Source of the DNA: Rufibacter tibetensis
GTDB taxonomy: Bacteria; Bacteroidota; Bacteroidia; Cytophagales; Hymenobacteraceae
Direction: 5' to 3'
Length of the DNA stretch: 64,000 nucleotides
NCBI RefSeq assembly: GCF_001310085.1
Contig: NZ_CP012643.1
Coordinates: 961,001-1,025,000 of the forward strand
In this document: piece after piece, positions 1 to 64,000 of the stretch
Numbering within the stretch: the first letter of the stretch is position 1
Layout of the letters: each line of letters starts with the position of its first letter
The notes under the pieces: generated by a model
Databases searched by the model: none
Told to the model about the DNA's origin: nothing
What the model saw: only the letters and a program-made list of their open reading frames with translations
Translations under genes and position numbers: made by a program

Positions 1-436
1 AGACATCGCTGAAGGTTAATTGCTTGATGGCGTTCAGGAAGATAGGAGCAGCGCTTTTAGCAGCGTCCTCGGCCCCCCGGTTCAAAGTAAGAATGAATTT
101 ATCTACTTCAGAACCTAAGCCAACCGACCGAAGGGTATTTTCCACGCGCTGCACGTCTGGCGGGAAAGGAATCCTGATCAGGCTGTTCTTATAAAAACCA
201 TCTGTTTGCGAAGCTTGGGTGGCGCCTTTGTTGATGCCCTGCGAAAGCGCTTGCTTTAACCCAGAGGCCACTTCAGATTGGGTAAGGGCTCCAGTTTGCC
301 CTACTTGTCCGGTTTGCTGCGCCACGGCACCCAAGGTTTGCTCTATCTGGGCGGTAGTGCAGGAAGTCACTCCAACTAAAAGGAAGCTGCCTAAAACAAA
401 TGCCGGAGAGACTAGTTTCTTTATACGTGCGTACAT
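1..436 (-). CDS. DUF4197 family lipoprotein (3' part missing)
   Basis: The gene runs off the left edge; about 145 N-terminal residues are present. It begins MYARIKKLVSPAFVLG and has a lipoprotein signal ending in VGVTSC, so the mature protein should be lipid-anchored. A Gln/Thr-rich stretch follows, then SGLKQALSQGINKGA, TDGFYKNSLIRIPFP, and an alpha-helical part with a Leu-Asn-Arg-Gly-Ala-Glu-Asp-Ala run. These match the DUF4197 family, secreted bacterial proteins with no proven function. It is divergent from cinA, with 59 bp between the two starts. The ATG is preceded by an A/T-rich leader without a Shine-Dalgarno sequence. The family call is from memory of the motif order; the C-terminal half cannot be judged. 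Confidence 0.75.
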   Translation of the reverse strand, partial: MYARIKKLVSPAFVLGSFLLVGVTSCTTAQIEQTLGAVAQQTGQVGQTGALTQSEVASGLKQALSQGINKGATQASQTDGFYKNSLIRIPFPPDVQRVENTLRSVGLGSEVDKFILTLNRGAEDAAKSAAPIFLNAIKQLTFSDV

Positions 437-495
437 GTTTATTACTTTTGATCTACGATGGTCAAGAGGGCACACGCATAAATCAAGCCAAATAA

Positions 496-1758
496 ATGAA
501 AAAGGAAATATCGGCAGAAATCATGACCATTGGTGATGAGCTGCTGTACGGTCAGGTGATTGACACCAACTCTGCCTGGTTAGGCCAGGAATTAGGAAAA
601 ATAGGCATTAGGGTAAAGCAGATCACCAGCATCTCAGACAACCCTGATGCCATTACGGAAGCCCTGAACCAAGCCATCTCCCGTGCCGATGTCATCCTGA
701 TCACCGGCGGCCTGGGACCTACCAAAGACGACCTCACCAAACACACCCTCACCCGCTACTTCAACACTGAACTGCAACTGCACCAACCTTCTCTTGATGA
801 CGTGGAGGAAATCTTCAGAAAATATAACCGCCCTATGCTGGAGGTAAACCGACAGCAGGCGTTTTTACCAGCGTCCTGCACGCCCATCCGGAACGTACTT
901 GGCACCGCATCAGGCATGTTGTTTTATGAGCAGGAAACGGTCATTGTGTCTATGCCCGGCGTACCCTTTGAAATGAAACGCATGGTCACCGACACGGTAA
1001 TTCCCTACTTAAAGCAGCATTTTGCACTTCCAAAGATTATCCATAAAGTAGTGCAGACGGTTGGCATTGGGGAATCTTTCCTGGCCGAGAAAATTGCAGA
1101 TTGGGAAGACAACCTGCCACCTAACCTGAAGTTGGCGTATTTACCTTTCTTAGCTGGCGTTCGCCTTCGCTTAACAGGTTTCTCCCAAGAGGGGCTAGAC
1201 CTGGAAACCCAGTTGCAGGAGCAGGTGGATAAACTATCAGCCCTCTTGCCAGACAACATTTTTGCCTACGGCGAAGTCTCCCTGGAAGAAGCCATTGGCC
1301 AAATGTTGAAAGATCAAAACCTTTCTATTGCCACTGCCGAAAGCTGCACTGGCGGCTTAGTGGCGCACAAACTTACCAGTGTACCCGGAAGTTCGGCTTA
1401 CTTTATGGGAAGCGTGGTGGCGTATAGCAACGAGGTTAAGAAAGCGCAGTTAGGCGTACCTGCCCAGACGCTAGAAACCCATGGGGCCGTAAGCGAAGAA
1501 ACCGTCAAGGCCATGGCCCAAGGCGTGCGCCAACTCCTTAAAACCGACATTGGCATTTCTACCAGCGGCATTGCCGGTCCGGACGGTGGTACCCCTGAAA
1601 AACCAGTAGGCACCATCTGGATTGCTTACGCCGATGCCCATCAAACCATTGCCCGTAAGATCAACTATAACAAGACCCGCCTGCTGAATATTGAGTACAC
1701 AGCCCTGCAAGTTCTGGACCTAATCAGGCAAAGTTTACGCCGCCGGGTTGAGGAATAA
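496..1758 (+). CDS. cinA: CinA-like protein, nicotinamide-nucleotide amidohydrolase
   Basis: A 420-residue two-domain CinA protein. The N-terminal molybdopterin-binding-like (COG1058) domain starts AEIMTIGDELLYGQV and contains GGLGPTKDD near residue 71. The C-terminal PncC domain (about 255-415) contains ATAESCTGG with the expected nucleophile Ser283 and the later GIAGPDGGTPEKPVGT loop. Family members hydrolyse NMN to nicotinate mononucleotide plus ammonia in NAD recycling; the N-terminal domain has ADP-ribose pyrophosphatase activity in studied homologues. Length and both active regions are intact. The ATG at 496 puts the first beta strand at the usual distance from the N-terminus. It stands alone, 163 bp upstream of the E2 gene. 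Confidence 0.93.
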   Translation: MKKEISAEIMTIGDELLYGQVIDTNSAWLGQELGKIGIRVKQITSISDNPDAITEALNQAISRADVILITGGLGPTKDDLTKHTLTRYFNTELQLHQPSLDDVEEIFRKYNRPMLEVNRQQAFLPASCTPIRNVLGTASGMLFYEQETVIVSMPGVPFEMKRMVTDTVIPYLKQHFALPKIIHKVVQTVGIGESFLAEKIADWEDNLPPNLKLAYLPFLAGVRLRLTGFSQEGLDLETQLQEQVDKLSALLPDNIFAYGEVSLEEAIGQMLKDQNLSIATAESCTGGLVAHKLTSVPGSSAYFMGSVVAYSNEVKKAQLGVPAQTLETHGAVSEETVKAMAQGVRQLLKTDIGISTSGIAGPDGGTPEKPVGTIWIAYADAHQTIARKINYNKTRLLNIEYTALQVLDLIRQSLRRRVEE

Positions 1759-1921
1759 GCAAAAAAGCCTAAATTTGCCTAACAACAGTTAGGTTCGCAG
1801 GAAACTGTTACGGTTTAACAGGCATCATTCGCTGTTTTTCTGTAACATTGTACATACCTGTACCCTCGCCTGGCTGCGGTAATCAGATCCTTGTTAACCA
1901 AAAATTGACGTACTCATACAT

Positions 1922-3304
1922 ATGGCTCTTGTAGAAATGGTGATGCCCAAGATGGGCGAAAGTATCATGGAAGGCACCGTGCTTAAATGGTTAAAGCAAG
2001 TGGGAGACACCATTGAGCAAGATGAATCTGTGCTGGAAGTAGCCACCGACAAAGTAGACACCGAAGTGCCTGCCATCCAAGGCGGCGTTCTCAAAGAGAT
2101 ATTGGTACAGGAAGGCCAAGTAGTGGCCGTCGGCGCTCCTATTGCGGTGATCAGCACGGGTGGTGATGAGCAACCAACCGCTTCAACACCAGCCACAGAA
2201 GCAGCTCCTGCCGCCCAACCAACTGAGCAGGCAACCGCTCAACCTGCCGAAGCCACTGCAACATCAGCACAGACTACGCAGCGTTTAGAGCAGCCCGCCT
2301 CTGGCCGGTTCTATTCACCATTGGTGATGAACATTGCCCGTGAGGAAGGCATTTCCATGCAGGAGCTGGAATACATTCCGGGTACCGGCAAAGAAGGCCG
2401 CGTGTCAAAGAAAGACATTCTGGACTATGTAGCCTCACGCCAGGCAGGAGGCGCTCCGGCCACCGCTCCGCAACCTGCTGCCGCTGCTCCAGTTGCCCCA
2501 CAGGCTCCTGCTCCGCAGGCAGCAGCACAACCACAGGCTGCTCCTGTTGCTCCGGCCGCCCAGGTTTCTACCGCTCCGGCGCAGTCGTACAGCGGTAACG
2601 TGGAGATCATAGAGATGGACCGCATGCGCAAGATGATCTCCCAGCGTATGGTAGACAGCAAGCGCATCTCTCCGCACGTAACCTCATTTGTGGAAGCCGA
2701 TGTGACCAACATTGTGAACTGGCGGAACAAAACCAAAGACGCCTACAAAAAGCGCGAAGGTGAGAACCTGACCTTTACGCCTATTTTCATAGAGGCCATT
2801 GTGAAAGCCATCAAGGATTTCCCGATGATCAACGTAAGCGTAGACGGCGATAGAATCATTAAGAAGCGCGACATCAACATTGGCGTGGCCGTGGCTTTGC
2901 CATCTGGTAACCTGATTGTTCCGGTGATTCACAACGCTGACCAGATGAACCTGAACGGCATCTCTAAGCGCCTGAATGATCTGGCTAACCGTGCCCGCAT
3001 CAACAAACTGACGCCTGCTGACTTAGCAGACCCCACCTACACCATTTCCAACGTAGGTTCTTTCGGGAACGTGATGGGTACGCCTATCATTATGCAGCCA
3101 CAAGTCGCCATCATGGCCGTGGGCGCGATCAAGAAGAAGCCAGCCGTGATTGAAACACCAGAGGGTGACTTAATTGGTATTCGTCAGTTTATGTTCCTGT
3201 CGCACTCCTATGACCACCGCGTGGTAGACGGTTCACTGGGTGGCATGTTCGTACGCCGCGTAGCCGATTACTTGGAAGCTTTTGATCCGAACACAAGTAT
3301 CTAA
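1922..3304 (+). CDS. 2-oxo acid dehydrogenase E2 component (dihydrolipoamide acyltransferase)
   Basis: A 460-residue E2 subunit. An N-terminal lipoyl domain (residues 1-78) carries the lipoylation site ATDKVDTE, with Lys44 modified. A long Ala/Pro/Gln/Thr-rich linker follows, then a peripheral subunit-binding domain around 130-170 (FYSPLVMNIAREEG, GTGKEGRVSKKDIL). A second Ala/Pro linker leads to the catalytic acyltransferase domain (about 225-460) ending with the active-site motif DHRVVDG (His432, Asp436). It transfers acyl groups from E1 to CoA inside the multi-enzyme core. Which E1 it serves (pyruvate, branched-chain or 2-oxoglutarate) cannot be settled here, because no E1 or E3 gene is adjacent; the single lipoyl domain with KMGESIMEGT resembles branched-chain enzymes. 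A hairpin terminator follows. Confidence 0.9.
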   Translation: MALVEMVMPKMGESIMEGTVLKWLKQVGDTIEQDESVLEVATDKVDTEVPAIQGGVLKEILVQEGQVVAVGAPIAVISTGGDEQPTASTPATEAAPAAQPTEQATAQPAEATATSAQTTQRLEQPASGRFYSPLVMNIAREEGISMQELEYIPGTGKEGRVSKKDILDYVASRQAGGAPATAPQPAAAAPVAPQAPAPQAAAQPQAAPVAPAAQVSTAPAQSYSGNVEIIEMDRMRKMISQRMVDSKRISPHVTSFVEADVTNIVNWRNKTKDAYKKREGENLTFTPIFIEAIVKAIKDFPMINVSVDGDRIIKKRDINIGVAVALPSGNLIVPVIHNADQMNLNGISKRLNDLANRARINKLTPADLADPTYTISNVGSFGNVMGTPIIMQPQVAIMAVGAIKKKPAVIETPEGDLIGIRQFMFLSHSYDHRVVDGSLGGMFVRRVADYLEAFDPNTSI

Positions 3305-3338
3305 GCTGAAGGTTTGAAAATATTCTTCTAAATACGGA

Positions 3339-3368
3339 AAGCCTCTCCCCTGCTGGAGAGGCTTTTTT
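3339..3368 (+). terminator. Rho-independent terminator after the E2 gene
   Basis: The arms aagcctctcc and ggagaggctt enclose a short loop and are followed by a run of six T. It lies 35 bp after the E2 stop codon. Confidence 0.85.
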
Positions 3369-3375
3369 GTTGGCC

Positions 3376-3411
3376 GCTTTAGGCCTTGTTTCTCAAAAAC
3401 AGCTATAAAGC
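3376..3411. repeat. 36-bp dispersed palindrome, copy A
   Basis: Imperfect palindrome with outer arms GCTTTAGG / TATAAAGC around GTTTCTCAAAAAC. It directly follows the E2 terminator and belongs to the family described in the findings. Confidence 0.6.
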
Positions 3412-3495
3412 AGGAAGGCACAACCTGCCCCTGTATAATATAGTAAAAGCATTATCTTATCACCTCAATACCTATTCTGACACCTTGCCAATTTT

Positions 3496-4041
3496 ATGAA
3501 AAACGCTCTTCTTCTACTTGTGATCGCCTTCCTATTGTTTCTGGCCATTTTCTTCTATTGGAAACAAAGTCAGGCCGAAAGCCAGTTAGCCATGGCTAAT
3601 GAGAAAATCAACAGCCTGGAACAACAAGTGCTGCGGTACACCCAACCTGCTCCCATGGACACGCTTCAGCCTTCCCAGCCTCAACATCAACCCACACCAG
3701 AAACCCCAGATAGAGTGGAGAAAGTAGCGCCTCCAGAGTCTACTACCTTTGAAGAAGAAATAGGCACTTTAACCGAGGAAGACGTACAGCGATTGAAAAA
3801 GAAAGGGCTGAAAAACCCTGAGGCTGATCTCATGAACGACCTCATGCGGAAGCAGAAAAGCCTGCTTACTACCCCCGGCTCAGTAGGCGGCACTATGGCC
3901 ATCCAAGATGTCCGTATTCTGAACGATCGTCATGCCCTTGCCTACTTTGAAGACGGACATAACGGCGGCTATCTACTGCTTCGCTATGCTGTGAACAACG
4001 GCACCATCACCTGGACCAAACTAGATACGTCCAAGCTGTAG
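3496..4041 (+). CDS. Membrane-anchored hypothetical protein
   Basis: 181 residues, not recognised as a named family. Residues 4-22 (ALLLLVIAFLLFLAIFFYW) form one hydrophobic anchor or uncleaved signal. A short coiled-coil-like segment follows (AESQLAMANEKINSLEQQV), then a Pro/Gln-rich linker. The globular C-terminal part starts near residue 85, with an Asp/Glu-Leu/Arg-Lys-rich helix and a beta-rich end (MAIQDVRILNDRHALAYFEDG, GGYLLLRYAVNNGTITW). The layout suggests a periplasm-facing domain tethered to the inner membrane, but no function can be assigned. It is convergent with valS, with a shared terminator between them. Confidence 0.7.
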   Translation: MKNALLLLVIAFLLFLAIFFYWKQSQAESQLAMANEKINSLEQQVLRYTQPAPMDTLQPSQPQHQPTPETPDRVEKVAPPESTTFEEEIGTLTEEDVQRLKKKGLKNPEADLMNDLMRKQKSLLTTPGSVGGTMAIQDVRILNDRHALAYFEDGHNGGYLLLRYAVNNGTITWTKLDTSKL

Positions 4042-4095
4042 TATTTTAAGCTTGATTTCTAAAAAGAAGCCTCATACGTAATCATCTCTTAAAAA

Positions 4096-4131
4096 TGAAA
4101 GCGGCTGCCCCATTAGGAGCAGCCGCTTTCA
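4096..4131. terminator. Bidirectional terminator between convergent genes
   Basis: Perfect 13-bp arms TGAAAGCGGCTGC / GCAGCCGCTTTCA around a 10-nt loop. It lies between the hypothetical membrane protein (+) and valS (-), and can serve both strands. Confidence 0.8.
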
Positions 4132-4150
4132 TTTCTATAATTCAACTTCC

Positions 4151-6784
4151 TTACTCAGCTGGTAAAGCAGATAAGCTTTGCTCTAAGGCGGCAATCTTAG
4201 CTTCGGCGTCTGAACGTTTTTTGCGTTCGGCGTTGATGACCGCTTCAGGGGCACCACTTACAAAGCGTTCGTTGCTCAGCTTCTTGTCAACCGAGGTTAA
4301 GAACCCTTTGGTGTAGTCAAGTTCCTTCAGGATGCGCTCACGCTCAGCCGCGGCATCAATATTACCTTCCATCGGGATGAAGAACTCAGAGCTGTCTACC
4401 ACGAAGGACAAAGAGTTGTCTAACTGTTGTTCGGTTTCTTGTATTTCGCTGAGGTTCGCCAGTTTGCTTACTAAAGTCTCATACCCAGCAATAGCATTTT
4501 TGCCTTCCACTAACCGCACGTACAACGCCAGCTTTTTGGACGGAGAGATGTTTTTGCTGTTCCGTTGGTTCCGTATCTGGCCTACTACGGTAAGCACGTA
4601 ATCCGTTTGCTTCAGCAGATCCGCATCTACACGACCTTTCTCTGGCCAGGCAGCTACCACCAGACAATCCTTCGGTGCACGTTCTTTCATGGAGTTCCAG
4701 ATTTCCTCGGTGATGAACGGCATGAACGGGTGCAGCACTTTCATCAATTTCTCCAGGAACTCATTGGTGGCCTTTAGGGTACCTGCATCAATAGGTGAGC
4801 CGAAGGCGGGTTTGATCATCTCCAGGTAATTAGAGCAGAAATCATCCCACACCAATTTGTAGACTGTGAGCAAGGCATCAGAAATCCTGAACTTGTCAAA
4901 GTGATCTTCCAGCACGTTAAGTGCTTCGTTGAACTTAGAGTCAAACCACTTAATGGCTTTCTCGTTCGGGTTTTCCAGGGTTTCGTCTACTTCCCAGCCG
5001 TTGATCAGGCGGAATGCGTTCCATATCTTGTTACTGAAGTTACGGCCCTGCTCGCAGAGTTTTTCGTCAAACAGCAAGTCGTTACCGGCGGGTGAGCTGA
5101 AGAGCATGCCTGCGCGCACGCCATCGGCGCCGTACTGCTCAATCAGGTTCAAAGGGTCTGGTGAGTTTCCCAGCGACTTAGACATCTTGCGGCCCTGCGC
5201 ATCACGCACAATACCGGTGAGGTACACATTCTGGAACGGCAATTCTTTCCGGAACTCATACCCCGCCATAATCATACGCGCTACCCAGAAGAACAAAATT
5301 TCAGGAGCAGTCACCAAGTCATTGGTAGGGTAGTAGTACAGGATGTCCTCGTTATCCGGGTCTTTAAAACCATCGAACACCGAGATCGGCCAAAGCCACG
5401 AAGAGAACCAGGTATCCAGCACGTCTTCGTCCTGACGCAGATCAGTCAATTGCAGTTCTGGGTTACCGGTTTTAATGCGGGCTTCCTCCAAGGCTTCCTC
5501 AGCGGTGCGGGCCACCACAAACGTGCCGTCGGGCAGGTAGTAGGCCGGAATCTGCTGTCCCCACCATAGCTGGCGCGAGATACACCAGTCGTGCACGTTT
5601 TCCATCCAGGAACGGTACATGTTCTTGAACTTTGCAGGGTGCAGCTTGATGGTGTCGTTCATTACATTTTCCAAGGCGGGCTTAGCCATCTCGTCCATTT
5701 TGCACCACCATTGCATTGAGAGCTTCGGCTCAATCACAGCATCGGTACGCTCAGAGAAACCTACGTTTGACACGGAATCTTCTACTTTCTCCAGCAGGCC
5801 CTGAGCGTCTAAGTCTTTTGTGATTTTCTTACGCACCACAAAGCGGTCTTCACCTACATAGAGACCAGCGCGCTCATGAATGGTTCCGTTGTCGTTGAGT
5901 ACATCAATGCTAGGCAGGTTGTGCTTTTGGCCCAATTCATAGTCATTTATGTCGTGGGCTGGGGTCACTTTCAATACTCCGGTTCCAAACTCGCGGTCTA
6001 CGTACGCATCAAAGATGATCGGGATGGCGCGGTTTACCAGCGGAATGATGGCTTTCGTTCCGGCTAGATGCTTGTAGCGCTCGTCTTCCGGGTGCACGCA
6101 AATGGCCACGTCTCCCATGATAGTTTCAGGGCGTTTGGTAGCTACGGTGAGCACTTCGTCAGATCCTTCTATGGCGTAGCGCAGATAATAAAGCTTGCCG
6201 TTTACCTGCTTGAAGTTTACTTCTTCGTCAGAAAGCGCGGTCATGCCCTGTGGATCCCAGTTTACCATGCGTACGCCGCGGTAGATCTGTCCTTTACGGT
6301 ACAAATCCACAAACACCTGGATCACGGCATCTGTCAAAGCTGGCTCCATGGTGAAACGGGTACGGTCCCAGTCACAGGAGGCACCCAGTTTTTTTAGCTG
6401 CTCCAGAATAATGCCGCCGTATTTCTCTTTCCACTCAAAGGCGTGCTGCAGGAACTCCTCGCGGGTAAGGTCGCTTTTGTTGATTCCTTTTTCCTTCAGC
6501 ATGGCTACTACGCGGGCTTCCGTGGCGATGGAAGCGTGGTCGGTACCCGGTACCCAGCACGCTTCTTTGCCTTGCATACGGGCCCGGCGCACCAACACAT
6601 CCTGGATGGTGTTGTTAAGCATGTGGCCCATGTGCAGCACGCCCGTTACGTTGGGCGGCGGAATCACCACGGTGTACGGCTGCTTTCTAGGATTCGGTTT
6701 GGACTTGAAAAAGCCACGCTCCAGCCAGGTGGCGTACCACTTGTCTTCTACTTCTTTGGGATTATAGGTCTTCGGAATCGACAT
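4151..6784 (-). CDS. valS: Valyl-tRNA synthetase
   Basis: 877 residues, full length for a class Ia valine-tRNA ligase, which charges tRNA-Val in the cytoplasm. The signature [13 protein letters not shown] lies at residues 42-54 (HIGH motif HMGH 51-54), and [11 protein letters not shown] contains the KMSKS loop at 533-537. The editing (CP1) domain lies between them, with the [14 protein letters not shown] segment. The anticodon-binding domain follows, and a C-terminal coiled coil ([18 protein letters not shown] onwards) ends in SALPAE. The ATG at 6784 is 52 codons before HMGH, as in homologues. Upstream, a TATTTTTG box (reverse strand, 6860-6867) is a candidate -7 element, and the leader contains a run of short degenerate repeats. 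Confidence 0.97.
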
Positions 6785-6790
6785 CTTGAG

Positions 6791-6829
6791 TAATGTGCTA
6801 ATGTGTTAAATGTGCTGATGTGCTATGCT
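6791..6829. repeat. Short degenerate tandem repeat in the valS leader
   Basis: Four to five units of about 8-9 bp. On the valS strand they read AGCACATCA, GCACATTTA, ACACATTA, GCACATTA, ending about 7 bp before the start codon. Confidence 0.5.
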
Positions 6830-6945
6830 GGCAGCACCGGCACAAGCCACGGGTAGCTGCAAAAATAGCAAATGATTACGTAGTTGATGGGTATATGTAG
6901 GAGAATAGATGCTTGCTGCGGAGATATTCGGAGTTTGTATGTTCC

Positions 6946-7050
6946 GCTGGCGCGAGCCTCTGGCTCGTGTCAGCACGTATTCCCGATCTTCCTTTTCAAA
7001 TAAGCAAAAAAAGCAATGTGTGCGGACACGAGCTGGAAGCTCACGCCAGC
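6946..7050. repeat. REP-doublet (REPIN-like) element, copy 1
   Basis: The end arms at 6946-6976 and 7020-7050 are inverted copies of each other (GCTGGCGcGAGC...GCTCGTGTC). Each arm itself contains a small hairpin (GAGC...GGCTC on the left, GAGC...AGCTC on the right). The centre is A/T-rich and unrelated to copy 2 at 23227-23340. Elements of this form are usually moved in trans by REP-associated tyrosine transposases; none is encoded here. Confidence 0.75.
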
Positions 7051-7066
7051 AAAGAAATGCTTTAAA

Positions 7067-7107
7067 GCGTTTCTTTTTGTAGTTTCAGTAAAACAGCCCA
7101 ATAACGC
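7067..7107. repeat. Dispersed palindrome, copy P (variant arm)
   Basis: The right arm AAAACAGCCCAATAACGC is well kept; the left arm GCGTTTCTTTTTG is degenerate. It shares this arm variant with the copies at 23341 and 29571. Confidence 0.45.
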
Positions 7108-7117
7108 CACACAACAA

Positions 7118-7140
7118 AAAACCCGCACGAGGCGGGTTCC
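7118..7140 (-). terminator. Terminator of the ferredoxin gene
   Basis: The stem AACCCGC / GCGGGTT has a 5-nt loop. On the minus strand it is followed by TTTTTTGTTG, 22 bp past the ferredoxin stop. Confidence 0.8.
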
Positions 7141-7161
7141 TGAATAGCTTCTAGGTTAAGA

Positions 7162-7533
<372 letters not shown>

Positions 7534-7573
7534 TTAGTAATTTTGCACCACTATAGGTACGCCATCCTGCGCG

Positions 7574-7605
7574 CAAAAGTAATACGTAGCGCGCATTGTA
7601 TCAAA
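7574..7605 (-). promoter_or_regulatory. Bacteroidota-type promoter for the ferredoxin gene
   Basis: On the minus strand the -33 element TTTG (7602-7605) and the -7 element TACTTTTG (7574-7581) are separated by 20 bp. This fits the Bacteroidota consensus TTTG-N19..21-TAnnTTTG. The leader to the ATG would be about 55 nt. Confidence 0.6.
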
Positions 7606-7635
7606 CGTTTCTCACGCTTCCACTGTTACCCCTTC

Positions 7636-8655
7636 ATGTTAACTTTAGACCAAAGACTTTCCGCATTCATAAAATTAGGCGATTACCTCCGGGATCTTCC
7701 GGAAGAAGACCGCAACTATATGGTCCGCCGGGCCGGACAGCACAATAACTTCTTTGACCAACCCAATGTTACGGCCGCCCTCATCGGGATTGCCGGCATG
7801 CTGGAGCAACACCAACTCACCACGTGGGTAAACAGCTATAACCTTCCGCAGACAAACGAAGCACCTAAAAAAGTAGGCGTGGTAATGGCCGGTAACATTC
7901 CGGCTGTGGGGTTCCATGATGCGCTGTGTATTCTGATCTCCGGACACATTCTGCAAGCCAAACCCAGTTCAGACGATCCGTTCCTGCTGCCTCACCTATT
8001 AAACAAACTGTGTGAGATTGAACCCGGTTTCCAGGAGCAGATTCAGTTGGTGATGATGTTGAAAGAATCAGACGCCATCATTGCCACTGGTTCAGACAAC
8101 ACTGCCCGCTATTTTGAGTACTATTTCGCAAAACGCCCGCACATCATCAGGAAGAACCGCACCAGCGTGGCGGTGTTGACCGGCAAAGAATCAAAGGAAG
8201 AGCTGACTGCCTTAGGCGATGACATTCTCCGCTACTACGGTTTGGGGTGCCGCAACGTCTCTAAAGCCTACGTGCCCGCCGAGTATGATTTCACCCCTCT
8301 CTTTGAGGCCTTGGAATACAAAAAGGAAGTAGTAAACCACCACAAATACCAGAACAACTACGACTACAACAAGTCTATTTACCTGGTAAACGGGGTGCCG
8401 CACCTGGACAACGGTTTCCTGATGGTAACAGAAAGCCAGCAACTGGTCTCCCCTATTTCAGTGCTGTTTTATGAAACGTACGCTGATGACCAGGAACTGG
8501 AGCAGAAACTGGAAGCGGTGCAGGAAAAGCTTCAGTGTGTGGTGTCACAAGAAGCCATCTGGCCCAACAGCTACGCCTTTGGGCAAGCGCAATGCCCAGC
8601 GGTAAGTGATTACGCCGATGGCGTGGACACCATGGCGTTTCTGAAGACTCTGTAA
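7636..8655 (+). CDS. Acyl-CoA reductase, LuxC family
   Basis: 339 residues starting MLTLDQRLSAFIKLGDYL. The ATG at 7636 is preferred because translation upstream of it overlaps the ferredoxin gene and has no protein-like character. The family reduces acyl-CoA or acyl-thioesters to aldehydes with NAD(P)H through a cysteine thioester. Visible features are the N-terminal helical part, VGVVMAGNIPAVGFHDALC (dinucleotide-binding region), ATGSDNTARYFEYYF, RKNRTSVAVLTGKE, and GLGCRNVSK, whose Cys205 is the likely nucleophile. The length is shorter than classical luminescence LuxC (about 480) but usual for the Bacteroidota group. There are no lux genes nearby; a lipid or aldehyde role is inference. 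Confidence 0.88.
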   Translation: MLTLDQRLSAFIKLGDYLRDLPEEDRNYMVRRAGQHNNFFDQPNVTAALIGIAGMLEQHQLTTWVNSYNLPQTNEAPKKVGVVMAGNIPAVGFHDALCILISGHILQAKPSSDDPFLLPHLLNKLCEIEPGFQEQIQLVMMLKESDAIIATGSDNTARYFEYYFAKRPHIIRKNRTSVAVLTGKESKEELTALGDDILRYYGLGCRNVSKAYVPAEYDFTPLFEALEYKKEVVNHHKYQNNYDYNKSIYLVNGVPHLDNGFLMVTESQQLVSPISVLFYETYADDQELEQKLEAVQEKLQCVVSQEAIWPNSYAFGQAQCPAVSDYADGVDTMAFLKTL

Positions 8656-8659
8656 TTTT

Positions 8660-8694
8660 CTTTTAAGGTGATTTCACAAAAACAGCCTTAAAAT
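8660..8694. repeat. 36-bp dispersed palindrome, copy B
   Basis: Arms CTTTTAAGG / CCTTAAAAT with centre GATTTCACAAAAAC. It begins 5 bp after the acyl-CoA reductase stop codon. Confidence 0.65.
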
Positions 8695-8809
8695 GCTATT
8701 TTCTGGACAGACAACTAATTTTAGGTAGACTTATTGCGTTAAATACCGTTTGTAGATATAGGAAATTCTTAGTTCATTGGTCTACAGACTAACACTAAAT
8801 ACGCGTACC

Positions 8810-9112
8810 ATGGAAAATAACACCGTGCTCCACCATCAGCTTATTGAGAAGGAAAGTATCCCGCAACTACAGTTCGGCAGCGAAGATGTGCTCCAGGACA
8901 AAGACTCCAAAGTAAGGCGCCAGGTTGATTTAGAACGTGCCAGCCGCTTAGGCAATGGTTACCAGGGAAAAGTAGAACTCACCTTCCAGGTGGCCTCCGG
9001 CGAAATCCTACGGGTGCAAACCACCATCTGGCAAGCCGACAAGGAATACACCACCATCAAAGCTGGGGTTACCATGCCTACCCGCGCCATTCTGGGAGTA
9101 GAATTTTTTTAA
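8810..9112 (+). CDS. Small conserved hypothetical protein
   Basis: 100 residues from the ATG at 8810 (MENNTVLHHQLIEKES). An in-frame TTG 33 bp upstream is less likely. It has no signal peptide, membrane segment or cysteine. The charged N-terminal half (QDKDSKVRRQVDLERASRLG) leads into a beta-rich second half (GKVELTFQVASGEILRVQTT, YTTIKAGVTMPTRAILGVEF), a pattern of a small single-domain cytoplasmic protein. I believe similar ORFs occur in related Cytophagales, but no function is known to me. It ends in a bidirectional terminator. Confidence 0.7.
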   Translation: MENNTVLHHQLIEKESIPQLQFGSEDVLQDKDSKVRRQVDLERASRLGNGYQGKVELTFQVASGEILRVQTTIWQADKEYTTIKAGVTMPTRAILGVEFF

Positions 9113-9187
9113 AGGAAAACTACCTGACCCCAGAAGGCAGGTTTATCACTTTTTCGCAAAGCGATCACTATTTCTTTACCCATACAG

Positions 9188-9226
9188 AAAAGGCCTTTGG
9201 TTTTCCACCAAAGGTCTTTTCTTTTT
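9188..9226. terminator. Terminator between convergent genes
   Basis: The stem AAAAGGCCTTTGG / CCAAAGGTCTTTT has one G-T mismatch and is followed by CTTTTTT. It separates the hypothetical gene from the convergent nucleoside phosphorylase. Confidence 0.8.
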
Positions 9227-9240
9227 TATGAGCTATTTTA

Positions 9241-10104
9241 CTAAATCCGGTCTAAAACCTTCAAGATCAAATCATCAATCACTTGGTCTGCATCAGGGGT
9301 AAACTCATGGGTGATGCGGTTCGCTACAATGGCGTTAAGCGAAAGCACTTCATGGCCTAACAGACGGCCAAGGCTGTAGATACCAGCCGTCTCCATCTCA
9401 AAATTGGTAAACTGCACATTCTCAAACCTAAAGTTGCTCAGCTTTTGAATCACATCTTCAATTTTAGGCTGTAAACGCAGCAACCTTCCCTGTGGTGCAT
9501 AAAAGCCAGGGCAAGTAAACGTATTGCCATGGATCATGTCAAAGCCAATCTGCTCCCGAAGGATGTCAGAGCCCTTGGCGCAGTATGGCAAAAAACCGAT
9601 GCCTAAAGCCAGCTGCACGTTCACCGCAATCTCCGTCTCGTAGCCGGTTTCCATAAGTGGGTAGAACTGCATGAGCGTATCCAATCCAAGTGCGTATTCG
9701 GTGGCCAGGTGACTACCCAACGGAACATCCTGCTGCAGGGCTCCGGAAGTTCCTATGCGGACAATCTTCAGGGAGATGCGGTCCTCCGGTTCTAACGCCT
9801 CGCGGCTCACAAAGTCAATGTTCACCAGTGCATCCAACTCGTTCATGACAATATCAATGTTGTCTGTGCCAATGCCCGTTGAAACCACTGAGATGCGTTT
9901 GCCTTTGTAATAGCCCGTGTGGGTTACAAACTCGCGCTTGGCTACCTGCACCTCTATAGAATCAAAATGGCGGCTCACGCGGTTTACGCGGTCCTGGTCA
10001 CCCACGGTGATGATGGTATCAGAAATCTGCTCGGGCAGCAGGTTCAGGTGGTAAATGCTGCCATCGGCGTTCAGGATTAATTCAGACTCAGGAATACGCG
10101 CCAT
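9241..10104 (-). CDS. Nucleoside phosphorylase (PNP/UDP family)
   Basis: 287 residues from the ATG at 10104 (MARIPESELILNADGSIYHL). An in-frame extension to 10230 would run into the trhO terminator and lacks family character. The PNP_UDP_1 fold is visible: TIITVGDQDRVNRVSRHF near the N-terminus (phosphate and nucleoside-binding glycine loop), STGIGTDNIDIVMNEL, and RIGTSGALQQDVPLG. Near the C-terminal third, FTNFEMETAGIYSLGRLLGH holds the Met-Glu pair that contacts ribose. The enzyme splits a nucleoside with phosphate into a base and ribose-1-phosphate for salvage. The specificity is probably uridine or purine nucleosides and cannot be settled from motifs. Confidence 0.88.
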   Translation of the reverse strand: MARIPESELILNADGSIYHLNLLPEQISDTIITVGDQDRVNRVSRHFDSIEVQVAKREFVTHTGYYKGKRISVVSTGIGTDNIDIVMNELDALVNIDFVSREALEPEDRISLKIVRIGTSGALQQDVPLGSHLATEYALGLDTLMQFYPLMETGYETEIAVNVQLALGIGFLPYCAKGSDILREQIGFDMIHGNTFTCPGFYAPQGRLLRLQPKIEDVIQKLSNFRFENVQFTNFEMETAGIYSLGRLLGHEVLSLNAIVANRITHEFTPDADQVIDDLILKVLDRI

Positions 10105-10184
10105 AGTTTCATAGTTTTTAGGTGGGACAAAAGATCGTTGGGTTGTACAAAAATGGCCAGCGACCAATGAAAGTAAATGTATAA

Positions 10185-10227
10185 AAAAAGCGCCAACTCC
10201 TTGCCTTGCAGCAACAAGCGGCGCTTT
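10185..10227 (-). terminator. Terminator of trhO
   Basis: The outer stem AAAGCGCC / GGCGCTTT encloses a 25-nt loop with an inner TTGC/GCAA stem. On the minus strand a run of T follows it directly. Confidence 0.75.
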
Positions 10228-10247
10228 CATATATAAATGCTCTTTGT

Positions 10248-11216
10248 TTATACGGCCTTGGGCTGCTCCGTCTTGCGGCGGTTCAGACCTTTGTACGGGT
10301 TATAGCCGTTGGTGTTTTTCTGATAATATCCGGTACCGTCATACGGACGTTTATCTGGGTGCTCCTGGCAAGTAGTAGAGCAGGCGCCGTCCATTTTAGT
10401 GCCGCAGCTCTCGCAGATGGGCACGTGCAGGTTACAGTGAGGATTGGCGCAGTTCACCATTCTAGCCGAAGGCGTTTCACACACGTGGCACTTGGAAATC
10501 ACCACCGGGTTTACTTTGTTCACCTCTACGGCTACACGGTTGTCAAACACGTAACATTTGCCCTCGAAGTCTTCGCCCCCGGCTTCCATGCCGTATTTGA
10601 TAATACCACCGTGCAGTTGGTACACATTCTCAAAGCCTTTCTCCAACAGAAAAGCGCTCGCTTTCTCGCACTTAATGCCGCCGGTGCAGTAAGTCAGGAT
10701 TTTCTTGCCTTCATACTTTTCCTTCAGCTCATCAATTTTCTCTGGAAACTCTCTGAAATTCTCAATGTCCAGTGTAACAGCGTTCTTGAACTTGCCCATG
10801 CTGTGCTCATAGTCTGAGCGCACGTCCAGCACTACCACATCTTCCTGGTCCTTCATCTCCTTGAACTCCTGCGGCGAAAGGTGCACGCCGGTCCGTTCAG
10901 TAGGGTCAATGTTGCGCAGGCCTGCATGCACAATCTCAGGCTTGTGGCGCACGTGCAATTTGGTGAAAGCGTGTTCTTTGGCGTAGTCCACCTTGAAGTC
11001 GATGCCTTCAAAGCGGGGATCTGCTTTCACAGCGGCCATGTAGGCTTCGCAGTCTTCCACCAGGCCAGACACTGTTCCGTTCAGCCCTTCCGGAGCGACG
11101 ATGATGCGGCCTAATAAATTCAATTTAAGACACAACAAGTGGTGCTCCTCACGGAACAACTCCGGGTCTTCAATTTTGGTGTAATGGTAATAAAGTAAGA
11201 TACTGTACTTTTTCAT
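10248..11216 (-). CDS. trhO: tRNA uridine(34) hydroxylase, rhodanese-like
   Basis: 322 residues of the TrhO (YceA/UPF0176) family, which makes 5-hydroxyuridine at tRNA position 34 using O2 and prephenate. An N-terminal ferredoxin-like acylphosphatase-type domain (about 1-95, GRIIVAPEGLNGTVSG) is followed by a rhodanese domain (about 115-210). That domain has VVLDVRSDYEHSMG and the active-site loop YCTGGIKCEKAS, with catalytic Cys177. A cysteine-rich C-terminal tail (CHVCETPSARMVNC, CESCGTKMDGACSTTC) looks metal-binding, as in this family. The final segment is basic and Asn/Tyr-rich. Its own terminator lies downstream, and the upstream spacer contains an inverted TAGATGTTAGA pair of unknown meaning. 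Confidence 0.93.
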   Translation of the reverse strand: MKKYSILLYYHYTKIEDPELFREEHHLLCLKLNLLGRIIVAPEGLNGTVSGLVEDCEAYMAAVKADPRFEGIDFKVDYAKEHAFTKLHVRHKPEIVHAGLRNIDPTERTGVHLSPQEFKEMKDQEDVVVLDVRSDYEHSMGKFKNAVTLDIENFREFPEKIDELKEKYEGKKILTYCTGGIKCEKASAFLLEKGFENVYQLHGGIIKYGMEAGGEDFEGKCYVFDNRVAVEVNKVNPVVISKCHVCETPSARMVNCANPHCNLHVPICESCGTKMDGACSTTCQEHPDKRPYDGTGYYQKNTNGYNPYKGLNRRKTEQPKAV

Positions 11217-11389
11217 ACGGCTTAGTTTCAGACTAAGTGTGTAAATGGATGCTGGATATTAGATGTTAGACGCTAGACTTTCTCTTTTTAGTTCCTTCAC
11301 CCTTTCAGGGCAAATTTAAGGAAATCGGCTCTAAAACAGAAAATGACGTTTGTCAGACATACATCTAACATCTATTGTCAAAAGTCTTT

Positions 11390-12022
11390 TTAAACCGGCT
11401 TAGCAGGATTTCCGAATACAGTTTGCTTAGCGGCCACGTCGGCCACTACCACGGCACCAGCACCCACACGGGCATTTTTGCCGATCTTCACGCCAGACAC
11501 AATCACCGCCCCGGTTCCAATAAAGGCTCCCTCGGCAATAGTCACACCGGCATTCACCATGGCTCCGGCTCCTAGCTGTACATGACTATCTAAAACGGCA
11601 TTGGCATCTACCACCGCACGTGCCCCAATAATGCAGTTATCGCCTAGTTTAGCGTTAGAATTCACAATGGCACCTGCCTGGATGAAGTTACCGTGCCCCA
11701 ACCAAGCATGCTCAGACACATAGCTGAATTTATGAATGGCGTTTACCGGCACTACCTTGTAGTCATCTTTCAGCATGGAGGTAAGGCTTTTGCGCGCGGC
11801 TGTATCTTCCGCAGCCACGAACACGTCGCATTTCTTGCCTAGTAATTTCAGAATGTTTTCGTCTTCAGTGTTGCCCATCACGGTGATTTCGTTCACCTCT
11901 TTCTGTTGCAGGGCTACCTGGTCATCTAAGAAACAATACACTACTACGTCATTGCTCTGGAAAGCATCTAACGCCAAAACTCCCAGATCCTGGGCACCTA
12001 ATATAATTACCGGATTTTGCAT
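11390..12022 (-). CDS. Sugar O-acyltransferase, NeuD/PglD family
   Basis: 210 residues. The N-terminal Rossmann-like domain (VIILGAQDLGVLALDAF, CDVFVAAEDTAARKSL) binds the sugar nucleotide in PglD-type enzymes. From about residue 95 on there is a left-handed beta-helix built of hexapeptide repeats (GNFIQAGAIVNSNAKLG, IIGARAVVDANAVLD, FIGTGAVIVSGVKIG, RVGAGAVVVADV), ending FGNPAKPV. Such enzymes acetylate amino or hydroxy groups of surface sugars with acetyl-CoA. No sugar-nucleotide gene is adjacent, so the substrate is unknown. The catalytic base is expected to be the His in AWLGHGNFIQ or nearby; this is not certain. Confidence 0.87.
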   Translation of the reverse strand: MQNPVIILGAQDLGVLALDAFQSNDVVVYCFLDDQVALQQKEVNEITVMGNTEDENILKLLGKKCDVFVAAEDTAARKSLTSMLKDDYKVVPVNAIHKFSYVSEHAWLGHGNFIQAGAIVNSNAKLGDNCIIGARAVVDANAVLDSHVQLGAGAMVNAGVTIAEGAFIGTGAVIVSGVKIGKNARVGAGAVVVADVAAKQTVFGNPAKPV

Positions 12023-12110
12023 AAGCTTCTTTTCAATTTATAGATACTGCGCCTCTCGTAAATAAGAGGCTATAGACTCCTTTGCTATACGGAAAAAGAG
12101 TACCGCCTTT

Positions 12111-12146
12111 GTTTAGGGTCTGTTTTCAGAAAACAACGCTAAAAAC
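12111..12146. repeat. 36-bp dispersed palindrome, copy C
   Basis: Arms GTTTAGGG / GCTAAAAAC around TGTTTTCAGAAAACA. It lies 39 bp past the stop codon of the minus-strand membrane protein gene. Confidence 0.65.
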
Positions 12147-12185
12147 AAAAGGGATTGCAAAAATAGGCAAAGAAAACGGAATAGG

Positions 12186-13466
12186 TTAGTTCTGCTGCTT
12201 TGATAGCATTTGGAGCCAGGTTGGAATGGGTCCCCACGCAATTACCACTAGAAAAAAGAAAGGCAGCAAGGGCGCCCGGTACCGGTGTAAAGAGCCCAGA
12301 TTTGGCGTTGGCAGTGTCACCAATACCGCTGAGATAAAGAAGAACACCAGCAGCACTCCCAAAAATGAAGGAAGAGCAGGCACTTTCCGCGTGCGGAACA
12401 AATAAATGAGAGTTAGTAGAACCAGCAGGAAGAGAAACAGGTTTTCTACCGCCATCAATTTGTACACTAAAGACGAAGGTTCCCAGATAAAGGGCCTGAA
12501 AAGCATTTGCACTACTGCTGACGGTGCATGCAGGAGCACAGATAATAAGGTTGGCTGCAGGTCAGGAAAATGCAGCAATGGATTAGCGGGATCTGATCTT
12601 AAAGTAAGCACCTGGTAGTTGTAAAGCAGGTGATTTACGAAGAAATCAAGGTCGAACGCCGGGTGGGAAAAAGACCCTACAAAAGCCCCCAGCACAATGA
12701 GTCCTGCCCCTGCTAAATATTGAGATCCTCCAGAGCGAAATAGGGAGAATCGCCTCGCCAGCCATTTTGTTAAAAGAAAAGGCACCATCAAGACGATAAG
12801 AATTGCCGCTAAAAAGAACTTCATGCGCCAGATTAAATAGAGGCACGGCAGGAGAAGGATACCTTTTTTGGTTGCTTCAGAAGGGCCAGAGGCTTTGTAA
12901 AGCTGAAGCAACATTCCTACGGTTAGGCAGAGCCCACCCATAAACAATGGTTCCTTCAGTACTCCGCTTGTCCAGAACACAACAGAAGGAAAGAAAAGAA
13001 ACACGACGAATGCGGAGGTACCATACGCCGGAAAGTGCCTTCTGATCTGCTGAACCAAAAACCAGGCACCCCAGAAACTAAATAAAGACAGGTAAAGCCC
13101 GCTCCACCAATAGGAGTTATTGGTTAGCAGGTAGAGTAAACTTAAGGGCTTTAAAAAAAAGAAGGAATTGGAGTAATCTTTCCAGTAAACAGGCAGATTA
13201 CCTATCTCATTGAAAAACATGAACTGAAGGTATTTGCCTGCATCCTGCTTTGCTAACTCTGCCACGTTCTGGGTTTGCGCATGGAAAGTCCAGGTGTCGC
13301 CCAGATTCAGGTAATTCTGGTAAACCCATCCAAGAAGCAAACCACAGCTAAGCTTAAAAAACAACGCTGACCAGAAAACCAAGCCTTGCCCCTTTTGAAC
13401 GGACCGCCACAGCAGGTAAATCAACAGAAGAAAGATTGGAAAGTGCAGCCAGGTCAGCAGGTTCAT
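12186..13466 (-). CDS. Polytopic membrane protein, possibly GT-C-like
   Basis: 426 residues. The ATG at 13466 is supported by a 4-bp ATGA overlap with the upstream DUF2851 gene. It has about ten hydrophobic segments. The first extracytoplasmic loop has LGDTWTFHAQTQ, and a later one has VFWTSGVLKEPLFMGGLCL. Acidic residues in the first loop and the S-G-x-L-K-E motif are common in GT-C glycosyltransferases and polymerase-like membrane proteins of Bacteroidota, so a lipid-linked sugar transferase role is possible but unproven. Short in-frame sequence upstream of 13466 overlaps the neighbour and is rejected. It probably shares a transcript with DUF2851 and perhaps pyrF. Confidence 0.75.
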   Translation of the reverse strand: MNLLTWLHFPIFLLLIYLLWRSVQKGQGLVFWSALFFKLSCGLLLGWVYQNYLNLGDTWTFHAQTQNVAELAKQDAGKYLQFMFFNEIGNLPVYWKDYSNSFFFLKPLSLLYLLTNNSYWWSGLYLSLFSFWGAWFLVQQIRRHFPAYGTSAFVVFLFFPSVVFWTSGVLKEPLFMGGLCLTVGMLLQLYKASGPSEATKKGILLLPCLYLIWRMKFFLAAILIVLMVPFLLTKWLARRFSLFRSGGSQYLAGAGLIVLGAFVGSFSHPAFDLDFFVNHLLYNYQVLTLRSDPANPLLHFPDLQPTLLSVLLHAPSAVVQMLFRPFIWEPSSLVYKLMAVENLFLFLLVLLTLIYLFRTRKVPALPSFLGVLLVFFFISAVLVTLPTPNLGSLHRYRAPLLPFFFLVVIAWGPIPTWLQMLSKQQN

Positions 13467-14785
13467 GCAAGGGTAAGGTTCTGTTTTATCAGGCGGTGCC
13501 CGATGCTGCAATGTACGCATTTTCGGGGAGCGCAGTAGGTTTGGTACAACCCCAGCAAGGCCTGAGAGTCTGCTGCGCATTGGTGCGGGAAACCCAGGCC
13601 AGTGTACAAGCGGGTAATTTTGTTTTGTTCCTTGGTAAGACTTTCCAGCAGTTCCACCGCCTTCTCTTGGAAAGCCGCGTTGTCCATCCGTCGGCTGTCA
13701 GCCATTAACAAAGGAACCACCACATTGATTAAAAGCCCTTGGATACTTTCGTCCCCAATAGTTGGAAAGGTCTGCTTTGACGTTTTCCCGCTGGTAACAC
13801 GTTTCTGCCAATACTTAGGTGGCGTCTGCCGAAAGAAGCTAAAATACTCTTCTACGGACGTACATTCCATCATGCCCGACCATAGGTGTGGGTGCGCCTG
13901 CAAAACCGCATACCACTGTCCCAACCTCACCATCGGAAAATTAGCGGGTCTGAGCCGAAGATAGTTCCAAGCACTTTGGGGCAGAGGATCTGGCAGTGAG
14001 TGCTTTTGGGAAAGGTACCGATGTTCCTTTGCTAAAGACTGGACATACTCATCTTGTTCTAAGTCTTCTTGAAGAGCCAGCATCCCAGCCTGCCCAAATA
14101 CTAAAGCTTCCAATTGCTTAGTTGAGTGGCGGTATTTGTTGATGATACTCCAGGGAAGTGCCTGTGAAAGCCGCAAAAAAGCATCTTGGTTGATTTTGAA
14201 GCCAAAGCCTGCCGTCAAGGTCTGGTAAACGGTGCTTTCCCAGTCATTTCGGTTCTGCTCCAGTCTTTCCAAAACTAGGGTTGCTTTTGCTTCAAGCCGT
14301 TCCAGTAAAGTTCTATCCATCATGGCAGATTTGAAAACGCTATCCACTTCTAGGATCTGCCCCGAACAGGGAATCTCTTCTTTGCTCCAAACTAGTTCCT
14401 GGTATTTAGCTTGCAGGGGCAGTGCCACTCTTCCCTGCAGTTCCAGAGTAGGCAAAGGTGTTCCTTCCTCTCTAACTACAGGTTCATCGTCTTCCCAAAC
14501 CACGTGAAGTACTACCTGGTTGTACTTGGCATCAAGTTGATGTTGGTGCCGGCGCCAGTCTGATGCTTTTAGGTGTATTTCAACACTGCCCACCCATTCC
14601 GCCTCTCCTACTTTAATGCGGGCACTGTAAAAATCCGGACCAGCGTCTAGTCTGTTGTAATACCCTGGGTGAAGAACAACTACCTCTTCCTTGGAAGTCG
14701 TCAATAGTTGATCCTTCCGGAAGTATTGGTAGCGCCAGACATAGTGCAGGAAATCCTCTTTCATAGAAACGGGAACAGGGTTCAT
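13463..14785 (-). CDS. DUF2851 family protein
   Basis: 440 residues matching DUF2851, a family largely confined to Bacteroidota and relatives. Recognisable segments are DFLHYVWRYQYF near the start, LHPGYYNRLDAGPDFYSARI, EWVGSVEIHLKASDWRRH, and YNQVVLHVVWEDDEPV. These form a beta-rich N-terminal domain with a cluster of conserved acidic residues and a His that resembles a nuclease-type metal site; this is inference, as no function is proven. The C-terminal half is helical and ends in a Cys-rich GLGFPHQCAADSQALLG...CAPRKCVHC, like a small metal site. Start is either 14785 (MNPVPVSMKEDF) or Met8. It overlaps the next gene by 4 bp. Confidence 0.83.
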   Translation of the reverse strand: MNPVPVSMKEDFLHYVWRYQYFRKDQLLTTSKEEVVVLHPGYYNRLDAGPDFYSARIKVGEAEWVGSVEIHLKASDWRRHQHQLDAKYNQVVLHVVWEDDEPVVREEGTPLPTLELQGRVALPLQAKYQELVWSKEEIPCSGQILEVDSVFKSAMMDRTLLERLEAKATLVLERLEQNRNDWESTVYQTLTAGFGFKINQDAFLRLSQALPWSIINKYRHSTKQLEALVFGQAGMLALQEDLEQDEYVQSLAKEHRYLSQKHSLPDPLPQSAWNYLRLRPANFPMVRLGQWYAVLQAHPHLWSGMMECTSVEEYFSFFRQTPPKYWQKRVTSGKTSKQTFPTIGDESIQGLLINVVVPLLMADSRRMDNAAFQEKAVELLESLTKEQNKITRLYTGLGFPHQCAADSQALLGLYQTYCAPRKCVHCSIGHRLIKQNLTLA

Positions 14786-14825
14786 GGCTTTCTCCGCATA
14801 CGCAGCAGACCGTGAGCTCTGTTCC

Positions 14826-14863
14826 CGTTTATGGGCTATTTATTTTAAAACTCTTCTAAAACG
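14826..14863. repeat. Dispersed palindrome, copy O (degenerate)
   Basis: Arms CGTTTATGGG / CTAAAACG around CTATTTATTTTAAAAC. It begins 1-2 bp after the pyrF stop codon on the minus strand. Confidence 0.45.
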
Positions 14864-14864
14864 A

Positions 14865-15695
14865 CTACCGTGGGAGATAGTCATTCAAGTATCTGTCCAT
14901 TTCCTGCTGAACAGTCAAGGCCGCAGCGCGTGCTTTCTCCGCGAAGTCCTCGCCTTGAGAAGCGTAAATGATCTGGCGGGAAGAGTTTACTAACAACCCG
15001 CACTGCTTGTTCATGCCATATTTTGAGATTTCCTCCAGGCTTCCACCCTGTGCCCCTACCCCGGGTACTAAAAGGAAATGATCTGGCGCCAGTTCACGCA
15101 CCCGTTCTATGTAATCATGGCGGGTAGCGCCTACCACGTACATCAGGTTTTCAGTGGTGCCCCACGCATGACTGTTCTGAATCACTTTTTCAAACATGAA
15201 ATACGACTTTCCTTCAGACACTACGCTTAGAAGCTGGAAATCATCGTGCCCCGGGTTTGAGGTGAGCGCCAGCAGAATTACCCACTTGTTAGGGAACTGC
15301 AGGAAAGGCGTCACCGAATCTATCCCCATGTAGGGAGCCACTGTGAGCGAGTCAAAGTTCATTTGCTCAAAGAAAGCCCGGGCATATAGTTCTGACGTGT
15401 TGCCGATGTCTCCTCGTTTGGCATCGGCTATGGTGAAAACATCTTTCGGGATAGCGCTCAAAGTTCGTTCTAGGCTCATCCATCCCTTAGGACCATGGGC
15501 CTCATAGAAGGCCACGTTGGGTTTATAGGCCACGCACAAATCTGCCGTTGCCTCAATGATCTGCCGGTTGAATTCAAAGATGGGATCTTCGAAATTAAGC
15601 AGGTGCGGCGGGATCTTTTTTATATCTGTATCTAACCCAATGCACAAATAAGAGCGTTTGCGCTGGATCTGTTCAAATAATTCTTGTCTGGTCAT
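14865..15695 (-). CDS. pyrF: Orotidine 5'-phosphate decarboxylase
   Basis: 276 residues of the type 2 OMP decarboxylase group. It converts OMP to UMP, the last step of de novo pyrimidine synthesis. The beta-barrel strands are clear: [14 protein letters not shown] at the start, [16 protein letters not shown], and the catalytic [15 protein letters not shown] with Asp91, Lys93 and Asp96. [12 protein letters not shown] near the phosphate-binding end and [13 protein letters not shown] follow. It is complete with the usual length for type 2. pyrD lies 4 kb further along on the same strand but in a separate run. A 300-bp repeat element separates pyrF from the gene behind it. Confidence 0.96.
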
Positions 15696-15804
15696 GGGGC
15701 AAAAAAGGTCTACACAAAGCTAATGTGTTTTCTGTTTGTTTCAGGAAAAACAGAGGAAAAATAGAGAATGAAGAATGTTTAAAAAACAACACAGTGATGC
15801 TTTT

Positions 15805-16118
15805 TGCATGCAATTGGTTATTGCTGGCGAGGTTGGCGGTTGATGCGAGGCCCTTATGCTGGGTTGTTTCATCTCCGGCGATATGCGCTCACGGCCGCGA
15901 GGCCCCGTCTTCCCCTCTCGCACTGCCCTTTCGACCTGAGCAGTACACCTCTCTTAGCTTCTGCCGATCTATGGCCAAAAGCGAGGTGCTCGATGGGAGG
16001 ACTGGAACAGGGAAAAGTTACAAGAGTTTTTTTCATCTTAAATTCAATCTTCCCACACTTCTTATGGTTCAAGTCTGTGACTTGGACCTACCATGACCTG
16101 AAGTTTGCAACTTCAGTT
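15805..16118 (+). repeat. ~300-bp dispersed intergenic element, copy R1
   Basis: It starts at TGCATGCA and ends in two hairpin-forming stretches, CAAGTCTGTGACTTG and CTGAAGTTTGCAACTTCAG. The GC-rich core contains GCGCTCACGGCCGCGAGGCC and later GGCCAAAAGCGAGGTGCTCG. It is clearly similar to 58614-58914 in the same orientation and to 34611-34880 in reverse. Open frames in it change frame between copies, so it is not treated as protein-coding. It fills most of the 653-bp gap upstream of pyrF. Confidence 0.75.
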
Positions 16119-16274
16119 GAGCGACAGCTACAAAAACGATATTGAATGAATCATGTAGAGCAACAGGGATGATGAATTCTACATAGATGATGCCCCTTAT
16201 GGCATTAGCCCTAGGAGATGTTTACATCAACAGATGGCCCCTTTCAAAAATAAACTTTTAGCTGAAATACCTAG

Positions 16275-16316
16275 AAACGAGAAAGCCCCTGCTATAAAGC
16301 AGGGGCTTTCTCGTTT
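16275..16316 (-). terminator. Terminator of the ftsK-lolA run
   Basis: A long stem, AAACGAGAAAGCCCCTGC / GCAGGGGCTTTCTCGTTT, with a 6-nt loop, 32 bp past the lolA stop. Confidence 0.85.
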
Positions 16317-16348
16317 AATATGTGACTTGTACTGCTAGCTGATTAAGA

Positions 16349-17002
16349 TTAACGCAGGTCTACTACTTTCAAGCCTTTGTACTTATTCTTGTCGAAGGCG
16401 AAAGTACCGGCGTCTACCGGAGGGTTGGCAGTGAATTTATTGATCTTGTAGGTGTAGCGGTTACCGTTCTTCCGGAACATCTTCCAGGATTTCAAGGAAT
16501 TGTCTTTTTTACTAATGTGCAGACGCACTTTGAAAACCTGATTTTCGCGGTCGTTAGGGGTTAGGTCAATCACGTGCACGGCATCACCACCCTCTTTTTC
16601 TTCGCCGGCATACACGTATCTATAGCCTTTTTTGTATAGGTTATAGATCTGGTTAGGGGTCATTTCCTGCTCATCTGGGTCATTGTCAGAGATGGTTACT
16701 TCTCCTTCTTTCTTCATGATGGTCCAGATGATGGCTCCGTTGTTGATGATCTCCTGCCCGGCTACGGCCAGACGGTATTTATTGCCAGATACCGTGATGT
16801 CGCCGTTGATGGATTCCTTCACCTTTGCCGAGGGGCTTTCCATGGTTTGGGTAAATCCTACTTTGAAGGCATTCATGGCCTGGTATTTCTTGCTCATGGC
16901 ATCAAGCACCTTTTCAGCCTGTGGGTCTTTCTGCACGTTCTGCGCATTTGTCAGCTGTACCAACATCAAAAGCGCGAGCAGAAAAGAAAATATTCGTTTC
17001 AT
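16349..17002 (-). CDS. lolA: LolA-like outer-membrane lipoprotein carrier
   Basis: 217 residues with a signal peptide (MKRIFSFLLALLMLVQLTNA), then QKDPQAEKVLDAMSKKYQAMNAFKVGFTQ, the usual LolA opening. The core is beta-rich (NGDITVSGNKYRLAVAGQE, GAIIWTIMKKEGEVTISDND, VFKVRLHISKKDNSLKSWKM). In the family this half-barrel carries lipoproteins across the periplasm from LolCDE to the outer membrane. It lies 38 bp behind ftsK on the same strand, and ftsK-lolA is a known recurrent pairing. The Bacteroidota version diverges from E. coli LolA, so function is by homology. Confidence 0.85.
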   Translation of the reverse strand: MKRIFSFLLALLMLVQLTNAQNVQKDPQAEKVLDAMSKKYQAMNAFKVGFTQTMESPSAKVKESINGDITVSGNKYRLAVAGQEIINNGAIIWTIMKKEGEVTISDNDPDEQEMTPNQIYNLYKKGYRYVYAGEEKEGGDAVHVIDLTPNDRENQVFKVRLHISKKDNSLKSWKMFRKNGNRYTYKINKFTANPPVDAGTFAFDKNKYKGLKVVDLR

Positions 17003-17040
17003 GGGTGTCTATTTTAAATGAATTAACTGCGATCGTTTAC

Positions 17041-19746
17041 TTACGGTTGCATGTTATTCAATAACTGTTCCAAACTGTACTCATCTGGAATTAAAACTTC
17101 GCGGGCCTTGCTGCCCTCAAACGGACCCACTACCCCGGCAGCCTCTAATTGGTCAATTAAACGACCAGCGCGGTTGTACCCTAGTTTCAAACGACGCTGC
17201 AAGAGTGAAGTACTACCTTGTTGATGAGTCACCACAATGCGGGCGGCTTCTTCAAACATAGCGTCTTTGTTGCTCGGGTCAAACTCGGCTTTCTCGTTTC
17301 CGCTTTCGTCACCCAGGAACTCTGGTAACAAGTAGGCATCTGAGTACCCTTGCTGCCCGCCAATGAAATCGCAGATGCGGTCTACTTCTGGCGTATCAAC
17401 AAACGCGCACTGCACGCGAATCAAGTCAGAACCCAACGAGAACAGCATGTCCCCTTGGCCAATCAACTGGTCGGCACCGCCGGTATCCAGAATGGTACGG
17501 GAGTCAATCTTGGAGGTCACTTTAAAAGAAATACGGGCCGGGAAGTTCGCCTTGATAATACCCGTGATTACGTTCACACTTGGGCGCTGCGTGGCAACTA
17601 CCAGGTGAATCCCAATAGCCCGGGCCAGCTGCGCCAAACGGGCAATAGGTGTTTCCACTTCCTTACCGGCAGTCATCATCAAGTCAGCTAACTCATCAAT
17701 CACCAGTACAATGTACGGCATGAATTTGTGGCCCTTCTTGGGGTTCAGGCGGCGCTCCACAAACTTGAGGTTGTATTCCTTCAGGTTACGGCAACCGGCA
17801 TCTTTGAGCAAATCATAGCGCTGGTCCATCTCCATACAGAGTGAGTTCAGCGTATTCACCACTTTCTTTGTATCAGTGATGATGGCTTCGTCAGTATCGG
17901 GCAGCTTGGCCAGGAAATGACGCTCAATCTTGTTGAACAGCGACAACTCCACCTTCTTAGGGTCTACCAACACAAACTTCAACTGCGACGGGTGACGCTT
18001 GTACAGCAACGAAGTCAGGATTGCGTTCAAACCAACTGATTTACCCTGACCCGTGGCACCTGCCATCAATAAATGGGGCATTTTGGCCAAATCAGTGATA
18101 AAGACCTCGTTGGTGATGGTTTTTCCGAAGGCGATCGGCAGCTCCATCTCGCTCTTCATGAACTTCTCGGTGCTCAGGATGGATTTGATAGGCACCATCT
18201 CTTTTTTCTTGTTCGGCACCTCAATACCAATAGTTCCTTTGCCCGGGATTGGGGCGATAATCCGGATGCCCAAGGCCGCTAAACTTAGGGCAATGTCATC
18301 CTCCAGACTCTTGATCTTGGAAATACGCACCCCAGCCTCTGGCACTATCTCATAAAGCGTTACAGTGGGGCCGATGGTCGCTTTGATACTGGCAATCCCG
18401 ATATTATAGTTACCTAGTGTCTCTACAATTCGGTCTTTGTTTGCTTCCAGTTCTTCCTTGGTTACCTGAACTTTCGCCACACCGTAGTCAGTGAGGAGTT
18501 CAATGGAAGGGTATTGGTAACGGGGCAGGTCTAAGGTAGGGTCGTAGTTCTCGCTTACTTCCAGGTTCTCAACTTCCTCTTCCTCGGGTGCCAGATTCGC
18601 AATGGCCAGTTCCACTTCTTCCTCCGGTTCTTCCAGCAACACATCATCGTCTTGCTCTACTTCCAAGGCCAATGGAACAGACGCCAGGGGAACAGAAGGT
18701 CTTGGGGTTACCGGCAATTCATTGACAGAGAATAATTCTTCCTGCGGCTCCTCAACTTCATCCTCCTCATCTTCAAATTCTTCGTCTTCAAAGAATTCTT
18801 CATCCTCAAACTCCTCGTCTTCGTCCTGAAATTCATCTTCCTCTTCAGGCTCTTGCTGCACTAAAAAAGGAGCCGGGAAAGCAGGTTCTTCCACTTGAGG
18901 TTCAAATGAGCCGGTAGGATTGGTGAGGTGATTCATGCCGGCAGAAGGTGAAGCATAAACACCAGTTTCTGGTCTTTCCATCACCGGCACAGCGGCAGCA
19001 GGCTCCACAGATTTAGCAACTCTGCCCCTGCCAATGGTAGTAATGTTGAAGAAGAAGATCACGAACCCGCCTAAGGCAAAAGCCATCAGCAGACCAGTTC
19101 CCCACCCCAGCAGACTCTGCAGCCAAAGAGCAGTTTCAAACCCAATACCGCCACTCAGAAAGCCATATGTATCAGTGGCTTTGTTTAACAGCACCAGATA
19201 CCCGGCCGTGACACAACCCCACAGCAGCCCGAACAGGCAAAGGGTTAAAACCGAAGAAAGGGTAACGGTGGTACGCCGGAAGACAATTTTATAGCCCACG
19301 TAGAACACTATGGGCACAAAAAAGAAGGAGGCAATGCCAAACCAACGGTTAATGAAATAATCAGAAATCCAGGCGCCAAACAGGCCCAGCCAGTTCTCTG
19401 ACTCCAACCCGGCTGCCTTCACATCCTCGGTGGTGACAGATTCCACAACGCTTTGGTCAGCGGTTCCGGTGAACAGGAAAGAGACAAACGCAATGGTTAG
19501 GTACAACGAAGACAACAGGAAGAAAAACCCGATGAACAGCTGCAGCCGTCGGTCTTTCAGGAAGTTGAAAGATAGTTGAGGAGCCTTGGGAAGCGACCTC
19601 TTGGGTTTGGCTTCTTTGGGCGCACGGTTCTCCCTTCTCTCCTTAGGCTCATTCTGTTGCCTCTTCGGTTCATTCTGCTGAGCCCTCGGCGCATTCTTAG
19701 GCCGCGGACCAGTCTCTACATCCCGTTTATATGTGTTCGTTGCCAT
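17041..19746 (-). CDS. ftsK: FtsK/SpoIIIE DNA translocase
   Basis: 901 residues from the ATG at 19746 (MATNTYKRDVETG); a TTG six codons upstream is rejected. A basic, Pro/Gln-rich N-terminus precedes four membrane segments (about residues 70-245). A strongly acidic linker of roughly 140 residues follows, with long Glu/Asp runs. The motor domain starts near 410, with Walker A GATGQGKSVGLNA (Lys569), Walker B VLVIDELADLMM and LVVATQRPSVNVITG. It ends with a gamma winged-helix domain (LLQRRLKLGYNRAGRLIDQL). It pumps DNA through the closing septum and helps resolve chromosome dimers at dif. A TAGATTTG box at 19762-19769 (minus strand) may give it its own promoter with a very short leader. Confidence 0.95.
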   Translation of the reverse strand: MATNTYKRDVETGPRPKNAPRAQQNEPKRQQNEPKERRENRAPKEAKPKRSLPKAPQLSFNFLKDRRLQLFIGFFFLLSSLYLTIAFVSFLFTGTADQSVVESVTTEDVKAAGLESENWLGLFGAWISDYFINRWFGIASFFFVPIVFYVGYKIVFRRTTVTLSSVLTLCLFGLLWGCVTAGYLVLLNKATDTYGFLSGGIGFETALWLQSLLGWGTGLLMAFALGGFVIFFFNITTIGRGRVAKSVEPAAAVPVMERPETGVYASPSAGMNHLTNPTGSFEPQVEEPAFPAPFLVQQEPEEEDEFQDEDEEFEDEEFFEDEEFEDEEDEVEEPQEELFSVNELPVTPRPSVPLASVPLALEVEQDDDVLLEEPEEEVELAIANLAPEEEEVENLEVSENYDPTLDLPRYQYPSIELLTDYGVAKVQVTKEELEANKDRIVETLGNYNIGIASIKATIGPTVTLYEIVPEAGVRISKIKSLEDDIALSLAALGIRIIAPIPGKGTIGIEVPNKKKEMVPIKSILSTEKFMKSEMELPIAFGKTITNEVFITDLAKMPHLLMAGATGQGKSVGLNAILTSLLYKRHPSQLKFVLVDPKKVELSLFNKIERHFLAKLPDTDEAIITDTKKVVNTLNSLCMEMDQRYDLLKDAGCRNLKEYNLKFVERRLNPKKGHKFMPYIVLVIDELADLMMTAGKEVETPIARLAQLARAIGIHLVVATQRPSVNVITGIIKANFPARISFKVTSKIDSRTILDTGGADQLIGQGDMLFSLGSDLIRVQCAFVDTPEVDRICDFIGGQQGYSDAYLLPEFLGDESGNEKAEFDPSNKDAMFEEAARIVVTHQQGSTSLLQRRLKLGYNRAGRLIDQLEAAGVVGPFEGSKAREVLIPDEYSLEQLLNNMQP

Positions 19747-19830
19747 GCTGTCTCCAAACTTCAAATCTACACTATTCCGTTCAATAAGCCTTGAACATTT
19801 TACCAGTATATGGGTTGTAAAATATAGTAT

Positions 19831-20859
19831 TTACTTAAGTAACCGTTGGTTAATCTGCTTGATCAGCCTTGGTCCTTCGTAAATAAAGCCCGTGTATAAT
19901 TGTATTAAATCGGCCCCGGCCGAAAGTTTCTCCAAGGCATCTTCGGCTGTCATAATGCCGCCCACACCTACCAGGCGCACTTCCTGGGGAAGTTGCTTGC
20001 GAAGGTAGCGCAGCACCTGGGTAGAGGCGCTGGTCAGGGGCTTTCCGCTCAGGCCACCCGCTCCCATCTCAGAAACACTGGTTGTAGAGGTTTGTAGCCC
20101 AGCCCGGCTGATGGTGGTATTGGTAGCAATTACGCCAGATAGCTGTGTTTGACTTGCAATCTCCACTATGTCATCTAGCTGGCTTTCATTCAGGTCTGGC
20201 GCGATTTTCAGCAACAGCGGTTTTGGTTTAGCTTTGCCCTGGTTCCGGTTCTGGAGGTTACTCAGCAAATCAAGCAACGGTTCTTTTTCCTGTAACGCCC
20301 TTAGGTCTGGCGTATTGGGCGAGCTCACGTTCACCACAAAATAATCTACCACGTCATACAGCGCATCAAAGCAATACAGGTAATCCTGCAGCGCCTGCTC
20401 ATTAGGGGTCACTTTGTTTTTACCGATGTTTCCGCCCACAATCACGTTGCTTTTCCGGCTGCGCAACCGTTCCACGGCCCTGTCAACGCCTTCATTGTTG
20501 AAACCCATCCGGTTGATGATGGCGCCGTCCTGGGGTAAGCGAAACAAGCGTGGTTTAGGGTTACCGGTCTGTGGTTTAGGTGTCAAAGTGCCTATCTCAA
20601 TAAACCCGAAGCCCAACTCTGCATATTCGTCAATCATGCGGGCATCTTTGTCAAAACCAGCCGCTAAACCCACCGGGTTAGGAAAAGTAAGCCCAAAGAC
20701 TTTGCGCTCCAGCCGTGGGTCATTTACCTGAAACATGCCCCTGGAAATGGATTTGGCCAAAGGCAAATGAAACCCGGTTTTGAGGGCAGAAGTGGTTAGA
20801 TGATGTACCTTTTCAGGGTCTAACTTAAAAAGCAGCGGACGGATAAGATTTTTATACAC
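19831..20859 (-). CDS. pyrD: Dihydroorotate dehydrogenase (quinone), class 2
   Basis: 342 residues from a GTG start; the sequence [20 protein letters not shown] right behind it is the usual class 2 membrane-associating helix, which fixes the start. FMN-barrel motifs follow: [50 protein letters not shown], and [15 protein letters not shown] with the catalytic serine. Then come [30 protein letters not shown] and [30 protein letters not shown]. It oxidises dihydroorotate to orotate and passes electrons to menaquinone at the inner membrane. It lies 84 bp ahead of ftsK in the same direction. Confidence 0.95.
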
Positions 20860-21070
20860 GGCAGAATGGGTTTAGGCAAAGATAAAAAATAGCCTGTTTT
20901 TGCCTTCATTTATATGCACCAATAAAACTTTGCTTTATCTCCTCCGTCCAAGAACCAGATTCTGCTGCTTCATACCCTTTGACTTACCCTATTTAGGGAG
21001 CGTTTTAAAAAAAGGGAGCATCAAATAAAAGTGCAAACCCAAAAGTTTATAAAAAAAATTAAAATATAAC

Positions 21071-21100
21071 TTTCCAAAACGGAGGTAAAACCTATCTTTG
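21071..21100 (+). promoter_or_regulatory. Candidate Bacteroidota promoter for the GAF gene
   Basis: A TTTC element (21071-21074) and TATCTTTG (21093-21100) are separated by 18 bp, and the ATG is 46 bp further on. The -33 element deviates at one position from TTTG. Confidence 0.4.
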
Positions 21101-21146
21101 ACTCACCGTGACAGATACAGTAAGTTAGGAGCAGCACCTGAAAGGC

Positions 21147-21704
21147 ATGATTTATGCTTTTAAACAGGAAATTGGACCGAAAAAAATGTTAGGAATCTGG
21201 AACCCGAGATTAGAAGTAGCGTGGGCAACCGAAGATGAGACCATACTAGATGCCGCAGTCCGGTTGTCTCAAAGATCTGAGCAGCCATCCTTTGCAGATG
21301 ACGTACTTTTGTTCCTGCACCAGCATTCTGGAGCAGACGTTATCATGATTTGCCACAAGACCAGCGTAAAAGGTGAGATGAAAATCCTGCGTTTGCTGTA
21401 CCAAGGGCAATCCCTTCCTATCCAAGCCACGTACACCTTAGAAGGAACTCCTTGTGCCAATGTGACCCGGCACGGCGTGTTGTATTTTCCCACCGGAGTT
21501 CAGAAGCGCTTTCCTGCGGATGTCCACCTGCGGGAATATGGCATAGACAGCTATTTTGGCTCTCCCCTGATGGGCACATCTGGAGACCTGTTAGGCGTTG
21601 TGGCGCTCCAGCACCAGAAACCGCTTCCAAATGCACAGCTTATTGAATTGTTGCTTACCATTCTTTCCCCTTCTTTGGAGACCCTGCTGGAAGATCGCCT
21701 TTGA
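21147..21704 (+). CDS. GAF-domain protein
   Basis: 185 residues with a single GAF-like domain and no output domain. It opens with a helix (DETILDAAVRLSQRSEQPSFADDVLLFLHQH). The GAF core follows (GADVIMICHKTSVKGEMKILRLLY, TYTLEGTPCANVTRHGVLYFP, FPADVHLREYGIDSYFGSPLMGTSGDLLGVVAL), then a C-terminal helix. The TPC motif and FGSPL-x-LLGVVAL pattern are typical of sensor GAF domains that bind small molecules or heme. The start is 21147, with Met14 an alternative. It is followed by two small genes (15 bp away) that may be co-transcribed. Ligand and partner are unknown. Confidence 0.75.
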   Translation: MIYAFKQEIGPKKMLGIWNPRLEVAWATEDETILDAAVRLSQRSEQPSFADDVLLFLHQHSGADVIMICHKTSVKGEMKILRLLYQGQSLPIQATYTLEGTPCANVTRHGVLYFPTGVQKRFPADVHLREYGIDSYFGSPLMGTSGDLLGVVALQHQKPLPNAQLIELLLTILSPSLETLLEDRL

Positions 21705-21719
21705 TTTGAATTTAGTTTT

Positions 21720-22016
21720 ATGAAAGGAACCAAAAAATGTCCCCATTGCGGCCACTGGTCTCCCTGGAATCAAGAAATAACTGACCGCTGTCAGAATTGC
21801 CATAGGCTTCTTGACCCTGCGGCCTATGAACGGCAGGCAGCCCAGGAGGAACGGAAAGAGGAAGAAAGCAAACGGTTTACCCTTGATTTCATAAGAATAA
21901 ACCCAGACGACCCCTATTTCCTGAAGTTCTTTAAAAGCATAGGGCTAGGATTTCAATTGGCTTTTGCGGGTATCGTCTCTTTTATTTTATGGCTTATCGC
22001 AGTTTTAGCCGGCTAA
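21720..22016 (+). CDS. Zinc-ribbon membrane protein
   Basis: 98 residues. Two cysteine pairs, CPHCG (residues 7-11) and CQNC about 18 residues later, form a short zinc ribbon at the N-terminus. A charged helix (ERQAAQEERKEEESKR) follows, and a C-terminal hydrophobic stretch (LGFQLAFAGIVSFILWLIAVLA) is a membrane segment, so the ribbon should face the cytoplasm. I do not know a named family for it. It lies 15 bp after the GAF gene, and its 3' end overlaps the next gene by 28 bp, suggesting translational coupling. Confidence 0.78.
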   Translation: MKGTKKCPHCGHWSPWNQEITDRCQNCHRLLDPAAYERQAAQEERKEEESKRFTLDFIRINPDDPYFLKFFKSIGLGFQLAFAGIVSFILWLIAVLAG

Positions 22017-22360
22017 ACTGGAAAACGTTCACGCCCCTCTTCTGGCTTTTGGCCGCGCTGTATCTGGGCCACCGGTTGTGGGCCTGGGCTGAAGATCCCC
22101 GCCCCGCTCTCCTGCGGTTTTACCTGGATGACCTGCTCTGCCTGCCCCTTCTGCTCACCGTGACCCTGTTTCTGATGCGTTTTCTCTACGGTCCGCAAGT
22201 ACGGTTTTCTGTGTACCATGTGGGCTTTGTGGTGGTGTATGTTTCCCTGGCCTTTGAGGTATTCCTGCCGCTTTTTATGCCGCGTTACACAGGTGATTTT
22301 CTTGATGTGCAGCTGTATGCCGCAGGCGGATGGATATTTTACCGTTTCCTGAACAAGTAA
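21989..22360 (+). CDS. Small polytopic membrane protein
   Basis: 123 residues with three to four hydrophobic segments (FTPLFWLLAALYLGHRLWAW, LLCLPLLLTVTLFLMRFLYG, FSVYHVGFVVVYVSLAFEVFLPLFM, YAAGGWIFYRFLN). Between them lies the polar loop DPRPALLRFYLDDL. Similar small ORFs in related genomes sometimes carry transporter labels without evidence. I see nothing that shows transport. The start overlaps the zinc-ribbon gene by 28 bp in another frame; a shorter start would remove the first membrane segment. Confidence 0.7.
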   Translation: MAYRSFSRLNWKTFTPLFWLLAALYLGHRLWAWAEDPRPALLRFYLDDLLCLPLLLTVTLFLMRFLYGPQVRFSVYHVGFVVVYVSLAFEVFLPLFMPRYTGDFLDVQLYAAGGWIFYRFLNK

Positions 22361-22451
22361 ACTTATCCCGTTTACCAGCCGATTTTCTAAAAGGAGGTCC
22401 TAAACACTAGCTTTCCCAAACCAAGAATGGCTCCTGCGTATAAGTAGGGCT

Positions 22452-23186
22452 ATGCAGGAAAAAGGAACCGTTTACATTGGCACCTCGGGGTGGCACTACA
22501 ACCACTGGAAAGGAAACTTCTATCCGCCGGGGGTTACCTCCAAGCTGTTCACAGAACATTACCAGCGCTTTTTTAGAACCGTAGAAATCAACAATTCCTT
22601 TTACCGCCTGCCCACCCCTGAGACCTTCGCCGCTTGGCGCAACAGCGTACCTGATGATTTTCTTTTCGCGGTGAAAGCCAGCCGCTACATCACGCACATG
22701 AAGAAACTCAAAGACCCGCAGCAAGGGTTGGCGCAGCTGTTGGGCAATGCGCAAGCGCTGGAGGAAAAGCTGGGCCCCATCTTATTCCAGTTACCGCCTG
22801 CCTGGCGCCTGAACTTGGAGCGCTTCCAAGATTTCCTGAGCGCACTTCCACCTTACCACCGCTACACCTTTGAATTCCGGGACCAGAGTTGGTACGCCCA
22901 AGAAGTCTATGATTTGCTCCGCGCCCACAACCACGCGTTCTGCATCTATGACCTGGCCGGACACCTTTCTCCCATAGAAGTCACCGCTAATTTCGTGTAC
23001 ATCCGCCTCCATGGTCCCGAGGGGAAATACGACGGCAGCTACTCTGAAAGCACGCTACAGTTTTGGGCAGACCACTGCCGAAACTGGGCTCAGGAAGGAA
23101 AAGACGTGTACGTGTACTTTGACAATGACATGCACGGGTACGCTCCCTTCAATGCTATCCGGTTACAGGAGTTGGTGAAAGGTTAG
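22452..23186 (+). CDS. DUF72 (YecE-like) protein
   Basis: 244 residues of the DUF72 family, a TIM-barrel fold with unproven function, thought to resemble nuclease or epimerase barrels. Motifs in order: YIGTSGWHYNHWKGNFYP at the N-terminus, FRTVEINNSFYRLPTPETFAAW, FLFAVKASRYITHMKKL, GPILFQLPPAW, RYTFEFRDQSWY, and FVYIRLHGPEGKYDGSYS. VYVYFDNDMHGYAPFNA comes at the end. All conserved blocks of the family are present and the length is usual. It stands alone between two spacers; the downstream one holds a REP-doublet. Confidence 0.9.
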   Translation: MQEKGTVYIGTSGWHYNHWKGNFYPPGVTSKLFTEHYQRFFRTVEINNSFYRLPTPETFAAWRNSVPDDFLFAVKASRYITHMKKLKDPQQGLAQLLGNAQALEEKLGPILFQLPPAWRLNLERFQDFLSALPPYHRYTFEFRDQSWYAQEVYDLLRAHNHAFCIYDLAGHLSPIEVTANFVYIRLHGPEGKYDGSYSESTLQFWADHCRNWAQEGKDVYVYFDNDMHGYAPFNAIRLQELVKG

Positions 23187-23226
23187 TTCTAAATTTTGAG
23201 TGCCGAGTTGAGTCTATGTTATATGC

Positions 23227-23340
23227 GCTGGCGCGAGCGTCCCGCTCGTGTCCACACGTATTGCAGAACTAAATTTGCTTATAGATCTAAAAAAGTGATT
23301 CAGGAATGCGTGCGGACACGAGCGGGACGCTCGCGCCAGC
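23227..23340. repeat. REP-doublet (REPIN-like) element, copy 2
   Basis: Arms at 23227-23258 and 23309-23340 are inverted repeats (GCTGGCGCGAGCGTCCCGCT / its complement). Each contains the hairpin GAGCG-tcc-CGCTC. The central 50 bp is A/T-rich and unlike copy 1 (6946-7050), although the arm sequence is shared. It lies between convergent genes. Confidence 0.78.
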
Positions 23341-23376
23341 GTTTTCAAATAGTCTTCTGTAAAACAGCCAATAAAC
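23341..23376. repeat. 36-bp dispersed palindrome, copy Q
   Basis: Arms GTTTTCAAATAG / CCAATAAAC with centre TCTTCTGTAAAACAG. It is 9 bp past the stop codon of the oxidoreductase gene and abuts REP-doublet copy 2. Confidence 0.5.
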
Positions 23377-23385
23377 AACAAACAA

Positions 23386-24414
23386 CTATGTCCTCGGCTC
23401 CAGCCCATATGCCTCCGCCAGCAACTCATAGCTGCGCAGCCGGTCCTGGAAATCATAGGTGATGGTCACCACCACAATCTCATCTACAGCGTAGGCTTCT
23501 GCAAGAGCGTCTAATTTGGCTTTCACTTGCGTGGGTGTACCTACCACCATGCGTTGGCGGTTGTACTGCACTTGGGCCAGTTCATCTTCCTCCAGGTCGT
23601 CATAGAAGACCTTAGCTACTTCCAATGAAGGCACGCCACTGGCTTTTCCCTGCCTAACGTGGAGCATGAGCATGTCCATGGAGAGTTGCAGCTCCTTTGC
23701 TTTTTCCTCGGTATCTGCGCAAATGACAAAAATCCCGAAGTTTCCGGCCGGCTTTTTCAGGAAAGCCGAGGGGGTGAATCTTTTCTGGTAGGACTGCATC
23801 GCCTCAGGTCCGCCGTTGGGGTTGATGAAATGCGCAAACGAAAATCCCATCCCGAAGTGGGCCGCAAACACACCGCTTTGCCCGCTGGAACTCAACAGCC
23901 AGCGCTCCGGGGTAGTGGCGGACCGGGGCGTGACTTTCACCTCGGCCGCTTCGGTCCCATTCAGCCCATCCTGCAGGTAGCGGTCCAGGTTCATGAGCTG
24001 TTCTACAAATTCCTGCTCGTTGAAATGGTTGTAAGGATTGAGCAAAGCGGCGGTTTTGCGATCGGTACCGGGTGCGCGACCAATGCCCAGGTCAATGCGA
24101 TTAGGGTACAAGGCCTCCAGCAACCTGAAATTCTGGGCTACTTTCAAAGCGCTGTAATGCGGCAGCATGACCCCACCAGAGCCAATGCGCAGGTATTGAG
24201 TATTGGCTGCCAGATGCGGGATCAGCACCTCGGGCGAAGGGCCAGCCAAACCCAGTGAGTTATGGTGTTCAGAAACCCAATAGCGGGTGTAACCAAGTTT
24301 ATCGGCTAGTTTAGCTAATTGGAGCGTTTCTTGCAGCGCCTGTTCAGGGGTTCCGCCCGCCCTTACTGGCGATTGGTCTAGCACACTCAGCTTAATTTTT
24401 TTCGCGTCTGCCAT
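23386..24414 (-). CDS. Luciferase-like (LLM class) flavin oxidoreductase
   Basis: 342 residues of the bacterial-luciferase-like superfamily (group with MsnO8-type proteins). Motifs in order: LSVLDQSPVRAGGTPEQAL, LAKLADKLGYTRYWVSEHHNSLGLAGPSPEVLI, RIGSGGVMLPHYSALKVAQNFRLLEALYPNRIDLGIGRAPG, and WLLSSSGQSGVFAAHFGMGFSFAHFINP. The WVSEHHN and GIGRAPG loops line the flavin pocket. A C-terminal segment (VVGTPTQVKAKLDALAEAY) completes the family pattern. These enzymes use reduced FMN and O2 for oxygenation; the substrate is not predictable. It is convergent with DUF72. Confidence 0.9.
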   Translation of the reverse strand: MADAKKIKLSVLDQSPVRAGGTPEQALQETLQLAKLADKLGYTRYWVSEHHNSLGLAGPSPEVLIPHLAANTQYLRIGSGGVMLPHYSALKVAQNFRLLEALYPNRIDLGIGRAPGTDRKTAALLNPYNHFNEQEFVEQLMNLDRYLQDGLNGTEAAEVKVTPRSATTPERWLLSSSGQSGVFAAHFGMGFSFAHFINPNGGPEAMQSYQKRFTPSAFLKKPAGNFGIFVICADTEEKAKELQLSMDMLMLHVRQGKASGVPSLEVAKVFYDDLEEDELAQVQYNRQRMVVGTPTQVKAKLDALAEAYAVDEIVVVTITYDFQDRLRSYELLAEAYGLEPRT

Positions 24415-24575
24415 GGGCGTTTACTGTATAGAAAGAGAAAAGAAACAGGCGCTAATAAGGCCTGCGCAATTATGTTTTACGACCAATTTGTGGAAAACGT
24501 CCCAGATTCTGCGTAACCTTACCGGTTTCATGGAGGTAAGCATAGCTTTTGCCTCGGTTTATACGTTCTTAGCGC

Positions 24576-27053
24576 ATGCCCTTTTTTAACTCCTACTTCG
24601 GAAGCTTCTCAGACTGGATGAACACCCGCCGTAAGCGTTGGCTAACCCGGCATGGGCATACATTATCTATGAGTTACTGGAAATCATTGGACAGAAGAGG
24701 TTGGTTACGGGTATTAGGAAAGGGTGTGGCGGCTGTGGCGCTGGTCTTTTTCGTGTTCTACCTGGCGGTGTATTTTGGGTTATTTGGCTGGCTACCCACC
24801 AAACGCCAACTGAAAGCCGTGCAGAACAACATGCCCTCTGAGGTCTACACGGCCGACAGTGTGCTCATTGGCCGCTACTTTATCCAGGACCGAACCAACG
24901 TAGCCTATAAAGACATTGCCGAACCGGCCATCCATGCGTTAGTGGCCACCGAAGACGTCCGTTTCTATGAGCATGATGGCGTGGATTACCGAAGCTGGGC
25001 CCGTGTTTTCATCAAAAGCCTTCTCCTGCAGAATGAAGCTTCCGGTGGAGGAAGTACTCTAAGTCAGCAGTTAGCCAAAAACCTTTTCCCCCGCAAGAAC
25101 TTAGGGTTTCTTTCCATGCCCGTAAACAAGCTGCGCGAAGTGATTTTGGCGCGCCGTTTTGAGGCCATTTACACCAAAGAGGAGATTTTGCAGCTGTATC
25201 TCAACACCGTGCCCATGGGCGGAAACGTGTACGGCATAGAATCAGCAGCCCGGCGGTTTTTCAATACCTCCGCAGATTCTCTTAAAACTGAAGAAGCCGC
25301 CGTGCTGATTGGTTTGCTGAAAGGAACCACGTATTACCACCCCAAACTGTACCCTGAACGTTCTTTGCAGCGCCGGAACGTGGTGCTGGCTCAAATGGCG
25401 AGGTACGGCTACCTCACCCCTGAACAAAAAGATTCCCTGCAAAAACGCCCGCTTACCCTTCGGTATAATGCTTACTCGCACCACAGCGGTTTGGCGCCTT
25501 ACTTCAGAGAGCACCTGCGCGAAGAACTGACGCATTGGGCAGCCCAACAGAAAGACGCAGAAGGCGACCCGTACAACCTCTACAACGACGGCCTCAAGAT
25601 TTACACCACCCTTGACAGCAAAATGCAGCGCCATGCGGAACTGGCCCTTCGGCAGCGCATGAAAACTCTGCAAATTGATTTTGACAAGCACTGGGGAAAC
25701 AAAGCCCCATGGACCGGCCAGCCCGATGTTCTGAAAGCCGCCAAGGAGCGGTCGCTCCGCTATCGGCGTCACAAAGCGGCTGGTATGTCTGATTCTGAGA
25801 TAGACGAAATTTTTAATACCCCACGCAAGATGCAGGTGTTCAGGTGGCGCGGCGAAGTAACCCGCACAATCAGCCCCATGGATTCTCTGCGACACTACCT
25901 GCGTTACCTTAACGCTGGTTTCCTTGCCATGGAGCCCACCAGCGGCTACATCCGCGCCTGGGTAGGCGGCATCAATCACAATTACTTCCAATACGATCAT
26001 GTGCGCTCGCGCCGGCAGGTGGGTTCTACCTTCAAGCCCTTTGTATACGCCGCTGCCATGGACCAAGGCATTGCGCCCTGCTCCTACTTCCCTAATGACC
26101 GCCGCGTTTTTCCTGAGTATGAGAACTGGTCGCCTCGCAACGCTGACAACCAGTACGGCGGCGCCTATTCCATGCTGGGGGCACTTACCCATTCTGTGAA
26201 CACGGTGTCAGTGAACGTGGCCATGCAGGCAGGTATTCCTAAAATCGTTCAATTAGCGCACAGCTTGGGCATCAAAGGTGAACTTCCCTCCACCCCTTCC
26301 CTGGCCCTCGGCACCGCCGATGCCAGTTTGCTGGAGATGGTGGGCGCCTACGGGGCACTGGCCAACGGAGGCTACCAGGTGAAGCCCCGTTATCTACTGC
26401 GTATTGTGGATCGGCAAGGCCGAGTGCTCCTGGACCAGACCAACTCCAATGGACAAGGGGAACACGTGTTATCCAGTCAAACCACGGCGCTTTTACGCCC
26501 TATGCTGGAGAATGTGGTCAATGAAGGTACCGGCCGCAGGCTGCGCCAGGAATACCGTCTGAACATGGGCATTGCAGGTAAAACTGGTACTACCCAATCA
26601 CACGCCGATGGTTGGTTTATTGGCTACACCCCAGACTTAGTGGCAGGCGCCTGGGTGGGCGGAGAAGACCGTCGCATCCGTTTCCGAGATTTAGAGAAAG
26701 GCGGGGGAGCTAACACTGCTCTTCCTATTTGGGGTACTTTCTTTCAGCGCCTAAGCAAGGACAGAGCTTACCGCAGATACGCTTACAGCCAATTCTCCCC
26801 GCTTCCCAGTCATCTGCAAGGGTATTTGAACTGCCCTCCGTACCAGCCGCCGTTTGTGGAAGAACCTATCATTGAAGAGGAAAGAGGCTTAGATGGCTTC
26901 TTTGAAAGAAGCGGCCGTAAACTGAAAGACTTGTTCAAAAAGAAAAACAAGAACAAGGATAGAGACAAAGAAAGAGACCGTGAAAAAGACTGGCAAAAGG
27001 AGCTGGAGAAGGAACTGGAAAAAAGAAGGGATAGAGGAAGAGGCAGAGACTAG
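24576..27053 (+). CDS. Class A penicillin-binding protein (PBP1A-type)
   Basis: 825 residues. A short cytoplasmic part and one membrane anchor (VAAVALVFFVFYLAVYFGLF, about 51-70) precede a GT51 transglycosylase domain (ALVATEDVRFYEHDG with catalytic Glu126; GGSTLSQQLAKNLFPRK; ILQLYLNTVPMGGNVYGIESAA). The transpeptidase domain has SxxK at Ser484-Lys487 (GSTFK), SVN in SVNTVSVN, and KTGTT from Lys669. It polymerises and cross-links peptidoglycan in the periplasm. An unusual feature is the C-terminal tail of about 45 residues, almost only Lys, Arg, Asp and Glu with some Asn/Trp. The start could also be Met15 or Met32. A terminator follows 70 bp downstream. Confidence 0.94.
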   Translation: MPFFNSYFGSFSDWMNTRRKRWLTRHGHTLSMSYWKSLDRRGWLRVLGKGVAAVALVFFVFYLAVYFGLFGWLPTKRQLKAVQNNMPSEVYTADSVLIGRYFIQDRTNVAYKDIAEPAIHALVATEDVRFYEHDGVDYRSWARVFIKSLLLQNEASGGGSTLSQQLAKNLFPRKNLGFLSMPVNKLREVILARRFEAIYTKEEILQLYLNTVPMGGNVYGIESAARRFFNTSADSLKTEEAAVLIGLLKGTTYYHPKLYPERSLQRRNVVLAQMARYGYLTPEQKDSLQKRPLTLRYNAYSHHSGLAPYFREHLREELTHWAAQQKDAEGDPYNLYNDGLKIYTTLDSKMQRHAELALRQRMKTLQIDFDKHWGNKAPWTGQPDVLKAAKERSLRYRRHKAAGMSDSEIDEIFNTPRKMQVFRWRGEVTRTISPMDSLRHYLRYLNAGFLAMEPTSGYIRAWVGGINHNYFQYDHVRSRRQVGSTFKPFVYAAAMDQGIAPCSYFPNDRRVFPEYENWSPRNADNQYGGAYSMLGALTHSVNTVSVNVAMQAGIPKIVQLAHSLGIKGELPSTPSLALGTADASLLEMVGAYGALANGGYQVKPRYLLRIVDRQGRVLLDQTNSNGQGEHVLSSQTTALLRPMLENVVNEGTGRRLRQEYRLNMGIAGKTGTTQSHADGWFIGYTPDLVAGAWVGGEDRRIRFRDLEKGGGANTALPIWGTFFQRLSKDRAYRRYAYSQFSPLPSHLQGYLNCPPYQPPFVEEPIIEEERGLDGFFERSGRKLKDLFKKKNKNKDRDKERDREKDWQKELEKELEKRRDRGRGRD

Positions 27054-27122
27054 CAATGGCTCCAGCTTCTGCCGCTTCATACCAGCTACTATCGCCAAAG
27101 TTTTAGAACGTACCAGATAAAC

Positions 27123-27160
27123 AAAAAGCCTGACCATGTAGAATCTGATCAGGCTTTTTC
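27123..27160 (+). terminator. Terminator after the PBP gene
   Basis: Perfect 11-bp arms AAAAAGCCTGA / TCAGGCTTTTT around a 15-nt loop, between convergent genes. Confidence 0.8.
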
Positions 27161-27169
27161 TATGTTCAG

Positions 27170-27205
27170 CTTTTAAAGTTATTTTACAGAAAACAGCCTT
27201 AAAAG
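27170..27205. repeat. 36-bp dispersed palindrome, copy D
   Basis: Arms CTTTTAAAG / CCTTAAAAG, centre TATTTTACAGAAAACAG. It ends 15 bp from the folB stop codon. Confidence 0.65.
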
Positions 27206-27220
27206 GAATTTGGTAATCTA

Positions 27221-27580
27221 TTAGCTCCCGCTTCTCTCCAGGGTGATTTTAGCCTTATGGCAAATGCCGCCCAACGGTGGGTTAAACTTAGAGACGCTTA
27301 CTTTCACCTGCTGCACAAAAGGAAATTCCTGCAGAATGGCTTCCATGATGCGGTGGCCCAAGTGCTCTAATAGGCGGGCAGGAAGGCTCATCTCATGAAG
27401 GACCAGTTTGTACAGCTTCTCATAGTTCACCGTCTCGTCCAGGTTGTCTGAGGCGGCCGCGGAGTGCAAATCAGTCTGGATGTAGAGATCTACCCCGTAC
27501 TTGTTGCCTATTTTCTGCTCTTCGTCATAGAACCCGTGAAAGGCAAAGAATTCCATGCCTTCCAGCGCAATCTGGCCCAT
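27221..27580 (-). CDS. folB: Dihydroneopterin aldolase
   Basis: 119 residues, the normal size of FolB. It cleaves 7,8-dihydroneopterin to 6-hydroxymethyl-dihydropterin in folate synthesis. Family pattern: IALEGMEFFAFHGFYDEEQKIGNKYGVDLYI at the N-terminus (active-site Glu and the FHG loop), DNLDETVNYEKLYKLV, LLEHLGHRIMEAIL, and VQQVKVSVSKFNPPLGG with the catalytic lysine. The protein works as a tunnel-shaped oligomer. It is 11 bp behind the divIVA-like gene in the same direction; no other folate gene is adjacent. Confidence 0.95.
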   Translation of the reverse strand: MGQIALEGMEFFAFHGFYDEEQKIGNKYGVDLYIQTDLHSAAASDNLDETVNYEKLYKLVLHEMSLPARLLEHLGHRIMEAILQEFPFVQQVKVSVSKFNPPLGGICHKAKITLERSGS

Positions 27581-27591
27581 AAACGCCAGAA

Positions 27592-28617
27592 CTAGATTTC
27601 GTCAAAGAAAGAACCGCCGCCGGCTGCTACTGCAGGAGCCGGTTTGGCCTGGGTAGTCATTGGAGGCTGAACTTCAGGCGTGGTAGGCACTGGGCTTTCC
27701 CGCTCTGGTTCCGGCTCCTCAACAGGTGTTGGGCTTGGCGAAGGAATCACGTCTGGTCTTGGCTCTTCAATCTCAGGAGCCGGGCTTGGAGACGGCACAG
27801 ATGGTCTTGGTGGTACTATCTCTGGGGTACGCGGGTGCACATCTGGCGTTGGGTTGTGCATTGGCGTAGCCGGAATGGTGCCTGGGGTGGATGGAATAGA
27901 CTCACGGCTTCCGCCGCCGCCAATTTCATATCCTCCGTCCTGTGGCTGGTCTATAAGAGCAGCGGCTGGTACGTTCGCCGACTTGGTGGCCGGAGCGATA
28001 GGTGCTGAGGTTAATGCGTTCATGGAAGGATCTTTTTCGTCTTCGGGCCGCTGTGCTTTAATTTGAGCGGCTCTTTGTAAGATACTGGCAAGTGAAGCTT
28101 TAGGTTTTGATCTGGTTTTCTCTACCTTGTCAAGGGCGTCAGAGGCCAGGTTCTGCAGGTCGCGCACCATGTTCTCCAGGTAATCTTCCAGACGCAGGTA
28201 ATCCTGCTCCAGGTTTTTCACCTCGGCATGCATTTCTGCAACAGTTTTGTCGGCTTGCATGTACGCACTTTCCAGCACGCTGCGGGCTTTCTGGCGGGCG
28301 GCCTCCAGTACCTGGTCAGCCTTAAGCTGGGCTTCGCGAATCTGAAGATCGGCGGCTTTGGTAGCCTGGTCCACAATGCTGGTGCTGGTGTCTTCGGCGG
28401 TCTTGAGGGTTTTGTAGAGTGATGATTCCACCTCACGTAGTTTCTGGACTTCGCGGCCGGCCACTTCCAACTTCATGCGCAGGTCTTTGTTCTCGTCCTG
28501 CAATCTCTCCCACTGCTGGGAAAGCGTGAGCAGAAACGCGTTCACTTCGTCCTTGTCCAAGCCCCTAAACGCTTTTTCAAACGTTTTCTGTCTGATTTCT
28601 AACGGTGTAATCTTCAT
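27592..28617 (-). CDS. DivIVA-domain protein with proline-rich tail
   Basis: 341 residues from the ATG at 28617, fixed by a 4-bp ATGA overlap with the WD40 gene. The N-terminal DivIVA motif MKITPLEIRQKTFEKAFRGLDKDEVNAFL is followed by a long coiled coil (about 30-165) rich in Glu, Gln and Ala, with heptads. A 130-residue low-complexity tail follows, with Pro/Ser/Thr/Glu repeats and ending AAGGGSFFDEI. DivIVA-type proteins sit at curved membranes and organise division or polar growth; the tail looks like a disordered interaction region with a conserved-looking end. The role in Bacteroidota is not established. Confidence 0.85.
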   Translation of the reverse strand: MKITPLEIRQKTFEKAFRGLDKDEVNAFLLTLSQQWERLQDENKDLRMKLEVAGREVQKLREVESSLYKTLKTAEDTSTSIVDQATKAADLQIREAQLKADQVLEAARQKARSVLESAYMQADKTVAEMHAEVKNLEQDYLRLEDYLENMVRDLQNLASDALDKVEKTRSKPKASLASILQRAAQIKAQRPEDEKDPSMNALTSAPIAPATKSANVPAAALIDQPQDGGYEIGGGGSRESIPSTPGTIPATPMHNPTPDVHPRTPEIVPPRPSVPSPSPAPEIEEPRPDVIPSPSPTPVEEPEPERESPVPTTPEVQPPMTTQAKPAPAVAAGGGSFFDEI

Positions 28618-29543
28618 AATTCCTTCAAGGTTAACGCCCAAACCGCAATGCTGCGGTCATCACTACACGAAACTAACTGATTCCAATGAGCCGACCAAAA
28701 CAATTTATTGACAGAACTACCGTGGCCGGCGTGGCGGGCTTTGTCAATCACTTTCAATAATTTGAACGTCTGGGCATCCCATACCTTCACACTTTTGTCC
28801 ATGCTGCAGGTGGCAAACAGCAGCCCGTTGGGGCTAAAAGCAATGTGGTTAAGGGTGAACAGGTGCGCAATGATACTGGCGTGTTCCTGGTAGTGGTTTT
28901 CTACTTCCCACACCCGCAAATGGGCATCGCGGCTGCCGCTGAGCAGGTAGTTTCCTTCAGGCGTATAGGCCACCGTGAACACTGAACCGGTATGCCCTTC
29001 TAACGCCCGCTTTACTTCCAGCGTCTCTAAGTCCAGAATTAAAATTCTTTGGTTGCTCAGTCCCAAAGCCAACTCAGGTTTTGAAGGGTGCAGGGCCAGG
29101 CAACGGGCACTTTTCTCAGACAACCGCTTCACCTTTACCATTTCCAGCTTTTCCAGATCAATCACCACCAAAGAGCCATCGCCCAAGGCCAGGAAGGCAC
29201 GTTGCGAGGACCAGGAATACTGGATGTCAAAGATGGCGGCGGGCGGTAGCAGAATGGTTTTCAAAATGGCTTTCGCCGATAGGTCCAGCACCTCCAGGCT
29301 ATTATGGTTGTGCCCAATGAGCAGCCAGTTCCTTTCAGGCACGTACTTGAGCGCGTACACGCTGGAGCTCACCTTGGCCACCAATTCACCATTCTCGGGT
29401 TGGGTCAAATCCCACTGGGCCACCATGCCATCGGCCCCGGCCGAAAAGAACTTTTGTGGTTCGGGTGCCCGCTCCAGCGTGTAGACGCAGTCGCGGTGAC
29501 CGGTGAGGGTGGTGATTTTCTGAACCTGAAACGGGCTGGCCAT
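28614..29543 (-). CDS. WD40 repeat protein
   Basis: 309 residues forming a seven-bladed beta-propeller. Repeats are visible as ITTLTGHRDCVYTLER...FFSAGADGMVAQWDL, LVAKVSSSVYALKY, ALEGHTGSVFTVAYTPEGNYLLSGSRDAHLRVWEV, HIAFSPNGLLFATCSMDKSVKVWD, and VNKLFWSAHWNQLVSCSDDRSIAVWAL. There is no signal peptide, so it is probably a cytoplasmic protein-binding scaffold. It is the first gene of a WD40-divIVA-folB run with overlapping starts. This suggests, but does not prove, that it works with the DivIVA-like protein. Confidence 0.9.
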   Translation of the reverse strand: MASPFQVQKITTLTGHRDCVYTLERAPEPQKFFSAGADGMVAQWDLTQPENGELVAKVSSSVYALKYVPERNWLLIGHNHNSLEVLDLSAKAILKTILLPPAAIFDIQYSWSSQRAFLALGDGSLVVIDLEKLEMVKVKRLSEKSARCLALHPSKPELALGLSNQRILILDLETLEVKRALEGHTGSVFTVAYTPEGNYLLSGSRDAHLRVWEVENHYQEHASIIAHLFTLNHIAFSPNGLLFATCSMDKSVKVWDAQTFKLLKVIDKARHAGHGSSVNKLFWSAHWNQLVSCSDDRSIAVWALTLKEL

Positions 29544-29570
29544 GGGGTACGGTAAAAGTAAGGAAAGCTA

Positions 29571-29606
29571 TTTTTGCCTAAATTTACCAAAAACAGCCCA
29601 ATAACG
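29571..29606. repeat. Dispersed palindrome, copy R (degenerate left arm)
   Basis: The right arm AAAACAGCCCAATAACG matches the copy at 7067. It lies in the 84-bp spacer between divergent starts. Confidence 0.4.
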
Positions 29607-29627
29607 CCTTCTTCCAGCCCGCCTCTC

Positions 29628-30269
29628 ATGCCGCTCCTCCAATTAAAGCCATTGTCTTCTACTTCTCTTTTAGGGCTTTGGCAAGTGGCGGAGTCCATAG
29701 AAACGTTAGAGGAACAGCTTCTTTCACTTCGGCCCGACCACCACTTGCCGTTTTTTAAAGCAGAAACGCGTACTAAGGAATGGCTGGCTGCGCGACTACT
29801 AGCCTATACCTTGCTGGAGAAACTGGGAGCGCCCAACCTGTATTTGCAATCGCTGGAAACGGGTGAGCCTACGTGTTCTGATGCTTCCTGGCAAGTTTCT
29901 TTAACGCACTCGGCGGGTTGGGTAGGAGCCCTGGTTTCCTGCTCACACAGAGTTGGCATAGATATTGAAATACTAGGAACCAAAGCCCCGCGCCTGGCAC
30001 CACGGTTCCTGAACGAAGAAGAATTGGCCGCAGCCGCAGATGACCCGGAAAAAATGCACCTTTACTGGAGCGCGAAAGAAACGCTCTACAAAGTGTACCG
30101 CCACCGGAAACTGGATTTCCAGGAGAACCTTTTGTTGCAAAACTTTGAACGGAAACCAACAGGAATTTTTTCCGGACGGATAGTCACTGGTGCGTTTGAC
30201 CAAAGCTATGAGGTACAGTATGAGGTTCACCCTGCTTATGTGCTGACCTATGTATTGGCCCCGCTTTAA
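29628..30269 (+). CDS. 4'-phosphopantetheinyl transferase superfamily protein
   Basis: 213 residues from the ATG at 29628 (MPLLQLKPLSSTSLLG); a TTG 18 codons upstream lies within a palindrome and is rejected. Sfp-type motifs: TKEWLAARLLAYTLLE, WQVSLTHSAGWVGALVS, RVGIDIEILG (Asp112 and Glu114 bind Mg2+), and LYWSAKETLYKVY (Glu151 and Lys150 region). It moves phosphopantetheine from CoA to a carrier-protein serine. The carrier could be a fatty acid, polyketide or flexirubin-type carrier protein, but none is in the window. It is divergent from the WD40 gene. Confidence 0.88.
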   Translation: MPLLQLKPLSSTSLLGLWQVAESIETLEEQLLSLRPDHHLPFFKAETRTKEWLAARLLAYTLLEKLGAPNLYLQSLETGEPTCSDASWQVSLTHSAGWVGALVSCSHRVGIDIEILGTKAPRLAPRFLNEEELAAAADDPEKMHLYWSAKETLYKVYRHRKLDFQENLLLQNFERKPTGIFSGRIVTGAFDQSYEVQYEVHPAYVLTYVLAPL

Positions 30270-30364
30270 AGGTTTTTTAACGAGACCCTGCGCCTGGATT
30301 TACCTCAGCTTTTCAAAAACGGACTGCAAACGTGGGGCAGAACTTAGACATTGAAAGAAAATTT

Positions 30365-30958
30365 ATGAAACGATACTTTACTTTATTTGTGGCGCTCTTC
30401 CTGATAGGAAATGTATTTGCGCAGAGCGGCTACCGGATTGGCGCCAAGGTGGAAAATTTCACCCTGAAAGATGCCCAGAACCAAGCGGTGGAACTGTCTA
30501 ACTTTAAAGATGCTCCTCTGCTGGCGGTGGTTTTCACCAGTGTGAGCTGCCCATACGCCAAACTTTATGAAACCCGTTTGCAGCAACTTTCGCAGGCGTA
30601 CACCGGCAAAGGCGTGCGGTTTGTGTACGTAAATACCACCATAGGATTAGAGGAAGGCAGCCAGACAGATAAAGCCCAACCGGACCGTCCCAGCGCCCAG
30701 ACCTTCCCGTACCTGATTGACGAAGGCCAGCAGTTAAGCAAGCAGTTTGGTGCTACCAAAGCCCCTGAAGTCTTTGTGCTGCAAAACTCCCCAGACGGCT
30801 TCTACCTGCGCTACAAGGGTGCCATAGATGACAATCCGCAGGCGGGTAACTACGTGAAACAGCGGTATCTGGCAAATGCCTTGGATGCGTTGTTAGCCGG
30901 CAGAAGCGTAGCCGAGGCAGAGCGCCGTGCCACAGGTTGTTTGATCAAAAAATTCTAG
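30365..30958 (+). CDS. Secreted redoxin (AhpC/TSA-like) protein
   Basis: 197 residues from the ATG at 30365. A signal peptide (MKRYFTLFVALFLIGNVFAQ) leads into a thioredoxin-fold core: GAKVENFTLKDAQNQAVEL, LAVVFTSVSCPYAKLYETRL, VRFVYVNTT, PYLIDEGQQLSKQFGATKAPEVFVL. The catalytic region has only one cysteine, as Cys-Pro-Tyr-Ala-Lys rather than CxxC. A second Cys sits in the C-terminal RRATGCLIKKF and could be a resolving residue. Such exported redoxins in Bacteroidota are usually called thiol oxidoreductases of unknown substrate. It is followed by a terminator and an inverted-repeat element. Confidence 0.82.
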   Translation: MKRYFTLFVALFLIGNVFAQSGYRIGAKVENFTLKDAQNQAVELSNFKDAPLLAVVFTSVSCPYAKLYETRLQQLSQAYTGKGVRFVYVNTTIGLEEGSQTDKAQPDRPSAQTFPYLIDEGQQLSKQFGATKAPEVFVLQNSPDGFYLRYKGAIDDNPQAGNYVKQRYLANALDALLAGRSVAEAERRATGCLIKKF

Positions 30959-31015
30959 GGCCTCATATGGTTTAAGAACACATTTAGTAAAACTCGCCCA
31001 AAAAGAATCCTTTGT

Positions 31016-31050
31016 ACAAGCCTGTTGCGCGAGCGGCAGGCTTGTTTTCT
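31016..31050 (+). terminator. Terminator after the redoxin gene
   Basis: Stem ACAAGCCTG / CAGGCTTGT with a 12-nt loop, followed by TTTCTTT. Confidence 0.7.
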
Positions 31051-31067
31051 TTAGCAATTATCCAAGT

Positions 31068-31139
31068 CTACTATGGCGCGGAGGTTACTTCCGTGATTTG
31101 GAAGAGAAAGTCTCGCAAGTAACTTCCGCGCCATAGTAG
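31068..31139. repeat. 72-bp inverted-repeat element
   Basis: Two 23-bp arms (31068-31090 and 31117-31139) are inverted repeats with one mismatch. They read CTACTATGGCGCGG(A/G)(A/G)GTTACTT, and the arm contains the smaller palindrome GGAAGT-t-ACTTCC. The 26-bp centre is unrelated. It resembles the REP-doublet architecture seen at 6946 and 23227, but has different arms. Confidence 0.7.
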
Positions 31140-31296
31140 TGGAAAGGACCACATATTTTAGCAGGTACTCCCTTGCTACTTGTACGTGTGATGTTTTAAG
31201 GCTCTTTTCTTTAAATAGGCTAGAAATCCCTCTCCTATCCTTCGTTGCTTTACCTTTGCTCCTGAAATTCATACTTCCTACTTCATAATTGAAACC

Positions 31297-31941
31297 ATGG
31301 ACTTTCTGGACCCTGACTTGAACGCCTACGCGGAGGCACATACTTCCCCTGAAACACCGTTGCTGCACCGGCTTAACCGTGAGACGCACCTAAACGTCAT
31401 GAAGCCACGCATGCTGTCGGGGCATTTGCAGGGGCGCACGTTGGCTATGTTTTCGCAGATGCTTCGGCCGCGCCGCATTCTGGAGATTGGCACCTATACG
31501 GGTTATTCAGCGCTTTGCCTGGCAGAAGGACTAACCGAAGACGGTGTGTTGCATACCATTGACGTGAATGACGAGTTAGAGGACATGGTACGCAGTTACA
31601 TTGCAGAGGCGGGGCTTGAGCAGAAGATCCAACTGCACATTGGGCAGGCCGCAGACGTCATCACAACTCTGGACGAGCAGTGGGATCTGGTCTTCATAGA
31701 CGCTGATAAAAAGAGCAATGGCCTGTACTATGACATGGTGCTGGATAAAATGCGTCCCGGTGGCTTCATTTTAACCGATAATGTACTCTGGAGCGGAAAG
31801 GTAATAGAAAAGTTCAGGCCTAAGCTGGACAAAAACACTGAACTGGTCCTGGACTTCAACCGCAAGGTGCACGAAGACCCACGGGTAGAAAACCTCCTGT
31901 TGCCCATTAGAGACGGTATTTTGGTGGCCCGAAAAAAGTAA
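31297..31941 (+). CDS. SAM-dependent O-methyltransferase (COMT-like)
   Basis: 214 residues of the cation-dependent caffeoyl-CoA-type O-methyltransferase family. Motifs: MLSGHLQGRTLAMFSQ, RRILEIGTYTGYSALCLAEG (SAM-binding motif I), LHTIDVNDEL, and WDLVFIDADKKSNGLYYDMVLDKMRPGGFILTDNVLWSGKV, with the metal-binding Asp pair and Asn. It methylates a catechol-like hydroxyl with SAM and Mg2+ or Mn2+; the substrate is unknown. A TACCTTTG box at 31251-31258 is a candidate -7 element about 40 bp before the ATG, without a clear -33 partner. Confidence 0.9.
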   Translation: MDFLDPDLNAYAEAHTSPETPLLHRLNRETHLNVMKPRMLSGHLQGRTLAMFSQMLRPRRILEIGTYTGYSALCLAEGLTEDGVLHTIDVNDELEDMVRSYIAEAGLEQKIQLHIGQAADVITTLDEQWDLVFIDADKKSNGLYYDMVLDKMRPGGFILTDNVLWSGKVIEKFRPKLDKNTELVLDFNRKVHEDPRVENLLLPIRDGILVARKK

Positions 31942-32147
31942 TCCACAACATGTGGACAACCCCGTGGAAAAGCGGGTGGATAAATTTTTACCTACCATCT
32001 GCTTCTTTGGCGCCCTCAAAATCACCTACTTTGTAGAGAACCTGCTGGTACAACCCATTACCCAATAGCTATTTAGGCCAAAGTAATTACAGTTTTACAA
32101 GAACATAGGTTTTCTACTATCCTTTTACCCTTTCCCACGATAATTAG

Positions 32148-34379
32148 ATGAAAAAGTCTTTATCGCTCCTGCTACTCAGCCTGTTGTGCCTGGTAGCGCA
32201 AGCCCAAACCCCGGTTGTTCCTAACAACATCTACTTTGCAGACATCCACCTGCAGATTCAGGAAAGCGCCCGCGGCGACATCCAGAAGATGGTGGACGCG
32301 CTCACCAAGCACCCGGGATATTTCCAGAAAAAAGTAGAACTCGCTGACGCTTACTTCCCTTTTGTAGAGCAGGCGTTCAAGCAGGAAGGAGTTCCCACCG
32401 ATTTTAAATACCTGGTACTGCAGGAAAGCGGGCTGGTATCTGATGCCGTGTCTACGTCTAATGCCGTAGGTTTCTGGCAATTCAAAGAGGGCTCGGCCAC
32501 TGAATTGGGAATCAAAGTAAACAGCTCAGTAGATGAGCGCAAGCACATCATTGAGTCTAGCCGTGGAGCCGCCAAATACATGCTCCGCAGCAACGCTTAT
32601 TATAAAAACTGGTTCAACACCCTCCTTTCTTACTACCAAGGCTTAAACGGCACCAAAGCCCTGACTAAGACGTCAGACATTGGGGCCAAGAAGATGGAGG
32701 TAACCAGCCAGACAAACAAATACCTGCTCACGTTCCTGGCCCACAAAGTGGCGTATGAGAATGCCATTGGTAAGAACCCCAACCCTACCATCACCTTACA
32801 GCCGGTAAAAGCAACCCCAGGTCAAACCCTTACGGAGATTGCTATGGCGGCCCAGGCCGATGCCGCTGAAGTGGAGCGCTATAACAAATGGCTGATGGCC
32901 TCTACTGTGCCTTCTGACAAAGAATACACCGTGATGGTACCTTACGTTTCTGGTGCTTCCCGCCCAGTTCTGGCGCAGGCTGCCGGACCAGTGAAAAGAT
33001 CTAATGCAACCATCAGAGTAAGCTCTGCCAGATCCAAGGATAGCGTAGGCCGTATCAAAGGTTTCTTCCAGGTAATCAAAGCGAAGCTGAACAACACCTA
33101 CGCTCCTGAGTCATTGGTTGCGCAGGAAGGTGACACCAAAGACATGCTGGCTTTGAAGGGAAACATCTCTACCAGCAAGTTCTTACGGGTAAACGACATG
33201 CAAGCCACTGACGAGGTTGTACCTGGCAAAACGTATTACCTGCAAGGCAAACGCAACAAGGCCAAAGACACTGAGTTCCACGTGGCCCAACGCGGGGAGA
33301 CCATGCATGAGATTTCTCAGAAATACGCCATCAAATTGAACAAGCTTTTCTCTAAGAACCGCATGGCAAAAGGTGAGAGCTTAGAGCCGGGCCGCGTGGT
33401 TTGGTTACAGGAAACCAGACCTAGCAGCATTCCGGTTGAAATCAGACCTCTGGAAGAAGAAGCTCCGGTAGCTACTGAAGTTCTGGCCCAGAAACCTGCT
33501 TCTACTCCGGCAACTTCTGCCGCTAAAACACCAGCTACCCCAAAACCAGGAAGCATCAGTGTAGAGGTGGAAGATCCTGCGGCAGCTCCTTACGTGAAAA
33601 AAACGCCAGCTGCTGACAATGCTACTGCTCCAGCAACATCTGGTCAATACCCGGGCAAGAACCCAGCGGTTACTTCAAAGCCAGCTCCGGTTCTTGAGCG
33701 TAAATCTCCGGAAGATGCGGTTATCTCAGACGTAAAAATTGCACCTGCGCAACCCGTGACGGCTCCTATTCCTGCCTCAGGTACTCACATCGTAGAAAAA
33801 GGCGAAACGCTGTACTCCATCTCCCGCAGATACACCATTCCGGTGGCAAATCTGCTGGCCTGGAACAACATGGACGGAAGCGCTCCCCTTCCGCTTGGCA
33901 AAGAGCTGGTGTTAACTGGTTCTGCTACGGCCGCTACCACTTCAGTTCCTGCTGCTTCATCTGCTCCTGTTTCTGCTCCTGCCACTGCGGCCCCGGTTGC
34001 TTCTTCCGCCCAACCAGTAGCTGGTGAGCACACGGTAGCACCTGGAGAGACTTTGTACGCCATCTCACGCAAGTACGGTGTATCTGTGCCAAACCTGCAG
34101 CTTTGGAATAACCTGGGTACCGGTGCCATTTCCATCGGGCAAAAACTGGTAGTAACCGCACCTGCTTCAGAAAGCGCAGTACAAGCAGAGACCACTTCTA
34201 CCGCAGCCTCAACTGAAACTGCTACCAGCACCGTCACCCACAAAGTAGCTCCCGGCGAATCTATGTATGGCATCTCCCGCAAATACGGAGTAACCATCCA
34301 GCAAATTCAAGAGTGGAACAACAAAGCAGATTACAACGTGAGTGTAGGCGAAAACCTAGTGATCAAACCAAAACAATAA
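32148..34379 (+). CDS. Lytic transglycosylase with LysM repeats (MltD-like)
   Basis: 743 residues with a cleaved signal peptide ending near AQAQ. The SLT-type lysozyme domain spans about 60-215, with catalytic Glu93 in LVLQESGL, then NAVGFWQFKEGSATELG. A weak LysM-like segment follows, then a clear LysM near residues 375-425 (HVAQRGETMHEISQKYAI). A long Ala/Pro/Thr/Ser linker leads to three C-terminal LysM domains (VEKGETLYSISRRYTI, VAPGETLYAISRKYGV, VAPGESMYGISRKYGV), each ending in W-N-N. It cuts the glycan backbone, making 1,6-anhydroMurNAc ends. The three repeats near the end differ little and look like recent duplication. The length exceeds E. coli MltD (about 450) because of the linkers. 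Confidence 0.92.
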   Translation: MKKSLSLLLLSLLCLVAQAQTPVVPNNIYFADIHLQIQESARGDIQKMVDALTKHPGYFQKKVELADAYFPFVEQAFKQEGVPTDFKYLVLQESGLVSDAVSTSNAVGFWQFKEGSATELGIKVNSSVDERKHIIESSRGAAKYMLRSNAYYKNWFNTLLSYYQGLNGTKALTKTSDIGAKKMEVTSQTNKYLLTFLAHKVAYENAIGKNPNPTITLQPVKATPGQTLTEIAMAAQADAAEVERYNKWLMASTVPSDKEYTVMVPYVSGASRPVLAQAAGPVKRSNATIRVSSARSKDSVGRIKGFFQVIKAKLNNTYAPESLVAQEGDTKDMLALKGNISTSKFLRVNDMQATDEVVPGKTYYLQGKRNKAKDTEFHVAQRGETMHEISQKYAIKLNKLFSKNRMAKGESLEPGRVVWLQETRPSSIPVEIRPLEEEAPVATEVLAQKPASTPATSAAKTPATPKPGSISVEVEDPAAAPYVKKTPAADNATAPATSGQYPGKNPAVTSKPAPVLERKSPEDAVISDVKIAPAQPVTAPIPASGTHIVEKGETLYSISRRYTIPVANLLAWNNMDGSAPLPLGKELVLTGSATAATTSVPAASSAPVSAPATAAPVASSAQPVAGEHTVAPGETLYAISRKYGVSVPNLQLWNNLGTGAISIGQKLVVTAPASESAVQAETTSTAASTETATSTVTHKVAPGESMYGISRKYGVTIQQIQEWNNKADYNVSVGENLVIKPKQ

Positions 34380-34395
34380 GCATTCTACCTCATAA

Positions 34396-34436
34396 AAAAC
34401 AGAGAAGCCGGCCCACAAGCCGGCTTCTCTGTTTTA
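34396..34436 (+). terminator. Terminator after the lytic transglycosylase gene
   Basis: Perfect stem AAAACAGAGAAGCCGG / CCGGCTTCTCTGTTTT with an 8-nt loop. Confidence 0.85.
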
Positions 34437-34464
34437 AGCCCACTTTCTGGAAAAGCGGTTAAAA
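34432..34464. repeat. 36-bp dispersed palindrome, copy E
   Basis: Arms TTTTAAGCC / GGTTAAAA around ACTTTCTGGAAAAGC. It overlaps the end of the terminator. Confidence 0.6.
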
Positions 34465-34610
34465 GGTATTTATGATATCAGTTAGTTTCCATCTATAAAG
34501 ATGCTGAGTTGATCCGCGTAGATTTGCGGGTGTAAACATCCTCCTTCGCCCTTTCAAAGGCGGAGTATCAGCTTGAGTAGTTCAGCTATCGTTTTTTAGG
34601 CTTTCGCCTC

Positions 34611-34880
34611 ACTGCAGTTGCAAACTGCAGGTCATGGTAGGTCCAAGTCACAGACTTGAACCATGCTTTCTTATTATGAACCATGCTTTCTTTTGGAAAG
34701 CAAAGTCCAAGGCTTTCCCCTTTTCCAGCCTTTCGTCTGAGCGCCTAGGACTCGACCCGGTGCCGCGTTAGCGGCAGCCCTGAGGGGCAGGCGAGAGGCC
34801 ACAGCGCGAGGGCGGAAGGCGGGGCCTCGCGGCCGTGAGCGCTTACCAGAAAAGATGAAGCAACACAGCTCATAAACCCA
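34611..34880 (-). repeat. ~300-bp dispersed intergenic element, copy R2
   Basis: Reverse orientation relative to R1 and R3. On its own strand it has GCGCTCACGGCCGCGAGGCC, a diverged and very GC-rich middle, and ends with CAAGTCTGTGACTTGG and CTGCAGTTTGCAACTGCAG. In the last hairpin an A-T pair of R1 is replaced by C-G on both sides. It lies in a 927-bp gap between the lysM gene and cyanophycinase. Confidence 0.68.
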
Positions 34881-35306
34881 CGCAAAAGGCAGCCCATTTA
34901 AAGGAACAGCAATTTTGTACAAAATAAGAAATCTGCCATTTGTAATCAGGTTGTTAAACTTAAAAGGTGTACAAAGGCAGCCTACTCCTATGTTCAGAAC
35001 CATTGCTTAAACTTAAGGTAACCACACTCCAGTTTAGCGGCTATTTTAAACAAACCGGCATCAAACCCAAACCCCTGTTTTTCCCTTACCTATTTCCTCA
35101 TTCAGAGTCGCAGCGTCTCTTCTTTCCACAAAACTCCACCGCTAAGTCCCCCTTCATTTTCATGAAATAAATTATTTATTATCAATAATTTACTATTACT
35201 TCATCCTGTAATCTCCCCTCCTTTCTTTGGCCTTGCCTACAAGCCTGAAGAGATGTTTTCGCAATGCTTTCACTTAAGTAAAGATCACCTCTTAACGCGC
35301 AAGAAC
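34881..35306. other. Long spacer upstream of the cyanophycinase-like gene
   Basis: No convincing gene; short open frames are unlike proteins. It contains a small palindrome ATTTTGTACAAAAT (34909-34922), a degenerate copy of the dispersed palindrome (35032-35066) and an A/T-rich stretch at 35160-35205. Confidence 0.5.
35032..35066. repeat. Dispersed palindrome, copy N (degenerate)
   Basis: Outer arms GTTTAGCGG / CATCAAAC around CTATTTTAAACAAACCGG. The spacing matches other copies. Confidence 0.45.
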
Positions 35307-36206
35307 ATGGCCAAAAAGCAGGAAACAGCACTCCAACACTACCCTTCTAACCGTAGGTTTATTCCGAAAGGAAAGTTGTTAGCCATTGGTGGGAAGGAAA
35401 GCAAAGACAATGAAGGCCAACCTGAGGGCAAAGACCAGAACATCAACTTTATTAGTGAGCAGATTCTTAAACGGTTTGTGGAGGAGTTAAAGGGCGACAA
35501 CCCGATGGTGGCGGTGATACCTACGGCGTCGCAGGTGCCGGAAGAGTTAGCTCAGGATTACGTTACCGTTTTCAAGAATTTAGGTATCACTAATGTGCAG
35601 GTCATGGACATCCGCAACCGGAAAGACGTGCAGGACCCGGCACATATTGAAACGGTGAATAAAGCGGCGGGCATCATGTTCACCGGTGGCGACCAATTGC
35701 GCCTCACGGCTATTTTTGGTGGTACGCCGCTCCTCTTAGCAATGAAAGAACGGTACGCTTTCACTGACATCATCATAGCAGGCACCAGTGCCGGAGCTGC
35801 TGCCATGTCTACCCCCATGATTTACGAAGGAGAATCACAGGGCGGCTACATTAAAGGGGATGTGCGGGTGACTACCGGCCTTGAGTTCCTGAAAGATGTG
35901 GCCATTGACACCCATTTTCTCACCCGCGGTCGCATTGTGCGCATCACGCAAGCCATTGCCACTAACCCAGAGTGCATTGGCATTGGTTTGGAGGAAGACA
36001 CCGCCATTTTGGTCACCGAAGGCGGCAAAGTGGAAGTAGTGGGCAGCGGTTTAATCACGGTGATAGACGGAATGGACATGACCGAGACCAACATCTTTGA
36101 TATTCAGAACGGAGAACCCTTTACCGCCAAAGGCCTGCGGGTGCACATGCTGGGTGACAAAGACGAGTATTTTATTCCTACCTACGCCCGCGTTCAGTTA
36201 AAATAA
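35307..36206 (+). CDS. cphB: Cyanophycinase-like serine peptidase (S51)
   Basis: 299 residues from the ATG at 35307 (MAKKQETALQHYPSNRRF); in-frame sequence upstream has no family match. Peptidase S51 motifs: GKLLAIGGKESKDNE, NPMVAVIPTASQVPEE, FTGGDQLRLTAIFGGTPL, and IIAGTSAGAAAMSTPM with nucleophile Ser161. DTHFLTRGRIVRITQAIA and CIGIGLEEDTAILV follow. Cyanophycinases cut cyanophycin (poly-Asp-Arg) to beta-Asp-Arg. No cyanophycin synthetase is adjacent, so the natural substrate could be another isoaspartyl peptide. The cyanophycinase identity rests on overall similarity to CphB rather than on context. It is followed by a hairpin containing the dispersed palindrome. Confidence 0.88.
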   Translation: MAKKQETALQHYPSNRRFIPKGKLLAIGGKESKDNEGQPEGKDQNINFISEQILKRFVEELKGDNPMVAVIPTASQVPEELAQDYVTVFKNLGITNVQVMDIRNRKDVQDPAHIETVNKAAGIMFTGGDQLRLTAIFGGTPLLLAMKERYAFTDIIIAGTSAGAAAMSTPMIYEGESQGGYIKGDVRVTTGLEFLKDVAIDTHFLTRGRIVRITQAIATNPECIGIGLEEDTAILVTEGGKVEVVGSGLITVIDGMDMTETNIFDIQNGEPFTAKGLRVHMLGDKDEYFIPTYARVQLK

Positions 36207-36262
36207 CAAACCCGGCGTTTAAAGCCTGCTTTTTTCAAAACAGTTCCTAAACGTCGGGTTTG
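36207..36262 (+). terminator. Nested hairpin after the cyanophycinase gene
   Basis: Outer arms CAAACCCGGCGTTTA (36207-36221) and TAAACGTCGGGTTTG (36248-36262) pair with one G-U. They enclose the dispersed palindrome copy at 36217-36252. It starts at the stop codon. Confidence 0.6.
36217..36252. repeat. 36-bp dispersed palindrome, copy F
   Basis: Arms GTTTAAAGCC / GTTCCTAAAC with centre TGCTTTTTTCAAAACA. It lies 10 bp after the stop codon, inside a larger hairpin. Confidence 0.6.
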
Positions 36263-36299
36263 CTACATGATAGCTGCTAATCTTATTTCAGAAGGTTAC

Positions 36300-37223
36300 T
36301 CACAGAATGTAAAACTTGGCAGCAGTCTGTGGTTTAGGCGAAAGGATCTTCGGTTCCTGGTACTCGCGCAGCATCTGTTTTAAATCACGGTCAATGGTTT
36401 GCGCGATGGTAGTAACCGGAGTATCTGTGGGTTTGTTTTCAAACGGGTCCTGCAAATGAATGGCCATTTTCTCTATTAACAGGAAGGAAGAAGCAATGGC
36501 TACCACCAGAGGTACCATCATCATACCAAACACATCTATCACCCCAAAAGGCAACAGGGAGATAAACAGGATAAGGGCCAGGTGGGTGTACAGGCTGTAC
36601 GTGGCCGGGAAAACAGTATTCTTGATGCGCTCACACCCACCCATAGAATTCGTGAGCCGAGTGAGGGTACGGTCCAACTCAATCTGCTGGTGTTTGTTTA
36701 TCCATCCCGCTTTGTAGGCGCGGTGCAGATCCTCCCCGTGCAACTCCAGCAAGGCAACGGGTTTGTTTGTAAATTCCTCTAAGTAGTCTAGTTGCCCCGA
36801 ATGCAGAAGGCTCTCCACTTCCTGTACAGGGTTCAGGCCCCGCAGGGACTGCCCCAGGCTATAACACCAGGCAATCTGCCGCTTCACAAACATTTCCTTA
36901 AAATATAGGGCCTCTACAGAATTATAGGGTGTGTCTACAAAATTCAGGATTTGACGGGCCAGGGTGCGGGAATCGTTGACAATGGCTCCCCAAAGGGTAC
37001 GGGCTTCCCACCAGCGGTCGTAGGCCTGGTTTGATCTGAAAGCCAAAAGCAAAGACAAAATGGTACCTAGCATGGTAGGCACCGCAATAGGAATAGAGAT
37101 TCTGGTAAAATGGATGTTGATGTACATCACCTCCACCAACAAGGCATAGAGCAAAACCAGCAATACCTCTACTTTGATTTTCCCAAAGACGTACTTTATA
37201 GGAATATTCTTCTTCAATAACAT
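36300..37223 (-). CDS. Bestrophin family protein (UPF0187)
   Basis: 307 residues. Bacterial bestrophins form pentameric anion or cation channels. The motif order fits: membrane segments near the N-terminus (VEVLLVLLYALLVEVMYINIHF, IAVPTMLGTILSLLLAFRSNQAYDRWWEARTLWGAIVNDSRTLARQILNF). A cytoplasmic helical part follows, then two more segments (LYTHLALILFISLLPFGVID, MMMVPLVVAIASSFLLIEKMAIHLQDPFEN) with the typical ending FENxPTDTPVTTIAQTIDRDL. It contains the SNQAYDRWWEAR motif. It is the nearest gene to a USP-like protein, 42 bp away, and may share a transcript with it. Ion selectivity is not predictable. Confidence 0.9.
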   Translation of the reverse strand: MLLKKNIPIKYVFGKIKVEVLLVLLYALLVEVMYINIHFTRISIPIAVPTMLGTILSLLLAFRSNQAYDRWWEARTLWGAIVNDSRTLARQILNFVDTPYNSVEALYFKEMFVKRQIAWCYSLGQSLRGLNPVQEVESLLHSGQLDYLEEFTNKPVALLELHGEDLHRAYKAGWINKHQQIELDRTLTRLTNSMGGCERIKNTVFPATYSLYTHLALILFISLLPFGVIDVFGMMMVPLVVAIASSFLLIEKMAIHLQDPFENKPTDTPVTTIAQTIDRDLKQMLREYQEPKILSPKPQTAAKFYIL

Positions 37224-37265
37224 ATATCAACAGATTAAGAAAGTAAAACAGAAAAGGAAACTAAC

Positions 37266-37727
37266 CTAGGCTTCAAGCTCCACGCCATGGCTTGCCTGCG
37301 GGACCCATGGCGTAACCGTGATAAGCGGCAGGCCACATCTATCCAAAAATGGCTTTGGGTCCTGGCTTAATCTGCCAATAGTCTGGTGCCGGTAATTTCC
37401 TGGATCAATGAGGAATGCAATCTGGTGGGCGTGCAGGAAGTTTTTAAAAGCCACCTGGGTAGTGCCGTAGAAATAGGCTTGCTCCACAGAGGCAATCTCA
37501 GGAAGTTCTTGCTGGAGCTTTCGGCAGTTTTTCCAGAAATCAGGAGAAACCAATCGTTCCTCCTCGCTTCTTCTGGAAAGCATCAGCAACTCGGTGATAG
37601 AACTGGACAACCCGAAGGCATGGAACAGGACCACTTTCAGCTGTAGTCCGGGAAAGGTTTGGGTTAACTCCCGCAGGCAATGCAGGGTATCTTCTTGAAA
37701 ATTGGAAGGGATCAATACTGGGGTCAT
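37266..37727 (-). CDS. USP-like hypothetical protein
   Basis: 153 residues. The N-terminal strand MTPVLIPSNFQEDTLHCLREL and LKVVLFHAFGLSSSITELL resemble the opening of universal-stress-protein folds. LPLITVTPWVPQ near the end resembles their last strand, but the nucleotide-binding G-x2-G-x9-G motif is missing. I cannot assign a family with confidence. It is placed 42 bp before the bestrophin gene in the same direction. Confidence 0.65.
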   Translation of the reverse strand: MTPVLIPSNFQEDTLHCLRELTQTFPGLQLKVVLFHAFGLSSSITELLMLSRRSEEERLVSPDFWKNCRKLQQELPEIASVEQAYFYGTTQVAFKNFLHAHQIAFLIDPGNYRHQTIGRLSQDPKPFLDRCGLPLITVTPWVPQASHGVELEA

Positions 37728-37919
37728 AGCGGTAATGGGTAGCTGGTTTTGACTTCTCCCAAACCTACGCTCGCTGTATTAACCTCTTTTAAGGAGGAAA
37801 TTAAAATGACATTAGAATTTCAATTCTATTTTAACCCTACACTCATTAAGCTAATTACCAGCCACTTACTTATCACCTATTTCCATATCAAAGGCAAAAA
37901 ACCTGAACAAATAGAAAAC

Positions 37920-37975
37920 GCCGCCTGCTGTTTCAGGACTGTTTTTGGAAGAACAGCTCTGAAACAGCAGGCGGC
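37920..37975 (-). terminator. Nested hairpin after the histidine kinase gene
   Basis: Perfect 16-bp arms GCCGCCTGCTGTTTCA (37920-37935) and TGAAACAGCAGGCGGC (37960-37975). The 24-nt centre is a copy of the dispersed palindrome (GGACTGTTTTTGG...GAACAGCTC). It lies 22 bp past the kinase stop. Confidence 0.7.
37931..37964. repeat. 36-bp dispersed palindrome, copy G
   Basis: TTTCAGGACTG / CAGCTCTGAAA around TTTTTGGAAGAA, enclosed by a larger perfect stem. Confidence 0.6.
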
Positions 37976-37997
37976 ATTTAGCCACAATAGATTTTAG

Positions 37998-39374
37998 TTA
38001 CCCGTGAAACATGGCATTAGGGAGGAGAATCCTGAACTCTGTCCCGGCGCCTTCACGAGTGGTGATGCCAATACTGCCCCGGTGCAGCCGGATGATGTTT
38101 AGTGACAAGGGCAATCCTACCCCGTGACCTTCAAAATCAGTGGTATTTGAGGCTCTGAAAAATGGAACGAACACGTACGGCAACTCAGCCTCTGGAATCC
38201 CGATGCCTTGGTCTTGCACTACTACGTTGAGGGTGTCTTTACCGGTCTCAATGGAAAGGCGCACCTCCTGGTTATGAGAATATTTACAGGCATTCAGGAC
38301 AATGTTGCTGAGAGCCAGCTTGAGCAAATTTTCGTTGCCCAACACCTGCAACTGAGCTTCCTCTGAGGGCAAGGTGCTGTAATCTATGGTGATCCGGTTG
38401 CCGGGGTACCGCTGATCTGCCGACTCTTTCACCAACCAAAGCAACTCATCAACCCTCACAGGTTCCCAATTCTGCTTTTTGCCGTCAAACCCGCTTTGTG
38501 CCATGCCCAGCAAACTGGTTAAAATATCCCGCAGCACGTCGGCTTCCTGTAAAATCACTTCTATAGACTGCCGCTGTTCTGCAGACAATCCTTTGGAGCC
38601 CAACACCAGTTCAGCTTCGCCTTTGATAATGGTCAGCGGTGTCCTGAGTTCATGGGAGGCGTTGCTCACAAAGTTATTTTGGGTTTCAAAGGCCGTCTCC
38701 AAGCGCGTGAGCATTTCATTAAAAGTGAGGGCCAACTCAGAAAGCTCATCTTTGTTTTCGCCGGGGTCCAGCCGCAGGTTCAGATTCTGCGCCGAAATAC
38801 CTTGTACATTCCTGATCATTTCCCTGATAGGTTTGAATGTAAGCCAGGTGAACCGCCGCCCCACCAGATACACCACCACTATTGACACCAGAAAACCTAC
38901 CAGCAGAATGCGGGTTAACCGTGTAACATCGCGCAACCAATAGGGCTCTTTGGCTGACACCGCCACCAACCAGTTCTTCCCGTGGGCTCTTTGCAACCGA
39001 CCCGCGTAAAAAGTACGGTTTGCGCGGTGCCGGCCACTCCCCTGCCGAAGCAATTCTGAGACAAAGGCTTGTGGCAAATTTTGGGTTTCTGGGCTAACCA
39101 GAGAGTTGAAAGAGGACACTTCCAACAGGTATTCTTTCTCTGAAGGCAACTTCTCCAAGTACTCTTGCCGCAGCTGCTGAATTTGCCTTGGATCCTGGCC
39201 GGTACTGTTCTGCAACCGGGTGTCTGCGGTAATGTTTACCCGGGTTTCCAGGCGCCGGTAGAAATCTTCAAAGGCGTAGTGGTTGGTAAACACATAAATG
39301 AACCCGCTGAAGAGCAGAATAATAAGCGAGGTTAGCAGGGAAAACAGCAGCGTGGCCCGGGTCTGTATGTTCAT
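37998..39374 (-). CDS. Sensor histidine kinase
   Basis: 458 residues. A membrane segment near 10-30, a periplasmic domain of about 120 residues and a second membrane segment (about 153-172) precede a HAMP domain (about 173-227). HisKA follows, with VSNASHELRTPLTII (phospho-acceptor His241), and then HATPase_c with VLNACKYSHNQEV (N box), QDQGIGIP (G1) and GHGVGLPLSLNII (G2). The sequence ends LPNAMFHG. It phosphorylates the response regulator whose gene overlaps its start by 4 bp (ATGA). The closest-looking groups are CusS/ArlS-type kinases; the signal is unknown. Confidence 0.95.
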   Translation of the reverse strand: MNIQTRATLLFSLLTSLIILLFSGFIYVFTNHYAFEDFYRRLETRVNITADTRLQNSTGQDPRQIQQLRQEYLEKLPSEKEYLLEVSSFNSLVSPETQNLPQAFVSELLRQGSGRHRANRTFYAGRLQRAHGKNWLVAVSAKEPYWLRDVTRLTRILLVGFLVSIVVVYLVGRRFTWLTFKPIREMIRNVQGISAQNLNLRLDPGENKDELSELALTFNEMLTRLETAFETQNNFVSNASHELRTPLTIIKGEAELVLGSKGLSAEQRQSIEVILQEADVLRDILTSLLGMAQSGFDGKKQNWEPVRVDELLWLVKESADQRYPGNRITIDYSTLPSEEAQLQVLGNENLLKLALSNIVLNACKYSHNQEVRLSIETGKDTLNVVVQDQGIGIPEAELPYVFVPFFRASNTTDFEGHGVGLPLSLNIIRLHRGSIGITTREGAGTEFRILLPNAMFHG

Positions 39375-40066
39375 GCGCCCTCTTCCTGTTTGAACACATA
39401 GCCCATGCCTATAATGGTGTGAATGAGCTTAGTTGGGTGGTTCTTGTCTATCTTCTTGCGCAGGTAGTTGATGTAAACGTCTACCACGTTAGTACCCAGG
39501 TTAAAATCTATGTTCCAGACATTCTCCAGAATCTCAATGCGGGAAAGCACAATATTCTGCCGCTGTATTAAAAATTCCAGCAACCGGTATTCTGTAGCCG
39601 TGAGGGTGATAGCCGCTCCGGCTCGGGTGACGGTTTTGCTTTGGGTATTGATTTCCAAGTCGGCAATAGTCAGCAAATGCTTGGAAGATGGAATGCCGTT
39701 CTGTCTGCGACGGGCAAGCGTTCTGATGCGAGCCCCTAACTCCCCAAAGTTGAAGGGCTTGACCAGGTAATCATCGGCCCCGCTGTCTAACCCCGTAACA
39801 ATATTTTCCGGCGAGTCAAGGGCGGTCAGCATGAGAATGGGCGTATCCAGCTCCTGCTGCCGTAACTTTTTACAGACCTCTACTCCGCTCATTTCGGGGA
39901 GCATGATGTCCAGAATGATGACGTCAAAGGTAAAAGACTGCGCCATTTCCAACCCGGTAGTACCGCTCATGGCCACACTTACCTGATATCCCTCCTGTTT
40001 AAGCCCCCGCTGGAGCATATCGGCTAGTTTGGCTTCGTCTTCCACCAATAAAATCTTCAGACCCAT
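39371..40066 (-). CDS. OmpR/PhoB-type response regulator
   Basis: 231 residues. The receiver domain has KILLVEDEAKLADML, DVIILDIMLPEMSG with phospho-acceptor Asp53, and DDYLVKPFNFGEL with Lys103. The winged-helix DNA-binding domain (about 135-228) has ITLTATEYRLLEFLIQRQNIVLSRIEILENVW and VDVYINYLRKKID. It regulates transcription after phosphorylation by the kinase encoded just downstream. Targets are unknown; autoregulation is likely in such operons but is not shown here. Confidence 0.95.
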   Translation of the reverse strand: MGLKILLVEDEAKLADMLQRGLKQEGYQVSVAMSGTTGLEMAQSFTFDVIILDIMLPEMSGVEVCKKLRQQELDTPILMLTALDSPENIVTGLDSGADDYLVKPFNFGELGARIRTLARRRQNGIPSSKHLLTIADLEINTQSKTVTRAGAAITLTATEYRLLEFLIQRQNIVLSRIEILENVWNIDFNLGTNVVDVYINYLRKKIDKNHPTKLIHTIIGMGYVFKQEEGA

Positions 40067-40170
40067 AAAACTTATGTGTTTAAAATTCAGTGAAAGGGAA
40101 ACAGCTCACCACAAAGGTTGTTTTAAGACGCGGTGCCGTTCCTGACCATGGAGAAGAAACTTCTTCTTTT

Positions 40171-40206
40171 CTTTTAAGGCCGTTTTCCTTAAAACGGCCT
40201 TAAAAG
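40171..40206. repeat. 36-bp dispersed palindrome, copy H (perfect)
   Basis: The best copy. Perfect 16-bp arms CTTTTAAGGCCGTTTT / AAAACGGCCTTAAAAG around CCTT. It ends 1-2 bp from the stop codon of the DUF3817 gene. Confidence 0.8.
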
Positions 40207-40207
40207 A

Positions 40208-40516
40208 CTACTTTCTGCGCTCATCATTCGCTATTTTCTTATCCAGCACAAAAGTGCCGAAGGGAATCAGAGAGGCCACAAACGCCATGACCACTTTCCC
40301 GAAGGACCAATTATACTTTAGCCATACCTGCACTAACAGGGCCACAAACAAGATAAACAGAACTCCGTGCGCCCAGCCTACATATTTCTGCACTTCCGGA
40401 ATTCCTCCCATACGTTTCAGAGGCATGGCAATGAATAACAGGATGATGTAGGAAATACCTTCCAGTATGGCAACTGTACGAAAACGGTCTAAGGGGGTAT
40501 TGAAAGAGAAATGCAT
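40208..40516 (-). CDS. DUF3817 small membrane protein
   Basis: 102 residues with three membrane segments, FRTVAILEGISYIILLFIAMPLKR, YVGWAHGVLFILFVALLVQV and KVVMAFVASLIPFGTFVLDK. The EGxSxxxLLFxAMPLKR and WAHGxLF motifs define DUF3817 (YdzA-like), usually found as small integral membrane proteins of unknown function. A TACCTTTG element at 40538-40545 (minus strand) is a candidate -7 box 22 bp before the ATG. The stop codon abuts a perfect palindrome copy. Confidence 0.88.
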   Translation of the reverse strand: MHFSFNTPLDRFRTVAILEGISYIILLFIAMPLKRMGGIPEVQKYVGWAHGVLFILFVALLVQVWLKYNWSFGKVVMAFVASLIPFGTFVLDKKIANDERRK

Positions 40517-40635
40517 AACTACTTTGGTTTAAAAGCACAAAGGTACACCACACCCTATTAACCTCCTGCATCTTCTTTTAGCTTATGAACTGTGTGTTCA
40601 ATGCTAGCTTCACTACCCTCCTTTCCTTCCTTTCT

Positions 40636-40671
40636 GTTTAGGACCTGACTTTCAGAAAACAAGCCCTAAAC
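40636..40671. repeat. 36-bp dispersed palindrome, copy I
   Basis: GTTTAGGACCTG / AAGCCCTAAAC around ACTTTCAGAAAAC. Located between divergent starts. Confidence 0.6.
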
Positions 40672-40803
40672 CCCTCCGTCAACAGCAACTTTTCGCTCCA
40701 TCTCCGGTGTTTTCTTTGTATCTTCGTAGTCCGTTCAGGCGGGTTTTGGAAGGAGTTCCCATTCCCTTCTATCTCTTACTTTTTACTCTTAATTACCGCT
40801 TCC

Positions 40804-43800
40804 GTGCCAGATTTTTCCCACCTCCATACCCATACCCAATACTCGTTGCTTGACGGGGCCGCCAGCATTAGCGGGCTTATGAAAAAAGCCTCTGCCGATG
40901 GCATGAAAGCCGTTGCCATGACGGACCACGGCAATATGTTTGGGGCGTTCAACTTTGTGGCCGAGGCCAACAAGTACAACGTGAAACCCATTGTGGGCTG
41001 TGAGTTCTATCTGGTAAACGACCGCCATCAGAAATCCTTTAGTAAGGAGCAGAAAGACGTGCGCCACCATCAGTTATTGCTGGCTAAAGACCAGGAAGGC
41101 TACCAGAACCTGGCCAAGCTCTGCTCCTACTCCTACATTGACGGCTTGTACAGCAAGTGGCCGCGCATTGACAAGGAATTGCTGATGAAGTATTCCAAAG
41201 GCCTCATTGCCACCTCTTGCTGCATTGGTGCGGAGCTGCCGCAGGCGATTCTTTGGAAGGGCGAGGAAGAAGCGGAGAAACTGCTGCAATGGTGGCTGGA
41301 TTTGTTTGGCGAGGACTTCTACATTGAGATCCAGCGCCACGGCCTTATGAACATTGACGGCACCGGCAAAAGCCAGGAAGACGTGAACCAGGTGCTGCTC
41401 AAATGGGCCATCAAGTACAATGTGAAGGTGATCTGCACCAACGACTCTCACTACGTGGAGCAAACCGACTGGAATGCGCATGACATTCTGCTATGCGTGA
41501 ACACCGGTGAGCAGGAAAGTGTACCCGTAGGTGATTTCCAGACGCAGTACTTCCGGTTGATGTCGGGTAGCGGCGAGGTGATTTATGACACACTGTCTAA
41601 CATCCGGAACACGTACGGCCACGACGAGAACGTGCGCCGCATGCTCTACCGTATTGAGGAAGAGCAGCAGAAACCGCGCCCGCAGGACCGTTTCGGATTC
41701 CCGAACGACCAGTTCTATTTCAAGTCGCAGGCCGAGATGAACCAATTGTTCGCTGACGTGCCATTTGCCATAGACAACACGAACGAGATCGTGGACAAGA
41801 TCACGCCGCCCAAGTTGCAGCGCGATATCCTGTTGCCCAACTTCCCGCTGCCCCCGGAGCACCCCACCGCCGACTTGTTTTTGCGCCACCTCACCTTTGA
41901 AGGTGCCAAGAAACGCTATACAGATATTACCCCTGAGGTAGAAGAACGCCTGAACTATGAATTGGGCATCATTGAAACCATGGGCTTTGCGGGATATTTC
42001 CTTATTACCCAGGATTTCATCAATAAAGGCCGTAGCATGGGCGTAGCTGTGGGTCCGGGCCGTGGTTCGGCGGCAGGTTCTGCCGTGGCCTACTGCGTGG
42101 GGATCACGAACATTGACCCCATTAAGTACTCGCTCCTGTTTGAGCGCTTCCTGAATCCTGAGCGGGTGTCCATGCCCGATATTGATATTGACTTTGACGA
42201 CGTGAACCGCCAGCGCGTGATTGACTACGTGGTAGACAAGTACGGCAAAACGCAGGTGGCCCAGATCATCACCTTTGGTACCATGGCTGCTAAATCGTCT
42301 ATCAAAGACGTGGCGCGCGCCCTGGATTTACCTCTTGCTGAAGCCAATGAACTCGCCAAGATGGTACCGGAGGTGCCCGGCACCACCTTGGCCAAGGCCT
42401 TCATAGAATCACCTGAACTCGCTGCTATTAGAGACGGCAATGATTTACGGGCCAAAACCCTGAAACTAGCCGAGAAACTGGAAGGCTCAGTTAGGAACAC
42501 CGGTATTCACGCGGCGGGGGTAATCATCGCGCCAGATGATATTACCAACTACATTCCGGTTTCCACGTCCAAAGACTCTGACTTGTTGGTGACGCAGTTT
42601 GATGGGAAAGTGATTGAGAGTGCGGGCATGCTGAAAATGGACTTTTTGGGTCTGAAAACCCTGTCCATTTTGAAAGACGCCATGGCCCTCATAAAGCGGA
42701 ACCACGGCGTGGAGATTGACATTGACAATATTCCGCTGGACGATGAAAAAACCTACGCCTTGTACCAGCGCGGCGATACCATTGGGACGTTCCAGTTTGA
42801 GTCTGAGGGCATGCGGATGTACCTCAAGGACCTGAAGCCGACCAACATTGAAGACTTGATTGCCATGAACGCCTTGTACCGTCCGGGCCCGATGCAGTTC
42901 ATCCCGAACTTCATTAACCGGAAACACGGCAAGGAAGAAGTGGAATACCCTCATGAGCTGCTAGAGCCGCTTTTGAAAAACACCTACGGCATCATGGTGT
43001 ACCAGGAGCAGATTATGCAGACGGCGCAGGTACTAGCGGGCTACTCCCTGGGTGGCGCCGACTTGTTGCGCCGCGCAATGGGTAAGAAGGACATGAAGAA
43101 AATGGCTTTGGAACGCGAGAAATTCGTGGCCGGAGCCAAGGAGATTCATGGCATTCCGGCCAAGCATGCCTCTGAGGTATTTGACGTGATGGAGAAGTTT
43201 GCGCAGTACGGTTTTAACCGCTCGCACTCCGCCGCTTACTCCGTAGTAGCCTACCAGACCGGTTACCTCAAGGCCCATTACCCGGCTGAATACATGGCCG
43301 CCGTGCTCACCCACAACATGAACGACATCAAGAAGGTGACGTTCTTTATTGAGGAGGCACGTAAGCAGCAGATTCAGGTATTGGGACCAGACGTGAACGA
43401 ATCCATCCACCAGTTCAACGTGAACCAGCAAGGTCAAATACGTTTCGGGATGGGTGCGGTGAAAGGAACCGGTGAAGCCGCCGTGGAAGCTATCATTGAG
43501 GAACGTGAGAAGAGCGGCAACTACTCTGATATATTTGATTTCGCGAAGCGCGTGAACCTGCGGGCCGTGAACAAGAAAACCTTTGAAAGTTTGGCCCAAG
43601 CCGGTGCTTTTGACTCGTTTGAACGCTATCACCGTGCCCAGTACCTGGAAACCCCGGAAGGTGAAAGCATCAACCTGATTGAAAAGGCCGTGCGCTTCGG
43701 GAACCAATTCCAGGCCGAGAAAAACGCTGCCCAGCAATCCTTGTTCGGCGGTGGTGGAGCCATTGACATGCCGTTACCAAAAGTACCAGACGTGCAGCCC

Positions 43801-44439
43801 TGGACGCTGACCGAGATGCTGCGCCGCGAGAAAGAAGTAATCGGGTTCTACCTCTCCGGTCACCCGCTGGATCAGTTTAAATTAGAGATTGACTCGTACT
43901 GTACCTGTAGCTTAGATAGAATTGCTGAGTTCAAGAACCGTGACGTGAACGTGGCGGGTATCATCAGCAATGTGGTCATGCGTACCGGTAAAAACGGGAA
44001 CCCATTCCTGCTCTTTTCGCTGGAAGACTATGATAACACCATGGGCTTGGCGCTGTTTGGGGAAGACTTCGTGAAGTTCTCGCCTTACGTGAAGGAAGGC
44101 ATGTACCTATTTATCAGGGCTAAAGTGACCTTACGCTACAAGTCTGAGGACCAGTGGGAGTTGAAGCCTATCTCTATGCAGTTACTGAGTGACGTGGCTG
44201 AGAAGATGGCTAAAGGCGTACGCATGGACATTGACATCAGAAACATAAACGCCCTATTGATTGATCGGTTGGAAGAAGCCGCCGTTAACAGTCCAGGACA
44301 GAAGAAATTGGAACTGGTCTTAACAGAGCCGGGCGAACGATTATCAGTGGAACTGTTCTCCCGCCGCTATCGCATTGACCCGAAGGCATTTTTGCAGAAT
44401 GTGAAAGACTTGGAAGTAGCTACTTGTCAGTTGATATAG
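40804..44439 (+). CDS. dnaE: DNA polymerase III alpha subunit
   Basis: 1211 residues from a GTG start, chosen because FSHLHTHTQYSLLDGAASI immediately after it is the expected DnaE N-terminus. Parts: PHP domain (1-280) with HLHTHTQYSLLDG and MTDHGNMFGA; polymerase core with GRGSAAGSAVAYCVGI and PDIDIDF (catalytic Asp459, Asp461); helix-hairpin-helix region with YGFNRSHSAAYSVVAYQT; OB fold near 1000-1080 (NVAGIISNVVMRTGKNGNPF). It is the replicative polymerase, binding the clamp through a C-terminal motif and working with the exonuclease and tau. The length is normal for Bacteroidota. It is preceded by palindrome copy I and followed by a strong terminator. Confidence 0.96.
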   Translation: MPDFSHLHTHTQYSLLDGAASISGLMKKASADGMKAVAMTDHGNMFGAFNFVAEANKYNVKPIVGCEFYLVNDRHQKSFSKEQKDVRHHQLLLAKDQEGYQNLAKLCSYSYIDGLYSKWPRIDKELLMKYSKGLIATSCCIGAELPQAILWKGEEEAEKLLQWWLDLFGEDFYIEIQRHGLMNIDGTGKSQEDVNQVLLKWAIKYNVKVICTNDSHYVEQTDWNAHDILLCVNTGEQESVPVGDFQTQYFRLMSGSGEVIYDTLSNIRNTYGHDENVRRMLYRIEEEQQKPRPQDRFGFPNDQFYFKSQAEMNQLFADVPFAIDNTNEIVDKITPPKLQRDILLPNFPLPPEHPTADLFLRHLTFEGAKKRYTDITPEVEERLNYELGIIETMGFAGYFLITQDFINKGRSMGVAVGPGRGSAAGSAVAYCVGITNIDPIKYSLLFERFLNPERVSMPDIDIDFDDVNRQRVIDYVVDKYGKTQVAQIITFGTMAAKSSIKDVARALDLPLAEANELAKMVPEVPGTTLAKAFIESPELAAIRDGNDLRAKTLKLAEKLEGSVRNTGIHAAGVIIAPDDITNYIPVSTSKDSDLLVTQFDGKVIESAGMLKMDFLGLKTLSILKDAMALIKRNHGVEIDIDNIPLDDEKTYALYQRGDTIGTFQFESEGMRMYLKDLKPTNIEDLIAMNALYRPGPMQFIPNFINRKHGKEEVEYPHELLEPLLKNTYGIMVYQEQIMQTAQVLAGYSLGGADLLRRAMGKKDMKKMALEREKFVAGAKEIHGIPAKHASEVFDVMEKFAQYGFNRSHSAAYSVVAYQTGYLKAHYPAEYMAAVLTHNMNDIKKVTFFIEEARKQQIQVLGPDVNESIHQFNVNQQGQIRFGMGAVKGTGEAAVEAIIEEREKSGNYSDIFDFAKRVNLRAVNKKTFESLAQAGAFDSFERYHRAQYLETPEGESINLIEKAVRFGNQFQAEKNAAQQSLFGGGGAIDMPLPKVPDVQPWTLTEMLRREKEVIGFYLSGHPLDQFKLEIDSYCTCSLDRIAEFKNRDVNVAGIISNVVMRTGKNGNPFLLFSLEDYDNTMGLALFGEDFVKFSPYVKEGMYLFIRAKVTLRYKSEDQWELKPISMQLLSDVAEKMAKGVRMDIDIRNINALLIDRLEEAAVNSPGQKKLELVLTEPGERLSVELFSRRYRIDPKAFLQNVKDLEVATCQLI

Positions 44440-44466
44440 CTAACCTACTAAACTTGCACCATAAGT

Positions 44467-44513
44467 AAAAAAGGAGTCCCTGCTAGTTAGAAATAGCAGG
44501 GACTCCTTTTTTA
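44467..44513 (+). terminator. dnaE terminator
   Basis: Perfect stem AAAAAGGAGTCCCTGCT / AGCAGGGACTCCTTTTT with a 10-nt loop, followed by T-rich sequence. It marks the left edge of the AT-rich island. Confidence 0.85.
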
Positions 44514-44772
44514 TTTAATACCATCATAGAACAAACCTGCTTAATAAGTAGAATTAAATCTTATATGATAAGAGTGATTTAAATTAGAATTGCTTATTTG
44601 TAATAATAAATTATTCGCAACTATCTGGCAAAAAGTGAATCTATCTATTACGAATTACAAAAGGCGCTTCGGCTTACTTGACGATTGACCCGGCTCATTC
44701 AACGAAAATAGTTACACCTTATAACTTAATAACTGTTATTTACGTGTTACATTGAATATAAAGCAAAACACT

Positions 44773-45741
44773 ATGAAAAAAGCTTGGTACTCATCCCTAA
44801 TAATTCTAGTATTATTTAGCTTCTTCATGTCATGTACTTTACAAGACGGGCTTCATACTAAAGGGGTAGATGAGTCTCCAATATCATACAAAACAGAGAA
44901 CGTCATTATCGTCGTGATAGATGGACCTCGCTTTTCAGAAACATTGGGAGATAGCACAGGTACATATTCTCCTTTTTTAACAAAAGATTTCCTTAAAGAT
45001 GGTGGCCTTGCGCTAACAAACTTTTACAATGATGGATTTACCTATACTAACTCTGGACACGCTGCTATATTAACAGGGTTTAGACAAGAAATTAGAAATG
45101 ATGGAACAGAGCTTCCACAAAGACCATCCATCTTTCAAGCATGGCTCAAACATACTGGTAAACAAAACAAAAGTGCTTGGCTAGTAACTAGTAAAGGAAA
45201 ATTAGACATTTTAGCTAATACCCAAGACTCAACCTGGCATAACAAATACTTACCATCAACAAGTTGTGGCATAGATTCAGGCAAAAGAAACAGAGGTGAT
45301 TTACTTACGTTTGATGAAGCTTTAAGTATTTTAAAAACAGACCGGCCTAATCTTATGCTCATTAATTTAAAAGATCCTGATGTTGCAGGACATCAAAAAA
45401 AATGGGGAAATTATCTCAAAGGCATTCAACAATCAGACTCATTAGTTAGTGTATTATGGAGTTTTTTGAAGAATGATCAAAACTACAATGGTAAGACAAC
45501 TTTGTTAGTAACGAATGATCATGGAAGGCACACTGACGGAATCTCTGATGGCTTTATAAATCATGGAGATGGTTGCGAAGGCTGCAGACATATTACTTTG
45601 TTTGCAGCTGGCCCAGATTTCAAAAAGAACATTAAAATCAATACACTTTACAGACAAAGAGATATAGCTGCTACAGTAGCTGAATTATTAAACTTTAAGC
45701 TTGCAACTGAAGGTACTGTTATGCAGGACCTATTCAAGTAG
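44773..45741 (+). CDS. Alkaline phosphatase superfamily lipoprotein
   Basis: 322 residues from the ATG at 44773; a TTG seven codons upstream is rejected. Lipoprotein signal LILVLFSFFMSC puts the mature protein on the membrane. Superfamily metal sites: IIVVIDGPRFSET (first Asp), TNSGHAAILTG (nucleophile loop), INLKDPDVAGHQKKWG (Asp and His), and LVTNDHGRHTDG plus INHGDGCEGCRHI (Asp-His pair and final His). These enzymes split phosphate or sulfate monoesters or diesters with two metal ions. The substrate is unknown. AT-rich codons mark it as different from its neighbours. It faces the same way as the CotH-like gene, separated by 530 bp. Confidence 0.83.
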   Translation: MKKAWYSSLIILVLFSFFMSCTLQDGLHTKGVDESPISYKTENVIIVVIDGPRFSETLGDSTGTYSPFLTKDFLKDGGLALTNFYNDGFTYTNSGHAAILTGFRQEIRNDGTELPQRPSIFQAWLKHTGKQNKSAWLVTSKGKLDILANTQDSTWHNKYLPSTSCGIDSGKRNRGDLLTFDEALSILKTDRPNLMLINLKDPDVAGHQKKWGNYLKGIQQSDSLVSVLWSFLKNDQNYNGKTTLLVTNDHGRHTDGISDGFINHGDGCEGCRHITLFAAGPDFKKNIKINTLYRQRDIAATVAELLNFKLATEGTVMQDLFK

Positions 45742-46271
45742 AGTTTATATAGCAGATCCATACATAATCTTTATAATCAGGTAGTTTACTATAAAAAAAA
45801 CATATTCTATTTTCTTATCTAAATTTGGGAAAACCATCTACCTAATCTTTTTAACCTTCATATAATCCACTAATTTTTACTTAACCATCTATGAACTGTC
45901 AATAATGACAGTTCATAGATGGTTAAGTACCTCTTTCCTCGACCTCTATCAACAGCAAAATACACTAAACTACAAACCATCAATCATCTACTATAATCTA
46001 TTAGAATAATTATACTTCTAAAAATTATTATTTTTTTCAACGCAACCTTCATCAATATTCCAAATAATATAATAATATTATAGCTTCATAACCATTAAGG
46101 AGGGATTATAGATAATTTTATAACTTTTCTTATAATACCATTTAAAAAATCAATAAATGAGGTTAGGTATAGCATAAGCATCAAATTCTTATAAATAATA
46201 AGAAAAGCCTTTTTATCTATATCTAGCCATGTAAGCTATCTCAGAAATTATTACCATAATTAATTTAAGCT
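45742..46271. other. 530-bp non-coding spacer in the AT-rich island
   Basis: Very AT-rich. The only clear structure is the perfect inverted repeat at 45879-45928. A Shine-Dalgarno-like AAGGAGGG at 46097-46104 is not followed by a plausible ORF. Confidence 0.5.
45879..45928. repeat. Perfect 23-bp inverted repeat with 4-nt loop
   Basis: Arms at 45879-45901 and 45906-45928 (left arm begins ACTTAACCATCTATGAACTG) are perfect complements around ATAA. No T run follows on either strand. Confidence 0.85.
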
Positions 46272-47984
46272 GTGTATCAAAAAAAAATATCCTTACTTAT
46301 TTTATTCGTTGTTTCTATTCTTTCATTTTATGAAAGCTTTGCTGGTGAAGCAACAACGATTCCTGCAAAGTTTTATACTATTGATCAAACAAATAAGTTG
46401 ATTTTAATCAATCAAGATATAAATACAATTAACATACAAGACGAAGGGGAAAAACAGGACATTATACTTGACAAAGTATATTCTTTAGTTCAAAGTGTTC
46501 CCGAATTTGAAGTTGGAAAATCCTATGATATTATCTTAAATCAGGAAACGTATAAACTTTTCTTTACAGAATTGCCAATCGTAAAAATTTCAACAAAATA
46601 TGAGATTTGGGATGCTCCTGCAGTACATGCTCTGTTCCAAATAGTAGAAGCAAATGGCAATATAAAAGAAAGCGATATTGGCATTGAAATCCGTGGGGCT
46701 TATACTCAAACTCTTCCTAAAAAATCCTATGAAATAAAAATTTGGTCAGACGGGACCGGAGAAGAGAGCCAAGATGTTAAGTTCTTAAACATGAGAAAAG
46801 ACAACAGATGGAATTTGCAAGCGATGCACAATGAAGAACTTAGAATCAGAAGCACTACATCAAACTACTTGTGGAGGGAGATTTATAAACCATACTACTT
46901 AGACAAAGAACCAGAAGCCATCAACGGCATTAGGTCTGAGTATGTTGAATTATTTATAAACAATGAATATAGAGGAGTTTATGCTTTGTCCGAAAAAGTG
47001 GACAGAAAACAACTAAAACTTAAAAAATACAAAGATGAAATAAAGGGTGAACTTTATAAAGGTATATCGTGGGGGGAAGTCAATACTTTTAACAAGCTTT
47101 ATCCATTTGAAAACTCAAAAGATGTATGGGGAGGATTTGAGTACAAACACCCTGAAGAAAAGATTGAATGGAATAATCTGTACAACTTCATTGATTTTGT
47201 AATCAATAGCCCAGAAAGTCAATTTCTTGATATTTACAAAGAGAAATTCGACCAAAAGAATGCTATAGATTATTTTATATTCTTAAACCTCCTGTGGGCT
47301 GCTGATAACACAGGAAAGAACTTATACATAGCAAAATATGACAAAGGTGAACCATACTTTTTCGTTCCCTGGGATCTAGATGGAGTTTTTGGCAGAATGT
47401 GGCATGGCTTGCCAACTGAGGAGACCAATGTTATTTTAACAAATGGGTTTTATGACCGTTTGTTAAACGATTGCTCTAGCAAGGGCTTTGGAGCAAAAGT
47501 CAAAGTTCGCTGGGCAAACTTAAGAAAATCAGTTATTACCCATGACCATATAATGAGGATGTTTCAGTTAAACCACGATTTTCTGAAAACAAACGGAGTG
47601 TACGATAGAGAATCAATTGCCTGGCCGGAGTTTCAGTACAATCCAAATGAGTTAAGCTATATGTCAACATGGCTGAAGAATCATCTATCATATTTAGACA
47701 ACTTCTTTTCTAACAATTGCCCCTCTTTGCCATCTTCAAATGAATCACTTTCAGTATCTATCACCCCAAATCCGGCAAATAACTACCTAAAAATAGCTGT
47801 AGATGATTACTCCTCACCTTATAGATTAACAACAAAAGATATATATGGAAGAGTTGTTTCTACTACGCTTGTAAACTCTGATACATACATACTTCAAACC
47901 ACTACTCTCTCTAACGGTATATATTTTCTTAACCTTCAGCAAGGCAAAACTGCCACAACAAAGAAAATAATGGTATCTCATTAG
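46272..47984 (+). CDS. CotH-family kinase-like protein with T9SS sorting domain
   Basis: 570 residues from a GTG start directly ahead of a signal peptide (KISLLILFVVSILSFYESFAG); no suitable ATG is nearby. The CotH domain has GIEIRGAYTQTLPKKSYEIK, NRWNLQAMHNEELRIRSTT, YVELFINNEYRGVYALSEKVDRKQL, and NLYIAKYDKGEPYFFVPWDLDGVFGRMW with the metal-binding Asp-x-Asp. A C-terminal type A sorting domain (about 490-570, SITPNPANNYLKI...NGIYFLNLQQGK) directs export by the type IX system to the cell surface. CotH proteins in spore formers are atypical protein kinases; the target here is unknown. It is AT-rich like the preceding phosphatase-like gene. Confidence 0.85.
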   Translation: MYQKKISLLILFVVSILSFYESFAGEATTIPAKFYTIDQTNKLILINQDINTINIQDEGEKQDIILDKVYSLVQSVPEFEVGKSYDIILNQETYKLFFTELPIVKISTKYEIWDAPAVHALFQIVEANGNIKESDIGIEIRGAYTQTLPKKSYEIKIWSDGTGEESQDVKFLNMRKDNRWNLQAMHNEELRIRSTTSNYLWREIYKPYYLDKEPEAINGIRSEYVELFINNEYRGVYALSEKVDRKQLKLKKYKDEIKGELYKGISWGEVNTFNKLYPFENSKDVWGGFEYKHPEEKIEWNNLYNFIDFVINSPESQFLDIYKEKFDQKNAIDYFIFLNLLWAADNTGKNLYIAKYDKGEPYFFVPWDLDGVFGRMWHGLPTEETNVILTNGFYDRLLNDCSSKGFGAKVKVRWANLRKSVITHDHIMRMFQLNHDFLKTNGVYDRESIAWPEFQYNPNELSYMSTWLKNHLSYLDNFFSNNCPSLPSSNESLSVSITPNPANNYLKIAVDDYSSPYRLTTKDIYGRVVSTTLVNSDTYILQTTTLSNGIYFLNLQQGKTATTKKIMVSH

Positions 47985-48288
47985 AATCGGTTTATCCCGT
48001 TGTGAGTTTAACTATGATAAAAAGACGTTGCAAAGCATGAGGTGGTACGTCTACATCTCTTGCCATTCTGTCATAGGTTCTTCTTTCGTGCTAAGTCCCA
48101 ACCTTTTCCCCGAGAATTAGTAGATATACTAGTTTTTGACCTTTTAAGCGACAGTTCCCGTTGACGGTTTCCTTTAGGATATTGACAAACCTGCCACAAA
48201 AGGGCTAGATTTACTTCTCAAAACAGATTTGGTTCTATTTTTGAACCTAAGGATTTAACAAGTTTGATACTTTTATAAAAAGATAATT
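47985..48288. other. Spacer before trxA
   Basis: 304 bp without a gene. Composition rises toward the trxA end. A candidate promoter for trxA lies at 48182-48213. Confidence 0.45.
48182..48213 (+). promoter_or_regulatory. Candidate trxA promoter
   Basis: TTG (48182-48184) and TAGATTTA (48206-48213) are separated by 21 bp, close to the Bacteroidota consensus, 75 bp before the start codon. Confidence 0.45.
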
Positions 48289-48615
48289 ATGGCACATAAA
48301 GCAATCGAGATCACCGATGCCAACTTCGAGGAGATCATCAATTCAGATAAACCTGTTCTTGTAGACTTTTGGGCAGAGTGGTGTGGACCTTGCCGCATGG
48401 TGGGTCCGGTAGTAGAAGAACTAGCCGGCGACTATGAAGGTCGTGTAGTAGTAGGAAAAGTGGACGTTGATGCCAACCCACAGACTTCTGCCAAATTTGG
48501 TATCCGTAGCATTCCAACCCTGTTGGTTTTCAAAAATGGACAAGTAGTTGACAAACAAGTAGGTGCTGTTCCTAAAAACGTATTGGCCCAGAAATTAGAT
48601 GGCCAGTTAGCGTAA
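48289..48615 (+). CDS. trxA: Thioredoxin
   Basis: 108 residues, the full thioredoxin fold. The catalytic [11 protein letters not shown] has Cys32 and Cys35. [33 protein letters not shown] follows, with the cis-proline in SIPT. There is no signal peptide, so this is the cytoplasmic protein disulfide reductase that passes electrons from thioredoxin reductase. Base composition returns to the genome norm here, marking the right edge of the AT-rich island. It has its own leader, a candidate promoter and a terminator. Confidence 0.96.
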
Positions 48616-48636
48616 GCATCCCTGCTCTTTTATACA

Positions 48637-48678
48637 AATAAGAAAGCCGCTCCTATACAGGGGCGGCTTTCTTATTTT
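48637..48678. terminator. Terminator between trxA and the convergent gene
   Basis: Stem AATAAGAAAGCCGC / GCGGCTTTCTTATT with one internal mismatch near the loop; usable on both strands. Confidence 0.8.
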
Positions 48679-48709
48679 AGGGTTGTTTCCAGAAAAACGA
48701 GGTTGAAAC
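48675..48709. repeat. 36-bp dispersed palindrome, copy J
   Basis: TTTTAGGGTTG / GGTTGAAAC around TTTCCAGAAAAACG. It is 26 bp beyond the stop of the convergent gene. Confidence 0.55.
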
Positions 48710-48734
48710 AACTTCCTGATTTATCATATAGGGG

Positions 48735-50666
48735 CTACTGACACCCGCACAGGTTCTTTTCCGCGGCACAGATATCGGCGTAGCCTTGGTCCAGTCTTCT
48801 AAGGAAGCCCGTGAGCCGTTGGTTGTGTTCCCGCACCGCATCTACTTTCATATCTTGGGGAGGTGTTTTGGAAAGCGTATCCAGTTCTTCTATGAGTTTC
48901 CTGAGCTCAATCTTCTTCTCGTAGAGGCGTTGCACGTAATCTGGCAAAGACTCTGCTGGGTACTGCGTTTTGAAGGCGTTTTCTATACAATCGTCTTGTT
49001 TCAGGTAGGTGATTATTTTACGTTCTACCTGCCCGTTTAACTCCTGCAAGCGGCTTTTCTCTTTTTGCAATTGCTGCTCTTCCAACCTCAGGTTGAACTG
49101 ACGGGCAGCCTGTTTTACTTCCTCACGGCAGCTACGGCATTTAGTTGAATTGGCTTTCTCCAGCAGTGAATTCCGGAAGGCGATATTCTCCTCAGTAGGC
49201 GCCAACTCTCGCAGGCGGATAACCTCTCTCGCGTACAAATCATTATACTGAGCCGACTCTAGGCGGTTGAGGTGCCTTGAAATACCTTCTCCCTCCAGCG
49301 TGCTGGCCAGAAACTCGGGGTTAGGCAGCTCCACTGAGTACAGCTTGTTCAGGTACTGTTCCCGTTGGGCTACGGTATAAGACCGGGCAGTTTCCTGATC
49401 CAAGTCTAATAATGTATTCACCATGTCTTTCCCGTTTTTCAGGTTGAAATCAGATTCCATGTAAGAATCGGCGCTGGCCAGAATGGTATTGTACTCGCTT
49501 TTGAAGATACGCTGGTAAGAATGGTTGCGCGAGAACTCGCGATCACGCTGGTATGCCAAGGTCTTCAAACGCTTATAATCCTGAATCACGGCGAACAAAG
49601 TCTTGGCGTTGGCCTCTGGGCTATTGTTCTTGTAGTTGAGCCGGTAGTTGTTCAGGTTTTGCTTCAGGTCACTGAAGTTCCGCAGAAACTCCACAAACAG
49701 CTTTTCCTGCTTATAGGCGTCTTCGGTGACTAACCCCGCCGTGAAGGCCTGCTCTATCCGGATGCGACGTTTCTCTATGGTCTCTGAGGTGATGTCACTG
49801 CCGGATAGGGCATCCATGCGGTACAAAGATTTGTAGTTGGCCACCACCAGCACCGGATAATCTTTGTAATTCAGGGCTGCCTCTAATTTCTGCCGTTCAA
49901 ATCCCTGCGGACTGTTGCTCAGCAACTCTGTTAAACGAGGCGTGCGTAAAGCGGGCAGTTTCGCGAAAGAAGGTACAAAGATGTACACCCTTACTGAGTG
50001 CAGCCGGGTATCAAAGTTCTGACCTTCATACAGCCTGATGGTGGAGCTGAACTTATATTCTTTACGTTGGGCAGCATTTCTAATCAAGTGCCCAAACTCT
50101 CCCACCAAAGACAGCATGGCAGCTTGTGGAGTCATCAGCTTTGAAATATTGGTAAGTTGGTTGGCGATGATGTTGAAGAAGACTTCGCGGCTGTCTGAGG
50201 TAAAAAGCCTGGCTTCTACGGTAGCGTCTATGTTGCGCTCATCAGAGGCCAGGGGCAATTTGTCAATGATCCTGATGGCGTCAATGTTATCAGAGATACG
50301 GGTTGCGTAATTCTTTTTGTCTGTGGCGGGCTCAAAGGCAAAGTTGTACAGGGGGTATACGATTGGTTCCTGCCCAAAAAGCTTGGCGTTTTTCAGCTGC
50401 GCCGAAATAAACAAAGATTCAAGGTTGATGTAATCGCGCCGGCGGGCTTTGGTGGTGCCCTGTTCCAGTTCATTAATCACTCTGGAGAATTGCCCGGCAT
50501 TGAGCAAATACATGTCAGTGGTGAGGTACTGCCATTCATCGGTGAACTCAAATTTGTCCAAGTAATTGTATCCCAATCGGGTCTCAATCCTGTCTTGCGC
50601 CTGTCCGGTAAAAGTGCACAGCAAGAGAAAAAGCAGAAAGGAGCGTGCAAGGCTTCTTGGCTTCAT
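48735..50666 (-). CDS. Large exported protein of unknown function
   Basis: 643 residues, not recognised. A signal peptide (MKPRSLARSFLLFLLLCTFTGQAQ) suggests the periplasm or outer membrane. The N-terminal 300 residues mix strands and helices (IETRLGYNYLDKFEFTDEW, YPVLVVANYKSLYRMDAL). From about residue 320 it is almost all helical with charged Gln/Glu/Arg/Lys content, including a probable coiled coil at 520-610. A CxxC pair (KCRSC) sits near residue 530, and the last residues are CGCQ with CAAEKNLC before them. The cysteines could make disulfides. It is flanked by trxA (convergent) and a GT39-like gene (divergent); no link is shown. Confidence 0.7.
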   Translation of the reverse strand: MKPRSLARSFLLFLLLCTFTGQAQDRIETRLGYNYLDKFEFTDEWQYLTTDMYLLNAGQFSRVINELEQGTTKARRRDYINLESLFISAQLKNAKLFGQEPIVYPLYNFAFEPATDKKNYATRISDNIDAIRIIDKLPLASDERNIDATVEARLFTSDSREVFFNIIANQLTNISKLMTPQAAMLSLVGEFGHLIRNAAQRKEYKFSSTIRLYEGQNFDTRLHSVRVYIFVPSFAKLPALRTPRLTELLSNSPQGFERQKLEAALNYKDYPVLVVANYKSLYRMDALSGSDITSETIEKRRIRIEQAFTAGLVTEDAYKQEKLFVEFLRNFSDLKQNLNNYRLNYKNNSPEANAKTLFAVIQDYKRLKTLAYQRDREFSRNHSYQRIFKSEYNTILASADSYMESDFNLKNGKDMVNTLLDLDQETARSYTVAQREQYLNKLYSVELPNPEFLASTLEGEGISRHLNRLESAQYNDLYAREVIRLRELAPTEENIAFRNSLLEKANSTKCRSCREEVKQAARQFNLRLEEQQLQKEKSRLQELNGQVERKIITYLKQDDCIENAFKTQYPAESLPDYVQRLYEKKIELRKLIEELDTLSKTPPQDMKVDAVREHNQRLTGFLRRLDQGYADICAAEKNLCGCQ

Positions 50667-50829
50667 GTATCTGGGTTTTAATGGTGGCTGTTCCTAAGTA
50701 ACGCATTTAAAGCGGCATGCGTGTGCTACTCTACAAAGTTCGGTTGTAATTTGCCCAAAGCCAAAGGAATAGGCAGTTGCTTTGCCAGTTGTTTCTCCCG
50801 ACCTTTCCTCTTTCAAAGAAAACACCCCA

Positions 50830-52461
50830 GTGCATTCAATTATCCTATTCCTGCAGCGCTTCCTCTCTTCTCCCCGATTCTGGTTTGTGGCGGTAGTGGG
50901 CTTTACCCTTTTGTACTATTTTGCGGAGCACGAGGGCTTTTATTACGCGGATGACGGCTCGTACAGTCTGTACGCCCACCAAGTGCTACACGGAGGTTTT
51001 CACTTTGATGACTATTCTTTTTGCCACCGCTTCATGGTGTTTGTACCCACCACATTGTTTTACTGGTTATGGGACCATAACATTTACACCACCACCCTTT
51101 GGCCTCTGCTCTGCACTTTGGGAACGCTGCTTTTGCTGTATCTTACCTTTCGGAAGAAGCATCCGGTGGCAATTTCCTGGGCGCTGGTGTTATTAGGGCT
51201 GTATTATTTTCAACTGAACACCTCCAACTACCTATACCCAGACAACATCCTGCTTTTCTTTACCACGGCCTGTCTGCTGGTGTTATACCGGGCCAGAAAC
51301 CCTCTGCCTTCGGTTAAAGAAGAAGTGTATTGGGGAATGGGGTTTGCAGTGCTGAATTTATTGGCTTTCCTCACGAAGGAAACCATTGTGTACACCGTTC
51401 CTTTTTACCTTACGCTATTTGGCTACCAAGCTTTCCGCCGACAAAATTCACGATTTTGGTTCACAGCGGCCGTAACCGGAATTTTGCTTTTGGCAGCTTA
51501 TTTTCTGCTCTATAAAATTTATTCCGGCGATGCGCTCCAACGGTTATATGACATAAAAGCCACCAATACCGCCGAAACAAAACAAGCGTACTTAGATACC
51601 AGATCTGCCACGCTTTTCCCACGCCTCACCTATGGGCCATTTCTCTTTTTTATTGGAACCGGACTAGCTATCCCGTTGGCCATGGCAGCACTTTTCTGGA
51701 TGAGCAATTCTAAGAAACAGCCCTTCTCTTTAAGTTCTCCCATTTACTTCTGGCTTATTGCCATGCTAGGCATGCTCTTGCCTATCTGGTTTGGAACTGC
51801 TACAGTTGATTTCTACAAACCCATGCCCTTGGTACCCCGCATGTTTCACCCTCTGCTTCCGGCTTTCTGTTTGCTGGCTGGGTTAACAATGGAGCAAGTT
51901 TGGAATAAGAGAATCGCGTTTCTTTATTTGGCTGTTGTTTTTGGAATAAGTACGCTGCTAGTTAGCCAGAACATGGTGGTTATGTACCTGCCTCTTACCC
52001 TCTTTTTCGCGGTTCTGTTTTTCTGGAATCGGTCGTGGCCCCATTGGTTAGGATTGCTGGCGGTGGCCGCGGTTTTATGCATTAGACCGGTTTACTTTAT
52101 GATTAAGCCTACCGTGTCTTATTATTTTGAACAAAAAGCACTGGTAGACCAACACCTCAACCATGAGAACGGAAGACATGTGGTACTAATGGATTCATTT
52201 TTACTAGAGAAGTTTGATTTCTTCTATGGGTTTCAAGTGCCTAAAAACTATACATTCCAGGAATATTCCGCTTACCTAAAGTCTGCACACCCAGCAACAG
52301 ACTCGGTGTTCCTGCTGATCAACAACGGGGTACTGGAGCACCCAGAGCTGATGCTTACGCTGCGGGAGAAAGACATTCTTCCGCTGTTTCCATCAGCCCA
52401 GCTGATAAACCAGAAAGGAAAAGTTAAGCTCTTCATGCTGCCCAAAGATTCACTCAAATAA
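50830..52461 (+). CDS. GT39-like polytopic glycosyltransferase
   Basis: 543 residues if the GTG at 50830 is used (preceded by an A-rich leader); an in-frame TTG at 50782 would add 16 residues, and no ATG is available. About ten membrane segments are present. The first extracytoplasmic loop has the acidic pair in YYADDGSYSLYAHQ, as in PMT/ArnT-type transferases that use polyprenyl-phosphate sugars. LAFLTKETIVY and the hydrophobic runs after it fit the same fold. The C-terminal 100 residues (MDSFLLEKFDFFYGFQVPK, VFLLINNGVLEHPELML) form a soluble domain. The acceptor is unknown. Confidence 0.78.
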   Translation: MHSIILFLQRFLSSPRFWFVAVVGFTLLYYFAEHEGFYYADDGSYSLYAHQVLHGGFHFDDYSFCHRFMVFVPTTLFYWLWDHNIYTTTLWPLLCTLGTLLLLYLTFRKKHPVAISWALVLLGLYYFQLNTSNYLYPDNILLFFTTACLLVLYRARNPLPSVKEEVYWGMGFAVLNLLAFLTKETIVYTVPFYLTLFGYQAFRRQNSRFWFTAAVTGILLLAAYFLLYKIYSGDALQRLYDIKATNTAETKQAYLDTRSATLFPRLTYGPFLFFIGTGLAIPLAMAALFWMSNSKKQPFSLSSPIYFWLIAMLGMLLPIWFGTATVDFYKPMPLVPRMFHPLLPAFCLLAGLTMEQVWNKRIAFLYLAVVFGISTLLVSQNMVVMYLPLTLFFAVLFFWNRSWPHWLGLLAVAAVLCIRPVYFMIKPTVSYYFEQKALVDQHLNHENGRHVVLMDSFLLEKFDFFYGFQVPKNYTFQEYSAYLKSAHPATDSVFLLINNGVLEHPELMLTLREKDILPLFPSAQLINQKGKVKLFMLPKDSLK

Positions 52462-52465
52462 ACTA

Positions 52466-52496
52466 AAAAGAGGCCGGAGCATTTCCGGCCTCTTTT
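52466..52496. terminator. Bidirectional terminator
   Basis: Stem AAAAGAGGCCGGA / TCCGGCCTCTTTT with a 5-nt loop between convergent genes. Confidence 0.85.
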
Positions 52497-52551
52497 GATA
52501 AAAACATAATCAAACCTGAAAGGAACCCCTTCGCAGAAAAAGCATTGGCTT

Positions 52552-53118
52552 CTATTGTCCTTCTTGTTCTTTTTTGATGCGCTGATAGTCTTTCAAATCA
52601 GCTCTGTTTTCTAATGCCAGGTACTCTGCTTGGAGGGCTCTGATCTTGGTAGCATGCCGCAGGATGATGTCTCCATGCAAAATTTTCTCCCGCTCGTTCA
52701 GGCGTTGGTAAATACCATTGGCATAGTCCCAATCTTCCATGGTCCAGACGTCTTTGCGGGCCCGCACCTGTTGTAGAAAATGGGTGTAAGCATCTTTCAA
52801 TGAATCAGCGGATACCTGTGACAGATACCGGTAGTCGCCCAGTAGTTCTTGTTCCATTTGCTGCTGTTTGCCTTTCACCGGGCCTCGGGCTCTTCTGATT
52901 CGTTCCTCGTCTTTGCGACGTGCCAAGGCGGCTCTGGCTTCTTTCGCTTCTTCCTTGGTTTTATTGGCCAGTTGGTCGGCCCGCTCATCTAGTTTATCTA
53001 TCTCACGATTGGCTATTTCCTTACGTTCATTGGGCGTAGTATTACAGGAGGCTATACTTAGCATTACCCCGGCAAGGAGCGTAAGGAAACCCAAAGGCAA
53101 CAGAGATGCTCGTTTCAT
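52552..53118 (-). CDS. Helical lipoprotein of unknown function
   Basis: 188 residues from the ATG at 53118 (MKRASLLPLGFLTLLAGVML, lipobox ending SIASC); another ATG lies five codons upstream. After the lipidated Cys the protein is almost wholly helical and very charged: NERKEIANREIDKLDERADQ, KTKEEAKEARAALARRKDEERIRRARG, then a second helical region with YRYLSQVSADSLKDAYTHFL. A coiled-coil periplasmic lipoprotein is the best description. It is divergent from the DUF4385 gene, with 71 bp between starts. Confidence 0.75.
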   Translation of the reverse strand: MKRASLLPLGFLTLLAGVMLSIASCNTTPNERKEIANREIDKLDERADQLANKTKEEAKEARAALARRKDEERIRRARGPVKGKQQQMEQELLGDYRYLSQVSADSLKDAYTHFLQQVRARKDVWTMEDWDYANGIYQRLNEREKILHGDIILRHATKIRALQAEYLALENRADLKDYQRIKKEQEGQ

Positions 53119-53189
53119 AGTAGAATTGGTCATATACCCTACATACGCAAACAGAGCCATTGAGGGTGCTACAGGGTTTTGAAAGGTAT

Positions 53190-53720
53190 ATGGCAAAAAA
53201 CGGCTTTAATTATTCACTAGATTTTAAGAGCGTTAACTTCCGGGAGAACCCTGAACTGTACCGCGTAGGCGTGGGAGAACAGGGGGTGCTGCTGGTAGAG
53301 CCTTACAAAAGCGAAATCCTGCCCCATTGGCGTTTTAAAAACGTAGAGGTTGCCACAGCTTCGGCCGAGAAGATATTCACCATGTTTGAAGATTACCTCG
53401 CAAAGCAGGAGTTCGTAGGGGCCGACATGGCCCGCAAGTTTCTGCAGATGGGCTTCACCCGCGCCCGGCGCTATGCCAACCACAAAGGCGGCAGAAAGTA
53501 CGAGGTTTCCCCTGAAGCTCATAACGAAGGACTGCCCTACCCCTACTCTTCTGGCAGCGCGAATAAAGGCAACGAAGTGCTTCCGCAGGAAGCCGATGCT
53601 TTAACCAATGAGAAAGCTCAGGCAGCCGCCGTTTTCAAAAACTACTGGTTTAAAGCCAAAGACCACCCGGAGTATTTGCGACAGAAACAGGAGTTTAGAA
53701 ATAGATATTATGAGAAGTGA
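53190..53720 (+). CDS. DUF4385 family protein
   Basis: 176 residues from the ATG at 53190 (MAKNGFNYSLDFKSVNFREN); upstream in-frame codons lie inside the lipoprotein's leader and are rejected. The pattern fits DUF4385: FNYSLDFKSVNFRENPELYRVGVGEQGVLLVEPYKSEILPHW, MFEDYLAKQEFVGADMARKFLQMGFTRARRYANHKGGRKY, and a C-terminal AAAVFKNYWFKAKDHPEYL. The function is not established; the family is a small soluble cytoplasmic protein widely distributed in bacteria. The stop codon is 2 bp from palindrome copy K. Confidence 0.88.
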   Translation: MAKNGFNYSLDFKSVNFRENPELYRVGVGEQGVLLVEPYKSEILPHWRFKNVEVATASAEKIFTMFEDYLAKQEFVGADMARKFLQMGFTRARRYANHKGGRKYEVSPEAHNEGLPYPYSSGSANKGNEVLPQEADALTNEKAQAAAVFKNYWFKAKDHPEYLRQKQEFRNRYYEK

Positions 53721-53721
53721 T

Positions 53722-53757
53722 GTTTAGAGACCGTTTTCGCTAAACAGCTTTATAAAC
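53722..53757. repeat. 36-bp dispersed palindrome, copy K
   Basis: GTTTAGAGACC / GCTTTATAAAC around GTTTTCGCTAAACA. It begins 2 bp after the DUF4385 stop codon. Confidence 0.6.
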
Positions 53758-53830
53758 AGATTATGCTCTTTTTCCAAATGATAAAGCGGCCTTACACAAA
53801 ACTGAATCCTGCAGAAGGACAGTGAAAATG

Positions 53831-54466
53831 TTACTTATTCAGCTTTTTAGATTCTAAGGCGTACCAAGAGTTGTATTCTTTAACTATTGCATCAATAAAA
53901 GCAAAGTTGAATTTTCCTTTCATACCTGACACCCGACTGTGGAGAGCAGGATTAGACTTAACCAACGTTGCCAATGTATTGATTGCCTCCTGTTTGTCCC
54001 ATAGCCCAATAACATTAACATTATAGTAATCTGACACATATAAATCTTCACTGTCAGCAATTTCAAAGAATACATGGCCGGGGCTTGAAGCATTATAGGT
54101 GTGAATAGGTAAAACATGGTATAAGTTGATTTTTCCTTTTTGTGTTACCTCTATTCCAGTAGCCTCCTTAAATAATTCAGCATCCTCATTAGACCTATAA
54201 TGGTAAAAGAACACAGCTCGTTTTTCAGACACATTGAACTTGCTCATTTTCAAAGTACCCTTATGAAAATAAGCCTTGATTTCTAAAGGCCTAAATTCTA
54301 CTTGTTTCTTTTGTCCGGCAGCTCGGAAGACTATTTTATCACCGGGGGCATATGTTACTTTTCCTGCTATAGAATCGCCGGAGACTGTAATAATGTAATC
54401 AGTTTTCTCCTGCGCCTTCAAGGCTAAAGAAAATAACATCACTAAAAGCAAGTATAGGTACTTCAT
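53831..54466 (-). CDS. Exported hypothetical protein
   Basis: 211 residues from the ATG at 54466; the codon before it in frame is TTG. A signal peptide (MKYLYLLLVMLFSLALKAQ) is followed by a beta-rich domain (TDYIITVSGDSIAGKVTYAPGDKIVFRAAGQKKQVEF, IKAYFHKGTLKMSKFNVSEKRAVFFYHYRS). VSGDSIxGKV opens a family I see often in Bacteroidota as unknown exported proteins. The second half is mixed, with a basic C-terminus. Base composition is slightly lower in GC than its neighbours. No catalytic motif or partner is visible. Confidence 0.7.
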   Translation of the reverse strand: MKYLYLLLVMLFSLALKAQEKTDYIITVSGDSIAGKVTYAPGDKIVFRAAGQKKQVEFRPLEIKAYFHKGTLKMSKFNVSEKRAVFFYHYRSNEDAELFKEATGIEVTQKGKINLYHVLPIHTYNASSPGHVFFEIADSEDLYVSDYYNVNVIGLWDKQEAINTLATLVKSNPALHSRVSGMKGKFNFAFIDAIVKEYNSWYALESKKLNK

Positions 54467-54690
54467 CAATTAATGTAACAAATCAGGAAAGCTAATATAT
54501 CAAGTTATCGTGATACAAACCTAAACTATCACTATATTATGAGGACAACTTCAATGAAAATCTAATAGGCGAAGCAGAAAAGCTTTTTTACCAATCCAAG
54601 CACTCTTGCTATCATCTATATATAATAAATTTGAGGTGCATAAATAAGATTTGTAACTATAGTGCATTCTCCTAAGGTGAGTAACAAAGT

Positions 54691-54726
54691 GTTTGAGGAC
54701 CTTTCCCGTAAAAACAGCCTGTAAAC
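54691..54726. repeat. 36-bp dispersed palindrome, copy L
   Basis: GTTTGAGGACC / CCTGTAAAC around TTTCCCGTAAAAACAG. Its right arm is shared with the larger hairpin of 54714-54769. Confidence 0.6.
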
Positions 54727-54769
54727 AGAAAAGCCCCGGACATCCGAGGCTTTTCTGTTTACAGGCTGT
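54714..54769 (-). terminator. Long hairpin after dsbD
   Basis: 26-bp arms (54714-54739 and 54744-54769) with one mismatch around ACAT, starting ACAGCCTGTAAACAGAAAAG. It is 7 bp past the dsbD stop. Confidence 0.75.
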
Positions 54770-54776
54770 ATGAAGT

Positions 54777-57005
54777 TTACTGCACCTGTCCTTGACGGGC
54801 TTTGAAAGCAGCTACTCCGGCATCTAAAAACTTGATAAAGTTCTGCACGTTGGACTCATAGGCGATGGGCGTCACCAATGAATTCTCATTTGCATCCATC
54901 AGTACATAATAGGGTTGTGCGTTCACATTGAATTTGGTGATCTGGTAATCGGCGTACTTCTTGCCCAAAGTGGTTTTCTGCTTCTGGTCATAGGTGCTGG
55001 TGTAGTGTTCACTTTGCGGAAGTTCGGTTTTGTCATCAACGTATAGGGCCACAATCACGAAGTTTTCCCGAAGACGTTTCAACACTTGAGGGTCTGACCA
55101 AACATTAGCCTCCATCTCACGGCAGTTCACGCAGCCGTGTCCGGTGAAATCAATGAAGATGGGCTTGCCTTGCTCCTGGGCACACTTCTTGGCTTGCTCC
55201 AGATCAAAGTAGCCTTGCAGATTATGGGGCAGTTTCAGAAAATCAGCATACTTGGGTGGCTCACAAATGGTGCTCACCGCACTTTCACCGGCTGTACCAC
55301 CCGAGACCATGTTGAAGTCCTGGGTAGACTGTGGCGGCAGGTAACCGGCAAGCGCTTTCAGCGGAGCGCCAAACAAGCCGGGCACCATGTACACCACAAA
55401 GCCGAACGTAGCAACAGCCAGCAACAAACGTGGCACTCCCAGGTAAGGCAGGTCTGAGTCATGGGAGAATTTGAGTTTCCCAAGCAGGTAGAAGCCCATC
55501 AAGGTGAAAATCACGATCCAAAGGGCCAGATATACTTCACGGTCCAGAAGGCGCCAGTGGTACACCTGGTCGGCGATGCTCAGGAATTTAAGAGCTAAAG
55601 CCAGCTCAATAAACCCAAGGCATACTTTCACAGAATTTAACCATCCGCCAGATTTAGGAAGTGAGCTTAGCCAGTTAGGAAAAATAGCAAACAAAGTAAA
55701 CGGCAGCGCAAAGGCCATGGAGTAGGCGAACATGCCGGAGATAGGCTTCAAGGTCTCTCCACCCGCTGACATCACCAGAATGGAACCTACAATAGGCCCG
55801 GTGCAGGAAAAAGAAACCAGCACCAACGTAATGGCCATGAAGAATACGCCATAATAACCACCTTTGTCTGCCTGGGCATCGGCTTTGTTTACGAGCCAGT
55901 GCGGTAACGTGATCTCAAACATGCCTAGAAACGACATTGCGAAGAACAGGAACACGGCAAAGAACAGCACGTTAGGCAGCCAGTGCGTACTCAGGAAATT
56001 CGCCACCTCTGGACCCGCCAGCTTTGCTACCAGGGTCCCAATCAAGGTATAAAAAGCGATAATAGACAAGCCGTACACCAACGCTTTCAGGATTCCTTTT
56101 AACCGGGTGGCGCTTCCTCCGGTGAAAAACGTCACTGTCATAGGAATCATGGGGAACACGCAGGGCGTGAGTAAGGCCACCATGCCAGACAAAAAGGCAC
56201 CCACCATAAATTCCCAAAGGCCAATGGGAACGGCCGGGCTAGAAGCAGCAGTTCCTGCAAGAGTAGCTTGAGCTTCGGGCAAGGCAGGGGCAATAGTGGT
56301 TCCGCTGTCAGTAGCTTCCGGGAAAGCTGCTACAGGCGTTTCTGTTCCCAGTAAGGAAGTATCAGAGGAGATTGGAGTATTAGCTGTTGCGTTAGGCGAA
56401 ACAGCTGGAGAAGCAGGAGTGGTAACACCAACACTGGCCGCAGGAGCGGCGACACCAGGTACAGAGCCGCCTTGGTTGGCGCCTGTTCCTGATGGTAGGG
56501 TTGGAGCCGGAGCTGCCCCGGGCAATACTTTGATTTGGGTAAAATTGAAATCTCCCTCGCCTGGAATACACTGTCCGCTTACTTCAGAACAAACCTGAAA
56601 CTCGTAGCTACCTTTGATCACCAACGCAGGCTGCAACACTTTCACCCGCTGCCGGAACTGAGCCGTTTTGATGAAATAGGTGTATTCGCCGCCCCATGTC
56701 TGGTCAAATTTCCTCTTCGGGTTTACCGGCTTAATCTTGCCCACCAACGCGTAAGAAGGGTGTTTCTGGAAGGTGAAAGTAGTGACAATGGGACCCAGAT
56801 CCGGGTCAAAATCTGAGGAGTAGAGATACCAATCAGGGATGATTTTGGCGTTGAAGATGAGTTCCACCTCCTCGCCTACCTTCACTTCGGGAGCGGACAC
56901 GTCATGGCTCCATGTGGAAGGTTTAAGCACCTGAGCCTGTGCTGCCAACACTAAAAAGAGCAACGGCACCAACAAACCCCAAACGCGTTTCCAAACTATA
57001 GTCAT
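54777..57005 (-). CDS. dsbD: Thiol:disulfide interchange protein DsbD
   Basis: 742 residues from the ATG at 57005 (MTIVWKRVWGLLVPLLFLVL); upstream in-frame sequence has no signal-peptide character. The N-terminal DsbD-alpha-like domain follows the signal peptide, then an Ala/Pro/Ser/Thr linker of about 70 residues. The membrane part has eight segments, with LLTPCVFPMIPMTVTF and SFSCTGPIVGSIL carrying the conserved cysteines. A C-terminal thioredoxin domain has GHGCVNCREMEANVW with Cys625 and Cys628. It passes electrons from cytoplasmic thioredoxin to periplasmic thiol proteins. trxA is 6 kb away. The linker length is unusual for E. coli DsbD, but such linkers occur in Bacteroidota. Confidence 0.9.
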   Translation of the reverse strand: MTIVWKRVWGLLVPLLFLVLAAQAQVLKPSTWSHDVSAPEVKVGEEVELIFNAKIIPDWYLYSSDFDPDLGPIVTTFTFQKHPSYALVGKIKPVNPKRKFDQTWGGEYTYFIKTAQFRQRVKVLQPALVIKGSYEFQVCSEVSGQCIPGEGDFNFTQIKVLPGAAPAPTLPSGTGANQGGSVPGVAAPAASVGVTTPASPAVSPNATANTPISSDTSLLGTETPVAAFPEATDSGTTIAPALPEAQATLAGTAASSPAVPIGLWEFMVGAFLSGMVALLTPCVFPMIPMTVTFFTGGSATRLKGILKALVYGLSIIAFYTLIGTLVAKLAGPEVANFLSTHWLPNVLFFAVFLFFAMSFLGMFEITLPHWLVNKADAQADKGGYYGVFFMAITLVLVSFSCTGPIVGSILVMSAGGETLKPISGMFAYSMAFALPFTLFAIFPNWLSSLPKSGGWLNSVKVCLGFIELALALKFLSIADQVYHWRLLDREVYLALWIVIFTLMGFYLLGKLKFSHDSDLPYLGVPRLLLAVATFGFVVYMVPGLFGAPLKALAGYLPPQSTQDFNMVSGGTAGESAVSTICEPPKYADFLKLPHNLQGYFDLEQAKKCAQEQGKPIFIDFTGHGCVNCREMEANVWSDPQVLKRLRENFVIVALYVDDKTELPQSEHYTSTYDQKQKTTLGKKYADYQITKFNVNAQPYYVLMDANENSLVTPIAYESNVQNFIKFLDAGVAAFKARQGQVQ

Positions 57006-57151
57006 TAGATTCTTTCTTTCATCAGGTAAAGTGCGGCAAATTACTACAAATACCCCGTAAACCCGAATGCACCAGGTAGGGGCCGGTTGTAAATGGAAGG
57101 GCAAAGCCTACTTTCTATCAAACTTCACGTACAGGAAACGAGTTCAATGAC

Positions 57152-57181
57152 TTTGATAGTGCTGATAAACCATTAAATTTG
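57152..57181 (+). promoter_or_regulatory. Bacteroidota-type promoter for the CNNM/CorC gene
   Basis: TTTG (57152-57155) and TAAATTTG (57174-57181) are separated by 18 bp. The ATG is 44 bp downstream. Both boxes match the consensus. Confidence 0.6.
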
Positions 57182-57224
57182 ACGCAAGCGCTCCTTTTCC
57201 ACCCCTAAAGGTTCGCACCTCCCT

Positions 57225-58535
57225 ATGATCCTCAATATTCTTCTTACCATTCTGCTGGTTGCTTTGAATGGTTTTTTTGTGGCCGCTGAGTTTGCCCTGG
57301 TAAAGGTCCGGGCCTCACAGATAGAGCTTCGGGCGCAGGCTGGAAATCAGCTGGCCAAGATTGCTTATCACATGATTGGTCACTTAGACGCTTACCTTTC
57401 TGCTACCCAGCTAGGCATCACCCTGGCCTCCTTGGGTCTTGGTTGGATTGGCGAAGGCGTGGTATCTGAGATCATTATTGAAATCATGCACGCGTTTGGC
57501 GCTGCCCCAGACCCGGTATTGGCGCACAAAATTGCGCTGCCTGTTTCCTTTGCCGTGATTACCGTTTTACACATCGTTTTCGGGGAACTGGCCCCAAAAT
57601 CACTAGCTATTCAGCGCCCAGAAGCTACTGCCCTGGCTGTGGCCATTCCGCTCCGAATTGTGTATTACGTTCTGCTCCCCTTTATCTGGATTCTGAACGG
57701 GTTCTCCAATTTCATTCTAAAGAAGATTGGCATCACGCCCATGCACGGCTCAGAAGTACACACCGCCGAGGAGCTCAGGTTATTATTTGAGCAAAGCGCT
57801 GAGAGCGGCGAGATTGGTGGCAGCCAACAGGAGCTGATTGAGAATGTGTTTGAGTTCAATGAGCGCATGGTGAAGCAAATCATGGTACCCCGCACCAAAC
57901 TGGTGGCCCTGGACCTTGACTCTACGGAAGAAGAAATTTTTGAGGTGGTCTTCAACGAAGGCTACACCCGCATGCCCATCTACCGTGACACCATTGACAA
58001 CATTGTGGGCATTATGTATGTAAAAGACCTGTTGGTGGTGCTACGGGCTGGCGAGCAGGTAAGCCTGGAAAAACTAATGCGCCCCGCTTACTTTGTTCCG
58101 GAGACGAAGAAAATCAGCCGCTTGCTTAAAGATTTCCAGCGCAACCGCATGCACATTGCCGTAGTCTCAGATGAGTTTGGCGGTACCTCAGGCATTGTCA
58201 CCATTGAAGATATCATTGAAGAACTGGTAGGCGAAATACAGGACGAGTACGACGAAGAGGTACCGTTGGTAGAGAAGATGGGCGACTTCGAGTTCAAGGT
58301 GGATACCTCGGCCTCCATTCTGGATGTGAACGATGACTTACCTTACCCGCTCCCGGAAGGCGAAGATTACGAAACGGTGGGTGGGTACCTCAACATGATT
58401 TACGGCCGCATTCCTGAAATTGGAGAAACGGTGGTGCACGGGGTCTATGAATTCAAAATCCTGGAGAAAACCGATCGGAACGTGGCATCTGTGTTGCTAA
58501 CGGTGACCGAAGACAAACGCGACGATATCTTATAA
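57225..58535 (+). CDS. CNNM/CorC-type (hemolysin family) membrane protein
   Basis: 436 residues. An N-terminal CNNM (DUF21) domain with several membrane segments (LNILLTILLVALNGFFVAAEFALVKVRASQIE, ATQLGITLASLGLGWIGEGVV, HIVFGELAPKSLAIQRPE) is followed by two CBS domains with FEFNERMVKQIMVPRTKLVALDLDS. A C-terminal CorC_HlyC domain follows (HIAVVSDEFGGTSGIVTIEDIIEELVGEIQDEYDEE). Proteins of this kind are linked to magnesium or cobalt efflux; the old hemolysin name is misleading. All conserved blocks are present. It stands alone with its own promoter and terminator. Confidence 0.93.
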   Translation: MILNILLTILLVALNGFFVAAEFALVKVRASQIELRAQAGNQLAKIAYHMIGHLDAYLSATQLGITLASLGLGWIGEGVVSEIIIEIMHAFGAAPDPVLAHKIALPVSFAVITVLHIVFGELAPKSLAIQRPEATALAVAIPLRIVYYVLLPFIWILNGFSNFILKKIGITPMHGSEVHTAEELRLLFEQSAESGEIGGSQQELIENVFEFNERMVKQIMVPRTKLVALDLDSTEEEIFEVVFNEGYTRMPIYRDTIDNIVGIMYVKDLLVVLRAGEQVSLEKLMRPAYFVPETKKISRLLKDFQRNRMHIAVVSDEFGGTSGIVTIEDIIEELVGEIQDEYDEEVPLVEKMGDFEFKVDTSASILDVNDDLPYPLPEGEDYETVGGYLNMIYGRIPEIGETVVHGVYEFKILEKTDRNVASVLLTVTEDKRDDIL

Positions 58536-58558
58536 GGCGGTTTTTGCCTGATTTTGTG

Positions 58559-58600
58559 AAAAGCCCCTACATAACAGGTTTGTTTTGTAGGGGCTTTTTG
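58559..58600 (+). terminator. Terminator after the CNNM/CorC gene
   Basis: Stem AAAAGCCCCTACA / TGTAGGGGCTTTTT with a 14-nt loop. Confidence 0.8.
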
Positions 58601-58613
58601 ATTGCAGAGGATG

Positions 58614-58914
58614 TGCATGCAGTTTGTTATTGCTGGCGTGGTGACTAGTTAATGCGGAGCCCTTATGCTTGGCAATTTCATCTTCTGCGGTAAGCGCTCA
58701 CGCCCGCGAGGCCTCGTCTTCCCCTCTCGCACTGCCCTTTCGGCCTGAACTGTTTACTCCTCTAAGATTATGCCTATCTATGGCCAAAAGCGAGGCGCTC
58801 GATGGGAAGACTGGAACAGGGGAAGGTGGCAAAGGCTGTTTTCCTCTTAATCTTTTTACATGGTTCACCTCTGTGACTTGGACTTACCCCAACTTGAAGT
58901 GTGCAACTTCAGTT
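58614..58914 (+). repeat. ~300-bp dispersed intergenic element, copy R3
   Basis: Same orientation and boundaries as R1 (TGCATGCA at the start, AACTTCAG at the end). Shared blocks include AAGCGCTCACGCCCGCGAGG, TCGTCTTCCCCTCTCGCACT and GGCCAAAAGCGAGGCGCTCG. It sits in a 647-bp gap between the CorC gene and the sugar operon; the rest of the gap, up to 59182, holds nothing I can name. Confidence 0.75.
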
Positions 58915-59182
58915 ATGTGACCGCTCATACCTTAGCAAATACAACCTACACCCTTCCTGCGCGTTACTACAGCCAATGACTTTGACTAGTTCAACAGGTC
59001 TTGGAATATTCTATTTATATTCCTTAAGCCTTTCCAGAAAACCTCCGTATTAGTACCCAAAACGCATTTGCGGTTTATACCCTTAAAAATAGGAAACCAA
59101 AACCTGAGGAAGCTTTTGCTCGTTCTTTTGACTAATCAAAAAAGCAAAAAAGCTATATATTAATTCATCAGCATCTTCTTCT

Positions 59183-59896
59183 ATGGTAGCAGCCTCTTCT
59201 CATCCTCAGACCTCCCTTGCCGTTGTAAGTGGCGGAGCGTCTGGTATAGGGAAGGCTATTGCGGAGCAATTAGCAGCGGCAGGCAAAAAGGTCATCATAG
59301 CCGATGTCACTACCCCGCAAGAAGAATCAGAAGCTGAGTATTTTCCCTGTAATGTAACCAACCCCGAGGATATTGCTGCGCTTTTCGCCCATATTTCCCA
59401 AAACTACGGAAAACCAGATATTCTGGTATGCTGCGCCGGTCAGGGCATTCAGGAAAAACTGACCGAAGGTGATCCCGCCAAATGGCAGCAGGTGCTTGAT
59501 TTGAACATTATGGGCACATTGCGGCTCATCAGGGCATTTACGCCTGGCATGCTGGAGCAAGGCTCCGGTGACGTGGTCATCATCAGCTCAGTAGCCGCCG
59601 GACAAGCCTTTGCTTACGGCGGAGTGTATGCGGCGAGCAAAAGTGCCTTGAACGTGATTGCCGAAACGCTCCGGCTGGAGACCTTGCCTACCATACGGGT
59701 CATTACCATTGCTCCGGGCGTTACAGACACCAACTTCTTTGAGAACACAATTTCAGGATATAACACGGTAGAATCCATTGGGTACGGAGCTTTGAGCGCC
59801 GCCGATGTGGCCGAGACCGTGCTGTTTGCATTGCAGCAACCACGGCACGTCTCGCTGAACCACCTTACGGTACGCCCCACTCCGCAACCCTTTTAA
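59183..59896 (+). CDS. Short-chain dehydrogenase/reductase
   Basis: 237 residues of the classical SDR group. The cofactor motif SGGASGIGKAIAEQLA is at the N-terminus, CCAGQGIQEKL follows, VVIISSVAAG carries the catalytic Ser, and GVYAASKSALNVIAE carries the Tyr and Lys. It oxidises or reduces a hydroxy/keto group with NAD(P). It is the first gene of a four-gene run (gaps 26, 45 and 6 bp) with two epimerases and a zinc-type dehydrogenase, so a sugar or polyol substrate is likely but not shown. Confidence 0.9.
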   Translation: MVAASSHPQTSLAVVSGGASGIGKAIAEQLAAAGKKVIIADVTTPQEESEAEYFPCNVTNPEDIAALFAHISQNYGKPDILVCCAGQGIQEKLTEGDPAKWQQVLDLNIMGTLRLIRAFTPGMLEQGSGDVVIISSVAAGQAFAYGGVYAASKSALNVIAETLRLETLPTIRVITIAPGVTDTNFFENTISGYNTVESIGYGALSAADVAETVLFALQQPRHVSLNHLTVRPTPQPF

Positions 59897-59922
59897 TCCC
59901 CTTAATACACCCACTGACAACT

Positions 59923-61041
59923 ATGAAAAAGAAAGTCTTGATAACCGGCGGTGCAGGCTTCATTGGGTCACACCTGGCAGATGAACTAATCAACTTCGGA
60001 TATGAGGTACGCGCGCTAGATAACCTTTCAGAACAAGTACACGGCAAAGACTGTGAACGCCCTGAGTACCTTCACCCCGAGGTGGAATTGCAGGTAGGCG
60101 ACGTGCGCGACAAAGCGGCCGTACTAAAAGCCTTGGAGGGCGTTGACGCCGTGTTCCATTTCGCCGCTATGGTGGGTGTGGGCCAAAGCATGTATGAAAT
60201 CAAGGAATATACCGATGTGAACAACATCGGCACCGCCGTTCTTTTGGAATGCCTCATTGAGAAACCGGTAAGCAAACTGGTAGTGGCATCCAGCATGAGC
60301 ATCTACGGCGAAGGTTTGTATACTTCCGCCACCGGTGAAAAAGTGATTGCCGCTGAGCGTGGCCTGGAGCAACTCAAAGCTGGCGACTGGGAACTGAAAA
60401 GCGAAAAAGGTGACACCCTGACTCCGGTAGCCACGCCCGAGTCTAAGATTCCTTGCCTGTCCTCGGTGTACGCCCTTTCTAAATATGACCAGGAGCGTCT
60501 TTGCCTCATGGTGGGCCGGGCTTACAACATCCCAACCGTAGCCATGCGCTTCTTCAACGTGTACGGCACGCGTCAGGCGCTTTCTAACCCGTACACGGGT
60601 GTGCTAGCCATCTTCGCCTCACGTTTCCTGAACAACAACGCGCCTATGATCTTCGAAGACGGAAACCAGCAGCGCGATTTCGTGCACGTGCGCGATGTGG
60701 CCTTGGCGTGCCGTCTGGCCATGGAGAAAGAAGAAGCGGCCGGAATGGTGTTCAACGTAGGCAGCGGAAACAACTACACTATCAGAGAAATTGGTGAGCG
60801 TTTGGCCGAAGTGATGGGAAAACAGGAATTAACTCCCGAGATTACCGGCAAGTACCGCGTAGGCGACATCCGCCACTGCTACGCCGATATCAGCCTGGCT
60901 AAAGAGGTATTGGGCTTTTACCCACAGGTAGAATTCAACAGCGGTTTAACTGAGCTGGCCGATTGGCTGGAGGGACAGATTGCGTATGACCGCGTCAATG
61001 AGGCAAGCGCCGAGTTAGCAGCCCGGGGCTTAACGGTGTAA
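59923..61041 (+). CDS. NDP-sugar epimerase/dehydratase (extended SDR)
   Basis: 372 residues. NAD-binding GGAGFIGSHL begins at residue 9 and the catalytic SSVYALSKYDQERL carries Tyr183 and Lys187. Substrate-region motifs are VFHFAAMVGVGQSMY, VVASSMSIYGEG, RFFNVYGTRQALSNPYTGVLAIF, FEDGNQQRDFVHV, VFNVGSGNNYTIREIG and a C-terminal DISLAKEVLGFYP. This is the UDP-glucose-epimerase-like family. The exact reaction is not determined by these motifs. It overlaps no gene, but palindrome copy M lies in the 45-bp space before the next ORF. Confidence 0.9.
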   Translation: MKKKVLITGGAGFIGSHLADELINFGYEVRALDNLSEQVHGKDCERPEYLHPEVELQVGDVRDKAAVLKALEGVDAVFHFAAMVGVGQSMYEIKEYTDVNNIGTAVLLECLIEKPVSKLVVASSMSIYGEGLYTSATGEKVIAAERGLEQLKAGDWELKSEKGDTLTPVATPESKIPCLSSVYALSKYDQERLCLMVGRAYNIPTVAMRFFNVYGTRQALSNPYTGVLAIFASRFLNNNAPMIFEDGNQQRDFVHVRDVALACRLAMEKEEAAGMVFNVGSGNNYTIREIGERLAEVMGKQELTPEITGKYRVGDIRHCYADISLAKEVLGFYPQVEFNSGLTELADWLEGQIAYDRVNEASAELAARGLTV

Positions 61042-61047
61042 CCCCGC

Positions 61048-61083
61048 GTTTCTGACCTGTTTTCCCAAAAAGAAGCTTAAAAC
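61048..61083. repeat. 36-bp dispersed palindrome, copy M
   Basis: GTTTCTGACCTG / GCTTAAAAC around TTTTCCCAAAAAGAA. It lies 6 bp after one stop codon and 3 bp before the next ATG. Confidence 0.55.
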
Positions 61084-61086
61084 CGT

Positions 61087-63150
61087 ATGACAAGAATCGC
61101 CAAAACACAACCTAAACATACTCCCCTCGCCGCCCCCACCATCGGCTTGGTAGAATGGTTCCAGCCTGGTGAGCATGCCCGCGTAGAGACGGTACTGGCG
61201 GAGTTAAAGGAGTTGGGCGTCACGGAACTGCGCACCGGTATCTCCTGGGCAGATTACTTTACCCCCGAGGGCAAGGATTGGTATAACTGGCTTATCCCAA
61301 CCTTAGCAAAACAGGTGCAGGTACTCCCCTGCTTTCTGTACACGCCCCCTTCTTTGGGCATTGCCCCTAAAACCTCTTCCCCACCCAGAGACCTTAAGGC
61401 GTACGCCGATTTCCTGGACCTTATCATCACTGATCTGGGGGCGCACTTTGAGTGGGTGGAGCTTTGGAACGAACCCAACAACAAAGTTGAATATGACTAT
61501 ACCTTAGACCAGAACTGGTTTAAGTTTGCTGAGATGATTGGCGGGGCGGCTTACTGGGCACAAAAGCGCGGCAAGAAAACCGTGCTGGGCGGCATGAGCC
61601 CCATTGATCCCAACTGGCTGCAGCTGATGTTTGACCGTGGTGTGATGCAGTACATTGATGCCGTAGGCATTCATGGGTTTCCCGATGTCTTTGACCAGCA
61701 ATGGGAAGGTTGGGATACCAACATCAGCAAGGTGCGCGAAGTGCTGGACCGCAACAACTCCAAAGCCGAGCTCTGGATTACCGAGGCCGGTTTTTCTACC
61801 TGGCAGCACGATGAGTTTAAGCAGTTCCAGGAATTCCGTAAGGTGAGCAAAGCACCGGTCAACAGAGTGTTCTGGTACAGCGTGCACGACCTGGACCAGG
61901 ACCGCGAAACGGTGGGCGGTTTTCACGTGGACAACCGCGAATACTCTTTCGGGTTGAAGAACGTTGACGGCTCTCCTAAACTCCTTTACAGATTATGGGC
62001 TGAAAACGGCTTGGATGGACTGGACAAGTTCTCCTTCATCCGCCGCAAAGAAAACTTCTCCGACCAGGAGCGCTATTCGGTAGTGACTGGCGGGGCTGGG
62101 TTTGTGGGCACCAACTTAGCCAAGCGACTTTTAGAGCAAGGCAAACGCGTACTTATTTTCGATAACCTTTCCCGCACCGGCGTAGAGCGCAACCTGCAGT
62201 GGCTGCACCAAAACTACGGCGACAAGCTGGAAGTGTATGTGGGCGATATCCGGGATTTGCATGCCGTGAAACGCGTCATGAAGTACGCCAATGAGGTGTA
62301 TCATTTCGCGGCTCAGGTAGCGGTAACCACTTCCCTAACTGGCCCCATCCAGGACTTTGAAATCAATGCCCGTGGTGTGGTGAACGTGCTGGAAGCCATC
62401 AGAGCCCAGGACAACCCACCGCCGTTGGTGTTTACGTCCACCAATAAAGTGTACGGCGGTCTGGAAGACCTTCGCTTCATCCAAAACGGCACCCGCTACA
62501 ATCCCTCAGACAAGCACATCAAAGCCAATGGTATCTCTGAGGCGCGTCCGCTGGATTTTCATAGTCCGTACGGCTGCTCCAAAGGCGCTGCTGACCAGTA
62601 CGTGGTAGACTACGCCAGAACCTATGGCATTCCGGCCGTGGTGTTTAGAATGAGCTGCATCTACGGCCCGCACCAATATGGCAACGAAGACCAGGGCTGG
62701 GTGGCGCACTTCGCCATTAGAGCTATTGAGAATAAGGCCATCAGCATTTACGGCGATGGCAAGCAGGTGCGTGACATCCTGTTTGTGGAAGACCTGGTAG
62801 ATGCGTTTTTGCTGGCGCAGGAGAACATGCAGGAGCTTTCGGGGCAGGCCTTCAACATTGGCGGTGGTGTGAAAAATACCACCAGTCTGCTTGAGTTGCT
62901 GGATTTGATTGGCACCTACCGCGGCAAGAAAGTGAACCTAAGCTTCGGCGACTGGCGACCCGGCGACCAGCATTACTATGTGTCTGACATCCGCAAGTTC
63001 CACGAGGCCACCGGCTGGTACCCTAAAAACAGCGTGCAGGAAGGCGTAGCCAAACTCTACCAATGGCTGTGCGAGACCAGAGGCATTGAAGTCTCTTTGA
63101 AAGCTCCCGTAGCTGTGGAACAAGAAACCGATAACGTAGCAGTAGCATAA
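61087..63150 (+). CDS. Fusion: GH-A glycoside hydrolase plus NDP-sugar epimerase
   Basis: 687 residues in one open frame. The first 320 residues form a TIM-barrel hydrolase of clan GH-A type: HARVETVLAELKELGVTELR, LPCFLYTPPSLG, ELWNEPNN with acid/base Glu129, VGIHGFPDVFD, and LWITEAGFSTW with nucleophile Glu233. A short linker leads at residue 331 to a complete extended SDR: VTGGAGFVGTNLAKRL (Gly335-Gly341), VYHFAAQVAV, FTSTNKVYGG, and SPYGCSKGAADQYV with Tyr495 and Lys499. RMSCIYGPHQYGNEDQGWV and YGDGKQVRDILFVED follow. The SDR half resembles CDP-tyvelose/paratose-type epimerases. Both catalytic sets are intact. Why a hydrolase and a nucleotide-sugar enzyme are joined is unknown. Confidence 0.88.
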   Translation: MTRIAKTQPKHTPLAAPTIGLVEWFQPGEHARVETVLAELKELGVTELRTGISWADYFTPEGKDWYNWLIPTLAKQVQVLPCFLYTPPSLGIAPKTSSPPRDLKAYADFLDLIITDLGAHFEWVELWNEPNNKVEYDYTLDQNWFKFAEMIGGAAYWAQKRGKKTVLGGMSPIDPNWLQLMFDRGVMQYIDAVGIHGFPDVFDQQWEGWDTNISKVREVLDRNNSKAELWITEAGFSTWQHDEFKQFQEFRKVSKAPVNRVFWYSVHDLDQDRETVGGFHVDNREYSFGLKNVDGSPKLLYRLWAENGLDGLDKFSFIRRKENFSDQERYSVVTGGAGFVGTNLAKRLLEQGKRVLIFDNLSRTGVERNLQWLHQNYGDKLEVYVGDIRDLHAVKRVMKYANEVYHFAAQVAVTTSLTGPIQDFEINARGVVNVLEAIRAQDNPPPLVFTSTNKVYGGLEDLRFIQNGTRYNPSDKHIKANGISEARPLDFHSPYGCSKGAADQYVVDYARTYGIPAVVFRMSCIYGPHQYGNEDQGWVAHFAIRAIENKAISIYGDGKQVRDILFVEDLVDAFLLAQENMQELSGQAFNIGGGVKNTTSLLELLDLIGTYRGKKVNLSFGDWRPGDQHYYVSDIRKFHEATGWYPKNSVQEGVAKLYQWLCETRGIEVSLKAPVAVEQETDNVAVA

Positions 63151-63156
63151 CTCATC

Positions 63157-64000
63157 ATGCAAACCGACCTATTCCAAGAAACCCTTCCCACCACTGAAGC
63201 CACCACCATGGCGGCGGCGGTGATTACCGCTCCCAAACAAGTAGAAATTCAGGAACTGGCGCTGCCAGAACCAAGCGCCACTCAAGTCCGCATAAAGCTG
63301 GAAGGCTGCGGGCTTTGCGCATCTAATATTCCCGTGTGGGAAGGCCGCGAGTGGTTCTCCTATCCTATCCCGGCCGGTAATCCGGGCCACGAAGGCTGGG
63401 GCATCATTGACGCCGTGGGCGCTGAGGTGAAAGACCTGAACGTAGGCGACCGCGTAGCCGCCCTTTCCTATAATTCCTATGCCGCTTATGACGTAGCCGA
63501 AGCCACCTCGCTGGTGATGTTACCAAAGTCCTTGGCGGGCAAACCGTTCCCCGGCGAGCCCTTGGGTTGCGCCATGAACATCTTCAAACGCTCTGACATT
63601 AAAGCAGGCCAGACCGTCGCTATTCTGGGCATCGGGTTTCTGGGAGCTTTACTCGTACAATTAGCCAAAGAGGCGGGCGCCAGGGTTATTGCCATCTCCC
63701 AGCGTCCGTTCTCTCTGGACATTGCCCAGCAATGCGGCGCCGATGAAATCATCCCGATGGATGACCACTACAAAATCATTGAGCGCGTGAAAGACCTCAC
63801 CGAAGGCGTTTTCTGTGACCGTGTGATTGAGTGCACCGGCAAAGAATGGCCCTTGAACCTAGCTGGCGAACTGTGCAAAGAGCGTGGCCGCCTCATCATT
63901 GCCGGCTTCCACCAGGACGGCATGCGCCAGGTGAACATACAGCTTTGGAACTGGCGCGGCCTGGACGTGATCAACGCTCACGAACGCGACCCGCAGATGT
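63157..64000 (+). CDS. Zinc-type alcohol dehydrogenase (MDR), 3' end missing
   Basis: At least 281 residues from the ATG at 63157, 6 bp after the previous stop; the window ends inside it. After a 20-residue N-terminal extension the MDR fold begins: VRIKLEGCGLCASNIPVWEG (catalytic-zinc Cys), GNPGHEGWGIIDAVG (zinc His-Glu), and GDRVAALSYNSYAAYD. The four-cysteine structural-zinc lobe is absent. The Rossmann domain has VAILGIGFLGALLVQLAKEAGARVIAIS and FCDRVIECTGKEWPLNLAGEL. It is an NAD(P)-dependent dehydrogenase of polyols or sugar derivatives, judged by family and by its sugar-gene neighbours. Confidence 0.85.
   Translation, partial: MQTDLFQETLPTTEATTMAAAVITAPKQVEIQELALPEPSATQVRIKLEGCGLCASNIPVWEGREWFSYPIPAGNPGHEGWGIIDAVGAEVKDLNVGDRVAALSYNSYAAYDVAEATSLVMLPKSLAGKPFPGEPLGCAMNIFKRSDIKAGQTVAILGIGFLGALLVQLAKEAGARVIAISQRPFSLDIAQQCGADEIIPMDDHYKIIERVKDLTEGVFCDRVIECTGKEWPLNLAGELCKERGRLIIAGFHQDGMRQVNIQLWNWRGLDVINAHERDPQM

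Follow-up and report, generated by a model that had tools for sequence, protein, structure and literature searches.

The 64,000-nucleotide stretch of the Rufibacter tibetensis genome (G000) that was analysed here, referred to as the window, encodes among others dnaE, folB, a cyanophycinase, an epimerase and the DUF3817 and DUF4385 proteins, as well as a 202-aa protein that belongs to no Pfam family and resembles a lipoprotein. Recurring along the window is a gapless 36-bp dyad, TTT-N9-TTT-N4-AAA-N9-AAA, the commonest half-site of which reads about GTTTTnGGCCTGTTTTC and the flanks of which carry little information (Table 1). Using a symmetric matrix trained on the window itself and a threshold of 12 bits, 38 sites were detected, whereas ten first-order Markov shuffles gave 0.8 on average, and five re-oriented versions of the pattern gave no match in the window. 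A first-pass annotation had noticed about 18 copies, which turned out to be an undercount. All of its 18 coordinates hold a copy; under the symmetric matrix, the frame was displaced by 1 bp at 8660, 14826, 29571, 34432, 37931 and 48675 and by 3 bp at 7067. The perfect arms it had assigned to the copy at 40171..40206 were borne out.

Table 1. Sites of the 36-bp dyad in the window; scores are from the symmetric matrix unless stated otherwise.
Position	Feature	Score (bits)	Relatives
3376..3411	site	29.5	
4043..4078	site, 1 bp past stop of 3520-4041	21.6	
7070..7105	weak site	16.0	
8659..8694	site, 3 bp past stop of 7636-8655	29.6	
9224..9259	site straddling stop end of 9241-10104	24.5	
11302..11337	site	28.4	
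12111..12146	site	32.2	
14827..14862	site, 2 bp past stop of 14865-15695	26.7	
15727..15762	site	22.8	
20634..20669	weak site within predicted CDS	15.0	
20991..21026	site	20.1	
21703..21738	site at stop of 21378-21704	21.6	
22370..22405	site	28.7	gap occupied in 3/3
23341..23376	site, 9 bp past stop of 23386-24414	26.7	
24474..24509	site in divergent gap	19.0	gap occupied in 3/3
26887..26922	weak site within predicted CDS	14.1	
27170..27205	site in convergent gap, folB end	32.2	8/8
29570..29605	site in 84-bp divergent gap (predicted starts)	24.5	8/8
30297..30332	weak site, gap mostly empty elsewhere	14.2	1/8
30970..31005	site	24.8	gap occupied in 8/8
31193..31228	second site, same gap as 30970..31005	28.0	
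34431..34466	site overlapping terminator-like hairpin 34396-34435	25.0	after same gene in 10/10
35032..35067	site	26.2	
36217..36252	site after cyanophycinase gene	32.9	9/9 with gene end found
37930..37965	site within long inverted repeat	32.1	3/4
40171..40206	perfect-arm site after DUF3817 gene	35.4	gap 4/4, after same gene 10/10
40636..40671	site in divergent gap upstream of dnaE	29.0	10/10
42443..42478	near-chance match inside dnaE, probably no site	13.6 (genome matrix)	same dnaE position below 12 bits in 7/10
46115..46150	AT-rich weak site	16.4	
48674..48709	site abutting terminator-like hairpin 48636-48677, convergent gap	27.3	10/10
52481..52516	site, left half overlaps terminator-like 3' arm (hairpin 52466-52496)	20.3	9/9
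53722..53757	site 1 bp past stop of DUF4385 gene	27.5	after same gene in 10/10
54691..54726	site overlapping hairpin 54714-54769	25.9	9/9 with gene end found
57565..57600	site within predicted CDS	20.8	
58539..58574	site 3 bp past stop of 57225-58535	18.1	9/9 with gene end found
59380..59415	site within predicted CDS	17.7	
61048..61083	site 6 bp past epimerase gene stop, 45-bp gap	33.7	4/4

The exact pattern TTTN9TTTN4AAAN9AAA occurs 531 times in the genome, and 19 times when read backwards as a control. Sites of at least 14 bits numbered 574 in 1.25 Mb (4.6 per 10 kb of chromosome) as opposed to 10 in one Markov sequence, and under a stricter control, a matrix with swapped halves, 54 matches were obtained in 1.24 Mb compared to 567 for the motif. 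A matrix scan of the genome had been suggested by the first-pass annotation; in the 1.25 Mb covered it gave a strong excess over the Markov sequence, and the earlier observation is thereby confirmed. Across the genus, a chromosome carries roughly 1,800-2,400 copies.

The placement of the sites in the genome, and the predicted stops in the window, were determined with a simple gene caller made for this analysis. Although 81% of the sequence is coding, 389 of the 574 sites were intergenic, 37 straddled a gene end and 148 fell within coding sequences, where they occurred in all three reading frames; about half of the intergenic gaps hold a site. Relative to the numbers expected if sites were scattered at random over these gaps (length up to 600 bp), they were enriched 0-4 bp past a stop codon (41 versus 13.9 expected) and depleted within 40 bp of a start (32 versus 72 expected). 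A position preference just behind stop codons had been proposed earlier, with at least eight copies 2-15 bp past a stop; nine sites of at least 12 bits lie in that range in the window, and three further ones at 1 bp (predicted stops). The preference is real but modest, and secondary to the dominant rule that sites are intergenic and away from starts. They also keep apart, as pairs less than 500 bp from each other made up 12-16%, compared to 34-37% under random intergenic placement. In genome G048, 26 of 29 convergent but only 12 of 29 divergent gaps of at least 40 bp held a site, and in G017 25 of 34 convergent and 15 of 34 divergent gaps did so; as divergent gaps hold sites too, the element is not tied strictly to the ends of transcription.

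The element was present in all 16 genomes of the genus that were examined. Among 184 other genomes of the family counts were near background; in genus g4, two genomes exceeded the control about twofold (38 versus 18 and 39 versus 17), whereas the other g4 genomes were below it. A composite pattern matched none of 394 other genomes of the phylum. An order-level scan covered 238 genomes from outside the genus, in the majority of which the count followed the control, the largest excesses being found in G302 (102 versus 25), G256 (633 versus 325) and G325 (43 versus 4). The G302 matches, among those listed, resemble a different repeat. No similar dyad of such length was detected in 100 kb from each of four sister genera, where positive controls worked, and the sister-genus genome G009 displayed only short AT-rich dyads of the AAATTT type in up to 14 copies. 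Within the genus, the 235-kb contig C2, which is probably a plasmid and is the one contig on which the depletion was seen, carried 4 sites (0.17 per 10 kb), whereas the density over 180 kb of chromosome was 4.83 per 10 kb. The last 535 bases of another contig, C3, match many unrelated records; these matches were taken as ribosomal RNA, and C3 is therefore probably a chromosomal fragment.

In the 40-kb neighbourhood that was compared among 10 relatives, 74 of 82 gaps orthologous to an occupied window gap held a site, as opposed to 0 of 33 gaps orthologous to an empty one. Flank identity between relatives was about 0.24-0.51 as opposed to 0.76-0.99 at the TTT/AAA positions, a comparison for which the sites had been picked by a matrix that itself favours TTT/AAA identity. 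Site positions persist at orthologous gaps, with flanks that are largely randomised. Distinct arm dialects occurred in three lineages, G045, G048 and G012/G017, and not in every species.

The two arms vary almost independently. Pairing across positions 5-13 was near the expectation for independent columns in G000, G048 and G017, with a slight excess at positions 6-7 in G000 and position 6 in G048. The element is a rigid dyad that requires both of its halves in G048 and G017, the two species that allow an isolated-half test: 203 half-sites lay in full sites and 2 were isolated in G048 (null 0), while the corresponding numbers were 187 and 2 in G017 (null 2). The half-site of G000 is too weak to be examined in this way (711 isolated halves versus a null of 686). 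The full site holds 23 bits of information in G000 and 46 bits in both G048 and G017, the latter being far more than the approximately 11 bits that suffice to locate the sites. The centre (positions 18-19) is frequently the non-palindromic TG/CA, which occurred in 92 of 112 and 66 of 98 sites, and in 143 of 567 sites in G000.

Our proposed reading, to which we give about an even chance, is that the element is a duplex docking site for a putative protein of the genus. The protein would bind the duplex as a symmetric dimer or a dimer of dimers, each half-site being read through a minor groove (TTT), a major groove (GGCC/GGGC) and a second minor groove (TTT), while the TG step would lend flexibility at the dyad. 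The spaced sites would form a chromosome-wide array, away from starts and mainly where transcription ends or converges, and this array may organise or insulate the chromosome by nucleoid domains, by supercoil barriers or as a mark of chromosome versus plasmid. Dialects would arise through drift in the specificity of the protein, which the sites would follow under selection or a copying drive. The rigid frame, the information content, the nearly independent arms, the lack of halves on their own in two species, the TG/CA centre, the occupancy of orthologous gaps, the dialects, the spacing, the preference for convergent gaps and the scarcity in contig C2 argue for such a docking site, and the protein-binding palindrome that the first-pass annotation had listed among its options is supported at the sequence level by the fixed length, the need for both halves in two species and the near-independence of the arms. 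A DNA-binding-domain seed search of 1,204 predicted proteins or open reading frames, drawn from some 1.42 Mb of a genome of 5.41 Mb, returned 27 matches, all of ordinary families by eye, and gave no candidate binder; neither did inspection by eye of 122 basic, soluble proteins or a codon-adaptation ranking, in which the top genes were unlike highly expressed genes. The neighbours of the 84-bp divergent gap with its conserved site, likewise considered in the search for a binder, are housekeeping genes. The absence of a candidate from these searches counts against the docking site, as do the sites in divergent gaps. So does the information beyond 11 bits in the 46-bit sites, since simple binding-site selection does not predict such an excess, and so does the asymmetric centre, which a plain symmetric dimer does not require. 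A bolder version, in which about 2,000 dyads constitute a new bacterial chromosome mark read by one fast-evolving dimer, with a mark in every second intergenic gap and the dialect being rewritten in place in some species, is put forward tentatively and with somewhat less than even confidence. If true, bacteria would possess an equivalent of a genome-wide architectural or insulator code, or else a self-DNA tag that works independently of pili.

A self-DNA tag is also the main rival to the docking site. By analogy with the neisserial DUS and the USS of Pasteurellaceae, the dyad would be an uptake or recombination signal kept by selection or molecular drive, DNA in the current dialect being preferentially taken up or recombined, which we consider unlikely. 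DUS are described (PMC3630211, PMC2397512) as high-copy and lineage-limited, with dialects and permissive, often intergenic core-genome positions that are conserved in place, and as rare in acquired DNA; the genus restriction, dialects, spacing, permissive intergenic positions, depletion in the plasmid-like contig and excess information of the dyad resemble this pattern. The competence protein ComEC (PF03772) was found in each of the 31 family genomes searched, which include 6 genomes of the genus, but the type IV pilus/type II secretion ATPase (PF00437) was above cut-off in none of 8 genus genomes, 4 of which had weak sub-cut-off matches, and in 1 of 41 family genomes. Known DUS and USS systems use type IV pili, and the lack of a pilus ATPase above cut-off weakens the tag. 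These signals are, moreover, non-palindromic words that also occur singly, unlike the halves of the dyad in G048 and G017. A transcription boundary, at which the protein-bound site would block the polymerase from either side or assist a terminator where an operon ends, seems decidedly unlikely. The element as such is no ordinary intrinsic terminator, as its consensus begins with TTT and ends with AAA instead of a GC stem followed by a T run; the earlier remark that there is no T run holds within the element, although terminators can lie directly beside it. In G000, terminator stems ended 0-7 bp before a site in 39 cases, against an expectation of about 6 derived from the 8-59 bp bins, and 9-16 bp inside a site in 17 cases, with none at 17-40 bp inside. 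While this peak, the high occupancy of convergent gaps and the excess 0-4 bp past stops favour a boundary element, G017 lacks the 0-7 bp peak (1 case) and displays only the inner position (7 cases), and of the 823 terminators detected in G000, just 114 have a site no more than 60 bp away. In addition, divergent gaps without a gene end hold sites, among them the 84-bp gap between housekeeping genes that is occupied in all eight relatives, and a roadblock directly behind the U-tract should, by reasoning, halt the polymerase before the hairpin folds.

REP- or REPIN-like repeats, spread and homogenised by a RAYT (TnpA-REP), would likewise be numerous, extragenic and palindromic. RAYT is the usual mover of REP, and RAYT-like genes occur in 15 of the 16 genus genomes, several beside dnaE. 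We nevertheless regard this explanation as very improbable: RAYTs are about as common in motif-free genera (59/74), and the one-contig genome G012 has 752 exact copies and no RAYT by Pfam or protein search, on which ground RAYT/REP was rejected. Furthermore, recognition of REP needs a folded single-strand hairpin (PMC8266576), yet the arms of the dyad hardly covary. The positions are common to species in the single neighbourhood tested, in which the occupancy of gaps among the 10 relatives speaks against insertion polymorphism, and the mobile repeat considered in the first-pass annotation is thus unsupported as a present cause. Because the flanks carry little information, the dyad lacks a conserved tag, unlike REP. 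An RNA hairpin at mRNA 3' ends, serving stability, processing or factor binding, is barely credible. It would be in line with the stop-proximal excess, with a small subset of perfect hairpins (8-9 of 9 pairs in 26 of 574 sites, where about 2 would be expected) and with flank pairing above expectation in G017 (e.g., 0.46 versus 0.31 at distance 3). However, sites also occur in divergent gaps and inside coding sequences in all frames, Rfam gave no match at gathering score in the window, and the near-independence of the arms speaks against a hairpin for the bulk of sites, for which the mRNA 3'-end structure suggested earlier finds no support beyond the perfect subset. As the arms hardly covary, isolated halves are absent in two species and one species with strong sites has no RAYT, neither an RNA hairpin, nor a terminator, nor a REP driven by RAYT accounts for the dyad in the main. 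The inverted half-sites around a non-palindromic central dinucleotide are a feature of serine recombinase att sites as well, and the asymmetric centre had suggested such an enzyme as the genus-wide binder. Among the matches listed, PF00239 occurred in 45 of the 48 family genomes, comprising all 10 from the genus and 35 of 38 others, with one match in G006, in a 227-aa frame, and a form of about 530 aa in G012, G017, G022 and the sister genus g2; in the absence of a genus-specific distribution among these matches, this candidate was rejected.

As far as titles and the openings of abstracts show, none of the papers found in the literature describes the element, and sites so long, numerous, rigid and fixed yet rewritten fall outside the known bacterial repeat classes tested here. 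If one protein reads the sites, they would offer a clean system for the joint change of a DNA-binding specificity and about 2,000 sites, and might uncover a layer of chromosome organisation or self-recognition in Bacteroidota. The element may also be useful for recognising the genus and for telling chromosomal from plasmid DNA. REP, BIME and REPIN are likewise small (20-40 bp) high-copy palindromes (PMC3733652), whereas the arms of the dyad are hardly paired, its positions are conserved and no RAYT is needed in G012. Intrinsic terminators can share position and T-tracts with the dyad, which, however, does not itself carry a U-tract following a stem; nor need its arms pair. HIP1 of cyanobacteria is also a highly iterated, lineage-limited palindrome, but is an 8-bp word largely in coding DNA, as opposed to 36 bp and mostly intergenic sites here. 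With DUS and USS, the dyad shares lineage limitation, high copy number, dialects (in three lineages), conservation in place and rarity in a plasmid-like contig, and the dyad sites also keep apart; it differs in being a 36-bp dyad rather than a short one-sided word. MatP, Noc, SlmA and ParB are dimeric proteins with palindromic chromosomal sites and thereby come close to the proposed docking site. We know of no nucleoid protein with sites so long in such numbers: there are tens of shorter sites for these four proteins, compared to about 2,000 sites of 36 bp here.

The element occupies a 36-bp frame of the form N-TTT-N9-TTT-N4-AAA-N9-AAA-N, and it was present at all 18 places listed in the first-pass annotation. 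The window itself served to train a symmetric matrix by iteration; within the 64 kb, 38 sites scored 12 bits or more, compared to 0.8 per Markov shuffle. In the 5.41-Mb genome of R. tibetensis (G000), 531 exact matches to the core were found, and 19 to the backwards pattern. The genome scan proposed with that annotation also revealed a strong excess, as 1.25 Mb of G000 contained 574 sites of at least 14 bits (about 4.6 per 10 kb) compared to 10 in one Markov sequence. Over 1.24 Mb, the matrix identified 567 sites, its reversed version 9, and a version with swapped halves 54. Extrapolation from matrix scans of samples, rather than whole-genome matrix counts, yielded roughly 2,400 sites on the G000 chromosome (from the 1.25-Mb sample) and about 2,100 and 1,800 in the relatives G048 and G017, respectively.

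The excess, which the annotation had suggested to look for in related genomes as well, extended to all 16 analyzed genomes of the genus, with 531-1,710 exact cores per genome and 6-21 control matches. The 184 sampled genomes from the remainder of the family had 0-39 exact cores compared to 0-38 controls, and in 238 order-level genomes outside the genus the counts mostly followed the control, with exceptions including G302, G256 and G325. G302 (102 matches, 25 in the control) apparently harbors a different, TTTTGCCCAAAAC-like repeat family. A composite pattern covering the dialects and allowing up to two mismatches occurred 45 times in G000, the sole genus member of the phylum sample, and in none of the 394 other genomes. 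Similarly, a de novo search in 100 kb from each of four sister genera identified no dyad of the 36-bp kind and only short AT-rich dyads in one of the genomes; the best dyad in 100 kb of three genus genomes reached 11-50 copies.

Several species, albeit not every one, have a dialect of their own at the variable positions. G012 and G017 use GTTTTTGGCCTGTTTTC, G048 uses GTTTTcGGgCTCATTTCc with C at position 12 in 90% of the sites, and G045 uses GTTTAGGGgCTGTTTTTc with A at position 5 and G at position 6 (66% each), while a common form near GTTTTnGGCCTGTTTTC occurs with varying sharpness in G037, G022, G051, G057, G054 and G006. The half-site information amounted to 26-27 bits in G012, G017, G048 and G045, as determined from 16-24 sites each, to 12 bits in G000 and to 15-23 bits in the rest. 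The dialects of G048 and G017 were confirmed on 112 and 98 sites; the full site holds 46 bits in both, whereas a fourth of this, 11 bits, would suffice to specify that many positions. The G000 motif is degenerate outside TTT/AAA and, in addition, 147 of 567 sites are located within predicted coding sequences, compared to 7 of 112 in G048 and 4 of 98 in G017, as if specificity had relaxed in G000.

Gene coordinates were obtained by our own gene calling, with a coding fraction of 0.74-0.85 per segment. Among the 574 G000 sites, 389 were intergenic, 25 spanned a stop and 12 a start codon, in scanned sequence that was 81% coding; 341 of 755 gaps of at least 36 bp were occupied. The proposed preference for stop codons held in a mild form, accompanied by avoidance of starts; 148 of the sites lay inside predicted coding sequences. 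In G048 and G017, which have stronger sites, 102/112 and 93/98 were intergenic. Occupied gaps of at least 40 bp in G048, G017 and G000 numbered 26/29, 25/34 and 77/128 for convergent and 12/29, 15/34 and 56/134 for divergent genes. Neighboring sites outside coding sequences keep apart, as 12-16% of the spacings were below 500 bp compared to 34-37% upon random intergenic placement. The coefficient of variation of the spacing was below the null in G000 (1.0 vs. 1.30) and G017 (0.77 vs. 1.24) and above it in G048 (1.56 vs. 1.29), which contains a 31.8-kb stretch without sites. The 235-kb contig C2 of G000, presumably a plasmid, had 4 sites compared to 87 in 180 kb of chromosome. The small contig C3 carries three sites, corresponding to chromosome-like density.

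Conservation in place was determined for one neighborhood, around dnaE, in 10 relatives with 95-97% identical DnaE, counting only gaps whose neighbors are conserved in at least three relatives. Among the matches to DnaE, the closest from a named species was that of Adhaeribacter aerolatus (83%). Where the window has a site, the orthologous gap was occupied in 74 of 82 cases, and where it has none, the gap was also empty in 33 of 33. The window site in the only poorly shared gap (1/8 relatives) is weak. The flanks of orthologous sites were largely randomized (pairwise identity 0.24-0.51, with two convergent sites entered from both sides), compared to 0.76-0.99 at the TTT/AAA positions, a value inflated by the choice of sites by matrix. 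The stretch between dnaE and a thioredoxin-like gene is likely an insertion hot spot; several relatives encode RAYT-like genes of 181-187 amino acids there, G048 two of them.

Intrinsic terminators, called by a strict detector, ended 0-7 bp ahead of a G000 site in 39 cases, with about 6 expected from the 8-59 bp bins, and 9-16 bp within the site in 17 cases; none was called ending 17-40 bp inside it. The smaller samples gave 8 and 7 such cases, respectively, in G048, and 1 and 7 in G017. The two preferred end positions indicate that a terminator can use one of the TTT blocks in the site as its T-tract.

Features with coordinates in the window and in other contigs
Sequence	Coordinates	Feature	Observation
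Window	40171-40206	Site of the perfect-hairpin subset	
Window	44440-48288	dnaE to thioredoxin-like gene	Carries ORFs other than the relatives' RAYT-like genes
L241 (viral-collection contig)	1226-1310	One near-perfect site directly behind a terminator-like inverted repeat	T-tract of the repeat extends into the site
C3 (7.5-kb contig of G000)	6966-7500	Contig end	Matches many unrelated records; probably ribosomal RNA

At positions 5-13, the arms hardly covaried; in the three genomes analyzed (G000, G048 and G017) they paired about as often as independent columns would, with slight excesses at positions 6-7 in G000 (0.33 vs. 0.27 and 0.39 vs. 0.32) and at position 6 in G048 (0.52 vs. 0.37). Sites with 8-9 of 9 pairs numbered 26 of 574 in G000 (about 2 expected), 33 of 112 in G048 (26 expected) and 26 of 98 in G017 (21 expected). 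The perfect hairpins include relatives' sites behind the same genes as in the window, and some run past the 36 bp into locus-specific inverted flanks; those with extended arms possibly arose from template switching or as terminators. Isolated half-sites were absent in G048 and G017, indicating that both halves are needed there at fixed spacing; G000 had 711 compared to 686 under the null, its half-site being too weak to discriminate. The center at positions 18-19 in G048 and G017 is a non-palindromic TG/CA within an otherwise symmetric site. Central TG or CA occurred in 92/112 (G048), 66/98 (G017) and 143/567 (G000) sites, compared to 44%, 37% and 19% expected from independent bases, and by eye its orientation had no clear link to the strand of the flanking gene. 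From these sequence features, we read arms, halves and center as marks of a duplex that would be bound by a putative symmetric protein, the dyad providing a flexible step.

Other functions may be considered. A role at transcription boundaries agrees with the occupancy of convergent gaps, however, it does not fit the sites in divergent ones. REP-like repeats would depend on their usual mover, RAYT. One is encoded by 15 of the 16 genomes of the genus, yet 59 of 74 genomes of other genera encode one as well, and none was found in G012, whose sites are strong. Recognition of the duplex by a symmetric protein is to be weighed also against tagging of self-DNA as by the neisserial DUS and Pasteurellaceae USS uptake sequences. 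DUS-like tagging explains well the dialects, the spacing, the permissive positions and the depletion on the presumed plasmid, but no type IV pilus ATPase scored above the cut-off in eight genus genomes, and the sites are dyads, with no halves occurring singly. ComEC was identified in each of the 31 family genomes searched.
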